From Psychrobacillus lasiicapitis (GTDB lineage: Bacteria; Bacillota; Bacilli; Bacillales_A; Planococcaceae), in the NCBI RefSeq assembly GCF_006861795.1, contig NZ_VDGH01000009.1, positions 62,001 through 126,000 on the forward strand: a stretch of DNA of 64,000 nucleotides. Reading direction: 5' to 3'. The notes below the pieces were generated by a model. That model had not been told where the DNA came from. It made no database searches and saw only the letters and a list, made by a program, of their open reading frames with translations. The translations under genes and the position numbers were made by a program. Below are positions 1 to 64,000 of the stretch, piece after piece; positions within the stretch are counted from its first letter, which is position 1, and the number at the start of each line of letters is the position of its first letter.

Positions 1-162
1 ACACAGTTACGAGGAGCGGATGCAGTTCCTTGGATAGAAAGAGCAAGAGCAGTCGGCGTAACGGAAGCAGAGCTTGCGGATGTTGGTTATATTTGTGTGT
101 TAACGGCAGGTATCCCGGCATGGTTTGAAATAAGTGATTCATTAAAGTTGGCTACTAAGTAA
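1..162 (+). CDS. C-terminal end of a carboxymuconolactone decarboxylase-like protein (partial)
   Basis: The reading frame is open from the window edge to a TAA at 160-162, giving 53 residues. The end reads GVTEAELADVGYICVLTAGI followed by PAWFEISDSLKLA, which fits by eye the last helices of the CMD/AhpD-like family (GvTreEi..-aG.PaA..al.-A). The start lies outside the window. It is 12 bp upstream of the CoA-transferase gene with the Shine-Dalgarno AAGGAG in the gap, so it is probably in the same operon. In that setting it may be 4-carboxymuconolactone decarboxylase (pcaC-type), but the fragment is too short to separate this from other CMD-domain proteins. Confidence 0.5.
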   Translation, partial: TQLRGADAVPWIERARAVGVTEAELADVGYICVLTAGIPAWFEISDSLKLATK

Positions 163-174
163 GGAGAATTCAAT

Positions 175-861
175 ATGTCAAAGGTTATCAGTGATATTCA
201 GGATGCTTTAGCTTGTGTAGAAAGCGGTCATACAATTTTAGTAGGCGGTTTTGGTTTAGTGGGGGCACCTCTTTCATTAATAGAAGGATTAACAGAAAAA
301 GATGTAACGAATTTAACGATTGTTAGTAATAACTTGGGTGAATCCGGCAAGGGACTTGGTATTTTACTAAATCAAAACAAGATAAAAAAAGGAATTGGCT
401 CTTATTTTACGAGTAACAGAGATGTCGGAGATAAGTATCAAAAAGGAGAAATCGAGTTAGAATTGCTGCCTCAAGGGACATTGGCCGAATCTTTACGTGC
501 AGGTGGAGCTGGTCTAGGTGGATACTACACAACAACAGGCGTTGGAACGGATCTAGCAAAAGGGAAAGAAGAACGAGAGATTGATGGAGTGAACTATATA
601 TTCGAAAAGGCTATTCGAGCAGATGTTGCACTTATTCGTGCGCATAAAGCAGATACGCTTGGAAATCTCGTTTATTACAAAACAGCCCGTAACTTTAATC
701 CCCTAATGGCAACTGCTGCGAAGAAAGTAATTGTGGAAGTGGATGAAATTGTAGAACCTGGAGCATTAAATCCAGAAGAAATCGTCACACCGTTTTTGTA
801 TGTCGATACAATCATCCAAGCTCAGCAAGTATTGACGAAGGAAGGGGTTGTGAACAAATGA
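175..861 (+). CDS. pcaI: 3-oxoacid (3-oxoadipate) CoA-transferase subunit A
   Basis: 228 residues, the usual length for the A subunit of class I CoA-transferases. The N-terminal nucleotide-binding signature VGGFGLVGAPL is at residues 23-33, followed by the conserved glycine-rich region around residues 108-124 (LRAGGAGLGGYYTTTGVGT) that precedes the FEKAIRADVALIRAHKAD block. With subunit B it moves CoA from succinyl-CoA to a 3-oxoacid. The AAGGAG Shine-Dalgarno at 161-166 fixes the ATG at 175. The stop overlaps the B-subunit start (ATGA), so the two are translationally coupled. Substrate cannot be read from sequence: acetoacetate (scoA) is the alternative, but muconate cycloisomerase and thiolase genes next door favour 3-oxoadipate. 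Confidence 0.85.
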   Translation: MSKVISDIQDALACVESGHTILVGGFGLVGAPLSLIEGLTEKDVTNLTIVSNNLGESGKGLGILLNQNKIKKGIGSYFTSNRDVGDKYQKGEIELELLPQGTLAESLRAGGAGLGGYYTTTGVGTDLAKGKEEREIDGVNYIFEKAIRADVALIRAHKADTLGNLVYYKTARNFNPLMATAAKKVIVEVDEIVEPGALNPEEIVTPFLYVDTIIQAQQVLTKEGVVNK

Positions 862-1496
862 CTACATGGAGTAAAACAGATATGCAGCATTTAATCGCAA
901 AGCGTGTAGCGGCCGAACTCGAAGGACCTTGCGTTGTGAATTTAGGAATTGGTATTCCTACGCTAGTCGCGGAATATATGGACGCAGAAGATATTTATAT
1001 GCATACGGAAAACGGTCTGCTCGGAGTAACAGACGTGGAAGAAGCCGATATCGATCCAAACCTTGTAAATGCAGGAAAGTTACCGGTTGGAGAAGCAATT
1101 GGTTCTTCTTTCTTTAATAGTTCCGATTCCTTTGCGATGATTCGTGGGGGGCATGTGGATGTAGCAATTTTAGGTGCACTACAAGTCGATCAAACGGGTG
1201 TTATTGCAAACTGGGCGGTTCCAGGAAAGAATATTATGGGTGTTGGGGGTGCGATGGATTTATTGGTCGGCGCAAAGAAAGTGTTTGTAACGATGAGCCA
1301 TACATCTAAAGATGGTAGCAGCAAACTGTTAAAAGAGTGTACATATCCAATCACCTCGACAAGAAGCGTTGATATGATTTTTACGGAACTTGCGGTATTT
1401 GAAGTAGTGAATAAGCAATTGAAGCTTGTCGAGCTAATGCCAGGTATCACCATAGAAGAAGTACAAGCAAAAACGGAAGCTGATTTTATACATTAA
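858..1496 (+). CDS. pcaJ: 3-oxoacid (3-oxoadipate) CoA-transferase subunit B
   Basis: 212 residues, normal for the B subunit. The catalytic glutamate lies in the family motif ENGLLG, here E51. The central GGHVDVAILGALQVDQTG and the later WAVPGKNIMGVGGAMDLL block are typical of the subunit. It starts with ATG inside the last codon of subunit A (4-bp overlap). Both subunits assemble into a cytoplasmic heterotetramer. The product, 3-oxoadipyl-CoA if the pathway assignment is right, is the substrate of the thiolase two genes downstream. Confidence 0.86.
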   Translation: MTTWSKTDMQHLIAKRVAAELEGPCVVNLGIGIPTLVAEYMDAEDIYMHTENGLLGVTDVEEADIDPNLVNAGKLPVGEAIGSSFFNSSDSFAMIRGGHVDVAILGALQVDQTGVIANWAVPGKNIMGVGGAMDLLVGAKKVFVTMSHTSKDGSSKLLKECTYPITSTRSVDMIFTELAVFEVVNKQLKLVELMPGITIEEVQAKTEADFIH

Positions 1497-1517
1497 ATCG
1501 AAGAGGGTTGGTTGTAA

Positions 1518-2633
1518 ATGAAAATACGTTCTTTTGATGTTTATATAGTAGATTTACCGACAATTCGTCCGCACCAGTTGGCAATGCATACGATTGTTTC
1601 CCAATCGATTGTTGTGGGTCGCGTTACAGATGAGGAAGGCCGTGAAGGCTGGTCTGAAGTGGCGACTATTGGAGGAGCTTCATATGGAGAGTCGACACCG
1701 GAAGCGATTAAAGCAAATATTGACACATATATAGCGCCACTAGTAATTGGGAAGGACCCAGTTCATTTTGACAAGATTATGTATGAAGTTTCACAGGAAG
1801 TAAGAGGCAATAATTTTGCCAAAACGGTTGTAGAAACAGCAATTATCGACTTAGCGGCCCGTAGTAAAGGTGTAGCAGCTTTTGAATTATTCGGTGGCCA
1901 AATCCATACTTCCTTGCCAATTGCTTGGACGCTAGCAAGTGGGGACACCGCAAAAGATATTGAAGAAGCGAAAGAATTTTTACATCAAAAGCGTCATAAA
2001 ATTTTCAAGTTGAAAATAGGAAAAGGCGATCCGTTTAAAAATGTGGAGCATGTTCGAAAGATTAAACAAGCGGTAGGGGACGAGGCACGAATTACGGTCG
2101 ACGTCAATCAAGCTTGGGATGAGGATACGGCAAATTATTGTATCGCTGCTTTAGAAGACGGCGGTGTATCGATGGTGGAACAGCCGCTGCCAACGTGGAA
2201 TTATGAAGGAATGGCAAGATTGACAGCTCGTTTTAAAGTACCGATTATGGCTGATGAAGCTGCAAATAGCATACAAGATGTGTTCCAAATTTCGAAGCAC
2301 CGTGCAGGTAATTGCATCGCGTTGAAGCCTTGTAAAGCAGGTGGGCTAACGCAAACAAAGAAAGTTGCGGGGATAGCGGAAGCTGCAGGAATTGGATTAT
2401 ATGGTGGCACGATGATCGAGTCTAGTTTAGGAACAGCAATTTGCGCACAACTTTATGCAACAATTCCAGAGATGAAATTTGGTACAGAAATATTCGGTCC
2501 TTTATTATTTCAAGATGACCTTACGTTAGAGCCTATTAAGTTTGAAAACTTTGAAGTCATTATACCGAATGGACCTGGATTTGGAGTAGAAATTGATCGC
2601 GAAAAAGTAAAACATTATGCGAGAAGTCTTTAA
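1518..2633 (+). CDS. catB: Muconate cycloisomerase-like enolase superfamily enzyme
   Basis: 371 residues, matching the muconate lactonizing enzyme subgroup of the enolase superfamily. The capping domain covers about residues 1-125 and the barrel follows. Catalytic groups are all visible: KxK at K164/K166, metal ligands D195 (VDVNQ), E221 (MVEQPLP) and D246 (MADEA), and the opposite base K270 (ALKPCKAGG). The C-terminus EIFGPLLFQDDL is typical of cycloisomerases rather than dipeptide epimerases. Expected reaction: cis,cis-muconate to muconolactone in catechol ortho-cleavage. It lies 21 bp after subunit B and 15 bp before the thiolase, clearly co-transcribed. Family assignment is secure; the exact substrate is inferred from neighbours, since this subgroup includes N-succinylamino acid racemases. 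Confidence 0.75.
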   Translation: MKIRSFDVYIVDLPTIRPHQLAMHTIVSQSIVVGRVTDEEGREGWSEVATIGGASYGESTPEAIKANIDTYIAPLVIGKDPVHFDKIMYEVSQEVRGNNFAKTVVETAIIDLAARSKGVAAFELFGGQIHTSLPIAWTLASGDTAKDIEEAKEFLHQKRHKIFKLKIGKGDPFKNVEHVRKIKQAVGDEARITVDVNQAWDEDTANYCIAALEDGGVSMVEQPLPTWNYEGMARLTARFKVPIMADEAANSIQDVFQISKHRAGNCIALKPCKAGGLTQTKKVAGIAEAAGIGLYGGTMIESSLGTAICAQLYATIPEMKFGTEIFGPLLFQDDLTLEPIKFENFEVIIPNGPGFGVEIDREKVKHYARSL

Positions 2634-2648
2634 GGTGGAGAGGATTAT

Positions 2649-3842
2649 ATGAAGAATGTGGTAATCGTAGATGCAGTTCGTACGGCAATAGGAAAACTTG
2701 GCGGTAGTATTGGCAATGAAACAGTAGATTTCTTAGGATCATACGTAATAGAGGAATTAATTCGTCGTACAGAATTAGATAAGACTGCTGTAGAAGAAGT
2801 GATTTTAGGTCAAGCAAAACAAAGTGCAGATGTATCCAACCTAGCAAGAGTAGCGATGCTTCGAGCTGGACTTCCTGTAGAAATTCCTGGATATACAATC
2901 CATCGTCAATGTGGATCGGGTGTGCAAGCGGTTAACTCTGCGGCACAACAGATTCAAACAGGATTAAGCGATATTATCATTGCTGGTGGAGCAGAGTCGA
3001 TGAGTACTGCACCTTATTATGTGAATAGTGTACGCTTTGGTACAAAATCTGGAGATGTTTCATTGAAAGATCCGAATACCGCAAGTCAACCAGGTTCTCA
3101 GCCAAGAGAGATTTATGGGGATTTGAATATGGGTATCACAGCAGAAAATGTAGCAGAAAAGTACGGTATCTCTAGAGAAGCACAAGATGAATTTGCATTA
3201 AGCAGCCAAGAAAAAACAAAAAACGCCATAGAAAAAGGCTATTTTGAAAAAGAGATAGCACCTTACCCGGTGAAAACACGTAAAGGAATTGTAGAGTTTA
3301 AAGTCGATGAGCATCCAAGGGAAACATCCTTGGAGAAGCTAGCTACACTTAAGCCAGTGTTTAAAGAAGGTGGGACGGTAACAGCAGGTAATGCTAGTGG
3401 TCGTAATGATGGAGCAGCAGCTTTGCTAGTAATGTCTGAAGAAGAAGCGTTGAAACGGGGCTATAAACCAAAAGCACGCATTATCGCACAAGCTTCTGTA
3501 GGATGTGCACCTGAGTTAATGGGAATGGGACCTGTATATGCTATGCAAAAAGCATTGCAGCAAACTAGTTTATCGATGGCAGATTTAGATGTAGTAGAGT
3601 TGAATGAAGCTTTTGCAGCACAAGCAGTTGCATGTGTGAATGAGTTGGGACTAGATTACGGTAAGGTGAATCCAAATGGGGGAGCCATCGCAATGGGTCA
3701 TCCTATTGGCGCAACTGGTGCAATACTGTTGACGAAGTTAGTGCATGAATTAGAACGTACTGGCAAGAAATATGGTGCGGTGACGCTCTGTATCGCTGGC
3801 GGTATGGGTATCGCAACGATTATTGAGAATATGCAAGTTTAA
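2649..3842 (+). CDS. pcaF: Thiolase (3-oxoadipyl-CoA / acetyl-CoA acyltransferase)
   Basis: 397 residues, full length for a biosynthetic-type or degradative thiolase. Active-site cysteine C88 in HRQCGSGVQAV, the GHPIGATGA motif with H351, and the second cysteine C381 in LCIAGGMG complete the catalytic triad. In this operon it would cleave 3-oxoadipyl-CoA to succinyl-CoA and acetyl-CoA, ending the beta-ketoadipate pathway. The Shine-Dalgarno GGTGGAGAGG before the ATG is strong. Sequence cannot distinguish 3-oxoadipyl-CoA thiolase from acetoacetyl-CoA thiolase. A terminator follows directly, so this is the last gene of the operon. Confidence 0.85.
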   Translation: MKNVVIVDAVRTAIGKLGGSIGNETVDFLGSYVIEELIRRTELDKTAVEEVILGQAKQSADVSNLARVAMLRAGLPVEIPGYTIHRQCGSGVQAVNSAAQQIQTGLSDIIIAGGAESMSTAPYYVNSVRFGTKSGDVSLKDPNTASQPGSQPREIYGDLNMGITAENVAEKYGISREAQDEFALSSQEKTKNAIEKGYFEKEIAPYPVKTRKGIVEFKVDEHPRETSLEKLATLKPVFKEGGTVTAGNASGRNDGAAALLVMSEEEALKRGYKPKARIIAQASVGCAPELMGMGPVYAMQKALQQTSLSMADLDVVELNEAFAAQAVACVNELGLDYGKVNPNGGAIAMGHPIGATGAILLTKLVHELERTGKKYGAVTLCIAGGMGIATIIENMQV

Positions 3843-3844
3843 GG

Positions 3845-3870
3845 GGGCTGCTTAGGCAGCTCTTTTGTTT
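3845..3870 (+). terminator. Terminator of the aromatic-degradation operon
   Basis: Seven-base-pair stem GGGCTGC/GCAGCTC (one G-U) with TTAG loop, followed by TCTTTTGTTT, directly behind the thiolase stop. Confidence 0.7.
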
Positions 3871-3880
3871 TGGAAGAGAA

Positions 3881-4085
3881 TTGGTTGCTTTCGTGAATTA
3901 ATTGGTTTCCCTTAGCCATTTTGTAACTTATAAAAGCAAATAATTCCAATACAATATTCATAAAAGCTATCTCTGCATGAGTTTACTTGTTAATTGGAGA
4001 GCTTGGTTGCTTTCTCGCACATTTGGTTGCTTTCGCCATAAAATTGATTGCTCTCGTAAGAGAATTGGTTTCCCTTAGCCATTAA
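3881..4085. repeat. Phased micro-repeat array A (TTGGTTGCTTTCG word)
   Basis: Intergenic array of the word TTGGTTGCTTTCG and its variant TTGGTTTCCCTTAGCC. Starts are at 3881, 3902, 4003, 4023, 4044 and 4065, so neighbours are spaced 20-21 bp. The variant word occurs twice (3902, 4065), each time as the last unit of a run, with CTTAGCCATT preserved. The units do not form an open reading frame and no large palindrome is seen. This takes up most of the 437-bp gap between the thiolase and the LysM gene. Confidence 0.75.
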
Positions 4086-4279
4086 TTTCTATTAAATTTC
4101 TACATTCTTATATTGGAATTGTTTCAAAAATAAAGCCATTTTTCAAAACAGATTTTAATTGTTTTGGAAGGTGGCTTCTTTTTATTTAATTAGAATGTTT
4201 GTTTTTCGAAGTTTTTGGGCAAGACTGTGACGAATTAAAATGTTTAACAGTTTACTTGCAAAGGAGGAGTTTTATTTTG

Positions 4280-5059
4280 ATGTTTAGAACATTTTTGTTC
4301 ATTGTGCTTATCCTATTTTCAATGAATACAGTAGCACAAGCGGCGGAACTTATGCCTATAGGCGTAGGAGGAGACAATATTGAAGTTTCCTATAATTTTC
4401 CGATAGAAAATGATGTACCATTTCAATATGCTTTAGATCTTGGATTAGTTAATTATCCACCAGTGGATCTGCAAGTAGAGCCTGAAGTATATAAGGTGAT
4501 GCAAGGAGATAATTTATTTCGAATTGCACTAAAGCATAATATTCCATTAGAGTCCCTAGTTGAGTGGAATAATTTGGCGGGAGATAAAATACATCCAGGT
4601 GATGAATTGATTGTGAGCGGGGGTGGTGTGGAAGCGGAAACCGTTCATCAGAAGCCAGATAGGAAGGTGGCGGCTGTTTCCACCCCAATTGTTACACCCC
4701 CACCAGTCGAAAAAACGGAAGCAGTAGAAGTAAAGGAAGAAAAAGTAGAAGTGGCAGAGGAACAAGTAGTGGATGAAATGACTGTTACAGCAACTGCTTA
4801 TACGGCATACTGTCCAGGCTGTTCCGGAACGACTGCATATGGAATTGACTTACGTTCCAATCCAAACCAGAAAGTGATTGCTGTAGATCCAAGAATTATT
4901 CCACTCGGCACAAAAGTATGGGTGGAAGGTTACGGAGAGGCTATTGCCGGTGATACAGGTGGAGCTATTAAAGGTCACAAAATTGATGTATTCATTCCAT
5001 CTTATGATAGTGCGATGGAATGGGGAGTTAAAAAGGTCAAACTGAAAGTACTCAATTAA
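4280..5059 (+). CDS. Secreted LysM and 3D-domain cell wall protein (YocH-like)
   Basis: 259 residues from the ATG at 4280, preferred over the upstream in-frame ATG at 4199 because AAGGAGGAG (4261-4269) sits at the right distance. Residues 1-22 form a signal peptide ending AQA. One LysM motif (YKVMQGDNLFRIALKHNI...) at about 63-107 binds peptidoglycan. A linker rich in E, K and V (about 120-165) leads to a C-terminal 3D domain (about 170-259) with AVDPRIIPLGTKVWV, GDTGGAIKGHKIDVF and the aspartates typical of MltA-like double-psi barrels. The family contains resuscitation-promoting or muralytic proteins such as B. subtilis YocH. Activity is inferred from family. Confidence 0.85.
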   Translation: MFRTFLFIVLILFSMNTVAQAAELMPIGVGGDNIEVSYNFPIENDVPFQYALDLGLVNYPPVDLQVEPEVYKVMQGDNLFRIALKHNIPLESLVEWNNLAGDKIHPGDELIVSGGGVEAETVHQKPDRKVAAVSTPIVTPPPVEKTEAVEVKEEKVEVAEEQVVDEMTVTATAYTAYCPGCSGTTAYGIDLRSNPNQKVIAVDPRIIPLGTKVWVEGYGEAIAGDTGGAIKGHKIDVFIPSYDSAMEWGVKKVKLKVLN

Positions 5060-5065
5060 TAAGGA

Positions 5066-5098
5066 AAACCTATGCAGAGTGTTTGCATAGGTTTTTTT
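5066..5098 (+). terminator. Terminator of the LysM-3D gene
   Basis: Stem AAACCTATGCA/TGCATAGGTTT followed by a run of seven T. Confidence 0.85.
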
Positions 5099-5112
5099 AT
5101 ATGGAAATTGCA

Positions 5113-5141
5113 TTGAGAATATTTCAATTATAGTGCATAAT
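5113..5141 (+). promoter_or_regulatory. Sigma-A-like promoter of purU
   Basis: TTGAGA (5113-5118), 17-bp spacer, CATAAT (5136-5141). It lies upstream of the start at 5178 and would overlap the alternative start at 5133, which supports the later start. Confidence 0.5.
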
Positions 5142-5177
5142 GAGACAATTAATGAGTTAGTGAGGAGATGTACTTTA

Positions 5178-6086
5178 ATGTCTATTAATACGGAAGTCCA
5201 AGTAAGGTCGAAGCAACAACATAAACAATTAGAAAACAGAGGCTGTTTGTTAGTGAAATGTCCAGATAAACCAGGGATAGTCTCTATTCTATCTACATTT
5301 TTACATAATCATGAATCTAATATTATTGAGTCAAGCCAATATTCAAGCGATCCAGAGAATGGAATCTTTTTTATACGAATCGAGTACCATCGTGAGAATT
5401 TGCTAAAAGAGAAGAAAAGAATGGAAAATGATTTCCGCGAGATTGCGGCAGCACATAATATGGATTACAACTTTTCCTATCGGATTGAGCGAAAACGATC
5501 TGCGATATTTGTCTCCAAAGAAATCCACTGCTTGATGGAGCTATTGTGGGAATGGCAAAATGGAGATTTAGATACTGATATCGTCGTAGTTATTAGTAAT
5601 CACGAAGATGCCCGTCCAATCGTAGAGTCGTTAGGAATACCGTTTCATTACATACCGGCAAACAAAGATATTCGGAAACAGGTGGAAGAAGAACAAATAC
5701 GCTTGTTGGACAAGTATGAAGTCGACTTGTTAATTCTAGCACGGTATATGCAAATTCTAACTCCAGACTTTGTTCGCCACTTTGAGAGCCGAATCATTAA
5801 TATTCACCATTCCTTTTTGCCTGCGTTTATAGGAGCGGGACCATATGAGCGTGCATACGAGCGTGGTGTAAAGTTAATCGGTGCGACATCGCATTATGTA
5901 ACGAATAATCTTGATGAAGGACCGATAATCGAGCAGGACGTTGAACGAGTTGATCATCGAGATGATGTCATCAATTTAAAGAAAATTGGACGTCAAATTG
6001 AGCGACGGGTACTTGCTAAAGCGGTGAAATGGCATTTAGAGAATCGCATCATTGTAGAGGGAAATAAAACGATTGTGTTTCATTAA
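5178..6086 (+). CDS. purU: Formyltetrahydrofolate deformylase
   Basis: 302 residues from the ATG at 5178 (Shine-Dalgarno GAGGAG at 5162-5167), close to the ~300 residues of Bacillus PurU. An earlier in-frame ATG at 5133 would add 15 residues with no ribosome site. The N-terminal ACT domain begins GCLLVKCPDKPGIVSILSTF, and the C-terminal formyltransferase-fold domain has the catalytic region INIHHSFLPAFIGAGPYERA and the later SHYVTNNLDEGPIIEQD. It hydrolyses 10-formyl-THF to THF and formate, balancing one-carbon pools and supplying formate for PurT in purine synthesis. It is monocistronic, with its own promoter and terminator. Confidence 0.92.
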   Translation: MSINTEVQVRSKQQHKQLENRGCLLVKCPDKPGIVSILSTFLHNHESNIIESSQYSSDPENGIFFIRIEYHRENLLKEKKRMENDFREIAAAHNMDYNFSYRIERKRSAIFVSKEIHCLMELLWEWQNGDLDTDIVVVISNHEDARPIVESLGIPFHYIPANKDIRKQVEEEQIRLLDKYEVDLLILARYMQILTPDFVRHFESRIINIHHSFLPAFIGAGPYERAYERGVKLIGATSHYVTNNLDEGPIIEQDVERVDHRDDVINLKKIGRQIERRVLAKAVKWHLENRIIVEGNKTIVFH

Positions 6087-6091
6087 TAAAT

Positions 6092-6140
6092 AAATCCAGG
6101 TTGGAGACGATTTTTATACGTTTCTAATCTGGATTTTTTT
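6092..6140 (+). terminator. Terminator of purU
   Basis: AAATCCAGGTTGGAGACG pairs, with several G-U pairs, to CGTTTCTAATCTGGATTT, followed by T7. Confidence 0.8.
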
Positions 6141-6425
6141 GTACTATAAGAAGTTATCAAATAGATGGAATTTCACTTAACAACAAAGTATGGCATTTTT
6201 CAAGGAATAATGCGTCTAAGCAATGTCTGCTAGTATTTCCTCTGAGTAAGAAATGTGAGAAATCAATCATCACAATCACATTGCATACTAATTGATGATC
6301 TATCTATCTTTCATACTAGTCTAGTTTCAAAATGGTCACTACTTCCATAAATCAGCATTTATACATATGAAAAAGGTCTAAAACTGTCTTGGCTCTAACT
6401 TTTTTTTGAATATTTTTCTTGGAAA

Positions 6426-6533
6426 ATGTGTTTAGTTGGAACTTTGAGGGGGTTAGTTGGAAATTTCACTGGTTTAGTTGGAATTTTGTTAAGTTTAGTT
6501 GGAATAATCGTGTGGTTAGTTGTAAAAGGATAA
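6426..6533 (+). repeat. Phased micro-repeat array B (TTAGTTGGAA word, exact 21-bp period)
   Basis: Five copies of TTAGTTGGAA (last copy TTAGTTGTAA) start at 6432, 6453, 6474, 6495 and 6516, an exact 21-bp period, with unrelated 11-bp fillers. Because 21 is a multiple of three, one frame stays open: ATG at 6426 to TAA at 6531 would give a 35-residue hydrophobic peptide with the heptad LVGxxxx. There is no good Shine-Dalgarno (only TTGGAAA). The rest of the 787-bp gap between purU and the phospho-operon (6141-6425 and 6534-6800) shows no gene. Confidence 0.75.
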
Positions 6534-6804
6534 CTTTCCCACAAAAAAGCGATTAGTCTCAAGTGAACGATTGCTACTAGTTATGAACTTTTCCTATTTC
6601 TTCATTTTTCTCAGATTCATCAAGTGGTCTCTTCTGGTTGAAGACAGCAAATTTCTCTTCGTTCTTTTCATTATATTCATCGCTCACTCACTCACGTACA
6701 CAGTAGACACCGTATACCACGCATATTCCCCCTAGGCACAAACTAACCTTAACAAAAGCTCAACAATTTTTACTTAACATTATTAACTCCTCCATACCCG
6801 CTTA

Positions 6805-6859
6805 ATGTTTGTTTTGTAACATGATTCTTGTAAGCAAATTAAAACAAACATAAACAAAC
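6805..6859. promoter_or_regulatory. Candidate operator of the phospho-operon
   Basis: Perfect 11-bp inverted repeat ATGTTTGTTTT (6805-6815) and AAAACAAACAT (6841-6851), with a further half-site ATAAACAAAC (6850-6859). It ends just before the Shine-Dalgarno (CGGAGG, 6859-6864) of the first gene. The DeoR-type repressor encoded in the operon is the obvious candidate ligand. Confidence 0.5.
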
Positions 6860-6873
6860 GGAGGTTTTCGGCA

Positions 6874-7962
6874 ATGTCTTTTAAGCGTGTTTGGAAGAAA
6901 AGCATAATCGGTGTATTAGCAGTATCTATTTTGGCGGCTTGTTCGGATAGTTCAGCTAAAACAACCGTTAATGGCAACGATTTATCGGTAGATGAAATTA
7001 TAACAAAAGCAAAAGAAGAAGGTACAGTAAACTCGGTAGGTATGCCGGATACTTGGGCGAACTGGGTGGAAACTTGGGAAGAGCTTGGAGCGGAGTATAA
7101 CTTAAACCATGCAGATACCGATATGTCGAGTGCAGAGGAACTTGCAAAGTTTGAAGCGGAGAAGGAAGATGCAACGGCTGATATCGGAGACGTTGGTATT
7201 GCATTTGGACCAATCGCAAAAGACAAAGGTTTAACATTAGCCTATAAAACTTCTTACTGGGATGATATTCCGGATTGGGCTAAAGATGAAGAAGGTCACT
7301 GGGTTGTTGGATATACAGGAACCATGTCCTTTTTAACAGATACAAACAATGTGAAAAATCCGCCTAAATCATGGGACGATATTAAAAATGGTGATTTTAA
7401 TGTAAGTATTGGAGATGCCTTAACTGCAAACCAAGCACAGTTTGCTATTTTAGCAGCAGCTATGGCTTATGGTGGAGATGAGAAGAATTTACAACCTGGA
7501 ATTGATTTCTTCGCAGAGCTTGCTAAACAAGGTCGACTACAAGGGGACGCAACAGTTGCGAACCTGGAAAAAGGGGAAATTGATGTAGCAATTATGTGGG
7601 ATTTCAATTCGTTAGGCTATCGCAACCAAATTGATGAGTCACGTTTTGAAGTAGTAATTCCAGAAGAAGGCTCTGTTATTTCTGGTTATGCAACGGTTAT
7701 TAATAAATACGCAAAAAATCCACATGCTGCAATGTTAACACGTGAGTATATATTATCGGACGCTGGACAAGAAAATTTGGCAAAAGGATACGCACGTCCA
7801 ATTCGTGAGAACGTAGAGCTTTCTGCAGAAGTAGAAGATTTGTTATTGCCGGCGGAAATGTATGAAAATGCACAACCAGTTGGCGATCAAAAAGCATGGG
7901 AAGAAACAACAAAACAAATTCCACAAATGTACCAAGAACAGGTATTAATCCATGTCAAATAA
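6874..7962 (+). CDS. ABC transporter substrate-binding lipoprotein (organophosphorus/phosphonate-type import)
   Basis: 362 residues. A lipoprotein signal peptide with lipobox LAAC (C23) anchors it outside the membrane. The body resembles family 1 extracellular solute-binding proteins of the Fe3+/polyamine/2-aminoethylphosphonate group. It is the first gene of a seven-gene operon and overlaps the next gene by 11 bp. The start is fixed by CGGAGG at 6859-6864. The ligand is not evident from sequence; two phosphoesterases in the operon suggest a phosphate ester or phosphonate. Thiamine, spermidine or iron cannot be excluded for the binding protein alone. Confidence 0.8.
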   Translation: MSFKRVWKKSIIGVLAVSILAACSDSSAKTTVNGNDLSVDEIITKAKEEGTVNSVGMPDTWANWVETWEELGAEYNLNHADTDMSSAEELAKFEAEKEDATADIGDVGIAFGPIAKDKGLTLAYKTSYWDDIPDWAKDEEGHWVVGYTGTMSFLTDTNNVKNPPKSWDDIKNGDFNVSIGDALTANQAQFAILAAAMAYGGDEKNLQPGIDFFAELAKQGRLQGDATVANLEKGEIDVAIMWDFNSLGYRNQIDESRFEVVIPEEGSVISGYATVINKYAKNPHAAMLTREYILSDAGQENLAKGYARPIRENVELSAEVEDLLLPAEMYENAQPVGDQKAWEETTKQIPQMYQEQVLIHVK

Positions 7963-8788
7963 TCGTGTAGTTCTTATAGTGATAGACGCACTTAGATACG
8001 ATACGGCATGTACGCATATGGGTTTTATGCAACATTTAGTGGAAAGAGGTGCTGCTGCGCGTTATGAAGTGCGCTCAGAAGTACCCTCCTTATCACGCCC
8101 ATTATATGAGACGATTTTAACCGGGACACCTCCAATTATCCATGGTGTCACAAGTAATGCCGTGGTACGTTTATCCAATCAAACAAGCTTATTCCATCTA
8201 GCGCAAGAGAGTGGGAAAACTACTGCTGCTGCTGCTTACTACTGGGTAAGTGAACTCTATAATAGCGCTCCTTTTAATCATTTTGCGGATCGTATTCAAT
8301 TGGACACTGATCACCCGATTGAAAATGGCTTATTCTATTTTGAAGATCATTATCCAGATAGTCATTTATTTGCAGAAGCAGCTTGGTTAATGGCTGAAAA
8401 GCAGCCGGACTTTTTATATATTCATCCAATGAATGTGGATGATGATGGACATAAGTTTACGGCAGATTCCAAGGAATATCGTAATCGTGTATTAGCGGTA
8501 GATGGGATTCTTTCGTTGTTCATCCCTAATTGTTTGGAGCAAGGATACGATGTTATTGTGACGGCGGATCACGGCATGACGAGTGATGGAAACCATGGTG
8601 GTAATACGATAGAAGATCGTCATGTCCCAATGTTTGTATTATCGAAGCAAGTGAAGCCAGGTATTAAGGAAGGCATTGTTTCACAATTGCAGGTGGCGCC
8701 TTTGGTTTGTCAGTTACTAGAAATAGAGCGTTCAGAAGAAATGGTTCCTCTTCTTCTGAACGGAGTACGTACAAAAAAAGAGGCCTAG
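7952..8788 (+). CDS. Cytoplasmic alkaline phosphatase superfamily phosphodiesterase/phosphonohydrolase
   Basis: 278 residues, no signal peptide. Metal ligands of the alkaline phosphatase/nucleotide pyrophosphatase superfamily can be placed: D12 (VIDAL), the nucleophile region VPSLSRP with probable nucleophile S48, D163-D165 and H167 (NVDDDGHK), D206-H207 (TADHGM) and H224 (DRHVP). The family includes type I phosphodiesterases and phosphonoacetate hydrolase. The gene starts inside the last codons of the binding-protein gene, so the two are coupled. It probably releases phosphate, or a phosphate-containing part, from the imported compound. The precise reaction is unknown. Confidence 0.75.
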   Translation: MSNNRVVLIVIDALRYDTACTHMGFMQHLVERGAAARYEVRSEVPSLSRPLYETILTGTPPIIHGVTSNAVVRLSNQTSLFHLAQESGKTTAAAAYYWVSELYNSAPFNHFADRIQLDTDHPIENGLFYFEDHYPDSHLFAEAAWLMAEKQPDFLYIHPMNVDDDGHKFTADSKEYRNRVLAVDGILSLFIPNCLEQGYDVIVTADHGMTSDGNHGGNTIEDRHVPMFVLSKQVKPGIKEGIVSQLQVAPLVCQLLEIERSEEMVPLLLNGVRTKKEA

Positions 8789-8824
8789 TGCCTCTTTTCT
8801 ATTTAACTTCTTTCATCAGAAGTT
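8776..8824 (+). terminator. Twin hairpins between phosphatase and permease genes
   Basis: AAAAGAGGC/GCCTCTTTT straddles the phosphatase stop codon, and AACTTCT/AGAAGTT (8805-8811, 8818-8824) follows. Only a short T-run follows the first, so partial termination or mRNA stabilisation favouring the binding protein is more likely than full termination. Confidence 0.5.
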
Positions 8825-8843
8825 TGTGAACTCCTATAAATGA

Positions 8844-8941
8844 AGTTAAAGCCTCCGGCGGATGTCACAGATTTTTTAAAGGAATTTCTCGAGTTAGCTA
8901 GAAAAAAATCTGGACGCAAATTCGCCGAGTCGAATTTGATA
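8844..8941. repeat. Foldable intergenic element (likely dispersed palindromic repeat)
   Basis: Nested complementarity: CAGATTTTTT pairs with AAAAAATCTG, TTTCT with AGAAA inside it, and GGCG..GTC with GAC..CGCC outside it. It is inserted between two operon genes, just ahead of the permease Shine-Dalgarno. Its form suggests a dispersed genomic repeat, but no second copy is in the window. Confidence 0.5.
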
Positions 8942-8961
8942 AAGGAAGTAGTGATTTTGTT

Positions 8962-9795
8962 TTGACTTCTAAAAAGCAATTGTTCGTTTGGATATTGCCG
9001 TTTTTAGTCCTGATTTTGTTGTTTTTCATCGTACCATTGCTATATATGGTCATTTCAAGCTTTAGTAATGGCCATGGGTTTACGCTTGATCATTATCAAG
9101 AGGTATTAACGAGTAGTTATATTTTACAAGGATTTAAAAATAGCATTACTTTGTCTGCGGTTTCAGCAGTTATTGCACTCATTGTAACGTTGTTTGCGGT
9201 ATATGCGATGATGCGTTTTTCAGAACCTGTGCGCGAACGTATTTTAATGATTTCAAATTTGACTTCGAATTTCTCGGGTATACCACTGGCGTTTGCATTT
9301 ATCGTTTTATTAGGGAACAGCGGTTTGTTTACACTGTTATTCGAAAAATGGGGAATCGATTCGTTAACCTCGTTCTCTTTATATAGTTGGGGTGGATTAC
9401 TGCTCGTGTATATTTACTTCCAATTACCACTTTCCCTGATGCTTTTGTATCCTATCTACTACGGAATCCAGCAGCAATGGAAGGATGCAGCCGCATTGCT
9501 AGGGGCATCGACGTTTCATTTTTGGCGTAAAATTGGTGTTCCGATTATGCTTCCAGGGATTGTTGGAACGTTTAGTGTGCTATTTGCGAATGCGATGGGA
9601 GCCTATGCATCGGCTTACGCGCTGACAGGAAGTAATTATAATCTAGTTGCTATTCGAATTGGAGCATTAATAAGCGGTGATATTTTTGCGCAGCCAGAGC
9701 TAGCAAGCGCCATTGCAGTGTTACTTGGTGTAACAATGATTATTGCAATGCTATTAAGTGAGTGGAGTATTAAGAAAACAAGGAGGAATTTGTAG
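8962..9795 (+). CDS. ABC transporter permease subunit 1
   Basis: 277 residues with about six hydrophobic segments; the first (WILPFLVLILLFFIVPLLYM) starts at residue 10. The BPD_transp_1 coupling motif (EAA loop) is recognisable as DAAALLGASTFHFWRKIGVP. The start is a TTG at 8962, the only in-frame initiator after the Shine-Dalgarno AAGGAAG (8942-8948). It forms the membrane channel with the next gene product, which it overlaps by one base. The upstream folded element separates it from the phosphatase gene, so expression may be lower than that of the binding protein. Confidence 0.85.
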   Translation: MTSKKQLFVWILPFLVLILLFFIVPLLYMVISSFSNGHGFTLDHYQEVLTSSYILQGFKNSITLSAVSAVIALIVTLFAVYAMMRFSEPVRERILMISNLTSNFSGIPLAFAFIVLLGNSGLFTLLFEKWGIDSLTSFSLYSWGGLLLVYIYFQLPLSLMLLYPIYYGIQQQWKDAAALLGASTFHFWRKIGVPIMLPGIVGTFSVLFANAMGAYASAYALTGSNYNLVAIRIGALISGDIFAQPELASAIAVLLGVTMIIAMLLSEWSIKKTRRNL

Positions 9796-10580
9796 TGAAA
9801 AAGAAAGGCTTTGTAGATCTATTCTTTGTCTTCCTTCTTTTATATTTATTCCTCCCGATTTTAGCGACGATGTTTTATGCATTTGCAACTAATTGGAACA
9901 AAACAGTGTTACCAGAAGGACTAACATTTAAATGGATTGCTACATTGTTTCAGGATAGTCGTTTTATCGAGGCATTTGGACGATCCGTATTACTTTCTGG
10001 AGGAGCGGTGCTACTTGCTTTGCTTTTCATCGTTCCAGCAATTTTTGTTATCGTGCTTTATTTTCCAAAGTATGAGAAATGGATTCAAGCTGCAGTTGTG
10101 ATGGTATATGCATTTCCAGGAGTAATACTAGCAGTGGGATTGATCCGCGCGTATGCGCATATTGGAGTCCCGATGATAGCAGCGGTTTTAGGAGCATATG
10201 TGATCAGTATTTTACCTTATATTTATCAAGGAACGCGCAATAGTCTCCGCAACGTGAATGCAAGACAGTTATTGGATGCTGCTGAGTTGTCGGGTGCATC
10301 GAAAGCACAAGCTTTTTCAAAAGTGTTACTGCCAGCTGTGTACCCAGGACTGTTTGCTGGCGCGTTATTATCATTTTCCGTGTTATTCGGTGAATTTGTT
10401 TTGATCAACCTAGTAGTTGGTTCTCGATTTGAAACGGTTCAAATCTACTTGATGAAAAAGTTGAGTACGAGCGGCCATATTGCAAGTAGTGTTGTGTTTG
10501 TTTACTTAGTACTGATGGGTATTTTAACGTTTATCATATCCATGTTAACGAAACGATCAAAAGGGGCACAAAAAGTATGA
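9795..10580 (+). CDS. ABC transporter permease subunit 2
   Basis: 261 residues with six predicted membrane segments and the EAA motif DAAELSGASKAQAFSKVLLP. GTG start at 9795, placed by AGGAGG at 9781-9786; its first base is the last base of the preceding stop codon. It pairs with permease subunit 1 as a heterodimeric channel of the Fe3+/phosphonate/polyamine type. The stop codon overlaps the ATPase start (ATGA). Confidence 0.85.
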   Translation: MKKKGFVDLFFVFLLLYLFLPILATMFYAFATNWNKTVLPEGLTFKWIATLFQDSRFIEAFGRSVLLSGGAVLLALLFIVPAIFVIVLYFPKYEKWIQAAVVMVYAFPGVILAVGLIRAYAHIGVPMIAAVLGAYVISILPYIYQGTRNSLRNVNARQLLDAAELSGASKAQAFSKVLLPAVYPGLFAGALLSFSVLFGEFVLINLVVGSRFETVQIYLMKKLSTSGHIASSVVFVYLVLMGILTFIISMLTKRSKGAQKV

Positions 10581-11581
10581 GTTATGTTGTAATAGAAGGT
10601 CTTCATAAAACGTATGGCACAAATGCTGTGTTAGCTAATATTGATATGACGATTGAGGAAGGAGAGTTTGTTACATTACTCGGTCCGAGTGGTTGCGGGA
10701 AAAGTACCATCTTACGTATTATTGCTGGTTTGACGGACCCGACTTCTGGGGTGGTGAAAATCGAAGGAAAAAATATGAGCAACATCCAACCGAAAAATCG
10801 TGAAGTAGGAATGGTGTTTCAGTCCTATGCATTATTTCCGAATATGACGGTAAAAGAAAACGTCGCATTCGGCCTGAAAATGAAAAAAATGAACGAGAGT
10901 GAAATAGAGCAAAAAGTAAAAGATGCGTTAGCAATAGTGCATTTATCGGACAAAGAGCATGCATTTCCACATGAATTATCCGGAGGACAGCAGCAACGAG
11001 TGGCACTTGCAAGAGCTTTGATTGTACGACCGAAAGTATTGCTGCTAGATGAACCACTAAGTGCATTAGATGCGCAAATTCGTAAAAAGCTTCAAGCAGA
11101 TTTACGCTCGATTCAAACAGAGCTTGGTATGACAATGGTTTTAGTTACGCACGACCAAGAAGAAGCAATGGCAGTTTCAGATAAAATATTCGTCATGAAT
11201 AAAGGGATAATCGCTCAAGAAGGAACTCCAACAGAGATTTATACGAAGCCAGAAAGTGAATTCGTAGCAAATTTCATTGGGCATTATAACGTATTTACAC
11301 GTGAAGAATTGGAGCAAATGATTGGTAAAAAATTATCCGGTGAACGAGAGAAGTTTGCCATTCGTCCAGAAGCGATTCATCTAAAAGCAAGCGAGGGAGA
11401 CTATCGTTTCAAGGGGACTGCAAAAGAAGCTATGATGAGCGGAAATGTCATTCGTACTGTTTTCCAAGTAGGGGATCGATCTTTTGCTGTAGAGCAATTA
11501 CATGAAAGACAAGCTTCGTTAGTGCTTGGCAATGCGTATGAATGCTATGTGTCACAAGAAGATGTAGTGGCGTTATTATGA
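10577..11581 (+). CDS. ABC transporter ATP-binding protein
   Basis: 334 residues. Walker A GPSGCGKST at 36-44, Q-loop Q82, signature LSGGQQQR at 134-141, Walker B LLLDEP at 155-160, D-loop SALD and H-loop THDQEEA. A C-terminal extension (about 235-334) has the length of the TOBE-type regulatory domain of the PotA/FbpC/PhnT class. It is coupled to the permease gene by a 4-bp overlap, and its own stop overlaps the regulator start. It energises uptake of the operon substrate. Confidence 0.9.
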   Translation: MSYVVIEGLHKTYGTNAVLANIDMTIEEGEFVTLLGPSGCGKSTILRIIAGLTDPTSGVVKIEGKNMSNIQPKNREVGMVFQSYALFPNMTVKENVAFGLKMKKMNESEIEQKVKDALAIVHLSDKEHAFPHELSGGQQQRVALARALIVRPKVLLLDEPLSALDAQIRKKLQADLRSIQTELGMTMVLVTHDQEEAMAVSDKIFVMNKGIIAQEGTPTEIYTKPESEFVANFIGHYNVFTREELEQMIGKKLSGEREKFAIRPEAIHLKASEGDYRFKGTAKEAMMSGNVIRTVFQVGDRSFAVEQLHERQASLVLGNAYECYVSQEDVVALL

Positions 11582-12363
11582 CCTTTTCCAAATTAGAACG
11601 TTTTGAACATATTTTAAGTAAGCTAGAGTTCGAACGAAAAATTGTTGTCTCCGTTATTGCGGAAGAGTTGAATGTTGCACCAGAAACGATTCGTCGAGAT
11701 TTTGATGAGCTAGAGGAACAGCATTTGTTAACAAGAGTACATGGTGGTGCAGTAAAGTTCATTAACTTAAGAAAAGAGCCAGAGTATTTACGAAAGATAA
11801 ATATGCAAAAAGAAGCAAAAAGAGAAATTGCGCGAGTTGCAGCCACCCGGATTAAAGACGGGGATACCATTGCGGTAGATGTTGGGACGACTACTGTCCA
11901 TATTGCGGATTTTCTTGTGGAAGTGAATAATGTAACGGTCGTGACAAATTCTATTTCTGCTGCGGTTAGATTCAATATGGCATTAGAAGAAAAAAGAATG
12001 ACAGGGAAAGTGATTTTGCTTGGCGGAACAACAAATCCAGAACAATCTTCTGTTTCTGGTGCGATGACATTAGAATGGCTAAGTCGTATGAATTTGGATA
12101 AAGCATTTTTGTCATGCGGAGGGATTGACGATGGAATCGTGTATGACTACGATTTGGATGAATCGCTTGTTTCTGCAAAAATGCTGGAAAATAGTTACTA
12201 CCGCATATTATTAGCGGATACCACAAAGATCAATCAAAAATCCTTTTATACGATCTGTAATTTACATGAAATTTCGGAAGTGATCTGTGAAGAAGCACGT
12301 CCGTCTACGTGGACGGCTTTTGAAGGAAAATGGACAGTGGCCAATGGAGGTAAGTGCAAATGA
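11578..12363 (+). CDS. DeoR/GlpR family transcriptional regulator
   Basis: 261 residues from the ATG at 11578, which overlaps the ATPase stop (ATGA). An earlier ATG at 11542 would add 12 residues lying inside the ATPase gene. The N-terminal winged helix is typical (IAEELNVAPETIRRDFDELE at about residues 26-45, then VHGGAV). The C-terminal DeoRC sensor domain has the DGDTIAVDVGTTT phosphate-ester binding stretch and CGGIDDG. DeoR proteins usually repress their own operon and are released by a phosphorylated sugar or related metabolite, which fits a phosphoester pathway. The inverted repeat at 6805-6859 is a candidate operator. Confidence 0.88.
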   Translation: MTFSKLERFEHILSKLEFERKIVVSVIAEELNVAPETIRRDFDELEEQHLLTRVHGGAVKFINLRKEPEYLRKINMQKEAKREIARVAATRIKDGDTIAVDVGTTTVHIADFLVEVNNVTVVTNSISAAVRFNMALEEKRMTGKVILLGGTTNPEQSSVSGAMTLEWLSRMNLDKAFLSCGGIDDGIVYDYDLDESLVSAKMLENSYYRILLADTTKINQKSFYTICNLHEISEVICEEARPSTWTAFEGKWTVANGGKCK

Positions 12364-13358
12364 AAATAGATTATCATGTACATTTAGAGGAAGGTCCATA
12401 CTCATTTCGTTGGTTGGACCGAACTTCTCAGGCAATTAATGCTTTTCACTTGCCACATGGATTGGAAAAAGGCTCAAAGGAATATATAAACTGGCAAATA
12501 AATGCGTTGAAAAATAGATTAGATAAAGGCTGTTACAGTGAAGAGTGGTTGGATTATTATTTAATTCAAGCAAAGCAGCTCGGATTAAGAGAAGTTGGCA
12601 TGGTGGATCATTTGTATCGTTTCAAGGAGACGAAAGCTTATTTTGAAAAAAATATGGTACTCGATGAGTCAGATTTAGGAAAGGTACAACGATATTGGCT
12701 GGATAGTGTAATGACGGAAACGATGAATGATTTCGTAGAAAACATTTTGCAAGCAAAAGAGAAATGGCGAAGCGAAGGCGTAGAGTTAAAGTTAGGCATC
12801 GAAGCGGATTACTTTGTTGGATATGAAAGGGAACTTAAGGAACTGCTTCGCGGATATCCATGGGATTACATAATTGGTTCCGTTCATTTTGTAGATGGGT
12901 GGGGATTCGATAATCCGCAAACTGTCGATAAGTTTGAAGGAATAGACTTGAAAACATTGTATGAACGTTTTTTTACAACAGTGGAAAAAGCAATTCGCTC
13001 GGAATTATTTGATTTTGTAGCGCATCTAGATAATTTGAAGGTGTTCAATTTTAAAGTTGATAATATGGATTTTGTGAATTGGTATAAACGCATTGCGGAA
13101 GCACTTGTGGAAAAGGGAACTGCTACGGAAGTGAATGCTGGTCTCTATTATCGTTATCCAGTGAAGGAAATGTGTCCTGGACCTGATTTTGTGAAAGTTT
13201 TAGTAGACCATGGTGTAGAGTTTACAGTGTCTTCCGATTCTCATTATCCCGATGATTTAGGGAAATTCACGGAAATGAATGCAGCTATGCTAAAAAACTT
13301 AGGAATACAAAAGCTGGTTGGATTTGAACAGCGGGTAAAAAAATATCATTCATTATAA
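12360..13358 (+). CDS. PHP-domain phosphoesterase (histidinol phosphatase-like)
   Basis: 332 residues from the ATG at 12360, which overlaps the regulator stop (ATGA) and has GGAGG at 12346-12350. An in-frame GTG at 12354 is too close to that site. PHP metal motifs are all visible: H6-x-H8 (DYHVHLEEG), MVDH, GIEADYF, GSVHFVDGW, HLD and SSDSHYPDD, i.e. a trinuclear metal phosphoesterase. Histidine synthesis genes are absent, so a role in the phospho-operon is more likely than histidinol phosphate hydrolysis. It may act in sequence with the alkaline phosphatase-type enzyme of the same operon. Confidence 0.8.
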   Translation: MKIDYHVHLEEGPYSFRWLDRTSQAINAFHLPHGLEKGSKEYINWQINALKNRLDKGCYSEEWLDYYLIQAKQLGLREVGMVDHLYRFKETKAYFEKNMVLDESDLGKVQRYWLDSVMTETMNDFVENILQAKEKWRSEGVELKLGIEADYFVGYERELKELLRGYPWDYIIGSVHFVDGWGFDNPQTVDKFEGIDLKTLYERFFTTVEKAIRSELFDFVAHLDNLKVFNFKVDNMDFVNWYKRIAEALVEKGTATEVNAGLYYRYPVKEMCPGPDFVKVLVDHGVEFTVSSDSHYPDDLGKFTEMNAAMLKNLGIQKLVGFEQRVKKYHSL

Positions 13359-13364
13359 AAAACA

Positions 13365-13399
13365 TGACCTCTTCCGGAGAAAAGGAAGAGGTCAATTTT
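13365..13399 (+). terminator. Terminator of the phospho-operon
   Basis: TGACCTCTTCC/GGAAGAGGTCA, an 11-bp perfect stem followed by ATTTTA. Confidence 0.8.
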
Positions 13400-13711
13400 A
13401 TCCCGCATTAACGGGCAGTAAGACTCCCACTTCAAGATTGAAGAAAAGCAAAAAGATAAGTGGGAGATCAACTGCCGGCATGCGCCCGATGTAATGATCC
13501 CAGACTAAGTACGCAACATCGTGTTGCTCCTGCGCAAAGCTCGTCGCAAAATAAAAGAGCGTTTGCAACGTCTGTGTGACCCTCATCGTGTGGGACACAA
13601 CTAACAATCAGTGGGGATGACGGGGACTAAAAGTGCGACGTCCATGTCGCAACGTCCCCACTAGCACTTCCTGTGCGTCGAAAAACCTCCACTGATGGAA
13701 GTTTCACTTTA
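13398..13711. repeat. Structured dispersed repeat, full copy 1 (~315 bp)
   Basis: Nearly the same sequence recurs at 38398-38711 in the same orientation, and a fragment of its left end at 35825-35870. Conserved stems include CCCG/CGGG, CTCCCACTT/AAGTGGGAG, GCAACA/TGTTGC, GCAAA/TTTGC, GCGAC/GTCGC, AGTGGGGA/TCCCCACT and ATCAGTGG/CCACTGAT. No ORF is present. Such a structure suggests a non-autonomous mobile element or a structural RNA, possibly an omega-RNA-like relic read from the minus strand; this is inference. The right end (..TTTCACTTTA) supplies the stop codon of the convergent acyltransferase gene. Confidence 0.75.
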
Positions 13712-14755
13712 TAGGTGTATTGGTTTTTTAGCTCGAATATCTCCAAGAAAGAACTTTCCGTATGGAATTATTTTTTGAATAACAATGGAAATAAGAATAG
13801 GAACCGCCAAACCTAAAGTCGTAAATCCTATTAATCCATATTGGAAGTAGTCGTTCATAATAATATCTGTAAAAATATGCAAATACATTATAGCGATCGA
13901 ATGTTTTTCCACTTTAGCCAACCACTCTAATGGTAGAATGGTTGTCAGCCTTTGGAAAATACCAAGAATGACAATAATAAAAGCTATTGGGATTACTAAA
14001 TCGAGTACCAAATGGTCATAGCGTAAAAACTTCATACTAAGATGATAATCGATTATTCCTACATAATCTGATACAACTGCACCAACTACTACTAATAGAG
14101 CACCTAGTAACCAGTGAAGCTTGATATTCATCCAAATAGATTTAGCATAATATCCAAGGGAAAAATAGACGATTGCCATTAACACTACATCTAAATTCCA
14201 TAGCATGGGAATTGATTGAGCTGCTTCAGCTGGACCTCCACTAATAACATGCATAGCAAAAATACTTTCTAAATGGGCTACTAAATAGAAGATTACAAGT
14301 AGCATGACTTGTTTTATACGACTTAAGTATTTAGTCATCCACATGAATAGTAAGTATGTAAAAAACAATGTTGTAATAAACCAAAAGACTCCATAAGCAC
14401 CTCTTGCAAAACGTCCTGCAATAACTAACTTCCATAGATCTTGCAAGTACCAGGATAATTCAAAGTTTCCTAATGCTAGTTCCATGCTATAGCGAACAGC
14501 TGTAATAATAAATAGGAAGAATAGATAAGGTACCATTAGCTGCATAAATCTTTTCTTAATCGTTCCTTTAGTGTTTTGATCATCTTTTATTTCTTTAAAA
14601 AATATGCCACTTAATAAGAAAAAAGCTGGCATATGAAACCAGTAAATATATTTGATGAATGGAAAATTTAGTTCTCCAGGATAATGACCGATTACTACAA
14701 GAATCATCAAGAATCCTTTCGTTACATCCACCCATGTTAATCTTTTTTGCGTCAT
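13709..14755 (-). CDS. Acyltransferase 3 family membrane protein (OafA/YrhL type)
   Basis: 348 residues with about ten hydrophobic segments. The N-terminus TWVDVTKGFLMILVVIGHY contains the family's conserved histidine, followed by YWFHMPAFFLLSGIFF. Members O-acylate cell-surface sugars. The Shine-Dalgarno GGAGGAAG precedes the ATG. The stop codon lies at the very edge of the dispersed repeat at 13398-13711, so the last few residues may have been altered by its insertion. No partner gene is adjacent. The 360 bp upstream (14756-15115) are AT-rich and show nothing else. Confidence 0.85.
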   Translation of the reverse strand: MTQKRLTWVDVTKGFLMILVVIGHYPGELNFPFIKYIYWFHMPAFFLLSGIFFKEIKDDQNTKGTIKKRFMQLMVPYLFFLFIITAVRYSMELALGNFELSWYLQDLWKLVIAGRFARGAYGVFWFITTLFFTYLLFMWMTKYLSRIKQVMLLVIFYLVAHLESIFAMHVISGGPAEAAQSIPMLWNLDVVLMAIVYFSLGYYAKSIWMNIKLHWLLGALLVVVGAVVSDYVGIIDYHLSMKFLRYDHLVLDLVIPIAFIIVILGIFQRLTTILPLEWLAKVEKHSIAIMYLHIFTDIIMNDYFQYGLIGFTTLGLAVPILISIVIQKIIPYGKFFLGDIRAKKPIHL

Positions 14756-15115
14756 AAAACTTCCTCCAGAGCATTATTCTAAGTTGTATTTAACCTATAT
14801 TAAGTGAATATAAACCTAGAGTATGTTTCAATTCAATTACATTTTGATTAAATTGTCTTTTTAAGAGAAAAAGAATGCTAAAAAAATGGTTAAATATACT
14901 AAGCAGCACTAAATTATTCAAACTTATATAAAATTAAGCAAAGATTTTAAATCAGAATTAGTTGCGAGTCTTAATAACTATGAAACTATTTGTGAAAACC
15001 TGGCAATTTAATTAGGCAAATTAACTGATAAAATATTATAAGGAGGATTTGATATATAAAAAAAGGGTATAATTGAAATAAGTAAGTTAGGAAAATGGCG
15101 AGAGGAGGTTTTTTT

Positions 15116-15556
15116 ATGATAGAAAATTTTCAATACGAAAAAGAAATCTTTGGAGGCTTGCCTCATAATATAATCCAATTCAGCTTCTCTTTTCAGGACA
15201 ACACTTTCAAGGGGCATTATAAAGATGGAGAAATTAATTGGTTTCATCCAAAACCGGAGCGACTTGTAGAGGATGTACTTCCTCATGAAATAGAGGAAGC
15301 AGTACTAAAGAAAATAGAACAAGAGCTAGGGATTTTTATTATGATGGACAATTTTCAAATTGAAAGAATTTTCGAGGGCTTGCCCCATGAGGTTATTCAA
15401 TTTAGTTTCAATATGAATGATAGTATATACAAAGGTCACTTTAAAGATGGGGAAATTAGCTGGTTTCATCCAAAACCAGGCCATCTTAAAGAGGAAATCC
15501 TTTCAGATGAAGTAGAAGCAGCAGTATTAAAAAAACTAGGACCATATATATCGTAA
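15116..15556 (+). CDS. Small protein of two tandem ~70-residue domains (DUF5342-like)
   Basis: 146 residues from the ATG at 15116 (AGGAGG at 15103-15108); an in-frame ATG at 15095 lacks a ribosome site. Two near-copies fill the protein: residues 3-72 and 79-143, each with NFQ, GLPH, IQFSF, KGH, KDGEI, WFHPKP and AVLKK. The single domain resembles the small Bacillus DUF5342 family, recognised with moderate confidence; function unknown. The DNA ahead of the second copy still resembles the ribosome site and ATG of the first, pointing to fusion of two tandem genes. Followed by its own terminator. Confidence 0.7.
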   Translation: MIENFQYEKEIFGGLPHNIIQFSFSFQDNTFKGHYKDGEINWFHPKPERLVEDVLPHEIEEAVLKKIEQELGIFIMMDNFQIERIFEGLPHEVIQFSFNMNDSIYKGHFKDGEISWFHPKPGHLKEEILSDEVEAAVLKKLGPYIS

Positions 15557-15583
15557 AGACAGCCGATGTGCTGTCTTTATTTT
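15555..15583 (+). terminator. Terminator of the duplicated-domain gene
   Basis: AAAGACAGC/GCTGTCTTT with CGATGT loop, then ATTTTT. It overlaps the stop codon. Confidence 0.85.
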
Positions 15584-15699
15584 TGATTAGGAAACTATAG
15601 AAGATCTAGACATGTGAATAACTATTTCCAAGTAGCATAAGGAATAGCATGTTTCTATTTTAATCGTGATATTGGGAAACTGCGTCGTAAAGAGATACG

Positions 15700-15842
15700 T
15701 CAAAGGCAATTGATTTTCGCTCCAGGCGAACGCTTACCGCGGGGCGGGCGGTGAGCCTCCTCGTCGCACGCTCCGGCGGGGTCTCACCTGTCCCGCTGAT
15801 CCCGCAGGTGTCGCCGCCTTGCGCTTCAATCAATAGAACTTT
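15700..15842. repeat. GC-rich dispersed intergenic repeat
   Basis: A GC-rich block in AT-rich DNA that starts TTGATTTTCGCTCCAGGCGA and carries CGGGGCGGGCGGTGAGCC and GTGTCGCCGCCTTGCGCT. It resembles the non-coding repeat scattered through many Bacillaceae/Planococcaceae genomes. It sits in the 1282-bp gap before the urease operon, where no gene is visible. Confidence 0.65.
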
Positions 15843-16089
15843 CTGACTAATCCATAATTAAAGGCAAAAAAGTTATTTAATTTATTTACAACTGTCGAGC
15901 AGTTTCATATTTAGAATCATTTTATGTACAGCATAAATTAGAGGAAAGGTTGCTATTAGCCATTCAAGCAATGGCAGCTCCCAATAACAATCGCTAGATA
16001 GTATATCTTATTCAACTAATCAAAGGTTTTCACCAATAGACAATGCAACGTAATACTAAATTTAGTGTCTCATTGAAGTAAATAACAAA

Positions 16090-16150
16090 CTCTATTGGAT
16101 TGAAGCCGTGCCCGCGGAAAGCGTCCACCCTGTAGCGAAAATTCTAGTGG
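16090..16150. repeat. Inverted, truncated copy of the GC-rich repeat
   Basis: GCCCGCGGAAAGCGTCC..CCTGTAGCGAAAAT matches the reverse complement of one end of the repeat at 15700 (GCCCCGCGGTAAGCGTTCGCCTGGAGCGAAAAT). The rest of the element is missing. Confidence 0.55.
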
Positions 16151-16794
16151 TTATCTACTAAAATTTCTTACTTCACAGTTTCCCAATTATGGCGTTATTC
16201 TTTTAAGCATAGCAGCTGTACCCATGAGCTAAATTGGACCGCAGTCATTGATTTAGCACTTTTGTACCTATTATTGCATTATTAAATAGACATATTTGTC
16301 AACTGTTACTATAATAAAAAATAGTGATTGAAATTTGTTTTCAGATATACATATACGAGTAGATAATCTGTAAAGATGAAAAGTAACATTACCTTCCCCC
16401 GCTTGCTTATTTTAGGCAGGCTTCTTCTAAATCCACTAAATTTATCAAAAAGAACTTTTAATTTTCAAAAGCACTAGTTGCTGCATACCATTGAAAGAGA
16501 ATTTAGCACAATGCAAAAGGCATTAACTCAAAGAAAAATGCAAAATTGTTAAATTCTCTGAATAGTTATTTAACAGGTAAACTATAAGAATACCACTGTT
16601 TCAGTGCGTTCTAATTTATAGGGTCTTTTTGTTGTATAAATTATTATTTATTAACCTAGACTTACCTCTGAAAGACGCTTCCTATTTTAGGAATTATTAA
16701 TCGTGCTTTTCATGCGAAAAGGAGAACTTTCAGGTTATCAAAAATATATGAATATTAGCAGAAAATACTGATTTCAGTCTACTAGATGAACTAA

Positions 16795-16820
16795 AAAATG
16801 AGATAAAACGATCTCATTTT
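16795..16820. promoter_or_regulatory. Palindrome in the ureA leader
   Basis: Perfect 10-bp inverted repeat AAAATGAGAT/ATCTCATTTT with AAAACG loop, ending 6 bp before the ureA Shine-Dalgarno. It could be a regulator site, an attenuator or a leader hairpin that sets mRNA stability. Confidence 0.5.
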
Positions 16821-16838
16821 ACGATTGGAGGAAATGCC

Positions 16839-17141
16839 GTGCACTTGTTACCACGCGAACAAGAGAAACTATTAATCGTCGTTGCAGCAGATTTAGCAAG
16901 ACGTCGAAAAGAAAGAGGTTTAAAGCTCAATCATCCAGAAGCAGTATCACTCATTACGTACGAAATATTAGAGGGTGCTCGTGATGGTAAAACGGTAGCT
17001 GAACTAATGGCGTATGGTGCTACTATTTTATCGGCAGAAGATGTGATGGACGGTGTTCCAGAAATGATCGACGATGTTCAAGTAGAAGCCACATTCCCAG
17101 ATGGTGTAAAGCTTGTAACCGTACATTCGCCAATTCGTTAA
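16839..17141 (+). CDS. ureA: Urease subunit gamma
   Basis: 100 residues, exact family length, starting V(M)[10 protein letters not shown] as in other Bacillales. GTG start at 16839 with TTGGAGG at 16825-16831. With UreB and UreC it forms the (alpha-beta-gamma)3 apo-urease. First gene of the seven-gene operon. The long upstream gap carries repeats and a palindrome but no nitrogen-regulator site that could be assigned with certainty. Confidence 0.97.
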
Positions 17142-17157
17142 AAAGGAGGGTTCCGAC

Positions 17158-17472
17158 ATGATACCTGGAGAATACATTTTAAAAGAAGAAGATATTATTT
17201 GTAATGAAGGGAAAGAGACGAAAATTATCTCTGTCGTTAATAATGGGGACCGTCCTATTCAAGTGGGCTCGCATTTCCACTTTTTTGAAATTAATTCTTG
17301 GATCGAATTTGACCGAGAAGCGGCATTTGGTTTTCGTTTGAATATCCCAGCAGGTTCGGCTGTTCGCTTTGAACCCGGCGATCCGAAAGAAATAGAACTT
17401 GTAGCTTTCGGTGGAGAAAGACGCGTTTATGGATTGAACAATAAAACTGAAGGATCATTAGATCGGGGGTAA
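17158..17472 (+). CDS. ureB: Urease subunit beta
   Basis: 104 residues, starting [13 protein letters not shown], with the conserved [19 protein letters not shown] and [18 protein letters not shown] blocks. Preceded by AAAGGAGGG at 17142-17150, 16 bp behind ureA. It is the second structural subunit of cytoplasmic urease. Confidence 0.97.
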
Positions 17473-17476
17473 TACG

Positions 17477-19189
17477 ATGAGTTTCAAAATGTCAAGACAA
17501 CAGTACGCTTCCATGTACGGTCCGACAACCGGTGATGCTGTACGTCTAGCGGATACTGATCTTTTTATCGAAATTGAAAAAGATTATACGACTTATGGTG
17601 AAGAAGTTGTATTCGGTGGAGGAAAAGTAATTCGTGATGGAATGGGGAGTCATCCGCTTGCAACACGTGATGAGAATATTCCCGATGTAGTTATTACGAA
17701 TGTTATTGTTTTAGACTATACAGGAATTTACAAAGCGGATGTAGCGATTCGTGATGGTAAAATTGTTGCGATAGGGAAAGCGGGCAATCCATTATTAATG
17801 GATAATGTAGATATCGTCATTGGTGCATCTACAGAAATAATTGCTGGTGAACATAAAATTTTGACAGCTGGCGGTATTGATACACATGTGCATTTCATCA
17901 ACCCGGCACAAATTGAGACAGCACTCACAGCTGGACTTACGACATTAATCGGAGGCGGCACTGGTCCTGCTGAAGGTTCAAAAGCAACGACGGTAACTCC
18001 AGGAGAGTGGCATATGCATCGTATGCTGGAAGCTGCAGAAGATATGCCAATCAATGTTGGCTTTTTAGGAAAAGGTCATGCGGCTGCCGAAGAACCACTT
18101 GCTGAGCAGATTCGTGCAGGAGCAATTGGCTTAAAAGTACATGAAGACTGGGGCGCAACTTACTCTTCTATCGACATGTCGTTAAAAGTTGCAGACGAAT
18201 ACGATGTGCAAGTAGCGATTCATACAGATACACTAAACGAAGGTGGATTTGTTGAAAATACAGTCTCCGCTTTCAAGGATCGTGTTATTCATACGTTTCA
18301 TACAGAAGGAGCGGGTGGTGGACATGCACCTGATATTATTAAAGTAGCGAGTCAGATGAATGTACTACCGGCATCTACTAACCCAACACTTCCTTTTACT
18401 GTAAATACAATAGATGAGCATTTAGATATGCTCATGGTTTGTCATCATTTAAGCCCTGATATTCCAGAGGATGTAGCTTTTGCAGATTCACGTATTCGTG
18501 CGGAAACAATAGCTGCTGAAGATATTCTACAAGATTTGGGAGTATTTAGTATAACTAGTTCCGACTCTCAAGCAATGGGACGTATCGGAGAGGTACTGAT
18601 TCGTACATGGCAAACAGCGGACAAAATGAAAAAGCAACGCGGAAAGTTTGAAAATGATAAAGGAATCGGCGACAACAATCGTGTAAAGAGATACGTTGCA
18701 AAATATACGATCAATCCTGCAATCGCACACGGAATTTCCGACTATGTAGGATCAATTGAAGTAGGGAAATTTGCAGATTTAGTTCTATGGGAGCCTAGAT
18801 TTTTTGGCGTAAAACCAAGCATGATTCTTAAAGGTGGAATTGCGGTACAAAGCTTAATGGGAGATGCAAACGCGTCTATTCCAACTCCACAACCGATTCT
18901 TTATCGACCTATGTACGGAACGATGGGGAAAGCGAAATATAAAGCATCGATTACATTTGTTTCGACAGCTGCATATGAAGCGGGTGTACACGAAAAACTT
19001 GGCTTACAAAAAACAGTTCTTCCTGTACATGGTATTCGTAATTTAACGAAAAAAGATATGAAACTAAATGGAGAAACGCCTGAAATTGACGTTGATCCAG
19101 AAACATATGAAGTACGTGTAAATGGAGAGCTTCTAACTTGTGACCCAGTGGACACTGTTCCAATGGGACAACGATATTTCTTATTCTGA
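17477..19189 (+). CDS. ureC: Urease subunit alpha (catalytic)
   Basis: 570 residues, full length. All catalytic groups are present: nickel ligands H137 and H139 (THVHF), carbamylated K220 (GLKVHEDWG), H249, H275 and D363 (SSDSQAMGR), substrate-binding H222, and the flap residues C322-H323 (VCHHLSP). Numbering coincides with Sporosarcina-type urease. It hydrolyses urea to ammonia and carbamate. The start at 17477 is 4 bp after the ureB stop, with the Shine-Dalgarno GGGGG inside the end of ureB. Confidence 0.98.
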
Positions 19190-19198
19190 GGTGACGAA

Positions 19199-19654
19199 AT
19201 GATAATTGAAGAAGTAGTAACACATGTTGATCAAATAGATCCAAAGGTTTTGGAAAGTACACATAAAGAAAAAGTATATTTGGAAAGTAGCGACCTTGTA
19301 AAACGTATTCAAAGAGTTAAAACGGACCATGGGAAAGAAATCGGAATTCGCTTAAAGGAAGCAAAGGATTTGCAGGCTGGTGACGTACTGTATATGGATG
19401 AGAAAAATATGATCATCATTGAGGTTTTTCCGGATGACTTACTCATTATCTCGCCGCGTAGCATGCATGAAATGGGAACAATCGCCCATCAACTAGGGAA
19501 TAGACATTTGCCTGCGCAGTTTGAAAAAGACCAAATGCTCGTTCAGTATGATTATTTGGTAGAAGAGTTACTAGAGCAGCTTGAAATTCCTTATGTGCGT
19601 GAAAAGCGAAAAGTGAGACAAGCCTTCCGCCATATCGGGCATAGTCATGACTAA
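19199..19654 (+). CDS. ureE: Urease accessory protein UreE (nickel metallochaperone)
   Basis: 151 residues with the two-domain UreE layout: an N-terminal peptide-binding domain and a C-terminal metal-binding domain containing [12 protein letters not shown]. The C-terminus GHSHD is a short histidine tail rather than the long one of enterobacterial UreE. It delivers Ni2+ to UreG during activation. Overlaps ureF by 8 bp. Confidence 0.95.
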
Positions 19655-20333
19655 TTATTTGTTGTCTTTGTTTCAATTATGCGATTCCAATTTGCCAACC
19701 GGAGGATTTAGTCATTCGTTTGGCTTGGAAACGTACATTCAAGAAAATAAAGTACATGATAAAACGAGTTTTTCCAAATGGCTTAAAATGTACTTAAACG
19801 AGCAGTTGGTCTATTCAGATGGGCTTGCCAGTAGGCTTATTTACGAAGCGCTAGCGGTGGAAGACTATGAGAAAATATGGCGATTGGATCGGCTTATTAC
19901 TGTTCAAAACCTACCTCGTGAAACGCGGGAAGGCACGAACAAAATGGGTGAGAGAATGTTGACACTAGGCTTAGATTTATATCCAAGCCCTCTCTTACAA
20001 ACATATAGACAACGTGTAACAGAAGGTGTGTCATTTGCACATCCTGCTATTGTATTCTCCATCATCGCTTTTCAGTTGGATGTCCCGCAAAGGTTGGGGA
20101 TTTCAGCGTTTCTTTATTCCTCCATTTCAGGATTAGTTCAAAATGCAGTTAGAGGCATACCACTAGGTCAAACGGCCGGACAACAATTATTAAGAGAGTT
20201 TCAAACATATATCGAGGAAGCCGTTGATAAGATTGCGCTTCTCGACGAAGGTGATTTTGGTGCTGTGGCGCCAGGATTAGAAATATCCCAGATGAAACAT
20301 GAGCGCGTGAATATACGCATATTCATGTCTTAA
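19647..20333 (+). CDS. ureF: Urease accessory protein UreF
   Basis: 228 residues. The N-terminus has the family motif [21 protein letters not shown], with [13 protein letters not shown] further on and the C-terminal [20 protein letters not shown] conserved. It bridges UreD and UreG in the activation complex and acts as a fidelity factor for carbamylation. It starts inside ureE, so the two are translationally coupled. Confidence 0.95.
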
Positions 20334-20354
20334 TGAAAGGAAGATTATTTATAT

Positions 20355-20966
20355 ATGGAACCAATTAAAATAGGAATAGGTGGACCAGTAGGTGCTGGGA
20401 AAACAATGTTAGTAGAAAAATTAACTCGTCATATGGCAGATGAAATCAGCATGGCTGCTATTACAAATGATATTTATACAAAAGAAGATGCTAAATTTCT
20501 AATGAATAATGGGGTTTTACCAGAGGACCGTATTATCGGAGTGGAAACAGGAGGGTGTCCACATACTGCAATCCGTGAGGACACGTCGATGAACTCTGCT
20601 GCAATTGAAGATTTGAAAAAGCGTCACCCTGATCTAGATTTGATCTTTGTTGAAAGTGGTGGAGATAACTTAGCAGCGACATTTAGTCCAGAGCTTGTCG
20701 ACTTCTCTATTTATATTATTGATGTTGCGCAAGGGGAGAAAATCCCACGTAAAGGTGGACAAGGGATGATTAAATCTGATTTGTTCATTATCAATAAAAC
20801 TGACCTTGCTCCATATGTAGGTGCAAACTTAGATGTGATGGCTTCGGATACAAGAGTGTTTCGTGGAAATAAACCGTTCATCTTTACAAATCTAAAAGAT
20901 AATACTGGATTAGAGGAAGTAATGGATTGGATTCGTAAAAATGTGTTACTTGCAGGATTGAAGTAA
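20355..20966 (+). CDS. ureG: Urease accessory GTPase UreG
   Basis: 203 residues. P-loop GGPVGAGKT at residues 9-17, the metal-binding CPH motif ([11 protein letters not shown]) and the SIMIBI guanine-specificity motif NKTDLA. It hydrolyses GTP to insert nickel into UreC. ATG at 20355 with AAAGGAAG upstream; only one base separates its stop from the ureD start. Confidence 0.97.
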
Positions 20967-20967
20967 G

Positions 20968-21792
20968 ATGGAAAATTGGACGGGGATCCTACAACTTGTG
21001 ATGGAGAAAAAGAAAGAAAAAACCGTCACAAAAACGGTGTACTTCCAAGGTGCGTTAAAAGTGCTTCGCCCAAATTACTTGGATAATACAGGACAGGCTT
21101 GCTTTTTTATCGTGAATCCTGGTGGTGGTTATGTCGGCGGGGACCGTTATCGAATAGAAGTGCTCCTTGAAGAACAGGCAGAGTTAATATTAACAACTCA
21201 ATCTGCCACTAAAGTGTATCGAACACCGACAGCACCAGTACTACAGGAAACGGAATTTATATTAAAAAAAGGGAGCGTCCTCGAATATATTCCGGATCCA
21301 CTTATTGCTTATCGGGATGCAAGGTACGATCAAAATACTGTAATAAGAATGGAAAAAGGATCTACACTTCTATATACGGATATATTAACGCCCGGCTGGT
21401 CTCCAGATGGTAAATGGTTTAAATATGATCTACTAAGATTAAAAAATGAAATTTACTTAGATGACCAGTTAATCGCCTTTGATCATTTAAAGCTACAACC
21501 TGATGATTCGCAAGTAGAAGATATTGGATTTATGGAAAGTTACACACATTTAGGTTCGATGATTGTAGTTGATGAGAGATGTACGACTGGATTTTTAAAT
21601 CAGTTGTATGAGGAGCTGGAAAGTTACATTCCTACTTGTAAAATAGGCATGTCCATGCTCCACGAATCGGGATTTACGATTAGAGTTCTTGCTTCTTCTA
21701 CACAACAAATTGAAGAGATACTTGCTGTTTGTACTTCATTTATACGACATGAATGGTTTGCGAAAAAACCTTTGTCATTAAGAAAATATTAG
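20968..21792 (+). CDS. ureD: Urease accessory protein UreD (UreH)
   Basis: 274 residues with the family blocks NPGGGYVGGDRYRIEV, LTTQSATKVYRT and EYIPDPLIAYRDARY. It is the scaffold that docks UreF and UreG onto apo-urease. Last gene of the operon and followed by a terminator. No urea or nickel transporter gene is found in this operon. Confidence 0.95.
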   Translation: MENWTGILQLVMEKKKEKTVTKTVYFQGALKVLRPNYLDNTGQACFFIVNPGGGYVGGDRYRIEVLLEEQAELILTTQSATKVYRTPTAPVLQETEFILKKGSVLEYIPDPLIAYRDARYDQNTVIRMEKGSTLLYTDILTPGWSPDGKWFKYDLLRLKNEIYLDDQLIAFDHLKLQPDDSQVEDIGFMESYTHLGSMIVVDERCTTGFLNQLYEELESYIPTCKIGMSMLHESGFTIRVLASSTQQIEEILAVCTSFIRHEWFAKKPLSLRKY

Positions 21793-21802
21793 ATTACTAT
21801 AA

Positions 21803-21846
21803 AAGTCCGATAAAGGGAGTTACCGCTCCTTATTATCGGTCTTTTT
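21803..21846 (+). terminator. Terminator of the urease operon
   Basis: CCGATAA..GGGAG/GCTCC..TTATCGG hairpin followed by TCTTTTT. Confidence 0.85.
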
Positions 21847-21919
21847 GCATTTCGTTTGTATTAATCGTGCTTTTTGGGAAAAGATAGAACGGATTATACA
21901 AATTAGGAGTGAATGGATT

Positions 21920-22330
21920 ATGTTGCAGCTTAAAACAGATTTAGAAGGAAAGCAAGCTTATTTTGGACAAGTGCGAAACAGCATTCAAGGTTTGGGATAT
22001 AGTATTGGAGGAAACTGGGATTATCACAAAGGAAGCTTTGATAATGTCTTATGGCGCGAAGCAGGAGAGACAATCTATTTAAGACTACCATTCGAGGTGC
22101 TTGAAGGCGACTTAGATCATCAAGAAGCATATATAAGATTTCAAACTCCTTATGTGATAAAGCATGTAGTGAATGCTGGCTTAGATCGGGATGAAAATTC
22201 ATTATTAACTTCTACAGGGTTCAATCAGTTCCAGGATCCTCTCGATAAAGACGGTAAAATTGAAGATAAAAATAGATGGATGCATGCTGGAGAACGGGCT
22301 GTAGAACAAATTGTACGTCTAGTGCACTAA
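21920..22330 (+). CDS. YugN-like family protein
   Basis: 136 residues from the ATG at 21920 (AGGAG at 21905-21909); the open frame extends upstream to 21845 without a ribosome site there. The compact soluble protein with GNWDYHKGSFDNVLW and the C-terminal NRWMHAGERAVEQI resembles the Bacillus YugN-like family. Function unknown. It is monocistronic, between two terminators. Confidence 0.75.
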   Translation: MLQLKTDLEGKQAYFGQVRNSIQGLGYSIGGNWDYHKGSFDNVLWREAGETIYLRLPFEVLEGDLDHQEAYIRFQTPYVIKHVVNAGLDRDENSLLTSTGFNQFQDPLDKDGKIEDKNRWMHAGERAVEQIVRLVH

Positions 22331-22336
22331 AGAAAG

Positions 22337-22372
22337 TAAAATCATTTCGCCATTTCGCGAAGTGATTTTTTT
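22337..22372 (+). terminator. Terminator of the YugN-like gene
   Basis: AAAATCATTTCGC pairs to GCGAAGTGATTTT, then T-run. Confidence 0.8.
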
Positions 22373-22391
22373 ATATTCAAAGGCAGTCTAC

Positions 22392-22420
22392 TTACATTCC
22401 TTCTGCTATTTCTTTATAAT
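22392..22420 (+). promoter_or_regulatory. Sigma-A-like promoter of the tsaE operon
   Basis: TTACAT (22392-22397), 17-bp spacer, TATAAT (22415-22420), 38 bp before the tsaE ATG. Confidence 0.6.
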
Positions 22421-22458
22421 AGAAGCAAATAGACAAGTATTTGAAAGGATAGCGACCG

Positions 22459-22911
22459 ATGATATACGAGCAAATAATTAATTCGGAGCAAGAAACAGAG
22501 AAACTTGCGTACCAGCTTGCTGATAAGCTAGAGCCTAGTGATGTGCTCACTTTAGAGGGAGATTTAGGAGCCGGTAAGACAACTTTTACAAAAAGTATAG
22601 CGAAGGGTCTAGGAATTACAAGAACTGTCAATAGCCCTACATTTACGATATTAAAGCAATATGAAGGTCGTGTTCCTTTGAATCACCTCGATGTTTATCG
22701 TCTAGCGGACAGTGATGAGGATTTAGGATGGGACGAATTGTTTTACGGAGATGCAGTGAGCATTATCGAATGGGCTCATTTGATAAAAGAAGACTTGCCA
22801 CCGGAGCGTTTGGCGATACAAATACAAAGGTTGGAAGATGATAAGCGAAAATTTACATTTACTCCAATTGGACAAAGATATGAACGATTATGTGAGGAGC
22901 TTTTTGAATGA
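22459..22911 (+). CDS. tsaE: tRNA threonylcarbamoyladenosine biosynthesis ATPase TsaE
   Basis: 150 residues. Walker A GDLGAGKTT at 34-42, NSPTFTILKQY and HLDVYRL motifs are typical. It is the ATPase of the TsaBDE complex that makes t6A37 on ANN-decoding tRNAs. Shine-Dalgarno GAAAGGA precedes the ATG. Its stop overlaps the tsaB start (ATGA). Same order as B. subtilis ydiB-ydiC-ydiD-ydiE. Confidence 0.96.
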   Translation: MIYEQIINSEQETEKLAYQLADKLEPSDVLTLEGDLGAGKTTFTKSIAKGLGITRTVNSPTFTILKQYEGRVPLNHLDVYRLADSDEDLGWDELFYGDAVSIIEWAHLIKEDLPPERLAIQIQRLEDDKRKFTFTPIGQRYERLCEELFE

Positions 22912-23597
22912 TTTGGTTAGGAATAGATACATCCCATACACCACTTGCGGTAGCTGTCGTGGAGGATGACCGAGTACTTGCTTCGTACCAGTCATCCCTT
23001 AAAATTACGCATTCTATTGGAGCGATGCCTGCAATTGAAGCGTTATTAAAAAAAGCAGACATAAAGCCAGGCGAAATTGATGCAATTGCTGTTGCGATAG
23101 GACCGGGTTCCTATACAGGTGTGCGAATCGGAGTAACGATAGGAAAAACTCTTGCTTGGACATTGAAGAAACCGATTTTTTCCGTGTCGAGTTTGCAAGT
23201 GTTAGCTAGTAATGCACCGTACTTCCCTGGAATTGTGTGTGCCATAATGGATGCTAGACGTGGCAATGTATTCGCTGGTATTTATACGAACGGGGAAGTT
23301 GTGAAAGAAGCCCATATGCCACTTGTAGAATTATTAAAAACAGTGGATGAAATGGGACAGCCGGTTTTATTTGTTGGAATGGATGTAAGTATCCATTGGG
23401 AGCAGATTAAAGAAGTACTTGGAGATCGAGTTGAGCGCGCGAGTGCAGCATTCTCTTTACCAAATGCCGCTGTCTTAGTTGAGCTTGCCAAAAAACTACA
23501 ACCAACAGAAGTACATACGACTGTGCCTGAGTACTTGCGCATAACAGAGGCGGAAGCAAACTGGATGAAAGAGCAGAAGAAAAATGATAACAAATGA
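22908..23597 (+). CDS. tsaB: tRNA threonylcarbamoyladenosine biosynthesis protein TsaB
   Basis: 229 residues, ASKHA fold with the N-terminal LGIDTSHTPLAVAVV phosphate-binding strand and AIGPGSYTGVRIGVTIGKTLAW. It is a scaffold partner of TsaD in t6A synthesis, lacking the TsaD metal site. Overlaps tsaE by 4 bp and rimI by 14 bp. Confidence 0.95.
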   Translation: MIWLGIDTSHTPLAVAVVEDDRVLASYQSSLKITHSIGAMPAIEALLKKADIKPGEIDAIAVAIGPGSYTGVRIGVTIGKTLAWTLKKPIFSVSSLQVLASNAPYFPGIVCAIMDARRGNVFAGIYTNGEVVKEAHMPLVELLKTVDEMGQPVLFVGMDVSIHWEQIKEVLGDRVERASAAFSLPNAAVLVELAKKLQPTEVHTTVPEYLRITEAEANWMKEQKKNDNK

Positions 23598-24045
23598 AAT
23601 AATTACGTATCGAAAAATGACATTGGACGATATCGATCAAATACTTTTAATAGAAGAAGAAGCTTTTGCGACACCATGGACAAGAGAAGCATTTGAACAT
23701 GAAATGACGACGAATTTGTATTCGCATTATATTATAGCAGAGACGGAAACAAAAGAAATCGTTGGATACTGTGGTATGTGGATTGTCATGGATGAAAGTC
23801 ATATTACAAATGTAGCAGTCTCGGAGCGTATGCGCGGGAAGAAAATTGGAGAGGGCTTAATGCGCGAAGCAATTCGTGTAGTACTCGAGCAAGACGTTGT
23901 ACTAATGACACTAGAAGTGCGTGTGACAAACGATATCGCCAAAAATCTATATTACAAGCTAGGTTTCCAAGATGGCGGTATACGAAAAAATTATTATACA
24001 GATACACAAGAGGATGCTCTTGTCATGTGGGTGGAGTTTAAATGA
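23584..24045 (+). CDS. rimI: Ribosomal protein S18-alanine N-acetyltransferase
   Basis: 153 residues, GNAT fold. The acetyl-CoA-binding motif A is [20 protein letters not shown], followed by [19 protein letters not shown]. Assigned to RimI on similarity and on its fixed position between tsaB and tsaD in Bacillales. It overlaps both neighbours, so the four genes are one translational unit. Confidence 0.92.
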
Positions 24046-25061
24046 TAAAAGATCAATATATATTAGGAATAGAAACAAGTTGTGATGAAACGGCGGCATC
24101 CATTGTGAAAAACGGTCAAGAAATCATTTCAAATGTTGTCGCTTCGCAAATCGAAAGTCATAAACGTTTCGGAGGAGTAGTACCAGAAATTGCTTCAAGA
24201 CATCATGTCGAGCAAATAACGATGGTCATCGAAGAAGCGCTGAAGCAAGCTAATATGTTACCTGAAGATTTGGATGCAGTAGCAGTAACAGAAGGTCCAG
24301 GTTTAGTAGGTGCACTTTTGATAGGTATAAACGCTGCAAAAGCATTTGCCTTTGCTAACAGCCTTCCACTAGTAGGTGTCCACCATATTGCTGGTCATAT
24401 ATATGCAAACGCACTTGTTCAACCGATGGAGTTTCCGCTTTTAGCATTAGTCGTGTCGGGTGGTCATACAGAATTAGTATTGATGAAAGAAGACGGTCAG
24501 TTCGAACTAATTGGGGAAACAAGAGACGATGCAGCTGGTGAAGCGTATGATAAGGTAGCGCGAGTATTAAACTTGCCTTATCCGGGTGGTCCACATATTG
24601 ACCGACTTGCAAGTGAAAGTGACAGTGCGGTGCCTTTCCCAAGAGCATGGTTAGAAGAAGGGTCTTATGACTTTAGCTTTAGTGGATTAAAGTCCGCAGT
24701 AATCAATTACCAACATAATGCAGAGCAACGCGGAGAAGAGATTAATCCTAATCATCTAGCAGCGGGCTTTCAAGAAAGTGTGGTTGAAGTGCTGACGGCA
24801 AAAACATTAAGAGCAGCCCGAGAATTTAAGGTGAAACAAGTAATTGCTGCAGGTGGAGTGGCTGCGAACAAAGGACTTCGCAAATCTCTGGAAGAAACGT
24901 TTGCAAAAGAAAACATACCATTCTATGTACCTCCAATTTCATTGTGCACGGATAATGCAGCTATGATTGCTGCTGCAGGAAATTCTAAGTTTTCTGCTGG
25001 AAAGACAAGTGATATGTCGATGAATGGTCGTCCCGGTATGGAATTAAATAGTTGGAAATAA
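24042..25061 (+). CDS. tsaD: tRNA threonylcarbamoyladenosine biosynthesis protein TsaD (Gcp)
   Basis: 339 residues. ASKHA catalytic subunit with metal-binding HxxxH at H115 and H119 ([11 protein letters not shown]), [10 protein letters not shown], and the C-terminal CTDNAAMIA. It transfers threonylcarbamoyl from threonylcarbamoyl-AMP to A37 of tRNA. Overlaps rimI by ATGA. A terminator and a DnaA-box cluster follow. Confidence 0.97.
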
Positions 25062-25064
25062 ACG

Positions 25065-25101
25065 AAATCCTCTTTTCTTCGACAAGAAAAGGGGATTTTT
25101 T
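25065..25101 (+). terminator. Terminator of the tsaE-tsaD operon
   Basis: AATCCTCTTTTCTT/AAGAAAAGGGGATT with CGAC loop, then T6. Confidence 0.88.
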
Positions 25102-25141
25102 AACAGGTATTATTCAACTTGTCAATAGAGAACATTCGTAC

Positions 25142-25312
25142 TTATGCACAGTTTGGGGACAACTTGTGCATAAGTTTGGTATTTTCTATATATTGTGTCT
25201 CATTTACACACAATTATGTGGAAAAGTAACTTTGAAATCTGTGGATAATGTGTATAAGTCTGTTGATATGTTGGTGTTACTAGTTTTTTCTTGTGAATAA
25301 AATTGTGGAAAA
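25142..25312. promoter_or_regulatory. DnaA-box cluster between tsaD and ydiF
   Basis: One perfect DnaA box TGTGGATAA (25240-25248) plus 1-mismatch boxes TTATGCACA (25142-25150), TGTGCATAA (25165-25173), TGTGGAAAA (25217-25225 and 25304-25312), TGTGTATAA (25249-25257, directly abutting the perfect box) and TGTGAATAA (25292-25300). The first two form a perfect 10-bp inverted repeat CTTATGCACA/TGTGCATAAG. A DnaA-binding cluster is known next to gcp (tsaD) in B. subtilis, so position and content agree. Confidence 0.72.
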
Positions 25313-25349
25313 TGAGTTCGAGAAAAAAAGTACTTGACCAACATATATA

Positions 25350-25490
25350 GACAAAATACGACAAGTGATTTTACAGTAAATGGTTGACCGTGACAAATGA
25401 GGAGACAAACGAAAGAAAAAAATAGTTGTATGCGACAAACTTGCGGGGGACACGACAAATGATCAGCCGAACGTAAAAAAGCCGACAAAT
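25350..25490. repeat. Phased micro-repeat array C (GACAAA word)
   Basis: GACAAA/GACAAG words start at 25350, 25360, 25392, 25404, 25434, 25454 and 25484: offsets 0, 10, 42, 54, 84, 104 and 134, all near multiples of 10.5 bp. Context is usually CGACAAAT or AGACAAAC. It lies between the DnaA-box cluster and the ydiF terminator; no frame is open through it. Confidence 0.6.
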
Positions 25491-25504
25491 CGCCACTACC
25501 CATA

Positions 25505-25536
25505 CAAAAAAAGAGACTCCCTTTATAGGAATCCCT
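25505..25536 (-). terminator. Terminator of ydiF
   Basis: Minus strand AGGGATTCC/GGAGTCTCT (with G-U pairs) followed by T7. Confidence 0.7.
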
Positions 25537-27470
25537 TAGTTTGAAGCTATTTCTTCTAATAGTTCTTGTAACTCTAGCCATTCATTCGACAATTCATCCT
25601 GTTTCTCTTTCCAACCATCTAACTCTACTTGTAATTGTTGCACTGCTTCATGGTCTTGGAATATAGCTGGATCGCAAAGCTTTTCTTCAATAGAAGCAAT
25701 CTCCAAATCCACTGTTGGAATTTGTGCTTCTAGCTCTTCTAGTTGTCGACGTAATTGACGTTCTTTCTTCTTAGCTTCTTTATCGATGGTGGAAGTATTC
25801 GCCTTCACAACAACTGTTTTCTCAACAACAGCGTTTTCTTGTGCAAGCTCTTCTAGTTCTTCTTTCTTTTCTAGGTAATAATCATAATCTCCTAAGTAAA
25901 GGGTCGCTTGATCACTAGATAGCTCAATCACTTTTGTAGCTATTCGATTAATAAAGTATCGATCATGTGATACAAAAATAATCGTTCCTGGGAAATCGAG
26001 CAATGCATTTTCAAGTACCTCTTTGCTATCTAAATCCAAATGGTTGGTCGGCTCATCGAGTACAAGTGTATTTGCTTTTAATAGCATTAATTTTGCTAGT
26101 GCAAGTCTTGCTTTTTCTCCGCCGGATAAGGTAGCAATCGTTTTTTGGACATCATCCCCGCTAAAGAGGAAGCGTCCCAATACGTTGCGTACATCTTTTT
26201 CATTCATCAGCGGCCATTCATCCCATAGTTCTTGCAATGCGGATTTATTGCCCGTAAGTGCTGCTTGTTCTTGATCATAATAACCAAATTGGACGTTTGT
26301 CCCATATTGAATTTTGCCGGCATTATGATCTAATTGCTTCATCAGTGTTTTTAGTAGGGTGGATTTTCCAACACCATTTGGTCCAACGAGTGCAATTCGA
26401 TCTTGCTTGTAAACGGAAAAAGAGATATTTGAGGAGACGGTTTTGTTTGGATAACCAACAGAAACTTCCTCTAATCGCAAGACATCATTCCCACTTGGAC
26501 GGTCGATTGTAAATCCAAAATTAGCCGATTTTTCGTCGCCATCCGGAGCATCCATCCAGTCTGTTTTTTCAAGAACTTTACGTCTCGATTGTGCCATTTT
26601 TGTCGTAGAAGCACGTGCTAGATTTTTACTCACAAAATCTTCTAATTTCGCTTTTTCTTCCTGTTGTTTCTCGTATTTCTTTTTGTCGAGCTCATAGTTT
26701 TTCGCTTTTTCATCTAAATAAGCACTATAATTTCCAACGTATCTAGTTACATTATGACGAGAAACCTCATAAACAAAGTTAACGACTTGATCTAAAAAGT
26801 ATCGATCATGCGAAACGATTAAGATGGCGCCGTTGTAATTTTTTAAATAGTTTTCTAAAAAGCTAAGTGTTTGTATATCTAAATGGTTCGTTGGCTCATC
26901 TAGGATAAGCAGGTCAGGCTTGCTAAGTAACATTTTGGCTAGCGCCAGTCTCGTTTTTTGCCCACCAGATAATGCTTGTACCGGTTTATCATAGTCTTCT
27001 GGGAAGAACTGCATACCATGTAGTATGGAACGGATATCTGATTCGAATCGGTAACCCCCAGCTTCATTGAAAGCGAGCTGTAATTCATCATAGGCTGCAG
27101 TTACACGAGCATAGGCTTCTGGATCCTCATATACGGAAGGATCAGCCATCTGCGCCTCTAGTGAACGAAGCTCTTTTTCGGAGTCGATCAAATGACTGAA
27201 AATAGATTTCATCTCATCCCAGATAGAGAGCTTTGATTCGAGCCCGGCATGTTGCTCTAAATAGCCTAAGCGAACAGTCTTGGGCATAATTATATCGCCG
27301 GAATCATAGGACATTTCTCCAGCTATTATTTTAAGTAAAGTAGACTTTCCTGCACCATTTCGGCCGACAAGTGCGACACGATCTCGGTCTTGAACTTCCA
27401 ACTTTACATTTGTTAATATATCTTCACCATTAAAGGATTTAGTTACTTGATTGACTTGTAAAACAATCAC
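25536..27470 (-). CDS. ydiF: ABC-F family ATPase (YdiF-type)
   Basis: 644 residues from a GTG at 27470; an upstream in-frame GTG at 27482 is part of the likely Shine-Dalgarno GAGGTG, and Bacillus YdiF starts at the same place (..LQVNQ). Two ABC cassettes: Walker A GRNGAGKST and GPNGVGKST, signatures LSGGQKTR and LSGGEKAR, and the ABC-F linker between them (about residues 240-320, rich in K, E and Q). No membrane segments. A C-terminal coiled coil (about 545-640) is present. ABC-F proteins act on the ribosome as translation factors; some give antibiotic protection, but synteny favours the housekeeping YdiF type. Confidence 0.9.
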   Translation of the reverse strand: MIVLQVNQVTKSFNGEDILTNVKLEVQDRDRVALVGRNGAGKSTLLKIIAGEMSYDSGDIIMPKTVRLGYLEQHAGLESKLSIWDEMKSIFSHLIDSEKELRSLEAQMADPSVYEDPEAYARVTAAYDELQLAFNEAGGYRFESDIRSILHGMQFFPEDYDKPVQALSGGQKTRLALAKMLLSKPDLLILDEPTNHLDIQTLSFLENYLKNYNGAILIVSHDRYFLDQVVNFVYEVSRHNVTRYVGNYSAYLDEKAKNYELDKKKYEKQQEEKAKLEDFVSKNLARASTTKMAQSRRKVLEKTDWMDAPDGDEKSANFGFTIDRPSGNDVLRLEEVSVGYPNKTVSSNISFSVYKQDRIALVGPNGVGKSTLLKTLMKQLDHNAGKIQYGTNVQFGYYDQEQAALTGNKSALQELWDEWPLMNEKDVRNVLGRFLFSGDDVQKTIATLSGGEKARLALAKLMLLKANTLVLDEPTNHLDLDSKEVLENALLDFPGTIIFVSHDRYFINRIATKVIELSSDQATLYLGDYDYYLEKKEELEELAQENAVVEKTVVVKANTSTIDKEAKKKERQLRRQLEELEAQIPTVDLEIASIEEKLCDPAIFQDHEAVQQLQVELDGWKEKQDELSNEWLELQELLEEIASN

Positions 27471-27535
27471 GATAATTCGCACCTCAATTCTATCCTAAGT
27501 GTAATGGATAGGGGCGAGCGTTGCAACGCCCTAGC

Positions 27536-27564
27536 TTTACAATAAGGGAAATGTCTAGTAATAT
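27536..27564 (+). promoter_or_regulatory. Sigma-A-like promoter of rex
   Basis: TTTACA (27536-27541), 17-bp spacer, TAATAT (27559-27564). Confidence 0.6.
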
Positions 27565-27601
27565 AAAAACGATTTGTAACAATGAAATAGGAGGGTTTTT
27601 C

Positions 27602-28246
27602 ATGAGACCTGAACTTCCAAAAATTCCTCAAGCAACAACGAAAAGACTTCCGTTATATTATAGATTTCTACAAAGCTTTCATAATGCAGGGCATAAACGT
27701 GTTTCTTCCCAAGAGCTAAGTGAAGCTATGAAAATAGATTCTGCTACAATTCGAAGAGACTTCTCGCATTTCGGTGCACTCGGCAAAAAAGGATATGGCT
27801 ACGATGTTCCGACGCTTCTAGAATTTTTCCGAAAAACACTCGATCAAGACGAAGCGGCACATGTAGCGTTAATAGGTGTCGGTAGCTTAGGAACTGCATT
27901 CCTTAAATATAATTTTCAGAAAAATCATAATACAAAAATTGTCGTTGCGTTTGACACGAAAGCACCAGTAGAAGGAATGATGAAAAGTGAAATTCCTGTT
28001 TTTCATCCAAGCGTGATGGAAACGAAGCTTGCCGAGTATGGAATTGAGTTAGTGATATGTACTGTTCCAAGTCGCTCTGCACAGGAAGTTGCAGACCGTT
28101 TGGCGAAAACTAAAATAAAAGGGATTTTAAACTTTACACCAGTGAGATTAACTGTCCCTGATACAATTCGCGTACATACGATTGATTTGTCTGTTGAGGT
28201 ACAAACACTAATTTATTTAATACGAAATGAGCATATTGAAGATTAA
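27602..28246 (+). CDS. rex: Redox-sensing transcriptional repressor Rex
   Basis: 214 residues from the ATG at 27602 (AGGAGG at 27590-27595); the upstream open frame to 27521 overlaps the promoter. The N-terminal winged helix carries [20 protein letters not shown] with the [13 protein letters not shown] extension. The Rossmann domain has the NAD(H) motif GVGSLGTA. It senses NADH/NAD+ and represses fermentation and respiration genes. Synteny (next to ydiF, upstream of groE) agrees with B. subtilis. Confidence 0.96.
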
Positions 28247-28249
28247 GAG

Positions 28250-28279
28250 AAAAGCCTTCCAGCTGATGGAAGGCTTTTT
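28250..28279 (+). terminator. Terminator of rex
   Basis: AAAAGCCTTCCA/TGGAAGGCTTTT with GCTGA loop, then T-run. Confidence 0.9.
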
Positions 28280-28313
28280 GTATGGGAAAAGGAGTGTGTG
28301 AATAATACCATTT

Positions 28314-28427
28314 GAGCAAAAGAGTGCGGTATCCACGCAATGAAAGGTCCTTCGAGCAATACAAAGGATTATGCAAGCGTAAAGAGAGAGAAAACGAGCA
28401 ATCCGAAGCAATATACGCGCAATGAAG
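28314..28427. repeat. Phased micro-repeat array D (GAGCAAT / CGCAATGAA words)
   Basis: GCAA cores at 28316, 28337, 28356, 28373, 28398, 28408 and 28419, mostly inside CGAGCAAT or CGCAATGAA. Spacing is looser than in array B (21, 19, 17, 25, 10, 11). It lies between the convergent terminators of rex and ydiL and has no coding potential. Confidence 0.5.
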
Positions 28428-28446
28428 TGTCATTCATACCACAAAG

Positions 28447-28482
28447 AAAAGGAGCTCAGACACCTATCTAAGCTCCTTTTTT
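28447..28482. terminator. Bidirectional terminator between rex and ydiL
   Basis: AAAAGGAGCT/AGCTCCTTTT with T-runs on both sides; serves the minus-strand gene and possible read-through from rex. Confidence 0.8.
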
Positions 28483-29195
28483 TATGGCATGTTTGAATAT
28501 GTTTCTAGAAACTTTTTGATCTCTTCGCCGTAAAACTGAACAAGTACCACAAATCCATTTAGTAACATATGAGAAATAATCGAAGCCAGAATACGTTTTG
28601 TCTTGTAATAAATAAAGGCGAATATAAAGCCAGACACGGCATATAGTAGGATGTGCGTAAACTCAAAGTGTATGATGGCGAAAGCAATTGCACTCACAAG
28701 CGCCGCTACAAAAAAGTTTGTTTTAGGCAATAAAGAACCGAAAATGATCCGGCGGAAAATAATCTCCTCTAATATAGGTGCAAAAATAACGATTGAGAAA
28801 ATGGCAAGAGGGACGCTATGCGCAATCTCTATAAATTGCTCCGTATTTGCGGAACCTGGTTCAACTCCAAGCTTGATCTCCAAATTCGCTGCAAACATTT
28901 GACCTAAAAACACAAGAAAAAAACCAAGTATGCCAAAGCCGATTGTTCCTACTAGATTTGCTTGCTGCCCTTTTAATGGGCGGAGAAACGTATTATCTTT
29001 GCGAATAATGTACAGGGTGAAGAAGGTGGCAATTCCCATACTTATGAATAACCACAAGCCGTAAGTAGTGAGCTCTGACTCTTGCACGTTCATAGCCTGA
29101 ATTAATTTATAAAGGAGGGGTATAAAAACTATTCCTGAAAGTTGCATAACACAGTAGATGATTAAAACATATAATCCGGTTTTTTGTTGTTTCAT
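28482..29195 (-). CDS. ydiL: CPBP family intramembrane metalloprotease (YdiL-like)
   Basis: 237 residues, about seven membrane segments. The family motifs are EEIIFRRIIFG (EExxxR), AIIHFEF (FxxxH-type) and the later HMLLNGF (HxxxN/B). It belongs to the Abi/CAAX protease (CPBP) family, whose members are prenyl-type proteases or bacteriocin-immunity proteins. It lies immediately upstream of, and divergent from, groES, where B. subtilis has ydiL. Substrate unknown. Confidence 0.85.
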   Translation of the reverse strand: MKQQKTGLYVLIIYCVMQLSGIVFIPLLYKLIQAMNVQESELTTYGLWLFISMGIATFFTLYIIRKDNTFLRPLKGQQANLVGTIGFGILGFFLVFLGQMFAANLEIKLGVEPGSANTEQFIEIAHSVPLAIFSIVIFAPILEEIIFRRIIFGSLLPKTNFFVAALVSAIAFAIIHFEFTHILLYAVSGFIFAFIYYKTKRILASIISHMLLNGFVVLVQFYGEEIKKFLETYSNMP

Positions 29196-29370
29196 GTGAA
29201 ATGATTCCTTTCTATATTAACAATCTTCTTTTATTGTAAAGGAAACAAGAGATAAAGTGAAACTTCCTACTAGGGGGGCTCCTCTTATCCTTTATTAATA
29301 TCATCGAAATCTGAAGGGGGGTATTGATTTACCGTTAAGGAGGGATTAAAGAAAAAATTAGCCTTCTTAC

Positions 29371-29399
29371 TTGCAAAATGTTCTGTTATTAATTATTAT
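29371..29399 (+). promoter_or_regulatory. Sigma-A promoter of groESL
   Basis: TTGCAA (29371-29376), 17-bp spacer, TATTAT (29394-29399), placing the start point at the edge of CIRCE. Confidence 0.75.
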
Positions 29400-29409
29400 T
29401 ATAAGTGTG

Positions 29410-29436
29410 TTAGCACTCAAAGAGTAAGAGTGCTAA
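29410..29436. promoter_or_regulatory. CIRCE operator (HrcA site)
   Basis: Perfect TTAGCACTC-N9-GAGTGCTAA. HrcA represses groESL here and is released by heat or unfolded protein load. Confidence 0.98.
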
Positions 29437-29474
29437 TAATATAAAATTCGACAAATTTAGGGAGGTTGTTTCAC

Positions 29475-29759
29475 TTGTTAAGACCATTAGGTGATCGTAT
29501 CGTAATCGAATTAATCGAAGTAGAAGAAAAAACAGCATTCGGCATCGTTCTTCCAGACTCTGCTAAAGAGAAACCACAGGAAGGGAAAGTTGTTGCTGTA
29601 AGTTCTGGACGAGTACTTGATAACGGCACTCGCGTAGAATTGGACGTAAAAGAAGGAGACCGCATTATCTTCTCTAAATATGCAGGTACAGAAGTAAAAT
29701 ATGAAGGCACTGAATATTTAATATTACGCGAAAGCGATGTTCTAGCAGTAATCGGCTAA
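29475..29759 (+). CDS. groES: Co-chaperonin GroES
   Basis: 94 residues. The start is a TTG at 29475 (MLRPLGDRI..), 9 bp after GGAGG (29461-29465); an in-frame TTG at 29466 abuts the ribosome site. Family blocks are [15 protein letters not shown] and [14 protein letters not shown], with the mobile loop [12 protein letters not shown]. It forms the heptameric lid on GroEL. Co-transcribed with groEL under CIRCE control. Confidence 0.97.
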
Positions 29760-29859
29760 ATATAAAAACGGGGTTAGAGATGGCTCTGGCTCAATACTGG
29801 GTAAAAAAGCTTATACTTTCTTATTTAAAAAAAAGAGATAAAATTTGGGAGGTACTTAA

Positions 29860-31497
<1,638 letters not shown>

Positions 31498-31578
31498 GCC
31501 GGCTGAACCCTTGATATGTATGGGTTAGTATGTAAGGTGAGTGTGAAATGCTAACATTTTGCTCACATTGAGGTTAAT

Positions 31579-32043
31579 TTAGAGGCTTCTCATGAGTTGT
31601 GAAAACTTTTGGGAAGCTTCTTTTTTCATTTCTTTTGTAAAGTGGAGGTAGATCTTCTTGGTGATTTGATTATCCAAATGACCAAGTCTATCCATTATTT
31701 GTTCAAGTGATGTATGTGTATGTTGTAAAGAGTGTGGGGTTAATTCAATATTTAAATTTTCCATTGTTAGCAGTCTTGCATTCTCAGTTATACCATTTTG
31801 ATAACAATCGGATTTTAGATAGGCAAACTCAGTAGGATCTTTCAACTCTGATGCTTTCCGAAAAATCATTCTTCCAGTTCGATGAATTCCCTCCCTTGTA
31901 CTATCAGAATATCCTCTTTCTTTTAGTTGGTTTAGAGCATCTTGATATCCCTTTCTCGTGATGTCTTTCAATTTCAGTTGTGCAAAGTAGGGCAACAACT
32001 TATTGATTTCGAGAAGATGGACTTGGATTGTTCCAGGTTTCAC
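31579..32043 (-). pseudogene. Tyrosine recombinase (integrase) relic 1, internally deleted
   Basis: The frame encodes the core-binding region of an ICE/phage integrase (KPGTIQVHLLEIN.., GIHRTGRMIFRKASEL) joined to only the last part of the catalytic domain (LTPHSLQHTHTSL, MDRLGHLDNQITKKIYLHFT, ..LMRSL). Most of the catalytic domain is missing, and the catalytic arginine of the HxLRHT motif is Q. In-frame residues YSEAKDV continue upstream of the GTG at 32043. It cannot be active. It sits next to the groEL 3' end as integrases do in elements targeting that site. Confidence 0.85.
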
Positions 32044-32173
32044 ATCTTTTGCTTCGCTATAGATAACGATTAGTTGAAGAGTGTTGTTTAACTCGTGTTC
32101 AACAATCGGGCGCTATTGTCTAGTAACCCTCTCTTATATCCATAGCAACGATCTTTGAGAAAACGGCCAAATT

Positions 32174-32225
32174 AAAAAAGCTTCTATCTTTTATTACTTA
32201 GTAATTAAAGGTAGAAGCTTTTTTG
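32174..32225. terminator. Terminator-like hairpin in the relic element
   Basis: AAAAAAGCTTCTA..ATTAC/GTAAT..TAGAAGCTTTTTT, T/A runs on both sides. It lies in the 411-bp gap between the integrase relic and the AraC gene, where no other gene is visible. Confidence 0.75.
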
Positions 32226-32454
32226 TTTAGTTCTTATGACGATAAAGTATTCTTAAAATGCATCTCTCAGCCACTTTTAGAAGGGACGGCGTACTTAGCC
32301 AAACTTGACCCAAAAATTATGTTGACGAATAAGCCTTTATCCTCTAATTAAAATTACAGCAAGATGTGGAAAGTCTTCATGCTCTTTTGATGTTATCTTA
32401 AATTAACAGTAATAAAAAAATCATAAACTGGAGGCTAATATAATTAAGTATTAA

Positions 32455-33324
32455 CTAGCATTCTGAATCAATTGGATGTTTTTTTATTGGTACGTAAAGA
32501 TGATATGAGGAATCAAGCTGATGAACGTTCTCAAAAGCTTGAATCATTTCGATGTTGGATTCCTCTTCTTCTAGTTTGGAAATCTTTAAAAACCTTGCAA
32601 AGTCAGTAGTAAGAACATCCCCTATGTCAAGGATGTCACCAAAATATTTAAACTTAGCACAAAATATTGAAGGTACATCATCGGTAAAGTAATAAGGTTT
32701 GTTAATCTGGATATCGTATGGAATCCCGAATAAAACATTAAATCGTGTTGAATTCGGCTGACAATTTGAGTAAATGACATAGCAAGGACCGTTAATAGTT
32801 TGATTAATATTATCTAAAAGCATTTTAGAATGCGTTCGTATTTTTAATTTATAATTTTCAGTTGCTAAATCAACTTCAAATGCAATCCCACAAATTCGTA
32901 GAGCATTAAATTCTTCTAGGGTAAAATCGGTTACTATATCGCCATTTATGTTTTTAATCTGTTTCTTTACAACTAAAGGAATCGGTGATAGATTGATCTT
33001 CGCCATATTTTCTTTCAGTTTGCTAGGAGCTATCCCATATTGTCTTTTGAAGGCGCGAGTGAAAGAGGATGGGGTTCCAAAGTTAAGCCGATATGCAACG
33101 TCTGTTAAGGATAACTTCTTGTTTTGAATTAGACTAACGGACGTATTTAATCTTCTGGAAAGTAAGTAGTTGTTAAATGAGTAACCAGTCATTGCGGAAA
33201 AAAGTCTATGAAAATAGAATTTCGAAATATTGAAGTGATTTGATACAGATTCTAATGATAAAGATTCTTCTATATTATCCTCAATATATACTAGTGCATT
33301 TTCAACTAATTCATAATGTTCCAC
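32455..33324 (-). CDS. AraC family regulator with GyrI-like effector domain
   Basis: 289 residues, GTG start. The N-terminal double helix-turn-helix AraC domain (about 8-106) has SLESVSNHFNISKFYFHRLF and ..VAYRLNFGTPSSFTRAFKRQYG. The C-terminal half (about 125-285) matches the GyrI-like/AraC effector-binding fold with ALRICGIAFEVD and the terminal YHLYVPIKK. It is divergent from the membrane protein gene 82 bp away and probably controls it. Part of the cargo of the decayed element. Confidence 0.85.
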   Translation of the reverse strand: MEHYELVENALVYIEDNIEESLSLESVSNHFNISKFYFHRLFSAMTGYSFNNYLLSRRLNTSVSLIQNKKLSLTDVAYRLNFGTPSSFTRAFKRQYGIAPSKLKENMAKINLSPIPLVVKKQIKNINGDIVTDFTLEEFNALRICGIAFEVDLATENYKLKIRTHSKMLLDNINQTINGPCYVIYSNCQPNSTRFNVLFGIPYDIQINKPYYFTDDVPSIFCAKFKYFGDILDIGDVLTTDFARFLKISKLEEEESNIEMIQAFENVHQLDSSYHLYVPIKKHPIDSEC

Positions 33325-33406
33325 GACACCACTTCTTTCTATATTTCTTAAGTTTAGTATATGAAATTTAAAAAGTAATAATTCGCTTTATCAAGGAGGA
33401 TAACGT

Positions 33407-34096
33407 ATGGACAAAAAGTTTGAAATGAGGGAAGATAACTTGAAAATAGCCAGAAGGAATTTCAAAAAAGTTGCAGGCTTATTTGCAATTTTGGCAGGGG
33501 TTTTATACACAGTCATTCAATTCATCCACCCACCTGAAATTTTAACTTCTGTTACTTCAAGTTCCTGGAAGATAGTTGCATGTTTAAGCATCGCTATGTC
33601 CCTTTCCTTTATTATAGGGATTATTGGAATTTACATGAAACAACTTGAAGAGGTAGGCTGGATTGGTTTAATAGGATTTATAATATTTAATCTGTTTTGG
33701 TTAATTTCATTGACTTTTAGTTTCATTGAAGCATTTGTTTATCCGCTGATTATAAACGAGGCACCGAGGTTTGTAGAAGGTATGTTAGGACTATTTGGCG
33801 AGAACAAGAGTGAGGTTGATCTAGGTGTTTTTACTATATTGGCCCCTATTGCTGGAGTACTGTATATGCTTGGCGGCTTATTTCTAGGGATTGCGACATT
33901 TCGTGCTAAAGTCTTTCCACGCTTTGCGGGTATATTACTTTCGCTTGCTGCTGTAGTTACTTTGGCTACTGCAATTATTCCTCACCCTTATGATCGAATA
34001 TTAGCATTACCGATGGGAGTAGTTTTCATTTGGCTTGGGTATCTACTTTGGTCTGACACAAACAACGTATTGAAGAAATTTATCAATAGCTTATAA
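33407..34096 (+). CDS. Six-span integral membrane protein of unknown function
   Basis: 229 residues with AAGGAGG before the ATG. Hydrophobic segments start at about residues 22, 50, 77, 140 and 175, with a last one near 200. The N-terminal 20 residues are charged and cytoplasmic. No catalytic motif or recognised family signature is seen. Divergent from the AraC-type gene, which suggests it is that regulator's target. Not recognised beyond its topology. Confidence 0.7.
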   Translation: MDKKFEMREDNLKIARRNFKKVAGLFAILAGVLYTVIQFIHPPEILTSVTSSSWKIVACLSIAMSLSFIIGIIGIYMKQLEEVGWIGLIGFIIFNLFWLISLTFSFIEAFVYPLIINEAPRFVEGMLGLFGENKSEVDLGVFTILAPIAGVLYMLGGLFLGIATFRAKVFPRFAGILLSLAAVVTLATAIIPHPYDRILALPMGVVFIWLGYLLWSDTNNVLKKFINSL

Positions 34097-34185
34097 GAAT
34101 TTACCTAGTAACATAAATATAAAAGATAAAGCCTTGATTTCTCGCTTTGGAACACATCGTTCAATATATTACACACTTTCACCTT

Positions 34186-34204
34186 ATGGGCGGAATGATG
34201 TAAT
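34186..34204. repeat. Right attachment-like repeat (copy of groEL 3' end)
   Basis: ATGGGCGGAATGATGTAAT, 18 of 19 bases as at the groEL stop codon. Followed after 13 bp by a strong terminator that fits as groEL's own. Confidence 0.65.
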
Positions 34205-34217
34205 CATACATTCCCAT

Positions 34218-34270
34218 ACAAAAAACGAAGCTTCCCAAAAGTTCAATGGACTTGTGGGAAGTTTTTTGTT
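34218..34270 (+). terminator. Displaced groEL terminator
   Basis: ACAAAAAAC..CTTCCCA..AAGT/ACTT..TGGGAAG..GTTTTTTGT, a long stem flanked by A and T runs. No comparable terminator follows groEL directly, so this was probably its terminator before the insertion. Confidence 0.7.
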
Positions 34271-34306
34271 TCAGTTTTTTATTTTTTGTTCATTTCTCAC
34301 AAAACG

Positions 34307-34336
34307 TTAGACGAAATGAACAAACCCTGCTATAAT
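34307..34336 (+). promoter_or_regulatory. Promoter of the triple RidA gene
   Basis: TTAGAC (34307-34312), 18-bp spacer, TATAAT (34331-34336). The 87-bp leader contains the palindrome GGTTTAAACC. Confidence 0.5.
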
Positions 34337-34422
34337 TTTGTAGTGCCTTCGGAGCGGTTTAAACCATCTTTTTCGGTGCATACTTAGATTAGTAAATATT
34401 TATCAAGAAGGGAAATCGTATC

Positions 34423-35694
34423 ATGAGTAACTACAACGCAGTAACAGCAAAAAATACAGAAAATGCCCCAAACGGTAACGGTCTATATTCACAAACTGTA
34501 GCATTCTCTCATTACAACAATCTTTCAGCACAATTACCTATCGAACCACAAACGGGTAAATTGGTAGCTGGTGGTATAAAAGAGCAAGCTGAACAATGCT
34601 TTAAAAATATTAAGGCAATTGTAGACAGCATCGATCACGTTATGAGCGATATTGTTAGAATCACAGTATTCGTTAAAGATATCAAAGATGTTGACGCTGT
34701 AGACGAAGTTTATAAAACATTCTTCCCAACGTATGTTCCTTCACGAACAACAGTTGCAGTTGCAGCTTTACCTATGGATGCTTTAGTACAAATTGAAGCA
34801 CTTGTTTCACACGGTGAAGGTACAATTCCAAACGCCCCACAAGCAGGCGACCTCATCAAACTTACAAATAATACGGCAAATGCACCAACAAGCCCACTAT
34901 CTACACAAACCGTGTCTTTCTCTCATTACAATAACCTTTCAGCTCAATTACCTATCGATCCAAAAACTGGTAGATTAGTAACTGGTGGTGTAAAAGAGCA
35001 AGCTGGACAGTGCTTGAAAAATATCAAGGCAATTTTAGAAAGTATCGACGTTCCTTTTGACGATATTGTTAAAATTAACATCTTCCTTAAAGATCTTTCC
35101 GATACTGAAGCTGTAAATGAAGTTTATTCAACATTCTTCCCGGATTCAGCTATTGCTAGAGCTGTAGCCTATGTCCCTGCACGTACAGTAGTTGCAGCTG
35201 CGGCTTTACCTATGGATGCTTTAGTACAAATTGAGGCAGTGGTTTCCCACGGAGACGGTACACCTCCACAAGCTATTGAAGACAGACATGGAATTGTTAT
35301 ATGGGCAAACAACACTGAAAATGCACCAAAGAATTCTCTATCTACACAAACTGTAGCATTCTCTCATTACAATCACCTTTCTGCACAATTACCTTTGGAT
35401 CCAAAAACTGGTGAAATGGTAGCTGGTGGTGTAAAAGAGCAAGCTGAACAGTGCTTGAAAAACATTAAGGCGATTGTAGAAAGTATTGACCATGTTATGG
35501 ATGATGTGGTTAAAGTAAATATCTTCGTTAAAAATATTGAGGATATGGATGCTGTAGATGAAGCTTACAAAACATTCTTCCCAGGTGGTGTACCTGCACG
35601 AAGAACAGTTGGCGTATCAGCTTTACCTCAAGATGCTTTAATCCAAATCGATGCAATTGTATCAAACGCTGAAGGAACACCTCCAAAAGCATAA
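34423..35694 (+). CDS. Triple-domain RidA (YjgF/UK114) fusion protein
   Basis: 423 residues made of three complete RidA-type domains at about 3-128, 147-280 and 296-420. Each has YSQTV or STQTV, FSHYN-LSAQLPI, EQA-QCLKNIKAI, a VF/IF-K strand and the C-terminal VPxR-TV..ALP-DALVQIEA. The arginine that in RidA binds the substrate carboxylate is kept in all three (SRT, ART, ARR). RidA normally is a ~125-residue homotrimer that hydrolyses reactive enamines/imines, so one chain could fold as the whole trimer. The middle domain has an insert near DSAIARAVAY. Monocistronic, GAAGGGAAA before the ATG. Confidence 0.88.
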   Translation: MSNYNAVTAKNTENAPNGNGLYSQTVAFSHYNNLSAQLPIEPQTGKLVAGGIKEQAEQCFKNIKAIVDSIDHVMSDIVRITVFVKDIKDVDAVDEVYKTFFPTYVPSRTTVAVAALPMDALVQIEALVSHGEGTIPNAPQAGDLIKLTNNTANAPTSPLSTQTVSFSHYNNLSAQLPIDPKTGRLVTGGVKEQAGQCLKNIKAILESIDVPFDDIVKINIFLKDLSDTEAVNEVYSTFFPDSAIARAVAYVPARTVVAAAALPMDALVQIEAVVSHGDGTPPQAIEDRHGIVIWANNTENAPKNSLSTQTVAFSHYNHLSAQLPLDPKTGEMVAGGVKEQAEQCLKNIKAIVESIDHVMDDVVKVNIFVKNIEDMDAVDEAYKTFFPGGVPARRTVGVSALPQDALIQIDAIVSNAEGTPPKA

Positions 35695-35726
35695 TTAGCA
35701 TTTGTTTGTAAATACAGGAACAATTA

Positions 35727-35760
35727 GAGGCTATCTCAATTAAATTGAGATAGCCTTTTT
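35727..35760 (+). terminator. Terminator of the triple RidA gene
   Basis: AGGCTATCTCAATT/AATTGAGATAGCCT-like perfect stem, then T5. Confidence 0.9.
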
Positions 35761-35779
35761 CTTTATCAGCATAATAGAG

Positions 35780-35827
35780 AAGCATCAAGATTTTAACCGA
35801 TTATGGCGGAAATCTTGATGCTTTTTT
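35780..35827. terminator. Second hairpin with T-run
   Basis: AAGCATCAAGATTT/AAATCTTGATGCTT, 14 bp perfect, then T6. It abuts the fragment of the structured repeat. The remaining 480 bp to the chemoreceptor gene show one more hairpin (AATCACTGTCATTG/CAATGGTGATT, 36116-36155) and no gene. Confidence 0.7.
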
Positions 35828-35870
35828 ATCTCGCTTTAACGGTAAGTCTCCCACTTTAAGATTTAAGAGA
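35825..35870. repeat. Fragment of the structured dispersed repeat (copy 3)
   Basis: TTTATCTCGCTTTAACGG..TAAGTCTCCCACTTTAAGATT aligns with the left end of the copies at 13398 and 38398 (TTTATCCCGC-TTAACGGGCAGTAAGACTCCCACTTCAAG). The rest of the element is missing. Confidence 0.65.
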
Positions 35871-36314
35871 ATCTTTTCAAGTATTGCAAAAGACTATGAA
35901 AAAAACATGTCACTAATTATAAGAATTTAATCAATTTTCTTTTTATATTAAGTGTAAATTGATATTTTCGATGTATTCTTTTTAATTATTATTAAAATAT
36001 AGTTTTAAAGTACTATGTTTTAATGATACTTAAGGCTCCTGAAATCGATTATAATTTATAAGGAAGATTTACTATAGGTATATATTTATTGAAGGAGTCT
36101 TACCTAAAGATAAAAAATCACTGTCATTGGAATCTATTCAAACAATGGTGATTTTTCAAAGTATCTCTTGATTAGAGGGAAGGGGAAAATAGTGACGATG
36201 CGTTAAAAAGTTTATAGATGAATCTCAAAAGTAAAGTTATTATGTGTTAAGCAGTGGGATAGCGAAGTATGACTTGGAAGGCTGTAGTCTGTATAGATAG
36301 GAAGGAATATATTC

Positions 36315-38387
36315 ATGGTAAAGAAAAATAATAAAACGAAGTTAAACTTGTTTTCTTGGATAAAAAATAGTATTTCAACAAAAGTAGCTTTTGTGCTCTT
36401 TATAGCTATCATCATTGTATTTTCAATTACAGGGTTTTTGATAAATTCCTATACGAAATCCATATTAGTTCAAAATGTAGAAGAAAACGTATCGACGAAA
36501 AGTGAGGCAATTGCGGATCAAGTAAATAATATGTTTGCTGATAAAGGAACGATTGTAAGGCAAATTGCGACAAACCAGGAGATATTAAAATACTTAAATA
36601 CAGCCGGCTCAAGAGAGGAAGCCACAACCAATGTTTATTACGATGGCGTTTTAAAATCACTTGATGAGATTGTTAAAACAGATGATGCTGTTGCAATGGC
36701 TTGGATTGCCAGTAATAAGTCTAATTTTCTAGTTGGAAGTAATAATGTAGTATCAGATCCAAGCTTTGATATAAAAAGCAGACCTTGGTATGAAAAAGCC
36801 GTAGAGGAAGAGGATGTATATTTTACGGAGCCATATATGGATGAAGTCTTTGGAAAAATGATCTTAAGTGCTATGAAACCAATTAAGGAAGGTAATAACA
36901 CGGTTGGTATCATTGCGATAGACTTATTTTTAGATGAATTACCCCAATTAATGCAATCCTATAAGATGGGGGAAAATGGATATTCATTTTTACTATCGAA
37001 CGATGGGACTATTTTATATCATCCAAACAGTGAGTTAATACTGGAACAAAAACTTCAATCACTTTCTGGGGAAATAGGAAATGTCGGTAAGAAAATGGTG
37101 AGCGGTGAAAAGGGACTAAAATTAACGCAAGTAAATGAAGGCTTAGAATATATCGGTTTTTCACCAGTCCCAACAACCGATTGGTCAGTTGGAACATCAA
37201 TACCACAAGAAGAAGCATTAAGTAGTCTTAAAACTTTTACATTAATGATGGGTTTATATTTTGGTATTGCTTGTCTCATTCTTATTGTCTTAGTATTCTT
37301 CCTATTAAAAGGTATGTTAAAAGGAATTCCACTTGTTACTAAGGTAATGGAGCAACTAGCTGCAGGTAATTTAAGCCAGCAAGAGATACAATCAAAATCT
37401 AAAGATGAAATAGGTCAGTTAGTTACATCTACAAACCAATTGAATCAAAACTTGCGAGCTATAGTAAGTCAAATTAATACCGTTTCTGAAACAGTGAGTA
37501 GTCAAAGTGAAGAGTTGACTCAATCGGCAAACGAAGTGAAAATGGGAGCAGAACAAGTGGCGATTACCATGCAAGAATTAGCGTCCGGTTCTGAAACGCA
37601 AGCTAATAGTGCGAGTGATTTATCATTTGGTATGAATAGTTTTGCAGAAAAGGTTCAAGAAGCAAATGAAAATAGTTATCGCATTGAAACAAATTCAAAA
37701 GTAGTTTTAAATATGACAAAAGATGGATCTGAGTTAATGAAGAATTCAATTGCTCAAATGGACAAAATAGATAAAATAGTGCGAGACTCAGTCCAGAAGG
37801 TTCAAGGACTGGACAAGCAATCACAGGAAATTTCGAATTTAGTAACCGTGATTAAGGATGTTTCTAATCAAACGAATCTTCTAGCTTTAAATGCTGCCAT
37901 CGAAGCTGCAAGGGCTGGAGAACATGGAAAAGGATTTGCAGTAGTAGCCGATGAAGTAAGAAAACTTGCTGAACAAGTATCTGATTCTGTAACGAATATA
38001 ACAGATATAGTAGGCAATATTCAAAAAGAATCTGGTCTTGTATCGGAATCGCTACAAGGTGGGTATGAAGAAGTAGAAAAAGGAAAAGCACAGGTTGAGT
38101 CCACTGGCGAGACTTTCAGTGGAATAAGTGAAGCTGTAACAGAGATGGTTAATAGTATTACAACTATTGCTGAGAACTTAACTGAAATTGCAGCAAATGC
38201 ACAGGAGATGAATGGAGCAATTGAAGAAATTGCTTCTGTTTCGGAAGAATCCGCTGCTGGTGTTGAACAAACATCTGCATCTTCCCAGCAAATAAGCAGC
38301 ATTATGGAAGAAGTGGCCGGAGGATCGGGTCAACTAGCAAAGTTAGCTGAAGAACTAAATGATTTAGTAAGGCATTTTAAGTTATAA
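36315..38387 (+). CDS. Methyl-accepting chemotaxis protein with dCache sensor
   Basis: 690 residues. TM1 at about 24-46 and TM2 at about 308-332 flank an extracellular double-Cache domain (with [25 protein letters not shown] and [20 protein letters not shown]), typical of amino acid or carboxylate sensors. A HAMP segment follows (about 333-385), then the cytoplasmic coiled coil with the conserved tip [20 protein letters not shown] near 515-534. No C-terminal CheR-tether pentapeptide is seen. No chemotaxis or flagellar genes lie nearby, so it is an orphan receptor feeding the main CheA/CheW array. Ligand unknown. Confidence 0.92.
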
Positions 38388-38397
38388 ACAATGGGTT

Positions 38398-38711
38398 TTA
38401 TCCCGCGTTAACGGGCAGTAAGACTCCCACTTCAAGCTGTAAGAAAAACGAAAAGATAAGTGGGAGATCAACTGCCCGTAAAAGCCCGATTGAATGATCG
38501 CAGACTAAGTACGCAACATCGTGTTGCTCCTGCGCAAAGCTCGTTGCAAAATAAAAGAGCCTTTGCAACGTCTGTGTAACCCACATCGTGTGGGCCTCAA
38601 CTAACAATCAGTGGAGGAAAGCAGACTAAATGCGCGACGTCCATGTCGAAACGTCCGCACTAGCACGTCCTGTGCATCGGAAAATCCCCCTTGATTGAAG
38701 TTTCACTTTAT
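38398..38711. repeat. Structured dispersed repeat, full copy 2
   Basis: Aligned end to end with the copy at 13398-13711. Several stems are better preserved here (GTTGCAAA/TTTGCAAC, CCACA/TGTGG, GGGCAGT/ACTGCCC), others worse (AGTGG..). It starts 11 bp after the chemoreceptor stop. The 570 bp behind it up to the acidic protein gene hold a terminator and no recognised gene. Confidence 0.75.
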
Positions 38712-38755
38712 CCTAATGCTACAAATATTACTGAATAATAACGAGTGAATTAATG

Positions 38756-38788
38756 AAACAGACACATAAAATAATGTGTCTGTTTTTT
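38756..38788. terminator. Terminator behind the second structured repeat
   Basis: AAACAGACACAT/ATGTGTCTGTTT, 12 bp perfect, then T-run. Confidence 0.85.
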
Positions 38789-39284
38789 AATTTAATGCCC
38801 ATAGGGTAGGAGAGAAGGGTGTCTTTTTAAAAACTATAAGTAATCTATCAGATGATAAATTATAAAATATTCATTAATAATTGTTATATTCTTTTGATAA
38901 TTTTTACTTTCTAGTTTTATTTGTAAAGTTAAAATGGACAAGTTTTTTCAAATTATTCAATGTGGAAAAACACTTAAAGTATCAGTGAGAACAAATACGC
39001 AAGCATAATTAATCTCTTTAGAATAGAGTTATTTAAGTGATATACATTATTTCATATATTGCAAAATTCTATAAATAAGTAATCGAAGCGACATTTTTTT
39101 TAATCGGAGAAACACAAAGTGGTAACAAAGCTTTGGTATATTCAATGCAGGCAGATGATGGTGCTGCCGGAAAATTTGAGTAATAATCTTACTCGGGCTG
39201 AGAAGAGGTGAAATGATAGATAACGGAATTTATGAAAAATCCATCCTATCAGTAGAAAAAATACGAATTAGGAGAGATCAAGTA

Positions 39285-40868
39285 ATGAATAAAAAACAAA
39301 TGGAATCGAAGAAAGCTAATAAAAATTTATCGAAGAAAGTAGCTCCACTGGTGATGTCAACATCTATGATGGCAGCAACTTTTTTAGCAGCTGGTGCTCC
39401 TATTTCTGCAGCAGAGCTTGATACAAAAGACGTTAATCCAGAAGTTATTGAACATGTGAAAAATCATGGTCAGGAAGTATCTGCATTAGCGAAAAGTTTA
39501 TCAGGATCTCCTGAAAAAGGTGAACTAGTTAGCAAACTAGCTCGACTTCATTCCCAAACAACTAATGATAATCCAGATAATAAAGACAATATAGATGATA
39601 CAAATAACGATGCAACACAAGAAGGCGAATTAAATGATGATGCAACAGCAGAAGAAACAGAAGCACCGACAGCTGAGGAAGGTCAAGAAGCAGTAGAAGA
39701 AGACAAAGCAACGGAAGAATCGGAAGAACCAACAGCTGAAGAAGGTCAAGTAACAGATGAAACAGAAGCAGTAGAGGAAGACAAAGCAACGGAAGAATCG
39801 GAAGCACCAACAGCTGAAGAAGGTCAAGAAGCAGATGAAAAAGAAGCGGTAGAAGAAGAAACAGCAACGGAAGAATCGGAAGAAGCGACAGCTGAAGAAG
39901 GTCAGGAAGCAGATGAAAAAGAAGCAGTAGAAGAAGACAAAGCAACGGAAGAATCGGAAGCACCAACAGCTGAAGAAGATCAAGTAACAGATGAAAAAGA
40001 AGCGGTAGAAGAAGACGAAGCAACGGAAGAATCGGAAGCACCAACAGCTGAAGAAGGTCAAGAAGCAGATGAAAAAGAAGCGGTAGAAGAAGACAAAGCA
40101 ACGGAAGAATCGGAAGCGTCAACAGCTGAAGAAGATCAAATAACAGATGAAAAAGAAGCGGTAGAAGAAGGCGAAGCAGCTGAAGAATCGGAAGCACCAA
40201 CAGCTGAAGAAGATCAAGTAACAGATGAAAAAGAAGCGGTAGAAGAAGACAAAGCAACGGAAGAATCAGAAGCACCGACAGCCGATGGGGATCAAGCAAC
40301 TGAAGAGCCTGAAGCTCCAAATGCTGAAGAAGAGCAAGTAGATGATTCTAGTGCCTGGGTAGATAAAGCTTACCAATTTATCGGTGATGGCTACCACAGT
40401 GTCATTGGATATTATCAAACTCTTATTGAACAAAAATTAGCTCAAACAGGTGAAGAATCCGAAAACGTGGAAGCTATTGATGTAGTATCTGATGTAGGTG
40501 AAACAGATACACCAACTTTAGAGGCAGATACATCTCAAGACGTCTCTGTTGATATTGAAAACACAGACTTAACAAATGATGCTGACGTTAATCTAGAAAA
40601 CCCAGTAAGTGTAGAAAATGAAGAGCAAGCATCTGATGTAGAAACACAAGAGCAAGAAACTGTAGAATCAGTGGAGAATATAGTATCAGATGTTGAAAAT
40701 CCGGTACAAGCAATAAATGAAGAAGAAAATGTGGCTACTGAAACAGAACAAGTGAGTCAAAGTGAAGTAGAAAAAGAGTCCGACCAAACCTCTTTAAAGG
40801 ATAAAATGGTCGTGTACTATCAAGACCTAGTAGCTTCATTTTCTAACTTTATGAACTTCTTAAAATAA
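39285..40868 (+). CDS. Secreted highly acidic repeat protein
   Basis: 527 residues from the ATG at 39285 (AGGAGAG at 39270-39276); the open frame extends to 39213 without support. A long signal peptide ends near PISAAE (residue ~43). Residues ~145-345 consist of about eight copies of a 26-residue (78-bp) unit around AVEEDKATEESEAPTAEEGQ, nearly all Glu, Ala, Thr, Asp and Ser. Two short less acidic modules with YYQ-L (..VIGYYQTLIEQKL.. and ..MVVYYQDLVASF..) follow. No LPXTG, SLH, LysM or membrane anchor is seen. Function unknown; a surface polyelectrolyte or cation-binding protein is possible. The repeat number is likely to vary between strains. Confidence 0.75.
   Translation: MNKKQMESKKANKNLSKKVAPLVMSTSMMAATFLAAGAPISAAELDTKDVNPEVIEHVKNHGQEVSALAKSLSGSPEKGELVSKLARLHSQTTNDNPDNKDNIDDTNNDATQEGELNDDATAEETEAPTAEEGQEAVEEDKATEESEEPTAEEGQVTDETEAVEEDKATEESEAPTAEEGQEADEKEAVEEETATEESEEATAEEGQEADEKEAVEEDKATEESEAPTAEEDQVTDEKEAVEEDEATEESEAPTAEEGQEADEKEAVEEDKATEESEASTAEEDQITDEKEAVEEGEAAEESEAPTAEEDQVTDEKEAVEEDKATEESEAPTADGDQATEEPEAPNAEEEQVDDSSAWVDKAYQFIGDGYHSVIGYYQTLIEQKLAQTGEESENVEAIDVVSDVGETDTPTLEADTSQDVSVDIENTDLTNDADVNLENPVSVENEEQASDVETQEQETVESVENIVSDVENPVQAINEEENVATETEQVSQSEVEKESDQTSLKDKMVVYYQDLVASFSNFMNFLK
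39737..40290. repeat. 78-bp tandem coding repeats in the acidic protein gene
   Basis: About eight imperfect in-frame 78-bp units, near-identical over long stretches, with local substitutions GQEAD/DQVTD alternating between units. Confidence 0.8.
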
Positions 40869-40922
40869 GAATGACTCTAGCATCATTGATCGCAATCTAA
40901 TGAATTCGAACTGAATAAAAGG

Positions 40923-40964
40923 GAGGGGAATGAATAAAGAAGAATATTCATTTCCCTCTTTTTT
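40923..40964 (+). terminator. Terminator of the acidic protein gene
   Basis: GAGGGGAATGAATA/TATTCATTTCCCTC, then T6. Confidence 0.85.
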
Positions 40965-41027
40965 ATATAAAAAAGGGTTTATGTATGGTAAAAGTGAATT
41001 GCCGATTTAATGAAACAATAGGATAAT

Positions 41028-41145
41028 CTAAAGGCTTCTCATTTGTTGTGTATTCTTTTGAGATGTTTTTTCATTTATTTGTTCAATTGGAGATGAACAT
41101 TCTTAGTGATTCATTGTAATGCCTTGTCCGTCTAGAACTAGTCCG
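41028..41145 (-). pseudogene. Integrase relic 2 (C-terminal end only)
   Basis: The DNA aligns with the 3' end of integrase relic 1 (both share GGCTTCTCAT..GTTGTG..CTTTTG..TTTTTTCATTT..). The minus strand reads ..EKTSQKNTQQMRSL-stop against ..EASQKFSQLMRSL-stop of relic 1, with an internal stop upstream. The remaining 796-bp gap up to the GH3 gene is AT-rich and otherwise empty. Confidence 0.65.
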
Positions 41146-41467
41146 AATACCAACTGAATTTTCTAGAAAAGTGGAACCTTTGAAAAGATGCCTATTATAT
41201 TATAGCCAATCCTCCATTACCCTAAAGCTTCTACTACTTCCCTTGGTTTATATTTAAAGCCACTTACCATAAGACTATGCAATTAAGAGACGATATTTAT
41301 TTCATAGATTGCCTATCAACTTCCATAAAACACCTATTTATCTTTAGTAACAACGCATATTTCTTAAACAGAAGTTCTTCTACCTAATTATTATTATATT
41401 TATAATAATAATTATTTAGATTCATTTTAATCATTTATTTTGCAATTCAATGCTTTTATCAGTGTTT

Positions 41468-41481
41468 TTATAGCGTTTTCA
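41468..41481. promoter_or_regulatory. Candidate CcpA (cre) site upstream of the GH3 gene
   Basis: TTATAGCGTTTTCA, two mismatches from the TGWAANCGNTNWCA consensus, 184 bp before the ATG. Weak evidence. Confidence 0.3.
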
Positions 41482-41664
41482 GGACTTTAGAATCGTTACT
41501 AATATAGTGTTTTTTGTTATGAATCTGTAATTTACTGTTAATGCTAGTGTAATAGTTTTCCTCTATACTGAGACGCGGAATAGTTAGCAAGGGAGAGAAA
41601 AAGTTGAAAAAATAATTATTAATAGAATAATAATTGAAGAGTAGATTGTAAGGGAGAATTTAGG

Positions 41665-44136
41665 ATGATAAAACGAATTAGTGCAATTATTTTAACAGCA
41701 ACGATTTCTATGTCTTCGTTAGTGAATCCTGCTAATGCAATGAATGGAGAATCAGAAGGAGGAGTCAACCCTTGGATGAACACCAAGTTGTCTGCTGAAG
41801 AGCGTACCGAGCTGCTTTTGGATGAGATGACGATGGAACAGAAAATCCAACAAATCGCCATATCGCGCTTCAATGAAAACGACACTGGAGAGACGGTTGT
41901 GATTAAAAAGGGTGGTACTAGTAAGTATCAGAACGGTGAATTCGCGCCCGAGGGTACCTTGCCTGGTTGTGAATGGCAGGACACCGGCCGTCAGATTCAT
42001 GGGATTGAGGAATTAGGCATTCCAACAGTCCGTATGACTAACGGTGGTACGGGTGTAAAAGGTGGATCATGTGGCAATGACCCAGAAGCGACGGGACTAC
42101 CGTCTACCCCAGCTCTGGCTGCGACTTTCGACCGCGAGCTGAACTATGATGCTGGACGGATTCTCGGTGAAGAGACCCGTGCTTTCGCACATCACGTGCT
42201 GCTTGGACCAGGCATGAACTTAATACGTCACCCGTACGGTGGTCGGAACTATGAATACTTCAGTGAGGACCCATATTTGACGGGTATACTGGCTGCTGAA
42301 CAAGTAAAAGGCATCCAGGATCAAGGGGTCCAAGCGCAACTTAAGCACTTGGCCGGCAACGAGCAAGAAACAGAGAGATGGACGATGGGTGTCCAAGTTC
42401 CTTCACAGGCTATGAACGAGCTTTATATGCTGCCTTTTGAAATGACTGTCAAGGATGCTAACCCAGCCTCCGTGATGTGTTCATTCCCAGACGTTAACGG
42501 TACTTATGCTTGTGATAGCTCTGAATTGCTACAAGATGCACTACGTGATAACTGGGGCTTTGACGGGTATGTCATGAGTGACCGTCGTGCAATTCATGAC
42601 ACGGTTGCTGCCATTAAGGCGGGCACGAATGTTGAGTTAGACTGGGCACCTCAGTACTACACGGAGGAGATCATTCAGGATGCTCTTGATTCAGGGAAAG
42701 TGACAGAGGAAGAAATCGACAATCTTCTTCGTCCACGCTACATCAAAATGATTGAATTCGGCCATATGGATGAGCCTTACGACGAGTTCCTGCCTGAGAT
42801 CGTCGATCCAATTGCTAATGGTGCTAGCGCACGAAAGATGGCCGAGGAAGGCGCAGTGCTTTTAAAGAATGATAACGACTTCCTACCACTTAACGGTGAA
42901 CCGAAGTCTATTGCACTAATCGGTGTTGAATGGTTTGCTGGTGAGGCAAAGATGTCCCCGCGCTCTATTCGAGACAATAATGAGAACGTAAATGCTCCTT
43001 ATACGGTCACTCCGCAAGAAGGACTAGAAAATGTTATAGAGGAACTAGGCTATGACACTGAAGTAACATACAATGATGGCCGTGACCCGAAGGCTGCAGC
43101 TAAGCTTGCTGCTGAGTCTGACGTTGTGCTTCTTATGGTAGGCGACAACCCTCATGAGACTGTAGACCGTGATACCCTAGGATTCCCAGCTATCGACCTT
43201 GATGCAAACAAGGATAAAGAGGATTGGGTGGAACAGGAGCCACTAATTGATGCAGTCTTGGAGGCAAATGCGGAGAATACGGCTGTGGTATTGAAGACTT
43301 CTGGTACGGTTCTAATGCCGTGGTTGGATAAAGTGCCTGCTGTCCTAGAGGCTTGGTTCCCAGGAATGGAGGATGGCAATGCTGTGGCCAACTTGCTTTA
43401 CGGAAAAGTCAATCCTTCCGGTAAGCTGCCTATGACATTCGGTGCAACTGAGCGTGAAGCTGCCTTCGCAACAGAGGAACAATTCCCTGGAACGCGTCAA
43501 GATACTGGCAAGGTAGGTGGACCAGGCCCATATGGTGATGGTTCCGACCAATTAATCGCCAAGTATACGGAAGGTCTAGAAATGGGCTACCGTTGGTATG
43601 AAGCAAACGATGTGAAGCCAGTCTTCCCATTCGGGTACGGTTTATCGTATACGACTTTCGAGTATGATGACTTGAAGGTTAAGAAGATTCGTAGTAAAGC
43701 AAATTCAAAAGACAAAGGAAATAACAGCTCATTGTCCGGTATTGACGTATCCTTCACTATCAAGAACACTGGTGATGTTGCCGGAAAAGAAGCGACACAG
43801 GTTTATCTGACACTGCCAGACGAGGCAGGACAGCCAACCAAACGTCTAGTTAACTTCGAGAAAGTTGATCTTGAGCCTGGTGAGAGCAAACGTGTTACTG
43901 TGCGCATTAACCAGACTGACTCCAACCACCCGTTCTCTTACTTTATTCCGGAAGAACCGGACAATCTAGCGAACTGGGCTGATGGCGAGTGGACAACTGT
44001 TGATGGCAAATATCGCGTGCATGTCGGTGGTTCTTCGGCAGATACTCCTTTGGTAAAAGACATCCCGTTGAACTTCAAACTTAACAAAGACAACGGCAAC
44101 AAAGGTAACAATGGTAAGGGGAACTCTAAGAAGTAG
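41665..44136 (+). CDS. Secreted glycoside hydrolase family 3 protein (beta-glucosidase-like)
   Basis: 823 residues. Signal peptide 1-26 (..VNPANA). The GH3 (alpha/beta)8 domain has the family blocks EYFSEDPYLTG (197-207), LKHLAGNEQE with K227-H228, and the nucleophile region VMSDRRAIHD with D306. The GH3 C-terminal alpha/beta sandwich follows (GVEWFAGEAK.., AWFPGMEDGNAVANLLYGKVNPSGKLP) and then a fibronectin-III-like domain (FTIKNTGDVAGKEATQVYL) ending in a K/N/G-rich tail. It releases terminal sugars from beta-glucans or related glycans outside the cell. The tryptophan that usually follows the nucleophile (SDW) is R. Base composition is clearly richer in GC than flanking genes, suggesting transfer. 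Confidence 0.88.
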   Translation: MIKRISAIILTATISMSSLVNPANAMNGESEGGVNPWMNTKLSAEERTELLLDEMTMEQKIQQIAISRFNENDTGETVVIKKGGTSKYQNGEFAPEGTLPGCEWQDTGRQIHGIEELGIPTVRMTNGGTGVKGGSCGNDPEATGLPSTPALAATFDRELNYDAGRILGEETRAFAHHVLLGPGMNLIRHPYGGRNYEYFSEDPYLTGILAAEQVKGIQDQGVQAQLKHLAGNEQETERWTMGVQVPSQAMNELYMLPFEMTVKDANPASVMCSFPDVNGTYACDSSELLQDALRDNWGFDGYVMSDRRAIHDTVAAIKAGTNVELDWAPQYYTEEIIQDALDSGKVTEEEIDNLLRPRYIKMIEFGHMDEPYDEFLPEIVDPIANGASARKMAEEGAVLLKNDNDFLPLNGEPKSIALIGVEWFAGEAKMSPRSIRDNNENVNAPYTVTPQEGLENVIEELGYDTEVTYNDGRDPKAAAKLAAESDVVLLMVGDNPHETVDRDTLGFPAIDLDANKDKEDWVEQEPLIDAVLEANAENTAVVLKTSGTVLMPWLDKVPAVLEAWFPGMEDGNAVANLLYGKVNPSGKLPMTFGATEREAAFATEEQFPGTRQDTGKVGGPGPYGDGSDQLIAKYTEGLEMGYRWYEANDVKPVFPFGYGLSYTTFEYDDLKVKKIRSKANSKDKGNNSSLSGIDVSFTIKNTGDVAGKEATQVYLTLPDEAGQPTKRLVNFEKVDLEPGESKRVTVRINQTDSNHPFSYFIPEEPDNLANWADGEWTTVDGKYRVHVGGSSADTPLVKDIPLNFKLNKDNGNKGNNGKGNSKK

Positions 44137-44169
44137 ACCCTTGGCTATGGGATTATGTTAGAGGATTCC

Positions 44170-44201
44170 AAAAGCGGTGAGCGCTAGCGCTCACCGCTTT
44201 T
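44170..44201. terminator. 32-bp perfect palindrome behind the GH3 gene
   Basis: AAAAGCGGTGAGCGC/GCGCTCACCGCTTTT around a TA centre. Terminator or attenuator between the two carbohydrate genes; only 32 bp remain before the next start. Confidence 0.8.
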
Positions 44202-44233
44202 CTCGTCGCATTCCCTGAAAAGAGGGATGAAAA

Positions 44234-45796
44234 GTGTTCAGAAAGGACGTGAGAAATCTGATGAAGGAAATTGTTCGAAATGGCCGGCGGGTACTGGTGC
44301 ATACATGGTGGATGGTCCTTAGTCTGGTGTTTCTTTTGACTGCATGCACAGTTGAGGAATCCAACGGGCCGAATAAGAGCGAGGAAGCTGTAGAACCAGT
44401 ACCGTCAGAGAGTGATGAAGCGGTGAAGCCTACACCGATCAAGAAAGGTGACTGGCAGCTTCCTGGCCTAGTGGATCGGTCTGGAAAGCCAATTGAGGTG
44501 GAGACGCCAGGTCCAGTAACGGGTAAGCACCTTGATGTTACGGATTTCGGGGCAGACCCAAATCCGGACTCACATGACGACGCCGCAGCCATCCGGAAGG
44601 CCTTAGACGCAGCGGAACCCGGTGACGAAGTCTTGCTACCAGCAGGCACGTATGATTTACGCTCAACTGACCCGAATGACGAGTCTGCGAACATTGTGTT
44701 GCGTAGTGGCGTAGATTTACGCGGCGAGGGCCAGGAGAAGACCATACTGCTGACCTCGCTTGACGGAGAGGAGGATAGCCGAGTGATCCGGGGTTCGGGC
44801 GTTCACGATATTCTCGTCGCTGATTTTACTATCACCTCCCGTTATGAGGGGCCACTTGGTGACGATCCCGATGACGGCAATTCGGGTGGAGGTCCGATGT
44901 ACGGGATTCACTTAGGAGCAAAAGAAGGGCAAGCCAGCACTCAAATCATGGTGGAGAATCTGAGCATTCGCAGGTTCGAGCGCCATGGTATTTCGGTCAA
45001 GGCCAGCCGTGAAGTGACTATTTCTGGAAATCACATTAGTGAGGCAACTGCTATCGGTCCAGGCGGACAGGGCTACGGCATCGCTATCGAGGGCTCAAGA
45101 GACCAACATGACCCAGATGCCGCCAACGATTCTCGGCACAATGTGGTGATCGGTAATACCTTCGATGGCAAGCATCTAAGGCACTCCATTCTGCTTCAGT
45201 TTCCCACGCATAACAATCTTGTAGCGGATAACACCATCGTCGGCAGTCACCTCGACGCTATTGACCTGCACGGGGAAGGCGAATACCTGAATGAAGTTCG
45301 TCATAACACCGTCGTTGGCAGTCAGCGGGCAGGCATTGCGCTGGGCAATTCTGGAGGGGCCAAGAACAAACACGACGCCTCCGGGTCTGGGAACTGGGTG
45401 CACTCCAACAACTTGATCGGAAACCGTCAAGGCGTCCTCGTTATATTAGGAACTCCCGATACTCTCATAAAGAACAACTGGATCACCGCCGGGGAGAATT
45501 CTAAGGTTGGAATCGAGGTCCATAATGGTCCTGGCACGGAACTGTACGGAAACCACATCACTGGAGGGACTGACGGGTTCTGGGCCATTCAACTCACTGA
45601 GGATCGCGGTTCTGAGGGGCGTGGAAAAGGAATCCCTTCTGATATCAGGATCGAGTTCAATGTTATTCGACAAGCTACTAACGGCATCAGGATTGATGCG
45701 GGAGAGAATCTCAAATTGCTGAAAAATTCCCTCAATGGCATTGATGGAACTAAGCTGAGAGTGGCCGATGGAATCGACGGTGTGAAAGTTGAGTAA
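44234..45796 (+). CDS. Right-handed parallel beta-helix lipoprotein (pectate lyase superfamily)
   Basis: 520 residues from a GTG at 44234 (GAGGG at 44222-44226); an ATG at 44261 would give a shorter n-region and cannot be excluded. The lipobox LLTAC places the lipidated cysteine at residue 38. After a linker rich in E and P (about 40-85) comes a Pectate_lyase_3-type opening (LDVTDFGADPNPDSHDDAAA), then successive beta-helix turns with NxI/NTI asparagine ladders (ISGNHI, VIGNTF, VADNTI, LIKNNWI, LYGNHI). Likely a surface polysaccharide lyase, hydrolase or epimerase; no catalytic set could be assigned. Strongly GC-rich compared with the chromosome, like the GH3 gene before it. Confidence 0.75.
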   Translation: MFRKDVRNLMKEIVRNGRRVLVHTWWMVLSLVFLLTACTVEESNGPNKSEEAVEPVPSESDEAVKPTPIKKGDWQLPGLVDRSGKPIEVETPGPVTGKHLDVTDFGADPNPDSHDDAAAIRKALDAAEPGDEVLLPAGTYDLRSTDPNDESANIVLRSGVDLRGEGQEKTILLTSLDGEEDSRVIRGSGVHDILVADFTITSRYEGPLGDDPDDGNSGGGPMYGIHLGAKEGQASTQIMVENLSIRRFERHGISVKASREVTISGNHISEATAIGPGGQGYGIAIEGSRDQHDPDAANDSRHNVVIGNTFDGKHLRHSILLQFPTHNNLVADNTIVGSHLDAIDLHGEGEYLNEVRHNTVVGSQRAGIALGNSGGAKNKHDASGSGNWVHSNNLIGNRQGVLVILGTPDTLIKNNWITAGENSKVGIEVHNGPGTELYGNHITGGTDGFWAIQLTEDRGSEGRGKGIPSDIRIEFNVIRQATNGIRIDAGENLKLLKNSLNGIDGTKLRVADGIDGVKVE

Positions 45797-45826
45797 CTGA
45801 TTATTTTAGTTTAATTTCTATCATTA

Positions 45827-45857
45827 ACCCAGCCTTCATATTAAAAGAGGGCTGGGT
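45827..45857 (+). terminator. Terminator of the beta-helix gene
   Basis: ACCCAGCC/GGCTGGGT stem; the T-run is poor (CCACTTAAT). Confidence 0.6.
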
Positions 45858-46043
45858 CCACTTAATATTGTCTTCTTCCTTTAAAATCTGCCGAAAAAAC
45901 AAAGTGAATGGGGTAATTTGTGGGCATATTAATAATATCCAGTGTATAAATATCTATTGAAATTGAAAGCGTTTTATATTTAACTTTTTGAATAAACCCT
46001 TGATTGTAAAGTTTCACCCTGTTAAAATCAAATTATTATTTTT

Positions 46044-46062
46044 TTCAAACATATTGTTTGAA
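46044..46062. promoter_or_regulatory. Palindromic operator candidate upstream of pucG
   Basis: TTCAAACA-TAT-TGTTTGAA, 8-bp perfect inverted repeat, 64 bp before the pucG ATG in the otherwise empty 329-bp gap. Confidence 0.5.
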
Positions 46063-46125
46063 TGAACTTTCTTTAATAATTATTCATTTGATATAAAAAT
46101 ACATTCACAATAGGAGTTAAGATAT

Positions 46126-47403
46126 ATGGTAAAGTACACAGATCTAAATGTACCACTTAGGACTATAATGACACCTGGACCAGTAGAGGTTGATCCAAGA
46201 GTATTGAGGGCGATGACTACCCCGATCTTGGGACAATTTGATCCTGCATTTACAAATATCATGAATGAAACAATGGAAATGCTCCGGGCTGTGTTTCAAA
46301 CAGACAATCAATGGGCTTTCCCAGTTGATGGCACTTCCAGAGCAGGTCTGGAAGCTGTCTTGTGTAGTATGATTGAACCTGGCGATAAGGTTTTGGTTCC
46401 AATATACGGACGATTTGGTTATTTGTTAACTGAAATCTGCCAGCGCTATGGAGCAGAGGTTACGACAATGGAAGTTCCTTGGGGTGAGGTTTTTGATCCT
46501 GAAGTAGTCATCAAAAAAATTCACGAAGTCTCTCCAAAGATTGTTGCCATTGTTCATGCTGAAACTTCCACTAGCTGCATGCAGCCATTAAAGGAAATCG
46601 GTGAGGCTTGCAGAAATGCAGATGTTCTGTTAGTTGTTGATGCCGTAGCATCTTTAGGTGGAGTTGACCTAAAAGTGGACGAACTCAAACTTGATGCAGT
46701 TATTGGCGGTACACAAAAATGTTTATCTGTTCCATCTGGATTAGCCCCGGTTACTTATAACAAACGGGTTGAAGAAGTGATCAATAAAAGAAAGAGTATT
46801 GAGTTAGGCTTAAAAACATCTCAGAGCGAGTTTTCGAATAATCGAATTATGAGTAATTATTTTGATTTAGCACAGCTTCAGGATTATTGGAGTCCTGTCC
46901 GTCTTAACCATCACACGGAAGCGACAAGTATGCAATATGCTTTACGAGAAGGGCTTCGTATTATTCTGGAAGAAGGACTTGAAAACCGATTTGCTCGTCA
47001 TAAGTTAAATGAACAAGCGTTAGTTGCGGGTATTAAAGCGATGGGATTAGATATATTTGGTGATGAAAAGCACAAACTGCCTGTTGTTACTGCAATTGAA
47101 ATACCAGTAGGGATTGATGGCGAAGAGGTACGTGCTATGATGTTAGAAGATTTTGAAGTGGAAATTGCCAGTTCTTTTGGTCCTCTTCACGGTAAGATTT
47201 GGAGAATAGGAGCGATGGGATATAGTTCTCGTAAGAAAAATATTCTTCATGTTCTTTCAGCCTTAGAAGGGACGCTTATACGTAAAGGCTTTAATGTGAA
47301 TAGAGGCGAAAGTTTACAAGCTGCATTAAACGTATATGATGAATACAAAAAGACAGGCTTTGAAACTGTAGAAGCAGATAAAATAATCATTCCAAGCATG
47401 TAA
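46126..47403 (+). CDS. pucG: (S)-ureidoglycine-glyoxylate aminotransferase
   Basis: 425 residues, class V PLP aminotransferase. The N-terminus PLRTIMTPGPVEVDPRVLRA, GTSRAGLEAVL and the PLP lysine K198 in GGTQKCLSVPSGLAP match B. subtilis PucG, as does the C-terminal EIASSFGPLHGKIWRIGAMG. It converts ureidoglycine and glyoxylate to oxalurate and glycine, or acts as an alanine-glyoxylate aminotransferase. It precedes the allantoinase cluster but is a separate unit with its own upstream palindrome and terminator. A phosphonate transaminase (PhnW) was considered because of the phospho-operon, but the PucG-specific blocks decide against it. Confidence 0.9.
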   Translation: MVKYTDLNVPLRTIMTPGPVEVDPRVLRAMTTPILGQFDPAFTNIMNETMEMLRAVFQTDNQWAFPVDGTSRAGLEAVLCSMIEPGDKVLVPIYGRFGYLLTEICQRYGAEVTTMEVPWGEVFDPEVVIKKIHEVSPKIVAIVHAETSTSCMQPLKEIGEACRNADVLLVVDAVASLGGVDLKVDELKLDAVIGGTQKCLSVPSGLAPVTYNKRVEEVINKRKSIELGLKTSQSEFSNNRIMSNYFDLAQLQDYWSPVRLNHHTEATSMQYALREGLRIILEEGLENRFARHKLNEQALVAGIKAMGLDIFGDEKHKLPVVTAIEIPVGIDGEEVRAMMLEDFEVEIASSFGPLHGKIWRIGAMGYSSRKKNILHVLSALEGTLIRKGFNVNRGESLQAALNVYDEYKKTGFETVEADKIIIPSM

Positions 47404-47450
47404 TTAGCTGGATTTTATAAATAGGGTATTTACAAAGGATTAGTAAAGAT

Positions 47451-47488
47451 ATAACCACTTCTCCATATTAGAGAGGTGGTTATTTTTT
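47451..47488 (+). terminator. Terminator of pucG
   Basis: ATAACCACTTCTC/GAGAGGTGGTTAT, then T6. Confidence 0.85.
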
Positions 47489-47515
47489 ATGCTTTCGAAA
47501 TTTGTGAACAACGAA

Positions 47516-47552
47516 AGAGGATGCTCCGCTCTAATTGAGTGGAGCATCCTCT
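47516..47552. terminator. Hairpin at the 3' side of the esterase gene
   Basis: AGAGGATGCTCC/GGAGCATCCTCT, 12 bp perfect. Works as terminator for the minus-strand gene ending at 47564. Confidence 0.7.
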
Positions 47553-47563
47553 CTGATTTTGGG

Positions 47564-48430
47564 TCAATTGTCTTTTTGAAGATGCTTTTTGAGAAACTGA
47601 ATAACATCATCAAAAGCATTTTGTACAGTCCCATTTTGCCAATCATCATCAAATACATGTTTGCCGTTTGGAATAGTGATCAATTGGTTTTCTACTCCCG
47701 CTTTCGTTAATGCTTCCGACATGGATACCGATTGTTCGTATGGAACGTCTTCATCTATTGTTCCGTGTAATAAAAGGGTTGGTGGATAATCCGAATCTAA
47801 AGTATATAATGGACAAAATGATCGAAGCTCATTTATGTCCATGTCGCTTATTTTTTTAATCCAATCGCCGTTTTGTCTTGCATACATATAGATAGCATAA
47901 CGTTTTTGGATCGGTCCAACGGTAATCACTTCATTGGATACGAGCATGTCGGCAAGTTCTTTCGGTACAGCTGTCATTTTTTGATAATGAGGGCTAGGTT
48001 TTAGAGCCCAATCTGCAGTAATATCACCGTAACCATAGAACGAGACAATTGCTTGTGGTTTTATATCAAACGTTCCAGATAAAAGGGCAAGATAGCCACC
48101 TGCTGAACCGCCAATCACCGCAATTTTTTCTGGGTTATAGTCAAACTGTTTTGTCCCTTCATTTTTTAGCCAGGAAAGTGCATCTGCAATATCTGTTGCT
48201 ATATCAGGAACTTTTGTTTCAGGTGCAAGACGATAATCGATCGAAAATACATTAAATCCTGCCTGCAAATAAAATTCAACTTGTTCTTCTTTCATATCTT
48301 CTTTGGATCCCCAAAATAGACCACCACCATGAATATAAACAATGATAGGTGCAAACTGTATAGAAGCGGGATAAAAATCTGCTTTTATTTCAAATTGTTC
48401 TTCTTTTTTATAAACGACAGTTGTTTTCAT
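47564..48430 (-). CDS. Alpha/beta hydrolase (esterase/lipase, HSL-like)
   Basis: 288 residues from the ATG at 48430; an upstream GTG at 48445 would add five residues with the ribosome site too close. Oxyanion-hole motif HGGGLFWGS, nucleophile elbow GGSAGGYLA, acid in DSDYPPTLLLHGTIDEDVP and histidine in NGKHVFDDDW give a full catalytic triad. No signal peptide, so cytoplasmic. Members hydrolyse short-chain esters or lactones. It is monocistronic on the opposite strand between pucG and the allantoinases, and a link to purine use is not shown. Confidence 0.82.
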   Translation of the reverse strand: MKTTVVYKKEEQFEIKADFYPASIQFAPIIVYIHGGGLFWGSKEDMKEEQVEFYLQAGFNVFSIDYRLAPETKVPDIATDIADALSWLKNEGTKQFDYNPEKIAVIGGSAGGYLALLSGTFDIKPQAIVSFYGYGDITADWALKPSPHYQKMTAVPKELADMLVSNEVITVGPIQKRYAIYMYARQNGDWIKKISDMDINELRSFCPLYTLDSDYPPTLLLHGTIDEDVPYEQSVSMSEALTKAGVENQLITIPNGKHVFDDDWQNGTVQNAFDDVIQFLKKHLQKDN

Positions 48431-48636
48431 TGTAGTAACACACACTTTCTATAGAATAGTTTTTGTTAGTCAATTTAATGATTCAATATGAAATTATATC
48501 ATAAAAGTAAATTATCCTCGTTGAAAAACGCTTGCTAGATGCTTCCCCATCTATAAAAAGAGTGTATTAGGGAATAACTAATTGTTAGGAAATGATCGTT
48601 CACATATTGCGAAATTTTAAAGAGGTGTTTTTTAGA

Positions 48637-48918
48637 ATGGCCAAAATTTTAGTTGCAGGAGAAATTCCGCAAAAGGGATTGGACTTACTAGTAGAAAAGC
48701 ATGAGGTAGAGGTGCACCCGAGTGAAACGTTAATTTCTGAACATATTTATGATAAAGATGCCCTCTTAAGTTTATTATCAACACCTATTACAAAAGATAT
48801 TATCGATTTAGCTCCAAACTTAAAAATTATCGCAAATTATGGTTTGGGCTTAATGATGTGGATTTTATTAAATAACGAGGATTCCCCGTTATGTAGTAAA
48901 CGGAATTATTTAAAATAG
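48637..48918 (+). pseudogene. Truncated D-isomer-specific 2-hydroxyacid dehydrogenase
   Basis: The start (ATG at 48637, AGAGGTG at 48621-48627) encodes a normal N-terminus (MAKILVAGEIPQKGLDLL, then LAPNLKIIANYGLG), but the frame then shifts. The +2 frame reads LNDVDFIK and RGFPVM, as expected for the family, before stops. The NAD-binding and catalytic parts are absent. Originally perhaps a glyoxylate or hydroxypyruvate reductase, which would fit the glyoxylate-producing purine pathway. Confidence 0.75.
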
Positions 48919-48948
48919 ATCCAAACATCGGGAGAAACAAATTTAGTT

Positions 48949-48960
48949 TATGTCCAATTA
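48949..48960 (-). promoter_or_regulatory. AATTGG-type motif upstream of the first allantoinase
   Basis: Minus strand TAATTGGACATA, one base different in the AATTGGTCATA core from the two sites upstream of the NCS2 permease. 41 bp before the allB ATG. Confidence 0.4.
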
Positions 48961-49000
48961 AAATAGATGATGAAATGTCCTAATCGAGGGAGGAACTGTA

Positions 49001-50359
49001 ATGACGTATGATCTAATTATTAAAAATGGCAATGTTGTTTTTCGAGATGGTGTCCGCCAAGTGGATATCGGAGTGAAGAATGAAAAAATTTCTTGTATAG
49101 CTGAAGAAATTACAGATGAAACAAAAGAAGTTATTGATGCGAGTGGGCAATATGTGATGCCTGGTATGGTCGACACGCACGTTCATATTAGTGAACCTGG
49201 TCGAACTGAGTGGGAAGGATTTGAAACAGGATCAAAAGCGATGGCTGCTGGAGGTACGACGAGCTATGTAGAAATGCCACTAAATGCATTACCGGCAACT
49301 ATTAATAAAGAAGCGCTCGATCTTAAACTGGATGCTGCGCTCGATCAGAACTATGTTGACTATGGCTTCTACGGCGGACTTGTACCCGAAAATCTAGATA
49401 AGCTAGAAGAATTAGCAGATGCAGGTGTTCTGGCGTTTAAATGCTTCCTTTCCGATATTACAAGTGATATTCCTGGGGATTTTACGAATGTCGATGATTA
49501 TACGATGTACAAGGGAATGCAAAAAATAGCAGAATTAGGTGGGATTCTATGTATCCATGCTGAAAACCCATCAGTTACATCTAAGCTTACGGCAGAAATG
49601 ATTAGAGAAGGGCGAACCTCTGCAGCCGAATATGTTGATTCACGACCAATTTTCACGGAAGTGGATGCGGTTCAGCGTGCCGTTTTGTTTGCAAAAGAAA
49701 CAGGATGTAAATTACACTTAGTACACATTAGTACATCAGAAGCTGTTCAAGTAATATTAAGAGCGCGTTCGGAAGGGTTAGATGTAACGCTGGAATCTTG
49801 CCCTCATTATTTTGCTATGACTGCTGAACAAGTAGCGGAAATTGGTTCAGAAGCAAAATGCCAGCCGCCGATCCGAAAGGCAAAAGACCAAGCGAAGTTA
49901 TGGGACGAGTTATTGAATGGTAACATTGACTGGATAACCTCTGACCATTCACCGTGTACGGAAGATTTAAAGCAAGGGAACATTTTTGAAGCATGGGGCG
50001 GTATTAGTGGCGTTCAAAATAATGTGGATTTAATGTTTGATTTAGCTGTAAAACAACGTGGTTTAGCAATAGAAAAGTTTGTCGATTTGATCGCATTTAA
50101 CCCTGCCAAACGTTTTAATTTGCCCTATAAAGGGGAAATAGCTATTTATAAAGACGCAGACATTATTTTATTAGATCCCAATCAATCCTATGTTGTGAAA
50201 AGAGAAGAACTATATTACAAAAACAAACACAGTGCCTATGTGGGCAGAAAAATTAACTGTCGTATAACAAAAACGATTGTTCGCGGAAATGTTGTTTTCG
50301 ATTTACAAAAAGGAATAGTAGGGGAACCAATCGGAAAATTATTGTCTGCTGTAAAGTAA
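49001..50359 (+). CDS. allB: Allantoinase, AllB type (copy 1)
   Basis: 452 residues, amidohydrolase family. Metal ligands: HxH in VDTHVHISEPGRTEWEG, carboxylated lysine in LAFKCFLSD, histidines in CIHAEN and LVHIS, and aspartate in TSDHSP. The blocks EMPLNALPAT and ESCPHYF match bacterial AllB. It opens the hydantoin ring of allantoin to allantoate. GAGGGAGG precedes the ATG. It is followed 38 bp later by a second, different allantoinase. A close paralogue is at 57818-59173. Confidence 0.88.
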   Translation: MTYDLIIKNGNVVFRDGVRQVDIGVKNEKISCIAEEITDETKEVIDASGQYVMPGMVDTHVHISEPGRTEWEGFETGSKAMAAGGTTSYVEMPLNALPATINKEALDLKLDAALDQNYVDYGFYGGLVPENLDKLEELADAGVLAFKCFLSDITSDIPGDFTNVDDYTMYKGMQKIAELGGILCIHAENPSVTSKLTAEMIREGRTSAAEYVDSRPIFTEVDAVQRAVLFAKETGCKLHLVHISTSEAVQVILRARSEGLDVTLESCPHYFAMTAEQVAEIGSEAKCQPPIRKAKDQAKLWDELLNGNIDWITSDHSPCTEDLKQGNIFEAWGGISGVQNNVDLMFDLAVKQRGLAIEKFVDLIAFNPAKRFNLPYKGEIAIYKDADIILLDPNQSYVVKREELYYKNKHSAYVGRKINCRITKTIVRGNVVFDLQKGIVGEPIGKLLSAVK

Positions 50360-50397
50360 AATTGTCTTTTGGACTTTTAATAAAGGGAGCGATAATC

Positions 50398-51729
50398 ATG
50401 GCAAATTACGATTTAATCATAAGAAACGGGCATATTGTCACCTCGGAGTCAGTTGCCAAAGGGGATATTGCGATTAAGGACGGCAAGATTGCCGAAGTAG
50501 CGATAAATGAAGAAATTAGTGCAAAGGGTGCCAATGAAATAAACGCAGAAGGTCTTCATGTATTCCCGGGTCTTATAGATTCTCATGTACATTTCAATGA
50601 ACCTGGAAGAACGGAATGGGAAGGTGTCGAAACAGGCAGTAAAAGCTTGGCCGTAGGCGGAGTAACGTCCTATTGTGATATGCCTTTAAACAGTACCCCA
50701 CCAACAATTAACAAAGAAAATTTAGAGTTAAAAAGAAAGCTTTCCGAAGAAAAATCGGTTATCAATCCGAATTACTGGGGCGGGCTAGTACCGGAAAATA
50801 TTGATAATTTAAGGGAGCTTTATGACAATGGTGTCGTTGCCTTTAAAGCATTTATGTCGCCAAGTGGTATAAATGATTTCCATCATGCAGACGATGAAAC
50901 GCTCTATAAAGGAATGGAGGAAATCGCCTCTATTGGTTCACTACTTGGTGTTCATGCGGAAAGTACAGTAATTTGTGAACAGCTGGCTACAAAGAAGCTT
51001 CAAGAAGGAAAAACATCTGCACGTGACTTTGTTGAATCAAGACCAATTATTTCAGAGATAGAAGCTGTGCGAAGAATTATTTCTTATGCTGAAGCAACGG
51101 GATGTAAACTCCATATCGTCCATGCAAGTAGCAGAAAAGTAGTTCAAGTTGTCGAAGAAGCAAAACGTAGAGGCGTAGATGTGACAGTAGAAACATGTGG
51201 ACATTATTTATCATTAACTGTGAAAGACTTAGAAGAAAAAGGAGGCTTGGCAAAATGCGCTCCTCCTTTGCGAGATGAAGAGGAGCTAGAGGATTTATGG
51301 GTAGCGGTTGCTAATGGGGAGATTGATGTGATTTCCTCTGACCATTCTCCAGCGCCTGCTTCCATGAAGACAATTACGGATAATTATTTCGAAGGCTGGG
51401 GAGGCATCTCTGGGGCACAATCTACATTTAATATTATGCTGACAGAAGGCTATGCAAAGCGGAACTTACCTTTAGAAAAGATCGTAGAGTTAATGGGAAC
51501 CAATCCTGCGAAAATCTTTGGTCTAACCAATAAAGGTGATATTGCAGTTGGTTATGACGCGGATTTTGCGATTGTTAATCTAGAGGAGAGCTTTAGATTA
51601 GAAAACGAAGATTTGTTCTATCGTCATAAGCATTCGCCATACGTGGGAATGACGTTTAAAGGGAAAGTTAAGAAGACTATTGTAAACGGTGAGGTAGTTT
51701 TTGAAAACGGTAACTTTCCAAAAGTGTAA
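50398..51729 (+). CDS. Allantoinase, second type (copy 1)
   Basis: 443 residues from the ATG at 50398 (AAAGGGAG upstream); the open frame back to 50362 has no ribosome site. Same fold and ligand set as its neighbour (IDSHVHFNEPGRTEWEG, VAFKAFMSPSG, VHAEST, IVHASS, SSDHSPAP), but with DMPLNSTPPTINK, ETCGHYLSL and FYRHKHSPYVG, closer to fungal/plant and Bacillus PucH-type allantoinases. The two products are clearly separate lineages, not recent duplicates of each other. A close paralogue is at 59247-60587. A related cyclic amide (dihydropyrimidine, hydantoin) is a possible alternative substrate. Confidence 0.82.
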   Translation: MANYDLIIRNGHIVTSESVAKGDIAIKDGKIAEVAINEEISAKGANEINAEGLHVFPGLIDSHVHFNEPGRTEWEGVETGSKSLAVGGVTSYCDMPLNSTPPTINKENLELKRKLSEEKSVINPNYWGGLVPENIDNLRELYDNGVVAFKAFMSPSGINDFHHADDETLYKGMEEIASIGSLLGVHAESTVICEQLATKKLQEGKTSARDFVESRPIISEIEAVRRIISYAEATGCKLHIVHASSRKVVQVVEEAKRRGVDVTVETCGHYLSLTVKDLEEKGGLAKCAPPLRDEEELEDLWVAVANGEIDVISSDHSPAPASMKTITDNYFEGWGGISGAQSTFNIMLTEGYAKRNLPLEKIVELMGTNPAKIFGLTNKGDIAVGYDADFAIVNLEESFRLENEDLFYRHKHSPYVGMTFKGKVKKTIVNGEVVFENGNFPKV

Positions 51730-51770
51730 TATAACTTATATAATATAAGAAAAAAGCAATAACGGATTAC

Positions 51771-51803
51771 AAAAGGGCTGAGGCATTTCTCTGCCCTTTT
51801 GTT
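51771..51803 (+). terminator. Terminator of the first allantoinase pair
   Basis: AAAAGGGC..GAG/CTC..GCCCTTTT followed by GTT. Confidence 0.75.
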
Positions 51804-51825
51804 CGAGTAGAAAGGAGGGAGTTAT

Positions 51826-53490
51826 GTGGAATTTCGTGTGAAAGATGTTTTGAATTTATCATCCCTCAAAGAGTCAGTTGTTTTAAGCGGGGAGCAATAT
51901 TTGCATAAAGTTGTAAAAGGTTCTACTATAATGGAAGCTCCAGATATTACTGACTGGTTAAAAGGTGGAGAACTCATATTGACCAGTTTGTACCCAATCC
52001 GTTTTTTTAACGAGCAGGAGCAAAAGCAGTTTATTGCGAAGTTAGCTGAAAAAGAAGTTAGTGCATTAGTGATTAAAAATCATCGATTTGTAAAAGAAAT
52101 TCCCCAGTCCATCATTGATGAAGCGGAAAAGTGTAAACTACCAATCATTCAAATTCCTAAAGAAGTTCCTTATGTAGATGTTCTGTATCCTGTAATGGAA
52201 GAAATTTTGAATACGCAAGTAAAAAAGCTACAGTACTATAAAGAAATCCATGACCAATTTACAGCTTTATCATTGGCAGATGAAAGCCAAGAAAAAATAA
52301 TTGAGACATTAGAGAACTTAATAGGAAATCCTGTTGCCTTATTTGATCGAAATTTCTTTTGCATAGCTACCACACTCCCTGGTTTAACTGATTTCAAAAT
52401 TGTAGAAAAAAATTATTACTTTGACGAAACAGAAAAGATGAAATTTCCACATTACCGTCAAATCGTTAGATATACGGAACAAAAAGAGAAAATTGGACAT
52501 CAAATAGTCGTTCCAATTGAAACGATAAACCATATAAAAACTTATCTATTAATAGGTGAAATGAATAAACCTTTAGAAGAGCTTGATTTTATTGCGATTG
52601 AAAATGCTGCAACCTCCCTTTCGCTAGAACTAGTTAAAAAATTTGCTGTAGCAGAAGTTGATAAACGATTTAAAAATGACTTACTGGAACAACTAATCGA
52701 AGGAAAACTACCTTCTAATATTCTTTATCAAGATGCCAATTTAATTGGTTGGGATATAGAAGGAGCATTTGCAGTTGTTTTATTCAAGATAAGCAAAAAG
52801 AATGAACTGATCTCCTCGAAGCAAGTGAAACGAGGAATTTCCAATGGCAATGAAGAGATATTGCTTCATGAGGCTATTCATCAGTATTTACCAAATATGA
52901 TTATGGGCAGTAAAAGCGGTTTAAAAGTAGTGCTTTGGAAAGTTAATATTGAAGACCCAGAGTGGTTGGTCAAAATTAAAGTAAAAGTAACAAGTATATT
53001 AGATTTGGTAAAAAAGCAAGCTAACGAAATAATTATTCAAGTGGGGATAGGGACGCTATCAGAAAATATAAATAGCATTTCTGAAAGTTACATAAAGGCC
53101 CAGGATGCCTTGGAATTTGGAGAGGTTTTAAATGGTAGGGAATTCGTAACTTCTTATTCTGAACTTGGGGTCTTTAGGATGTTAGGTAAGTTTACTAATT
53201 CTGAAGAGTTAAAGACATTTATACCCCCATCTTTACAAATGTTGCTAAACTATCAACAGGCAAACAAAACAGATTTGCTAACTACATTAAAAGTTTTTTT
53301 ACAATGCAATCAAAATGCAACAAAAGCATCCCAGCTTCTTTTTATCCACCATAAAACAGCTGTCTATCGTATTGAACGCATCAAAGAAATAACGGGGATG
53401 AATTTTGAAGATGCCGAAGAAATGTTGTTAGTTCAAATTGGATTAAAGATTATTGAACTTCTTGAACGAGAAAAGATCCAAAAATATTAA
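51826..53490 (+). CDS. pucR: PucR family transcriptional regulator 1
   Basis: 554 residues, GTG start at 51826 placed by AAAGGAGG (51811-51818). The N-terminal PucR domain (about 1-125) starts RVKDVLNLSSLKESVVLSG with APDITDWLKGGELILTS. The middle is a GAF-like/CdaR region, and the C-terminal PucR-type helix-turn-helix (about 487-545) has FLQCNQNATKASQLLFIHHKTAVYRIERI. Such proteins activate or repress purine catabolism in response to allantoin, allantoate or ureidoglycolate. Its gene is 37 bp from the downstream ridA, probably co-transcribed. Confidence 0.87.
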   Translation: MEFRVKDVLNLSSLKESVVLSGEQYLHKVVKGSTIMEAPDITDWLKGGELILTSLYPIRFFNEQEQKQFIAKLAEKEVSALVIKNHRFVKEIPQSIIDEAEKCKLPIIQIPKEVPYVDVLYPVMEEILNTQVKKLQYYKEIHDQFTALSLADESQEKIIETLENLIGNPVALFDRNFFCIATTLPGLTDFKIVEKNYYFDETEKMKFPHYRQIVRYTEQKEKIGHQIVVPIETINHIKTYLLIGEMNKPLEELDFIAIENAATSLSLELVKKFAVAEVDKRFKNDLLEQLIEGKLPSNILYQDANLIGWDIEGAFAVVLFKISKKNELISSKQVKRGISNGNEEILLHEAIHQYLPNMIMGSKSGLKVVLWKVNIEDPEWLVKIKVKVTSILDLVKKQANEIIIQVGIGTLSENINSISESYIKAQDALEFGEVLNGREFVTSYSELGVFRMLGKFTNSEELKTFIPPSLQMLLNYQQANKTDLLTTLKVFLQCNQNATKASQLLFIHHKTAVYRIERIKEITGMNFEDAEEMLLVQIGLKIIELLEREKIQKY

Positions 53491-53527
53491 GTTTTACCAA
53501 AGAAAAGAGTAGGAGTGTTAGAGAATT

Positions 53528-53908
53528 ATGAGAAAGACATATCGTGCAAAAAATGTAACAGCATCAGGACCATATTCACATGCAGTAGAAGCGGATAATT
53601 TCCTCTTTTTATCTGGCCAGACGGCAATGAATGCGGAGACAGTAGAAAATTTACAAGGAAATATAGCAGAACAAACCAAACAATGCTTCACGAATTTATC
53701 TGAAGTGTTAGAAGCGGCAAATCTGACATTTGATAATGTAGTGAAAGTAAATGTATATCTAACGGATATGAATAATTTTTCCGCTATGAATGAGGTTTAT
53801 AAAACATACTTCCAGGAACCATACCCAGCCAGAACTTGTGTGGCAGTTTTAGCATTACCACTAGGAGCGGAAGTAGAAATTGAAATGGTTGCTAAGAGAA
53901 ACGTATAA
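53528..53908 (+). CDS. RidA family enamine/imine deaminase
   Basis: 126 residues, standard single-domain RidA. SGPYSHAVEADNFLFLSGQ, the arginine in PYPARTCVAV and the glutamate in EVEIEMVA are the substrate-binding features. It likely removes unstable ureidoglycine-type or other imines made in the pathway; RidA homologues are common in pyrimidine and purine catabolic clusters. It follows pucR by 37 bp with AGGAGTG before the ATG. Confidence 0.9.
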   Translation: MRKTYRAKNVTASGPYSHAVEADNFLFLSGQTAMNAETVENLQGNIAEQTKQCFTNLSEVLEAANLTFDNVVKVNVYLTDMNNFSAMNEVYKTYFQEPYPARTCVAVLALPLGAEVEIEMVAKRNV

Positions 53909-53943
53909 TGATTTAAGAGAAAGCGAGCCTAGCTTCCTATCCC

Positions 53944-53974
53944 AAAGCACTGGAAAAAATTCCAGTGCTTTTTC
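53944..53974 (+). terminator. Terminator of pucR-ridA
   Basis: AAAGCACTGGAA/TTCCAGTGCTTT with AAAA loop, then T-run. Confidence 0.92.
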
Positions 53975-54140
53975 TTTACTTAATAACATAAAACACTTAG
54001 ATAGCCACATAATATTTACAACTAATGTGAGAAGTAGTGTTTTGTATGTTAACTGTGGGGTATAAACATACTACGTAGTAAGTTTACCTTTTTATATCTG
54101 CTAGGATTAGAATGAGTCATTAGTTCTAATTATTGTCGGA

Positions 54141-54180
54141 AAATTGTCATTAAACTTTCATAAAAATGTAATTGGTTATA
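54141..54180 (+). promoter_or_regulatory. AATTGG-type motifs upstream of the first NCS1 permease
   Basis: AAATTGTCAT (54141-54150) is the exact reverse complement of ATGACAATTT at 62426-62435, and TAATTGGTTATA (54169-54180) matches AAATTGGTCATA at 10 of 12. They lie ~430 bp from the permease start in a 690-bp gap with no gene. Confidence 0.4.
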
Positions 54181-54379
54181 AAACCCTCAATTTCAATAAT
54201 TATGTTTTATTGTCTATTTAATCATAGAATTTTTTTGTTCATTGTGTACAAATGACTATACAAAGGAGCTACTATATCCATAAATGTTATGCAGTGTATA
54301 TAGTGAGGGTTTGTACATTTTGTTTAATAGACATAAAGACCTCTGGGCTAAAGCTATGTATAATAAATCTTGTTCATCG

Positions 54380-54393
54380 TGAAACCGTTTTCG
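54380..54393. promoter_or_regulatory. Candidate CcpA (cre) site upstream of the first NCS1 permease
   Basis: TGAAACCGTTTTCG fits the TGWAANCGNTNWCA consensus except for the last base. Confidence 0.45.
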
Positions 54394-54598
54394 AGAGGAT
54401 AGTAAAGTTAATCTAATGTGACTCGGAATTATTTTACTAATTAAAGTGAACTGCTTTTTATGGAGAGAAAATTACCATTCCAAATGCAAACACTACGTAT
54501 AGTGTAATAATTATATAGCAACAGGTTAAACTATTATTTATCGTCAAAAATAAACGTAGCTTTAAATACATCAGTCGATAAAAAAAGGAGTATGACAA

Positions 54599-55996
54599 AT
54601 GTCTACAGCAAATGAAAGTTTCGATGCAAAAGAAACACAAATTGAACATGCCACAGGATTAGATAAATCACTACATCCAAATTCCGAAAAGGATAGAACC
54701 GTTAAGCCGAGAGACTATATTTTCATGTGGATGGGCGATGGGGTTAACATAGGGAATATGACGTTAGGAGCCAGTGTAATTATAGCGGGTGTAGCAACGC
54801 TAAACATCTTCCAAACAATGTTGGCAGCTCTAATCTCCATTGGGATCATATCCACTATTTTCGCATTAAATGACCGACTAGGCTATAAAACAGGTATACC
54901 ATACGTTGTACAGCTTAGAATGTCTTTCGGTACAAAGGGAACAGTTATTTCGTCATTACTACGCGGTATACCTGCTATTGTTTGGTATGGTATTCAAAGC
55001 TGGATTGGCGGTACTGCACTTAATGAATTTTTAAAGATTATTACGAATGGATCTTTTAATAATATTGTTATTTGTTTTGTAGGTCTTCAATTATTCCAGA
55101 TTGTTATATCACTATTTGGCTTCCATGCGATTAAATGGGTAGAGACGGTTGCGTCAATCATTTTCATGATAGGACTTATTTATGTTTTTGGAATCCTTGT
55201 AACATCATACGGCACTGAGATTACTCAAACTTGGGTACAAGCAGAAGGGTCATGGGGAATACATTTCTTTGCACTAATTATGGTCTTTTTAGGAAATTAT
55301 GCAGGGATTTTTGTAAGTGCTGCAGACTATTCTAGAGAGTTGAAAACGGGTATAAGCGATAAAAAACGTGGAGCATTATACTTTGTTCCAATCACTATTT
55401 CATATGGTTTTGTTATTGTTATTGGTGCTATGTTAGCTTCTGCGACAGGTGTAACAAATCCTGCGATAGCACTTCCAATGGTAATCGATAATCCATATAT
55501 TTCTGCAGGTGTATCACTATTTATCGTTATTACTGTAATTGCGACAAATATGGTAGCGAACGTTGTTCCACCAGCGTATGTAATTACATTACTAACAAAA
55601 TTAAAATACAAAATTTCTGTAACGATTACAGGATTGCTTGCTCTATGCGCATTCCCTTGGTTACTAATTCAAGAGTCATCAGCAGCAGGTCTAAATATGT
55701 TCGTTCTTATCTACTCTGCATTTTTAGGGCCTGTTATCTCAATCCTGTTGGTTGAATATTATATTTTAAGAAAACAGAGAGTAGATACTGGTGAGTTGTA
55801 CAATGAAACAGGTTCTTATGCTGGATACAATCCAGCAGGTTTGCTTGCGATGTTTATCGGAGCTGCCGCAGCGTTTGTTGAAGTGGAGCTTGCATGGATA
55901 ATTGGTGTTGTGGTAGCAGGAATAGCATACTATCTTCTATCGAAATATGCCTTTAAAGGTTCAAGTTTCAAAAAAGGAACAATTTTCGAGAAATAA
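54599..55996 (+). CDS. NCS1 family permease (purine/cytosine-type)
   Basis: 465 residues with about 12 membrane segments, preceded by a hydrophilic N-terminus of ~40 residues. The sequence WMGDGVNIGNMTLGASVI, the RMSFGTKGTVISSLLRGIPAIVWYG stretch and NxxxxVxPAYVITLL are characteristic of NCS1 transporters of the CodB/purine-cytosine branch. It probably brings in a purine, ureide or cytosine by proton or sodium symport. AAAAGGAG precedes the ATG. It differs clearly from the PucI-type protein encoded next. Confidence 0.85.
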   Translation: MSTANESFDAKETQIEHATGLDKSLHPNSEKDRTVKPRDYIFMWMGDGVNIGNMTLGASVIIAGVATLNIFQTMLAALISIGIISTIFALNDRLGYKTGIPYVVQLRMSFGTKGTVISSLLRGIPAIVWYGIQSWIGGTALNEFLKIITNGSFNNIVICFVGLQLFQIVISLFGFHAIKWVETVASIIFMIGLIYVFGILVTSYGTEITQTWVQAEGSWGIHFFALIMVFLGNYAGIFVSAADYSRELKTGISDKKRGALYFVPITISYGFVIVIGAMLASATGVTNPAIALPMVIDNPYISAGVSLFIVITVIATNMVANVVPPAYVITLLTKLKYKISVTITGLLALCAFPWLLIQESSAAGLNMFVLIYSAFLGPVISILLVEYYILRKQRVDTGELYNETGSYAGYNPAGLLAMFIGAAAAFVEVELAWIIGVVVAGIAYYLLSKYAFKGSSFKKGTIFEK

Positions 55997-56006
55997 CTTT
56001 TTTCTG

Positions 56007-56046
56007 AAAATACCTTGTGGGAAATTTATTTCCACAGGGTATTTTT
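56007..56046 (+). terminator. Terminator of the first NCS1 permease
   Basis: AAAATACCTTGTGGAAA/TTTCCACAGGGTATTTTT. Confidence 0.85.
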
Positions 56047-56131
56047 GTTGTTCATTTTGTATAATGGTTTGTTTAAGATGAACATAATACTTTCCTTCCT
56101 TATTTACAATGAATAATAAAAGTTGGTGCTT

Positions 56132-56139
56132 TTGGTTAA
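56132..56139 (+). promoter_or_regulatory. TTGGTTAA core upstream of pucI
   Basis: TTGGTTAA is the core of the B. subtilis PucR box (consensus WWWCNTTGGTTAA, recalled). The flanking W/C positions do not fit. 137 bp before pucI. Confidence 0.35.
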
Positions 56140-56275
56140 CTGACCTAAAGAAGTATAACTAATTTTTTTGTATACTAATGTAGTTCACTGTTATAGTAAT
56201 TAATCTTAGAGGATTAATACAGTTTTATTCATAGCTGATGAGCACTAGTGGCATTGTAATAAGGAGGAAGTCTTT

Positions 56276-57745
56276 TTGAAACATTTTAATAGAGAGAAAG
56301 CGATAGCTGCCGGCTATAGTAATGATGTTTTACCCACTAAAGAAGTGGATCGAAATTGGGGCATAGGAAATTTTTTCACTGTTTGGATGGGTTCTGTTCA
56401 TAACATTCCAAACTATATTGCCATTGGTGGTCTTTTTGCTTTAGGGATGTCGGTAGGTCAAGTTTTTGTAGCTATTATGGTTGCTTCTGTCATCATTGCA
56501 TTGATGCTAGTCCTTAACGGTCATGCAGGATCAAAATATGGAATAGCGTTTGCTATGCTGTTGCGTTTATCATATGGACCAAAAGGAGCAATGATCCCTG
56601 GAGTATTAAGGGGAGTTATTTCAGCGATTATGTGGTTCGGATTTCAAACGTTCGCTGGAAGCCAAGCACTATCAATTTTAATCGGAAAGCTTTGGCCGAC
56701 ATATTTAACGTTGGGTGGAGATTGGAGCTTTTTAGGATTATCATTGCCAGGATTGCTTTCGTTTTTAATCTTTTGGTTATTAAACGTTGCTTTGATATAT
56801 GGAGGAATGGGGTTCTTGGGTAGATTTACCAATATTCTTTCTCCGCTTGTTTACATTGTTTTTGGAGGAATGGCGATTTGGGCTATTAACTTAGCGGGTG
56901 GAATTGGCCCTATTATGGCTCATACTGGCTCAGGGATCGAAGGAAATAAATTTATTATCTTTTTTGCTGCCCTAACAGCAATAGTTGCAGCATGGGCAGC
57001 GCCGATTGTAAATGTTTCCGATTTCACGAAATTAGCGAAATCTACAAAAATCCAAGCTGTCGGACAAACAGTTGGAGTTGTTGTGACATATCTTTTGTTT
57101 GCGATTGCGAGTATCGCGATTATTGTTGGATCAGAAATCGCTTTTGGAACACCGATATGGAACGTACTTGATGTTGTTGCTAGATTTGATGGGACGTTTG
57201 CAATCGCTATTTCCGTTCTTACTCTATGTTTAACAACATTGTCGGTTAACGTTACTGGAAATATCGTTCCTGCTGGTTATCAGTTAGCTTCTTTATTTCC
57301 TAAACGACTTACTTTCAAATCAGGAGCAATCATTGCAGCGGTCATTGGGATTCTTACAATGCCGTGGAAACTGATGGAAAGTGCAACAAGTGTGTTTACT
57401 TTCTTAAATATTGTTGGTGGGATATTAGCTCCGGTTACCGGTATTATGTTAGCTCAATATTTCATCTTATCCAAAAGAAATATTGATTTGGATGCATTAT
57501 ATGATGCCAAAAAGGGAAGGTACCATTATACAAAGGGTTTTAATGTAAATGCGATTTTAACAACGGTCATTGCAGGAGTCGTTTGTTTGATTGGCAATTT
57601 CGTTCCCTTTTTAAAACCACTTTACGATATGTCGTGGTTTGTAGGGATTCTTACAGCTTTTGTTCTTTACACAGTGCTTGAATTTAGGCATTTAAAAGGA
57701 AATTTGTTAGAAACAGCTCCGGAGTTACATAAGGAGAATAGTTAA
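56276..57745 (+). CDS. pucI: Allantoin permease (NCS1 family, PucI type)
   Basis: 489 residues, TTG start (AAGGAGG at 56262-56268), about 12 membrane segments. NWGIGNFFTVWMGSVHNIPNY, LNGHAGSKYGI, IMWFGFQTFAGSQALSILI, PWKLMESATSVFTFL and the C-terminal YHYTKGFN follow B. subtilis PucI closely. It imports allantoin for the allantoinases encoded downstream. No terminator is obvious before the next gene, so the second allantoinase pair may be co-transcribed with it. Confidence 0.88.
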   Translation: MKHFNREKAIAAGYSNDVLPTKEVDRNWGIGNFFTVWMGSVHNIPNYIAIGGLFALGMSVGQVFVAIMVASVIIALMLVLNGHAGSKYGIAFAMLLRLSYGPKGAMIPGVLRGVISAIMWFGFQTFAGSQALSILIGKLWPTYLTLGGDWSFLGLSLPGLLSFLIFWLLNVALIYGGMGFLGRFTNILSPLVYIVFGGMAIWAINLAGGIGPIMAHTGSGIEGNKFIIFFAALTAIVAAWAAPIVNVSDFTKLAKSTKIQAVGQTVGVVVTYLLFAIASIAIIVGSEIAFGTPIWNVLDVVARFDGTFAIAISVLTLCLTTLSVNVTGNIVPAGYQLASLFPKRLTFKSGAIIAAVIGILTMPWKLMESATSVFTFLNIVGGILAPVTGIMLAQYFILSKRNIDLDALYDAKKGRYHYTKGFNVNAILTTVIAGVVCLIGNFVPFLKPLYDMSWFVGILTAFVLYTVLEFRHLKGNLLETAPELHKENS

Positions 57746-57817
57746 TAAAAGAAGTAACTAATCGAATGGTTAGTAAAAAATGGTGATTATAATATGAAAG
57801 CTGAGAGGGGAATTCAA

Positions 57818-59173
57818 ATGAATTTTGATTTAGTTATTAAAGGCGGAAATGTTGTACTGCGTGATGGTGTTTACAAATTGGATATCGGGATTAAAGACGA
57901 AAAGATTTCTTGTATTGCTGAACATATCACAGATGATGCGAAAGAAGTAATTGATGCAGCTGGTCAATATGTTATGCCAGGAATGATCGATACGCATGTT
58001 CATATTAGCGAACCTGGACGTACAGAATGGGAAGGTTTTGAAACAGGATCTAAATCGTTAGCTGCTGGAGGGACGACTAGTTATGTGGAAATGCCGCTTA
58101 ATGCACTTCCGGCGACAATCAATAAAGAGGCGTTAGATCTTAAGTTGGAAGCAGCAGTCAATCAAAACTATGTAGACTACGCCTTTTACGGTGGACTTGT
58201 ACCTGAGAACCTGGACAAACTTAAAGAGTTATCTGATGCCGGTGTTCTAGCTTTTAAATGCTTCTTATCTGATATCACAAGTGATATTCCGGAAGATTTT
58301 GTAAATGTAGATGATTACACATTATACAAAGGGATGCAAAAGTTAGCTGAATTGGATCAAATCCTCTGTATCCATGCGGAAAACGCGTCCGTTACATCTG
58401 GGCTTGCCAAAGAATATGAAAGAGAAGGCAAAAACTCTGGAGTAGAATATGCGGAATCACGTCCTATTTTTACAGAAGTGGAAGCTGTTTCACGCGCAAT
58501 ACTTTTTGCGAAAGAAACTGGTTGTAAATTGCATCTTGTTCATATCAGCACTTCAGAGGCAATACAGACTATCTTGAAAGCACGTGCAGAAGGTGTAGAT
58601 GTAACAGTTGAATCATGCCCTCATTATTTTGCTTTCACTGCCGATCAAGTGGATGAAATTGGACCAAGAGCAAAATGTCAACCTCCAATCAGAAAAGCTG
58701 AAGACCAAGCAAGATTATGGGATGAGCTTCTAAATGGGAATATTGACTGGTTAACGTCTGACCATTCACCTTGTACAGAGGACTTAAAACAAGGTAATAT
58801 TTGGGAAGCTTGGGGTGGAATTAGCGGTGCGCAAAACAATGTCGATCTTATGTTTGACTTAGCTGTTAAACAGCGCGGATTAGCCGTTAATAAATTTGTT
58901 GACTTAATTGCAACAACTCCAGCTGAACGTTTCAATATTCCTCATAAAGGTGAAATTGCAGTTTCCAAAGATGCGGATATTATTTTAGTGGATCCTAACC
59001 AGTCGTATACAGTTAAAAGAGAAAACCTTTACTACAAAAACAAACATAGTGCATATGAAGGTAGAAAAATTGATTGTCGCGTAACAAAAACAATTGTTCG
59101 CGGAAATGTGGTATTTGATTTAGAAAATGGAATCGTAGGAGAACCAGTTGGAAAATTAATCTCTGCTAAATAA
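57818..59173 (+). CDS. allB: Allantoinase, AllB type (copy 2)
   Basis: 451 residues from the ATG at 57818 (GAGAGGGG upstream); an earlier ATG at 57794 lacks a good ribosome site. It is colinear and very similar to the product of 49001-50359 along its full length, including DTHVHISEPGRTEWEGFETG, FKCFLSDITSDIP, HISTSEA and SDHSPCTEDLKQGN. All metal ligands and the carboxylated lysine are kept, so both copies should be active. It lies 72 bp behind pucI. Confidence 0.88.
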   Translation: MNFDLVIKGGNVVLRDGVYKLDIGIKDEKISCIAEHITDDAKEVIDAAGQYVMPGMIDTHVHISEPGRTEWEGFETGSKSLAAGGTTSYVEMPLNALPATINKEALDLKLEAAVNQNYVDYAFYGGLVPENLDKLKELSDAGVLAFKCFLSDITSDIPEDFVNVDDYTLYKGMQKLAELDQILCIHAENASVTSGLAKEYEREGKNSGVEYAESRPIFTEVEAVSRAILFAKETGCKLHLVHISTSEAIQTILKARAEGVDVTVESCPHYFAFTADQVDEIGPRAKCQPPIRKAEDQARLWDELLNGNIDWLTSDHSPCTEDLKQGNIWEAWGGISGAQNNVDLMFDLAVKQRGLAVNKFVDLIATTPAERFNIPHKGEIAVSKDADIILVDPNQSYTVKRENLYYKNKHSAYEGRKIDCRVTKTIVRGNVVFDLENGIVGEPVGKLISAK

Positions 59174-59185
59174 ATGGTTTATTCA

Positions 59186-59225
59186 ATCCCTTTGTCATTC
59201 TCGAATACGATTATGGCAAAGGGAT
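59186..59225 (+). promoter_or_regulatory. Hairpin between the two allantoinase genes of pair 2
   Basis: ATCCCTTTG/CAAAGGGAT, 9 bp with a 22-nt loop and no T-run. An mRNA-stability or attenuation hairpin is more likely than a terminator. Confidence 0.45.
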
Positions 59226-59246
59226 ATATACTTGGAGGAATGAAAG

Positions 59247-60587
59247 ATGACTACATACGATTTAATTATTAAAAATGGGAAAATTGTTACAGCAGAATCC
59301 ACTGTTCAAGGGGATATTGCGATTAAAGACGGGAAAATCCAAGAGGTTGGTCAATCTCTTGAAGGCACTGCGGATCGAGTAATCGATGCAGAAGGACTTC
59401 ATGTTTTGCCAGGGTTAATTGATACGCATGTTCACTTCAATGAGCCTGGAAGAACTGAATGGGAAGGACTTGAAACAGGAAGCCGAAGCTTAGCTGCTGG
59501 TGGAGTTACAACCTTTTTCGATATGCCTTTAAATAGTACACCGCCAACAATCAACAAAAAAAACTTAGACTTAAAAAAGGCTTGTGCGGATGAAAAATCG
59601 ATTGTAAATCCTCGTTACTGGGGCGGACTTGTTCCTGAAAATATTGCGGATTTAAAAGAACTACATGAGAATGGTGTTATCGGATTCAAAGCATTCATGT
59701 CACCGAGTGGTATCGCTGATTTCAATCATGTGGACGATGAAACGATTTTCAAAGGGATGAAAGAAATCGCTTCTCTTGGATCTCGTTTAGCAGTTCACGC
59801 TGAAAGTACAGTTATTTGTGATCAGCTTGCGGAAGAAAAGCAAAAACAAGGTAAAACGACTGCAAGAGATTTTGTTGAATCGAGACCGATTATTTCAGAA
59901 ATTGAAGCTGTAAGAAGAATCATCTCTTACGCAGAAGCAACTGGCTGTAAAGTACATGTTGTCCATGCAAGTAGTAGAAAGGTCGTTGAAGTCATTCGAG
60001 CAGCGCAAGAGCGAGGCGTCGATATCACAGTTGAAACTTGCGCGCATTATTTAGCTTTAACTGTAAAAGATCTTGAAGAAAAAGGTGGATTGGCGAAATG
60101 CTGTCCTCCACTACGCGATGAAGATGAGGTTGAAGATTTATGGGCTGCAGTTGCAAATGGAGAGATTAATGTAATTGCCTCAGACCATTCACCAGCTCCT
60201 GCTTCTATGAAAACAATAACAGATAACTATTTCGAAGGTTGGGGCGGTATCTCCGGTGCTCAATCAACATTAAATGTTATGTTAACTGAAGGATATTTCA
60301 AACGTAACCTGCCTTTAGAGAAAATTGTAGCTTTAACAGCGACAAACCCTGCTAAATTATTTGAACTTGATGGCAAAGGGACAATTGCTAAAGGATACGA
60401 TGCGGATATAACGCTTGTAAATTTAGAAGAAAGCTTTGAACTTAAGAACGAAGATTTATTCTATCGTCACCAACATTCACCTTATGTAGGTATGACGTTT
60501 AAAGGAAAAGTTAAATCCACAATTGTAGCTGGTGAAGTTGTATTTGAAAATGGAGAAATCACTGCTTCCAAAAAAGTGAATGCATAA
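59247..60587 (+). CDS. Allantoinase, second type (copy 2)
   Basis: 446 residues, GGAGG at 59235-59239. Colinear with the product of 50398-51729 (DTHVHFNEPGRTEWEGLETG, DMPLNSTPPTINK, FKAFMSPSGIADF, ETCAHYLALTVKDLEEKGGL, SDHSPAPASMKTITDNYFEG). All catalytic ligands are present. The gene order AllB-type then second type is the same as in pair 1, so the pair was duplicated as a unit. Confidence 0.83.
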   Translation: MTTYDLIIKNGKIVTAESTVQGDIAIKDGKIQEVGQSLEGTADRVIDAEGLHVLPGLIDTHVHFNEPGRTEWEGLETGSRSLAAGGVTTFFDMPLNSTPPTINKKNLDLKKACADEKSIVNPRYWGGLVPENIADLKELHENGVIGFKAFMSPSGIADFNHVDDETIFKGMKEIASLGSRLAVHAESTVICDQLAEEKQKQGKTTARDFVESRPIISEIEAVRRIISYAEATGCKVHVVHASSRKVVEVIRAAQERGVDITVETCAHYLALTVKDLEEKGGLAKCCPPLRDEDEVEDLWAAVANGEINVIASDHSPAPASMKTITDNYFEGWGGISGAQSTLNVMLTEGYFKRNLPLEKIVALTATNPAKLFELDGKGTIAKGYDADITLVNLEESFELKNEDLFYRHQHSPYVGMTFKGKVKSTIVAGEVVFENGEITASKKVNA

Positions 60588-60593
60588 ATAGTG

Positions 60594-60627
60594 AAAATCC
60601 CAAACCTCTTCAGGTTTGGGATTTTTT
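60594..60627. terminator. Bidirectional terminator between pair 2 and the second PucR gene
   Basis: AAAATCCCAAACCT/AGGTTTGGGATTTT with CTTC loop, T-run on the plus side and A-run upstream. Confidence 0.9.
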
Positions 60628-60656
60628 ACTGTCTAGCTTGAGATGCTTAAACTTTC

Positions 60657-62312
60657 TTAACTAAATGCTTCTTCCTCATCTAACAGAATAGAGCCGATGA
60701 CGAGGGCTACGCGTATACGTAAAGAATCTGATGGATCGCGAAGAGAACAGTTTAACAGTTCCTCAGCTTTTTCTATTCGATATTTCACTGTATTTCGATG
60801 GACAAATAATTTTCGAGATGTTTCTGAAAACTCACATTGGGCATCTAAGTAAACTTGAATCGTTTTTACTAGTTCCTGATCTTCCTTTGTTTTTGGATAG
60901 GCCAAAGATTTTAATGTATTTTCATATAGGGCTTTTAAGTCTTTACGAGGAAGAGATTTTAACAATTCCTCTAAATCCCTTGTTTTGTAATATTTTATAA
61001 ACCCTTTTAAATTTTGCTCATACCCGGTTAATATCGCTTCCACAGCTTCATAATAAGCAGTCGGTATCTCTTTGAGAGAAGGCACTGAGTGGCTTACTCC
61101 AAAGGAAAGAGTGAAATCGCCATTAAAGCTTGCTTGGACATTTTCTACGAATTGTGTAATTGTATTAATTTCTTCGTCGCCATATTTAGGGAATTGTAAC
61201 ATCATTGCGAAGTACTTCCCTTTTGTAAATAAAGTTGCTTCTAAATTTTGATGTATAATTTCATCTTCCAACTGGTCGTAAACACTATTGTGAAGCTCTC
61301 CAACCTTTTTCTCATAAAGTTGCAACGTTTCATATACTTCTCCTTGGGCGTCAATTGTACATACTACACAGACATTCTCCATCCCTTTTTGAAGTCCATA
61401 ATAGTTAGAGCGGCTATATATTTCTTCGTCAGACTGGATTTTCATTTCGATTAAGTCTGCAAAGAAGTTATTTTTTAACAATCGCGAGTTTTCTTCGATT
61501 GCTTGCTCTTTTACGATAGTAAATGAAATGACATTGCCTGCCTGTTCGATTGCCATTTGCGAAGATGGATATGGCAAGGTGAGTGAATCGAAAATGACTA
61601 GCATGCTAGGATATTGCCGTTTTGTATGAACAGGGAAAGTGGAAACATTTTGATGTTCCCTTGATGGAATGGAAAATGTTGTTCCTTCTCGTGCAACAAG
61701 TATGTCTTCTTTTATCTTTTGAAGAATCTCTTGTTTTATCTCCTTCATTGATTCCTTCACAAAATCGTGGCTTTGAGCAATCATTTCGCCTCTATGATTC
61801 AATAAGAGTGTTGGACGTGCCAAAAGGTAGCCTAATTGTTCTAATAGAGCACTTAAACTATATCCCTTGATAAGCATATTGGAGAACTCTTTTTGCACAT
61901 GTAACGCATAGTACAGTTGCTCTGCCTCATGATCATTCAAATAATTCAATATGTGACGAGAAACTTCCCCTAAAGTATGTTTTGTCGGCAGATCAATAAT
62001 TGGAAATGCAAGATTATCAGCCAGTAATTTTACTTCAGGAGGTAATTGATGAAAGAATCGGCTAATCTTGATAACAAGACCAGAACAATTTAAGTCGTGC
62101 ATTTGTTTTATTAGCTCGCAGAACTTCTCTGTGTCATCCTTAAAAGCATATCCCGTTGAAAGGAGAAGATGATTTTCGGCTAAAAAGTTAATCACGTCAG
62201 GTGTATCAGATATATTTACAGATTGTACATTTCTTGTTAGACCGCGGTGGCCTGCAAGTACAATACCTTCTTTCATGCCTTCCAATATAAATAAGTCATT
62301 TATGGTTTTCAT
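60657..62312 (-). CDS. PucR family transcriptional regulator 2
   Basis: 551 residues, ATG at 62312. N-terminal PucR domain (about 1-120) with LAGHRGLTRNVQSVNISDTPD and LLLSTGYAF; C-terminal helix-turn-helix (about 488-545) with YLDAQCEFSETSRKLFVHRNTVKYRIEKAEELL. Domain layout equals regulator 1, but the two are divergent in sequence. It is divergently transcribed from the NCS2 permease gene, with AATTGG-type repeats in between, which makes that permease the likeliest target. Confidence 0.85.
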   Translation of the reverse strand: MKTINDLFILEGMKEGIVLAGHRGLTRNVQSVNISDTPDVINFLAENHLLLSTGYAFKDDTEKFCELIKQMHDLNCSGLVIKISRFFHQLPPEVKLLADNLAFPIIDLPTKHTLGEVSRHILNYLNDHEAEQLYYALHVQKEFSNMLIKGYSLSALLEQLGYLLARPTLLLNHRGEMIAQSHDFVKESMKEIKQEILQKIKEDILVAREGTTFSIPSREHQNVSTFPVHTKRQYPSMLVIFDSLTLPYPSSQMAIEQAGNVISFTIVKEQAIEENSRLLKNNFFADLIEMKIQSDEEIYSRSNYYGLQKGMENVCVVCTIDAQGEVYETLQLYEKKVGELHNSVYDQLEDEIIHQNLEATLFTKGKYFAMMLQFPKYGDEEINTITQFVENVQASFNGDFTLSFGVSHSVPSLKEIPTAYYEAVEAILTGYEQNLKGFIKYYKTRDLEELLKSLPRKDLKALYENTLKSLAYPKTKEDQELVKTIQVYLDAQCEFSETSRKLFVHRNTVKYRIEKAEELLNCSLRDPSDSLRIRVALVIGSILLDEEEAFS

Positions 62313-62406
62313 GCGAATACCCTCTCTACTAAAGTTTCCATAAGAAATATTACTCTAGTTCCTATACTATCCATTTTACGTTAAAAGTAAACAAAAATCA
62401 AAGCTC

Positions 62407-62499
62407 AAATTGGTCATAGTAAACAATGACAATTTCAAACAATAGCTGTAGACTAGAATAGATAAAGGCTAAAAACTAGGGAATACTAAATTGGTCATA
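62407..62499. promoter_or_regulatory. Repeated operator-like motif AAATTGGTCATA
   Basis: Exact direct repeats AAATTGGTCATA at 62407-62418 and 62488-62499, plus an inverted copy ATGACAATTT (62426-62435) that pairs with the first. They lie between the divergent pucR-type and NCS2 permease genes. Confidence 0.55.
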
Positions 62500-62550
62500 C
62501 ATCCAGTACAGATGCATTAGTAGTTATAATTCTACGGAGCATTAAGACTG

Positions 62551-63927
62551 TTGTTATTCATAAAAAGAAAGGTGATTGTTATTAACGAATTATTAAAATC
62601 AAGCAACTGGATTTCGGGCTTACAGTGGCTCTTTTTTATTTTTACGAACATTGTTGTCATACCGATCACTGTCGGAGCGGCTTTTGAACTTTCCCCTGGC
62701 ACAATTGTCAATATGCTTCAGCTTTCCTTTATCGTGACAGGATTGGCATGTATCGTGCAAGCGTTTTTGGGGCATAAAAGAGCCATTATGGAAGGGCAAT
62801 CGGGCCTATGGTGGGGTGTAATTTTAACGCTATGTAGTACAGCTGCGGCACAAGGGATGCCATTACCTATTTTAGGGGGCAGTTTAACCGTTGGAATTAT
62901 CATTACCTCAATTTTGACTTTTTTGATTGGTGTAACAGGGCTAGGACCTCGTCTGGCCAATTTATTTAAACCTGCCGTAATGGGTGTGTTTATGTTTTTG
63001 TTCGGTTGTCAATTAATTGGAATCTTTTTAAAGGGAATGCTAGGCATTCCATTTGGTAACCAGGCAGCGGGTGCTCATATCGACGTATCCATTTCTTTAT
63101 TATCGATCATAGTTGCGATTATTGTAATCGTGATTAGTGTAAAGGCACCTTTAAGTGTACGACGCTATGGTCTACTTATCGGAATTATCGGTGGTTGGAT
63201 TGTTTATGCGCTTATTTTTAAGCCAGAAAGTCCTGTCAGTGAAGCCACATCGTTTGGCCTTGAGCTATTTCCACTAGGAAAGCCTGCATGGGATATCGGA
63301 ATTATCATGACGACTGTTATCGCCGGATTATTAAACTCTGCAAATACGATAGGCGCACTAAAGGGAACGGAAAGTATGTATAAGGTGGAAACGACTAAAT
63401 CTGAATACAGAGCTTCCTTTACGATTACAGGTATTTTTACGCTTATCGCCGGATTTTTTGGGCTAGTTCCAAATTCACCTTACGTATCTTCGATCGGCTT
63501 CTTAAGTCAGACGGGAATTATAAAAAGAATTCCTTTTGTTCTTGGTGGATTAATGTTTCTTGTAATGGGTCTAATACCGCCAATCGGTCACTTTTTCTCA
63601 CAGCTTCCATTAAGTATTGGTAGTGCAGCATTATTTGTTTCTTATTTGCTTCTTTTAAATTCTTCCTTGAATTTCTTCAAACAGGTTGAATTCAATACGG
63701 TAAATGTCTATCGTTCGGCTGTTCCGTTGTTTGTAGGAGTTGTAATTATGACCCTTCCTGCATCTTATTTTGTTACTATTCCAAGTGTAATCCGTCCAGT
63801 TCTTAGCAGTGGATTGCTAGTGGGAATCATCCTAGCTCTACTATTAGAGAACTTGTTTAAATGGGATAATTACGGGAATGAAGATAATGGCAAGCAAAAG
63901 GATACAACAAGTCCGGTTAATGATTAA
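62551..63927 (+). CDS. NCS2 family purine/pyrimidine permease
   Basis: 458 residues from a TTG at 62551; GTG 62572 or an ATT at 62581 after GAAAGGTG are alternatives, so the first ~10 residues are uncertain. About 12 to 14 membrane segments. EGQSGLWWGVILTLC, LFKPAVMGVFMFLFGCQ and the TM10 region LNSANTIGALKGTESMY with the NxxE-type substrate site place it in the xanthine-uracil permease family. It likely imports urate, xanthine or another purine (PucJ/PucK role), given the purine setting. No gene is seen in the last 73 bp of the window. Confidence 0.87.
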   Translation: MLFIKRKVIVINELLKSSNWISGLQWLFFIFTNIVVIPITVGAAFELSPGTIVNMLQLSFIVTGLACIVQAFLGHKRAIMEGQSGLWWGVILTLCSTAAAQGMPLPILGGSLTVGIIITSILTFLIGVTGLGPRLANLFKPAVMGVFMFLFGCQLIGIFLKGMLGIPFGNQAAGAHIDVSISLLSIIVAIIVIVISVKAPLSVRRYGLLIGIIGGWIVYALIFKPESPVSEATSFGLELFPLGKPAWDIGIIMTTVIAGLLNSANTIGALKGTESMYKVETTKSEYRASFTITGIFTLIAGFFGLVPNSPYVSSIGFLSQTGIIKRIPFVLGGLMFLVMGLIPPIGHFFSQLPLSIGSAALFVSYLLLLNSSLNFFKQVEFNTVNVYRSAVPLFVGVVIMTLPASYFVTIPSVIRPVLSSGLLVGIILALLLENLFKWDNYGNEDNGKQKDTTSPVND

Positions 63928-64000
63928 ACCGCTCCAAAGTAAATGACGAGAACAGGAATTTGGCAAGAAAAGTGAGATATCATAAATGGATAAATAAAAT

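Follow-up and report, generated by a model that had tools for sequence, protein, structure and literature searches.

The 64-kb window, by which we mean the whole stretch of DNA that was analysed, contains four intergenic arrays of short repeated words, all given here on the + strand. Array A begins directly after a terminator-like hairpin with a T-rich run (intrinsic type; 3846..3870, +, assigned by eye) and falls into two parts. The first (3881..3922, +) consists of two units, TTGGTTGCTTTCG and TTGGTTTCCCTTAGCC, at a step of 21 bp, and the second (4003..4085, +) of four units at steps of 20, 21 and 21 bp, the last being the end variant of the A family, TTGGTTTCCCTTAGCCAT. Array B (6431..6536, +) comprises five units resembling TTTAGTTGGAA at a step of exactly 21 bp, and our terminator detector reported nothing in the 45 bp to each side. 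Array C (25350..25490, +) occupies the convergent gap downstream of tsaD and holds six copies of GACAAA in loose phasing, with clustered steps of 42, 12, 30, 20 and 30 bp. Array D (28314..28437, +) lies downstream of rex and of a terminator-like hairpin of the intrinsic type (28250..28279, +, by eye). Re-reading gave it six units, in order GAGCAAA, ACGCAAT, GAGCAAT, AAGCGTA, GAGCAAT and GCGCAAT, whose words start at 28314, 28335, 28354, 28375, 28396 and 28417, so that the pitch is 21 bp in four of the five steps and 19 bp in one. A second terminator-like hairpin (28450..28483, no strand assigned, by eye) follows array D; as judged by eye, it is present together with the array in this genome and in the relative G011, and absent in G016.

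The first-pass annotation had described arrays A, B and C as clear and D as weaker. When each array was tested within the window alone, B gave 10 phased 6-mer pairs and C gave 6, where the highest counts in 1000 shuffles were 5 and 3, respectively; A was not significant (p 0.062 with 5-mers, 0.77 with 6-mers) and D was unconvincing (p 0.035 and 0.52). We accepted A and D because their word families recur, both of them genome-wide and D also in the orthologous gap of G017. All four arrays are thus confirmed as real, B being overwhelming by itself and C strong though loosely phased.

A 21-bp pitch and dispersed word families

The genome comprises 4.49 Mb in 28 contigs, and we sampled 1.264 Mb of it, that is the window and 60 stretches of 20 kb, 20 of which were chosen around B matches and 40 (800 kb) regardless of matches. 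A strict detector, requiring four rows with at least seven identical columns, two of them G or C, returned 26 arrays at a period of 21 bp in the 155 kb of intergenic DNA sampled, compared with none in 20 shuffles and none at any of the remaining 13 periods between 15 and 28. Over periods of 12 to 60 other than 21 it returned 0 to 2 intergenic arrays each, and 4 at period 42. In the part of the genome scanned, phased words thus exceed what shuffled controls produce, and the design proposed as common to the four arrays holds well beyond them. The spacing, which had been put near 21 bp or near multiples of 10.5 bp, is corrected by these counts to a 21-bp period. Pairs of identical intergenic 8-mers (602 segments; five Markov resamples) gave the same picture, with 255 pairs at a distance of 21 against a resampled mean of 5.4, 186 against 3.8 at 42 and 71 against 5.0 at 63, in a count that covers all 61 stretches including the 20 picked around B matches. 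Inside ORFs the strict detector found 12 arrays at period 21, as against 5, 4, 6 and 12 at periods 18, 24, 27 and 30; some of these are arrays lying in spurious ORFs. The stretches chosen regardless of matches contained 12 arrays in 800 kb, which suggests about 67 arrays per genome if they are evenly spread.

Each array had initially been credited with a word of its own. The words are instead dispersed families: the B pair (two units at 21 bp, at most two mismatches) has 87 copies in this genome and the A pair (same spacing, at most one mismatch) has 63, with a reversed control of 0 for both, and exact two-unit copies of the C and D pairs number 7 and 6, with a reversed control of 1 for each. 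Since all four words recur at many loci, a private word per gap is ruled out. Two further families, ATCTTGCGATTC and TTGGACAATC, occur in the same genome. A central CAA/TTG, suggested as a feature of every word, fits the families of this genome and misses the relatives' words AATCGGATGGTT, TTTATGTGG and GGGTAGAATAAAT; as a general core it was rejected, because several words of relatives do not fit it. A TGGTTGC unit found in G003 keeps the phase of GTCTCG units, which indicates that words can drift into one another.

Different genomes carry different families in abundance. The C pair reaches 87 copies in G011 (reversed control 0) and has 0 in G017, the A pair 145 (control 0) and the D pair 56 (control 1) in G013, and the D pair 58 (control 5) in G017. 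The B pair was found in 16 of 61 genomes, namely 14 of the 19 of its own genus, this one included, and two others: Paenisporosarcina G028, with 20 copies, and a genome of another family with one single match. Three own-genus genomes have so few copies (1 or 2) that chance may explain them; the reversed control was at most 1 per genome, save for a single unrelated genome, where it was 11. Scanning named genomes for the pattern likewise placed the matching loci mostly in Psychrobacillus and some in Paenisporosarcina; from this and the 14 of 19 own-genus genomes with the pair, we take the genus of the window to be Psychrobacillus. De novo detection in relatives, with the threshold set at 6 columns, returned period-21 arrays of other words: 8 in nine sister genomes (380 kb), 3 in Paenisporosarcina (80 kb) and 4 in 17 genomes of other genera (705 kb), all of the latter in G019 and G027, which represent two further genera. 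The commonest rival period in these three sets gave 3, 1 and 4 arrays, respectively, so that single matches in the last set need care; the rival there was period 46, and longer periods are more readily reached by chance. The word of G027 was present in 13 of 121 genomes of the family: 4 of the 11 in its own genus (40, 6, 20 and 6 places), 5 of the 11 in the genus of G030, and 4 scattered genomes with 1 to 3 places each, against a reversed control of 1 in two genomes and 0 elsewhere.

Position at gene ends and turnover between species

Using simple ORF picks as gene calls and, as background, the 346 gaps that measure 150 bp or more, we placed 42 of the 47 arrays of four families in this genome. 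They are enriched in convergent gaps (16/42 vs 48/346) and depleted in divergent ones (2/42 vs 73/346), the others being tandem (24 arrays, 225 background gaps). The named-genome scan (80 loci) yielded 72 B arrays, of which 28 were convergent, 41 tandem and 3 divergent, the background again being the gaps of this genome. In 76 distinct B arrays, counting terminators up to 45 bp away, a sense terminator precedes 41 and an antisense one lies downstream of 31. Of the 35 that lack a preceding sense terminator, 15 have the antisense one within that downstream distance; the remaining 20 have neither, and array B of the window is one of these. Arrays often adjoin terminators.

The frequency with which B arrays follow a sense terminator (41/76) would also be expected if they were RNA elements, carried in read-through transcripts and bound by an RNA-binding protein. 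That account is challenged by the antisense terminators downstream of 31 of the 76, and an exact 21-bp spacing would be needless for RNA. Folding of six arrays gave no structure better than shuffles in any of them, and a search of Rfam 15 at the gathering score returned five matches in the window, none within arrays A to D. In tandem gaps of this genome, the sense orientation prevailed for B (7 vs 2) and slightly for A (7 vs 5), whereas the B arrays of named species were split 19 vs 22; a fixed orientation to transcription, hinted at by the first count, was thus not upheld. Given the lack of a fold, of an Rfam match and, among the named loci, of any orientation rule, we consider the RNA reading the most improbable of those weighed. 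The split in tandem gaps suits recognition as DNA better than recognition as RNA.

Gaps compared across species showed that arrays are replaced, gained and lost. The tsaD gap could be read in all 19 genomes, with array C present in this genome and in G016, arrays of other words in G015 (also found by the detector), G001 and G013, two units of another word in G010, and no array noticed within the 520 bp read in the other 13. In the rex gap, where neighbouring genes differ in a few genomes, array D occurs here, in G011 (three units) and in G017 (some ten units within the 320 bp that were read), and was not seen in the other 16 genomes, among them the very close relative G016. Here array D and the second terminator are flanked by two copies of CTTTTT-N-TATGG where G016 has one, as if the array had been lost or gained through the T-runs of these copies. 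A formyltetrahydrofolate-deformylase-like gene has an orthologue in 15 of 19 genomes; the gap behind it carries array B in this genome and in G016, and other words in G003, G007 and G004, where the downstream neighbours differ. Between species, array length changes largely by whole 21-bp units. Since arrays come and go among close species, as D does with respect to G016, no single array can be essential.

Conserved words and what may read them

Words are conserved relative to filler where arrays stay in place. In 13 orthologous B arrays shared with G016 (61 units), the words differ at 27 of 608 sites (4.4%) and the filler at 118 of 667 (17.7%; 121/681 in an earlier tally whose rule differed slightly). 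The G016 loci were 30 taken from 81 matches, 4 of the 30 having no own-genome partner in the sampled stretches, and since aligned arrays were picked by their words in both genomes, the comparison is biased toward kept words. With the two best-kept words of each array dropped, the difference persisted (25/359 vs 55/394, p 0.002). Array C shows 2 differences in 42 word sites and 21 in 114 filler sites. Hypermutation of the filler was rejected, as the filler diverges less than the fourfold sites of tsaD (43/153). Of 108 word steps of at most 70 bp in the 13 B arrays, 101 are exact multiples of 21, six are one base off and one is further off, so that in this part of the genome orthologous gaps keep their spacing. 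The unit logos resemble those of binding sites, with some positions partly free (G/T at position 7 of B, A/T following the B word, pyrimidines in A) and with information dropping outside 10 to 13 bp.

Two neutral or passive accounts meet this pattern with difficulty. Arrays could be minisatellites that arise through replication slippage and stay uniform through recombination; changes in unit number and local array duplications do occur, yet the units of one array share the word and differ in filler, where recombination should homogenise both, and the account leaves one period across unrelated words unexplained. We regard it as very improbable. Alternatively, DNA is bent by whatever step recurs at 21-bp intervals, and this bend alone might be what matters. 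Predicted curvature (z relative to shuffles, with assumed wedge angles) was indeed higher in the 26 arrays than in 200 intergenic controls (mean z 0.84 vs 0.00, p 0.002). Curvature alone is nonetheless a weak candidate, as 8 of the 26 lie at or under about zero and exact words are kept and common to several loci, and we rate it improbable.

The main rival holds that the arrays are selfish dispersed repeats: a trans-acting enzyme would recognise the phased words and copy arrays, or longer elements, into tolerated gaps by terminators with no gain to the host. Such spread would account for the species-specific amplification of C in G011 and A in G013, for several A arrays that sit within a longer dispersed repeat with common flanks, and for local duplication of whole arrays at three loci (L045, L047, L051). 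The niche is also that of other bacterial intergenic repeats, which in Pseudomonas fluorescens are reported at tail-to-tail gene pairs (PMC2718517). A dead copy, however, would not need its words constrained at fixed orthologous loci, and by eye we noticed no terminal inverted repeat in the flanks of A, B, E and F arrays. The genome contains three Y1_Tnp domain matches, two of them in sampled stretches, with the nearest strict array about 6 kb away. We consider this explanation possible and somewhat doubtful.

The first-pass annotation had read same-face phasing as a sign of a DNA-binding or nucleoid protein, or of local amplification; the phasing holds, and binding by a putative protein is the reading that fits best. 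The 21-bp pitch, the partly free logos and the constraint at fixed loci together point to proteins reading one face of double-stranded DNA. We give an even chance to the view that these gene-end arrays are same-face rows of putative sites for DNA-binding proteins, each specific to its word. Each array would be a row of mostly three to six such sites in double-stranded DNA, the word of about 10 to 13 bp serving as the binding site and the filler as spacer. With sites two helical turns apart, bound proteins would lie on one face and be able to touch. The several families of a genome would each presumably be read by their own DNA-binding protein, and different species would have amplified different families. 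As the arrays lie where transcription units end and shun promoter-only gaps, an architectural job seems likeliest: a bound row might insulate neighbouring units, stop read-through or pin supercoils. The niche resembles that reported for BIMEs and for the Pseudomonas tail-to-tail repeats (PMC2817692; PMC2718517), which suggests that the arrays either serve in architecture or insulation or are simply tolerated there. We note several observations counted against the site-row reading: the merely loose phasing of array C, the lean in tandem orientation within this genome (B 7 vs 2, A 7 vs 5), the gain or loss of arrays between close species (D here, not in G016), and the choice of aligned arrays by their words, which favours kept words.

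More tentatively, the arrays may form an unrecognised system of chromosomal landmarks in Psychrobacillus and other genera of the family, in which rapidly diversifying putative proteins would each coat arrays of their own word at a two-turn pitch at transcription-unit ends, with species swapping words at the same gaps. A repeat class with one fixed pitch and freely exchanged words separates spacing from sequence, unlike the named repeats that we compared. If proteins read the words, the arrays would offer many paired families of site and reader in which the evolution of DNA-binding specificity could be followed, and a new way to approach the insulation of adjacent genes in bacteria; if an enzyme spreads them, they would be a new kind of mobile repeat.

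Relation to described repeats

Judged on the open-licence literature, in which we recognised no description of phased 21-bp word arrays, the class is new, while the general idea of dispersed intergenic repeats is an old one. For REP/BIME elements, CRISPR, heptamer repeats and Rfam families alike, the arrays lack a defining feature that we checked. Plasmid iterons and centromere repeats are direct repeats about two helical turns apart that are bound on one face; they are single loci by replication or partition genes, whereas the arrays occupy dozens of chromosomal loci. A plasmid origin was set aside, as a distant blastn search with array B (181 bases, a weak query) matched no plasmid record. 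A phage origin was likewise set aside for the B pair, which has no exact match in IMG/VR; the A pair matches 32 stretches. CRISPR loci alternate constant with variable parts, with constant repeats longer than 20 bp and spacers between them; here the constant part is far shorter (8 to 13 bp, information dropping outside 10 to 13 bp) and the variable part of similar size. Neither the terminal inverted repeats nor the target-site duplications of MITEs were noticed by eye in the array flanks listed, the longer A-bearing repeat being undelimited.

REP/BIME elements and the P. fluorescens families are likewise reported as dispersed, intergenic and strain-varying with a tail-to-tail bias (PMC2817692; PMC2718517), and BIMEs are reported there to bind gyrase and IHF (PMC2817692). 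The arrays share their gene-end, tail-to-tail placement, as the convergent excess shows. Those repeats are palindromes or inverted repeats, in contrast to the words found here, which recur directly every 21 bp with filler free to vary, and the palindromic hairpin unit has no counterpart in the six arrays folded. As to the RAYT-type transposase of REP/BIME, the candidates here are the three Y1_Tnp matches, and the two in sampled stretches do not lie beside a strict array. The TAACTGA heptamers of Beggiatoaceae, cyanobacteria and Bacteroidetes resemble the arrays in being a short intergenic word in direct repeat (2 to 6 copies per set) whose reader is not known, and are reported to lie mostly just before start codons (PMC4679880). 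They use one word, in sets split only by related 7-mers, whereas the present arrays use many words with 8 to 13 bp of filler at gene ends (PMC4679880). The single word in head-to-tail contact of the Beggiatoaceae type gives way here to many words at a pitch of 21 bp with variable filler.

The gap behind tsaD

Behind tsaD, we observed a cluster of 9-mers resembling DnaA boxes, for example TTATGCACA and TGTGGATAA, at window positions 25130-25320. The cluster was similar across the genus gaps examined behind tsaD, and up to position 25299 each 100 bp carried between 0 and 2 differences from the very close relative G016. In B. subtilis the gcp/ydiF gap is bound by DnaA (PMC4447404), and the cluster lies in the putative counterpart of this gap. 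We read the gene facing tsaD across the gap as the putative ydiF counterpart.

Sequence surroundings of phased arrays

Many of the A arrays were enclosed by a longer dispersed repeat with common flanks, AAACTTGTTATTTTAAGAAA preceding and TTGGATTTATACA following the array in some, as seen at loci L032, L058, L076, L078, L081, L087 and L089. When window interval 28250-28483 was compared with the G016 locus L263, array D, together with a second terminator, was bracketed by two copies of CTTTTT-N-TATGG, of which G016 retained a single one. In G017, a genome of the same genus, long CGAGCAT arrays lay at or near contig ends (C4, C21, C23, C24 and C76, near base 100-800). Since they sit there, long arrays of this type may break draft assemblies, and their number may be underestimated.

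Other features of the window

Rfam returned four matches to Bacillaceae-1 RNA (RF01690), arranged as two pairs at 13489-13677 and 38489-38676, and a minus-strand match to 5_ureB_sRNA at 17632-17921 that is antisense to a long ORF (17477-19189). A tandem repeat with a 78-bp unit in 7.7 copies occupied 39685-40282, and its putative translation in the frame of the unit would be Glu-rich.
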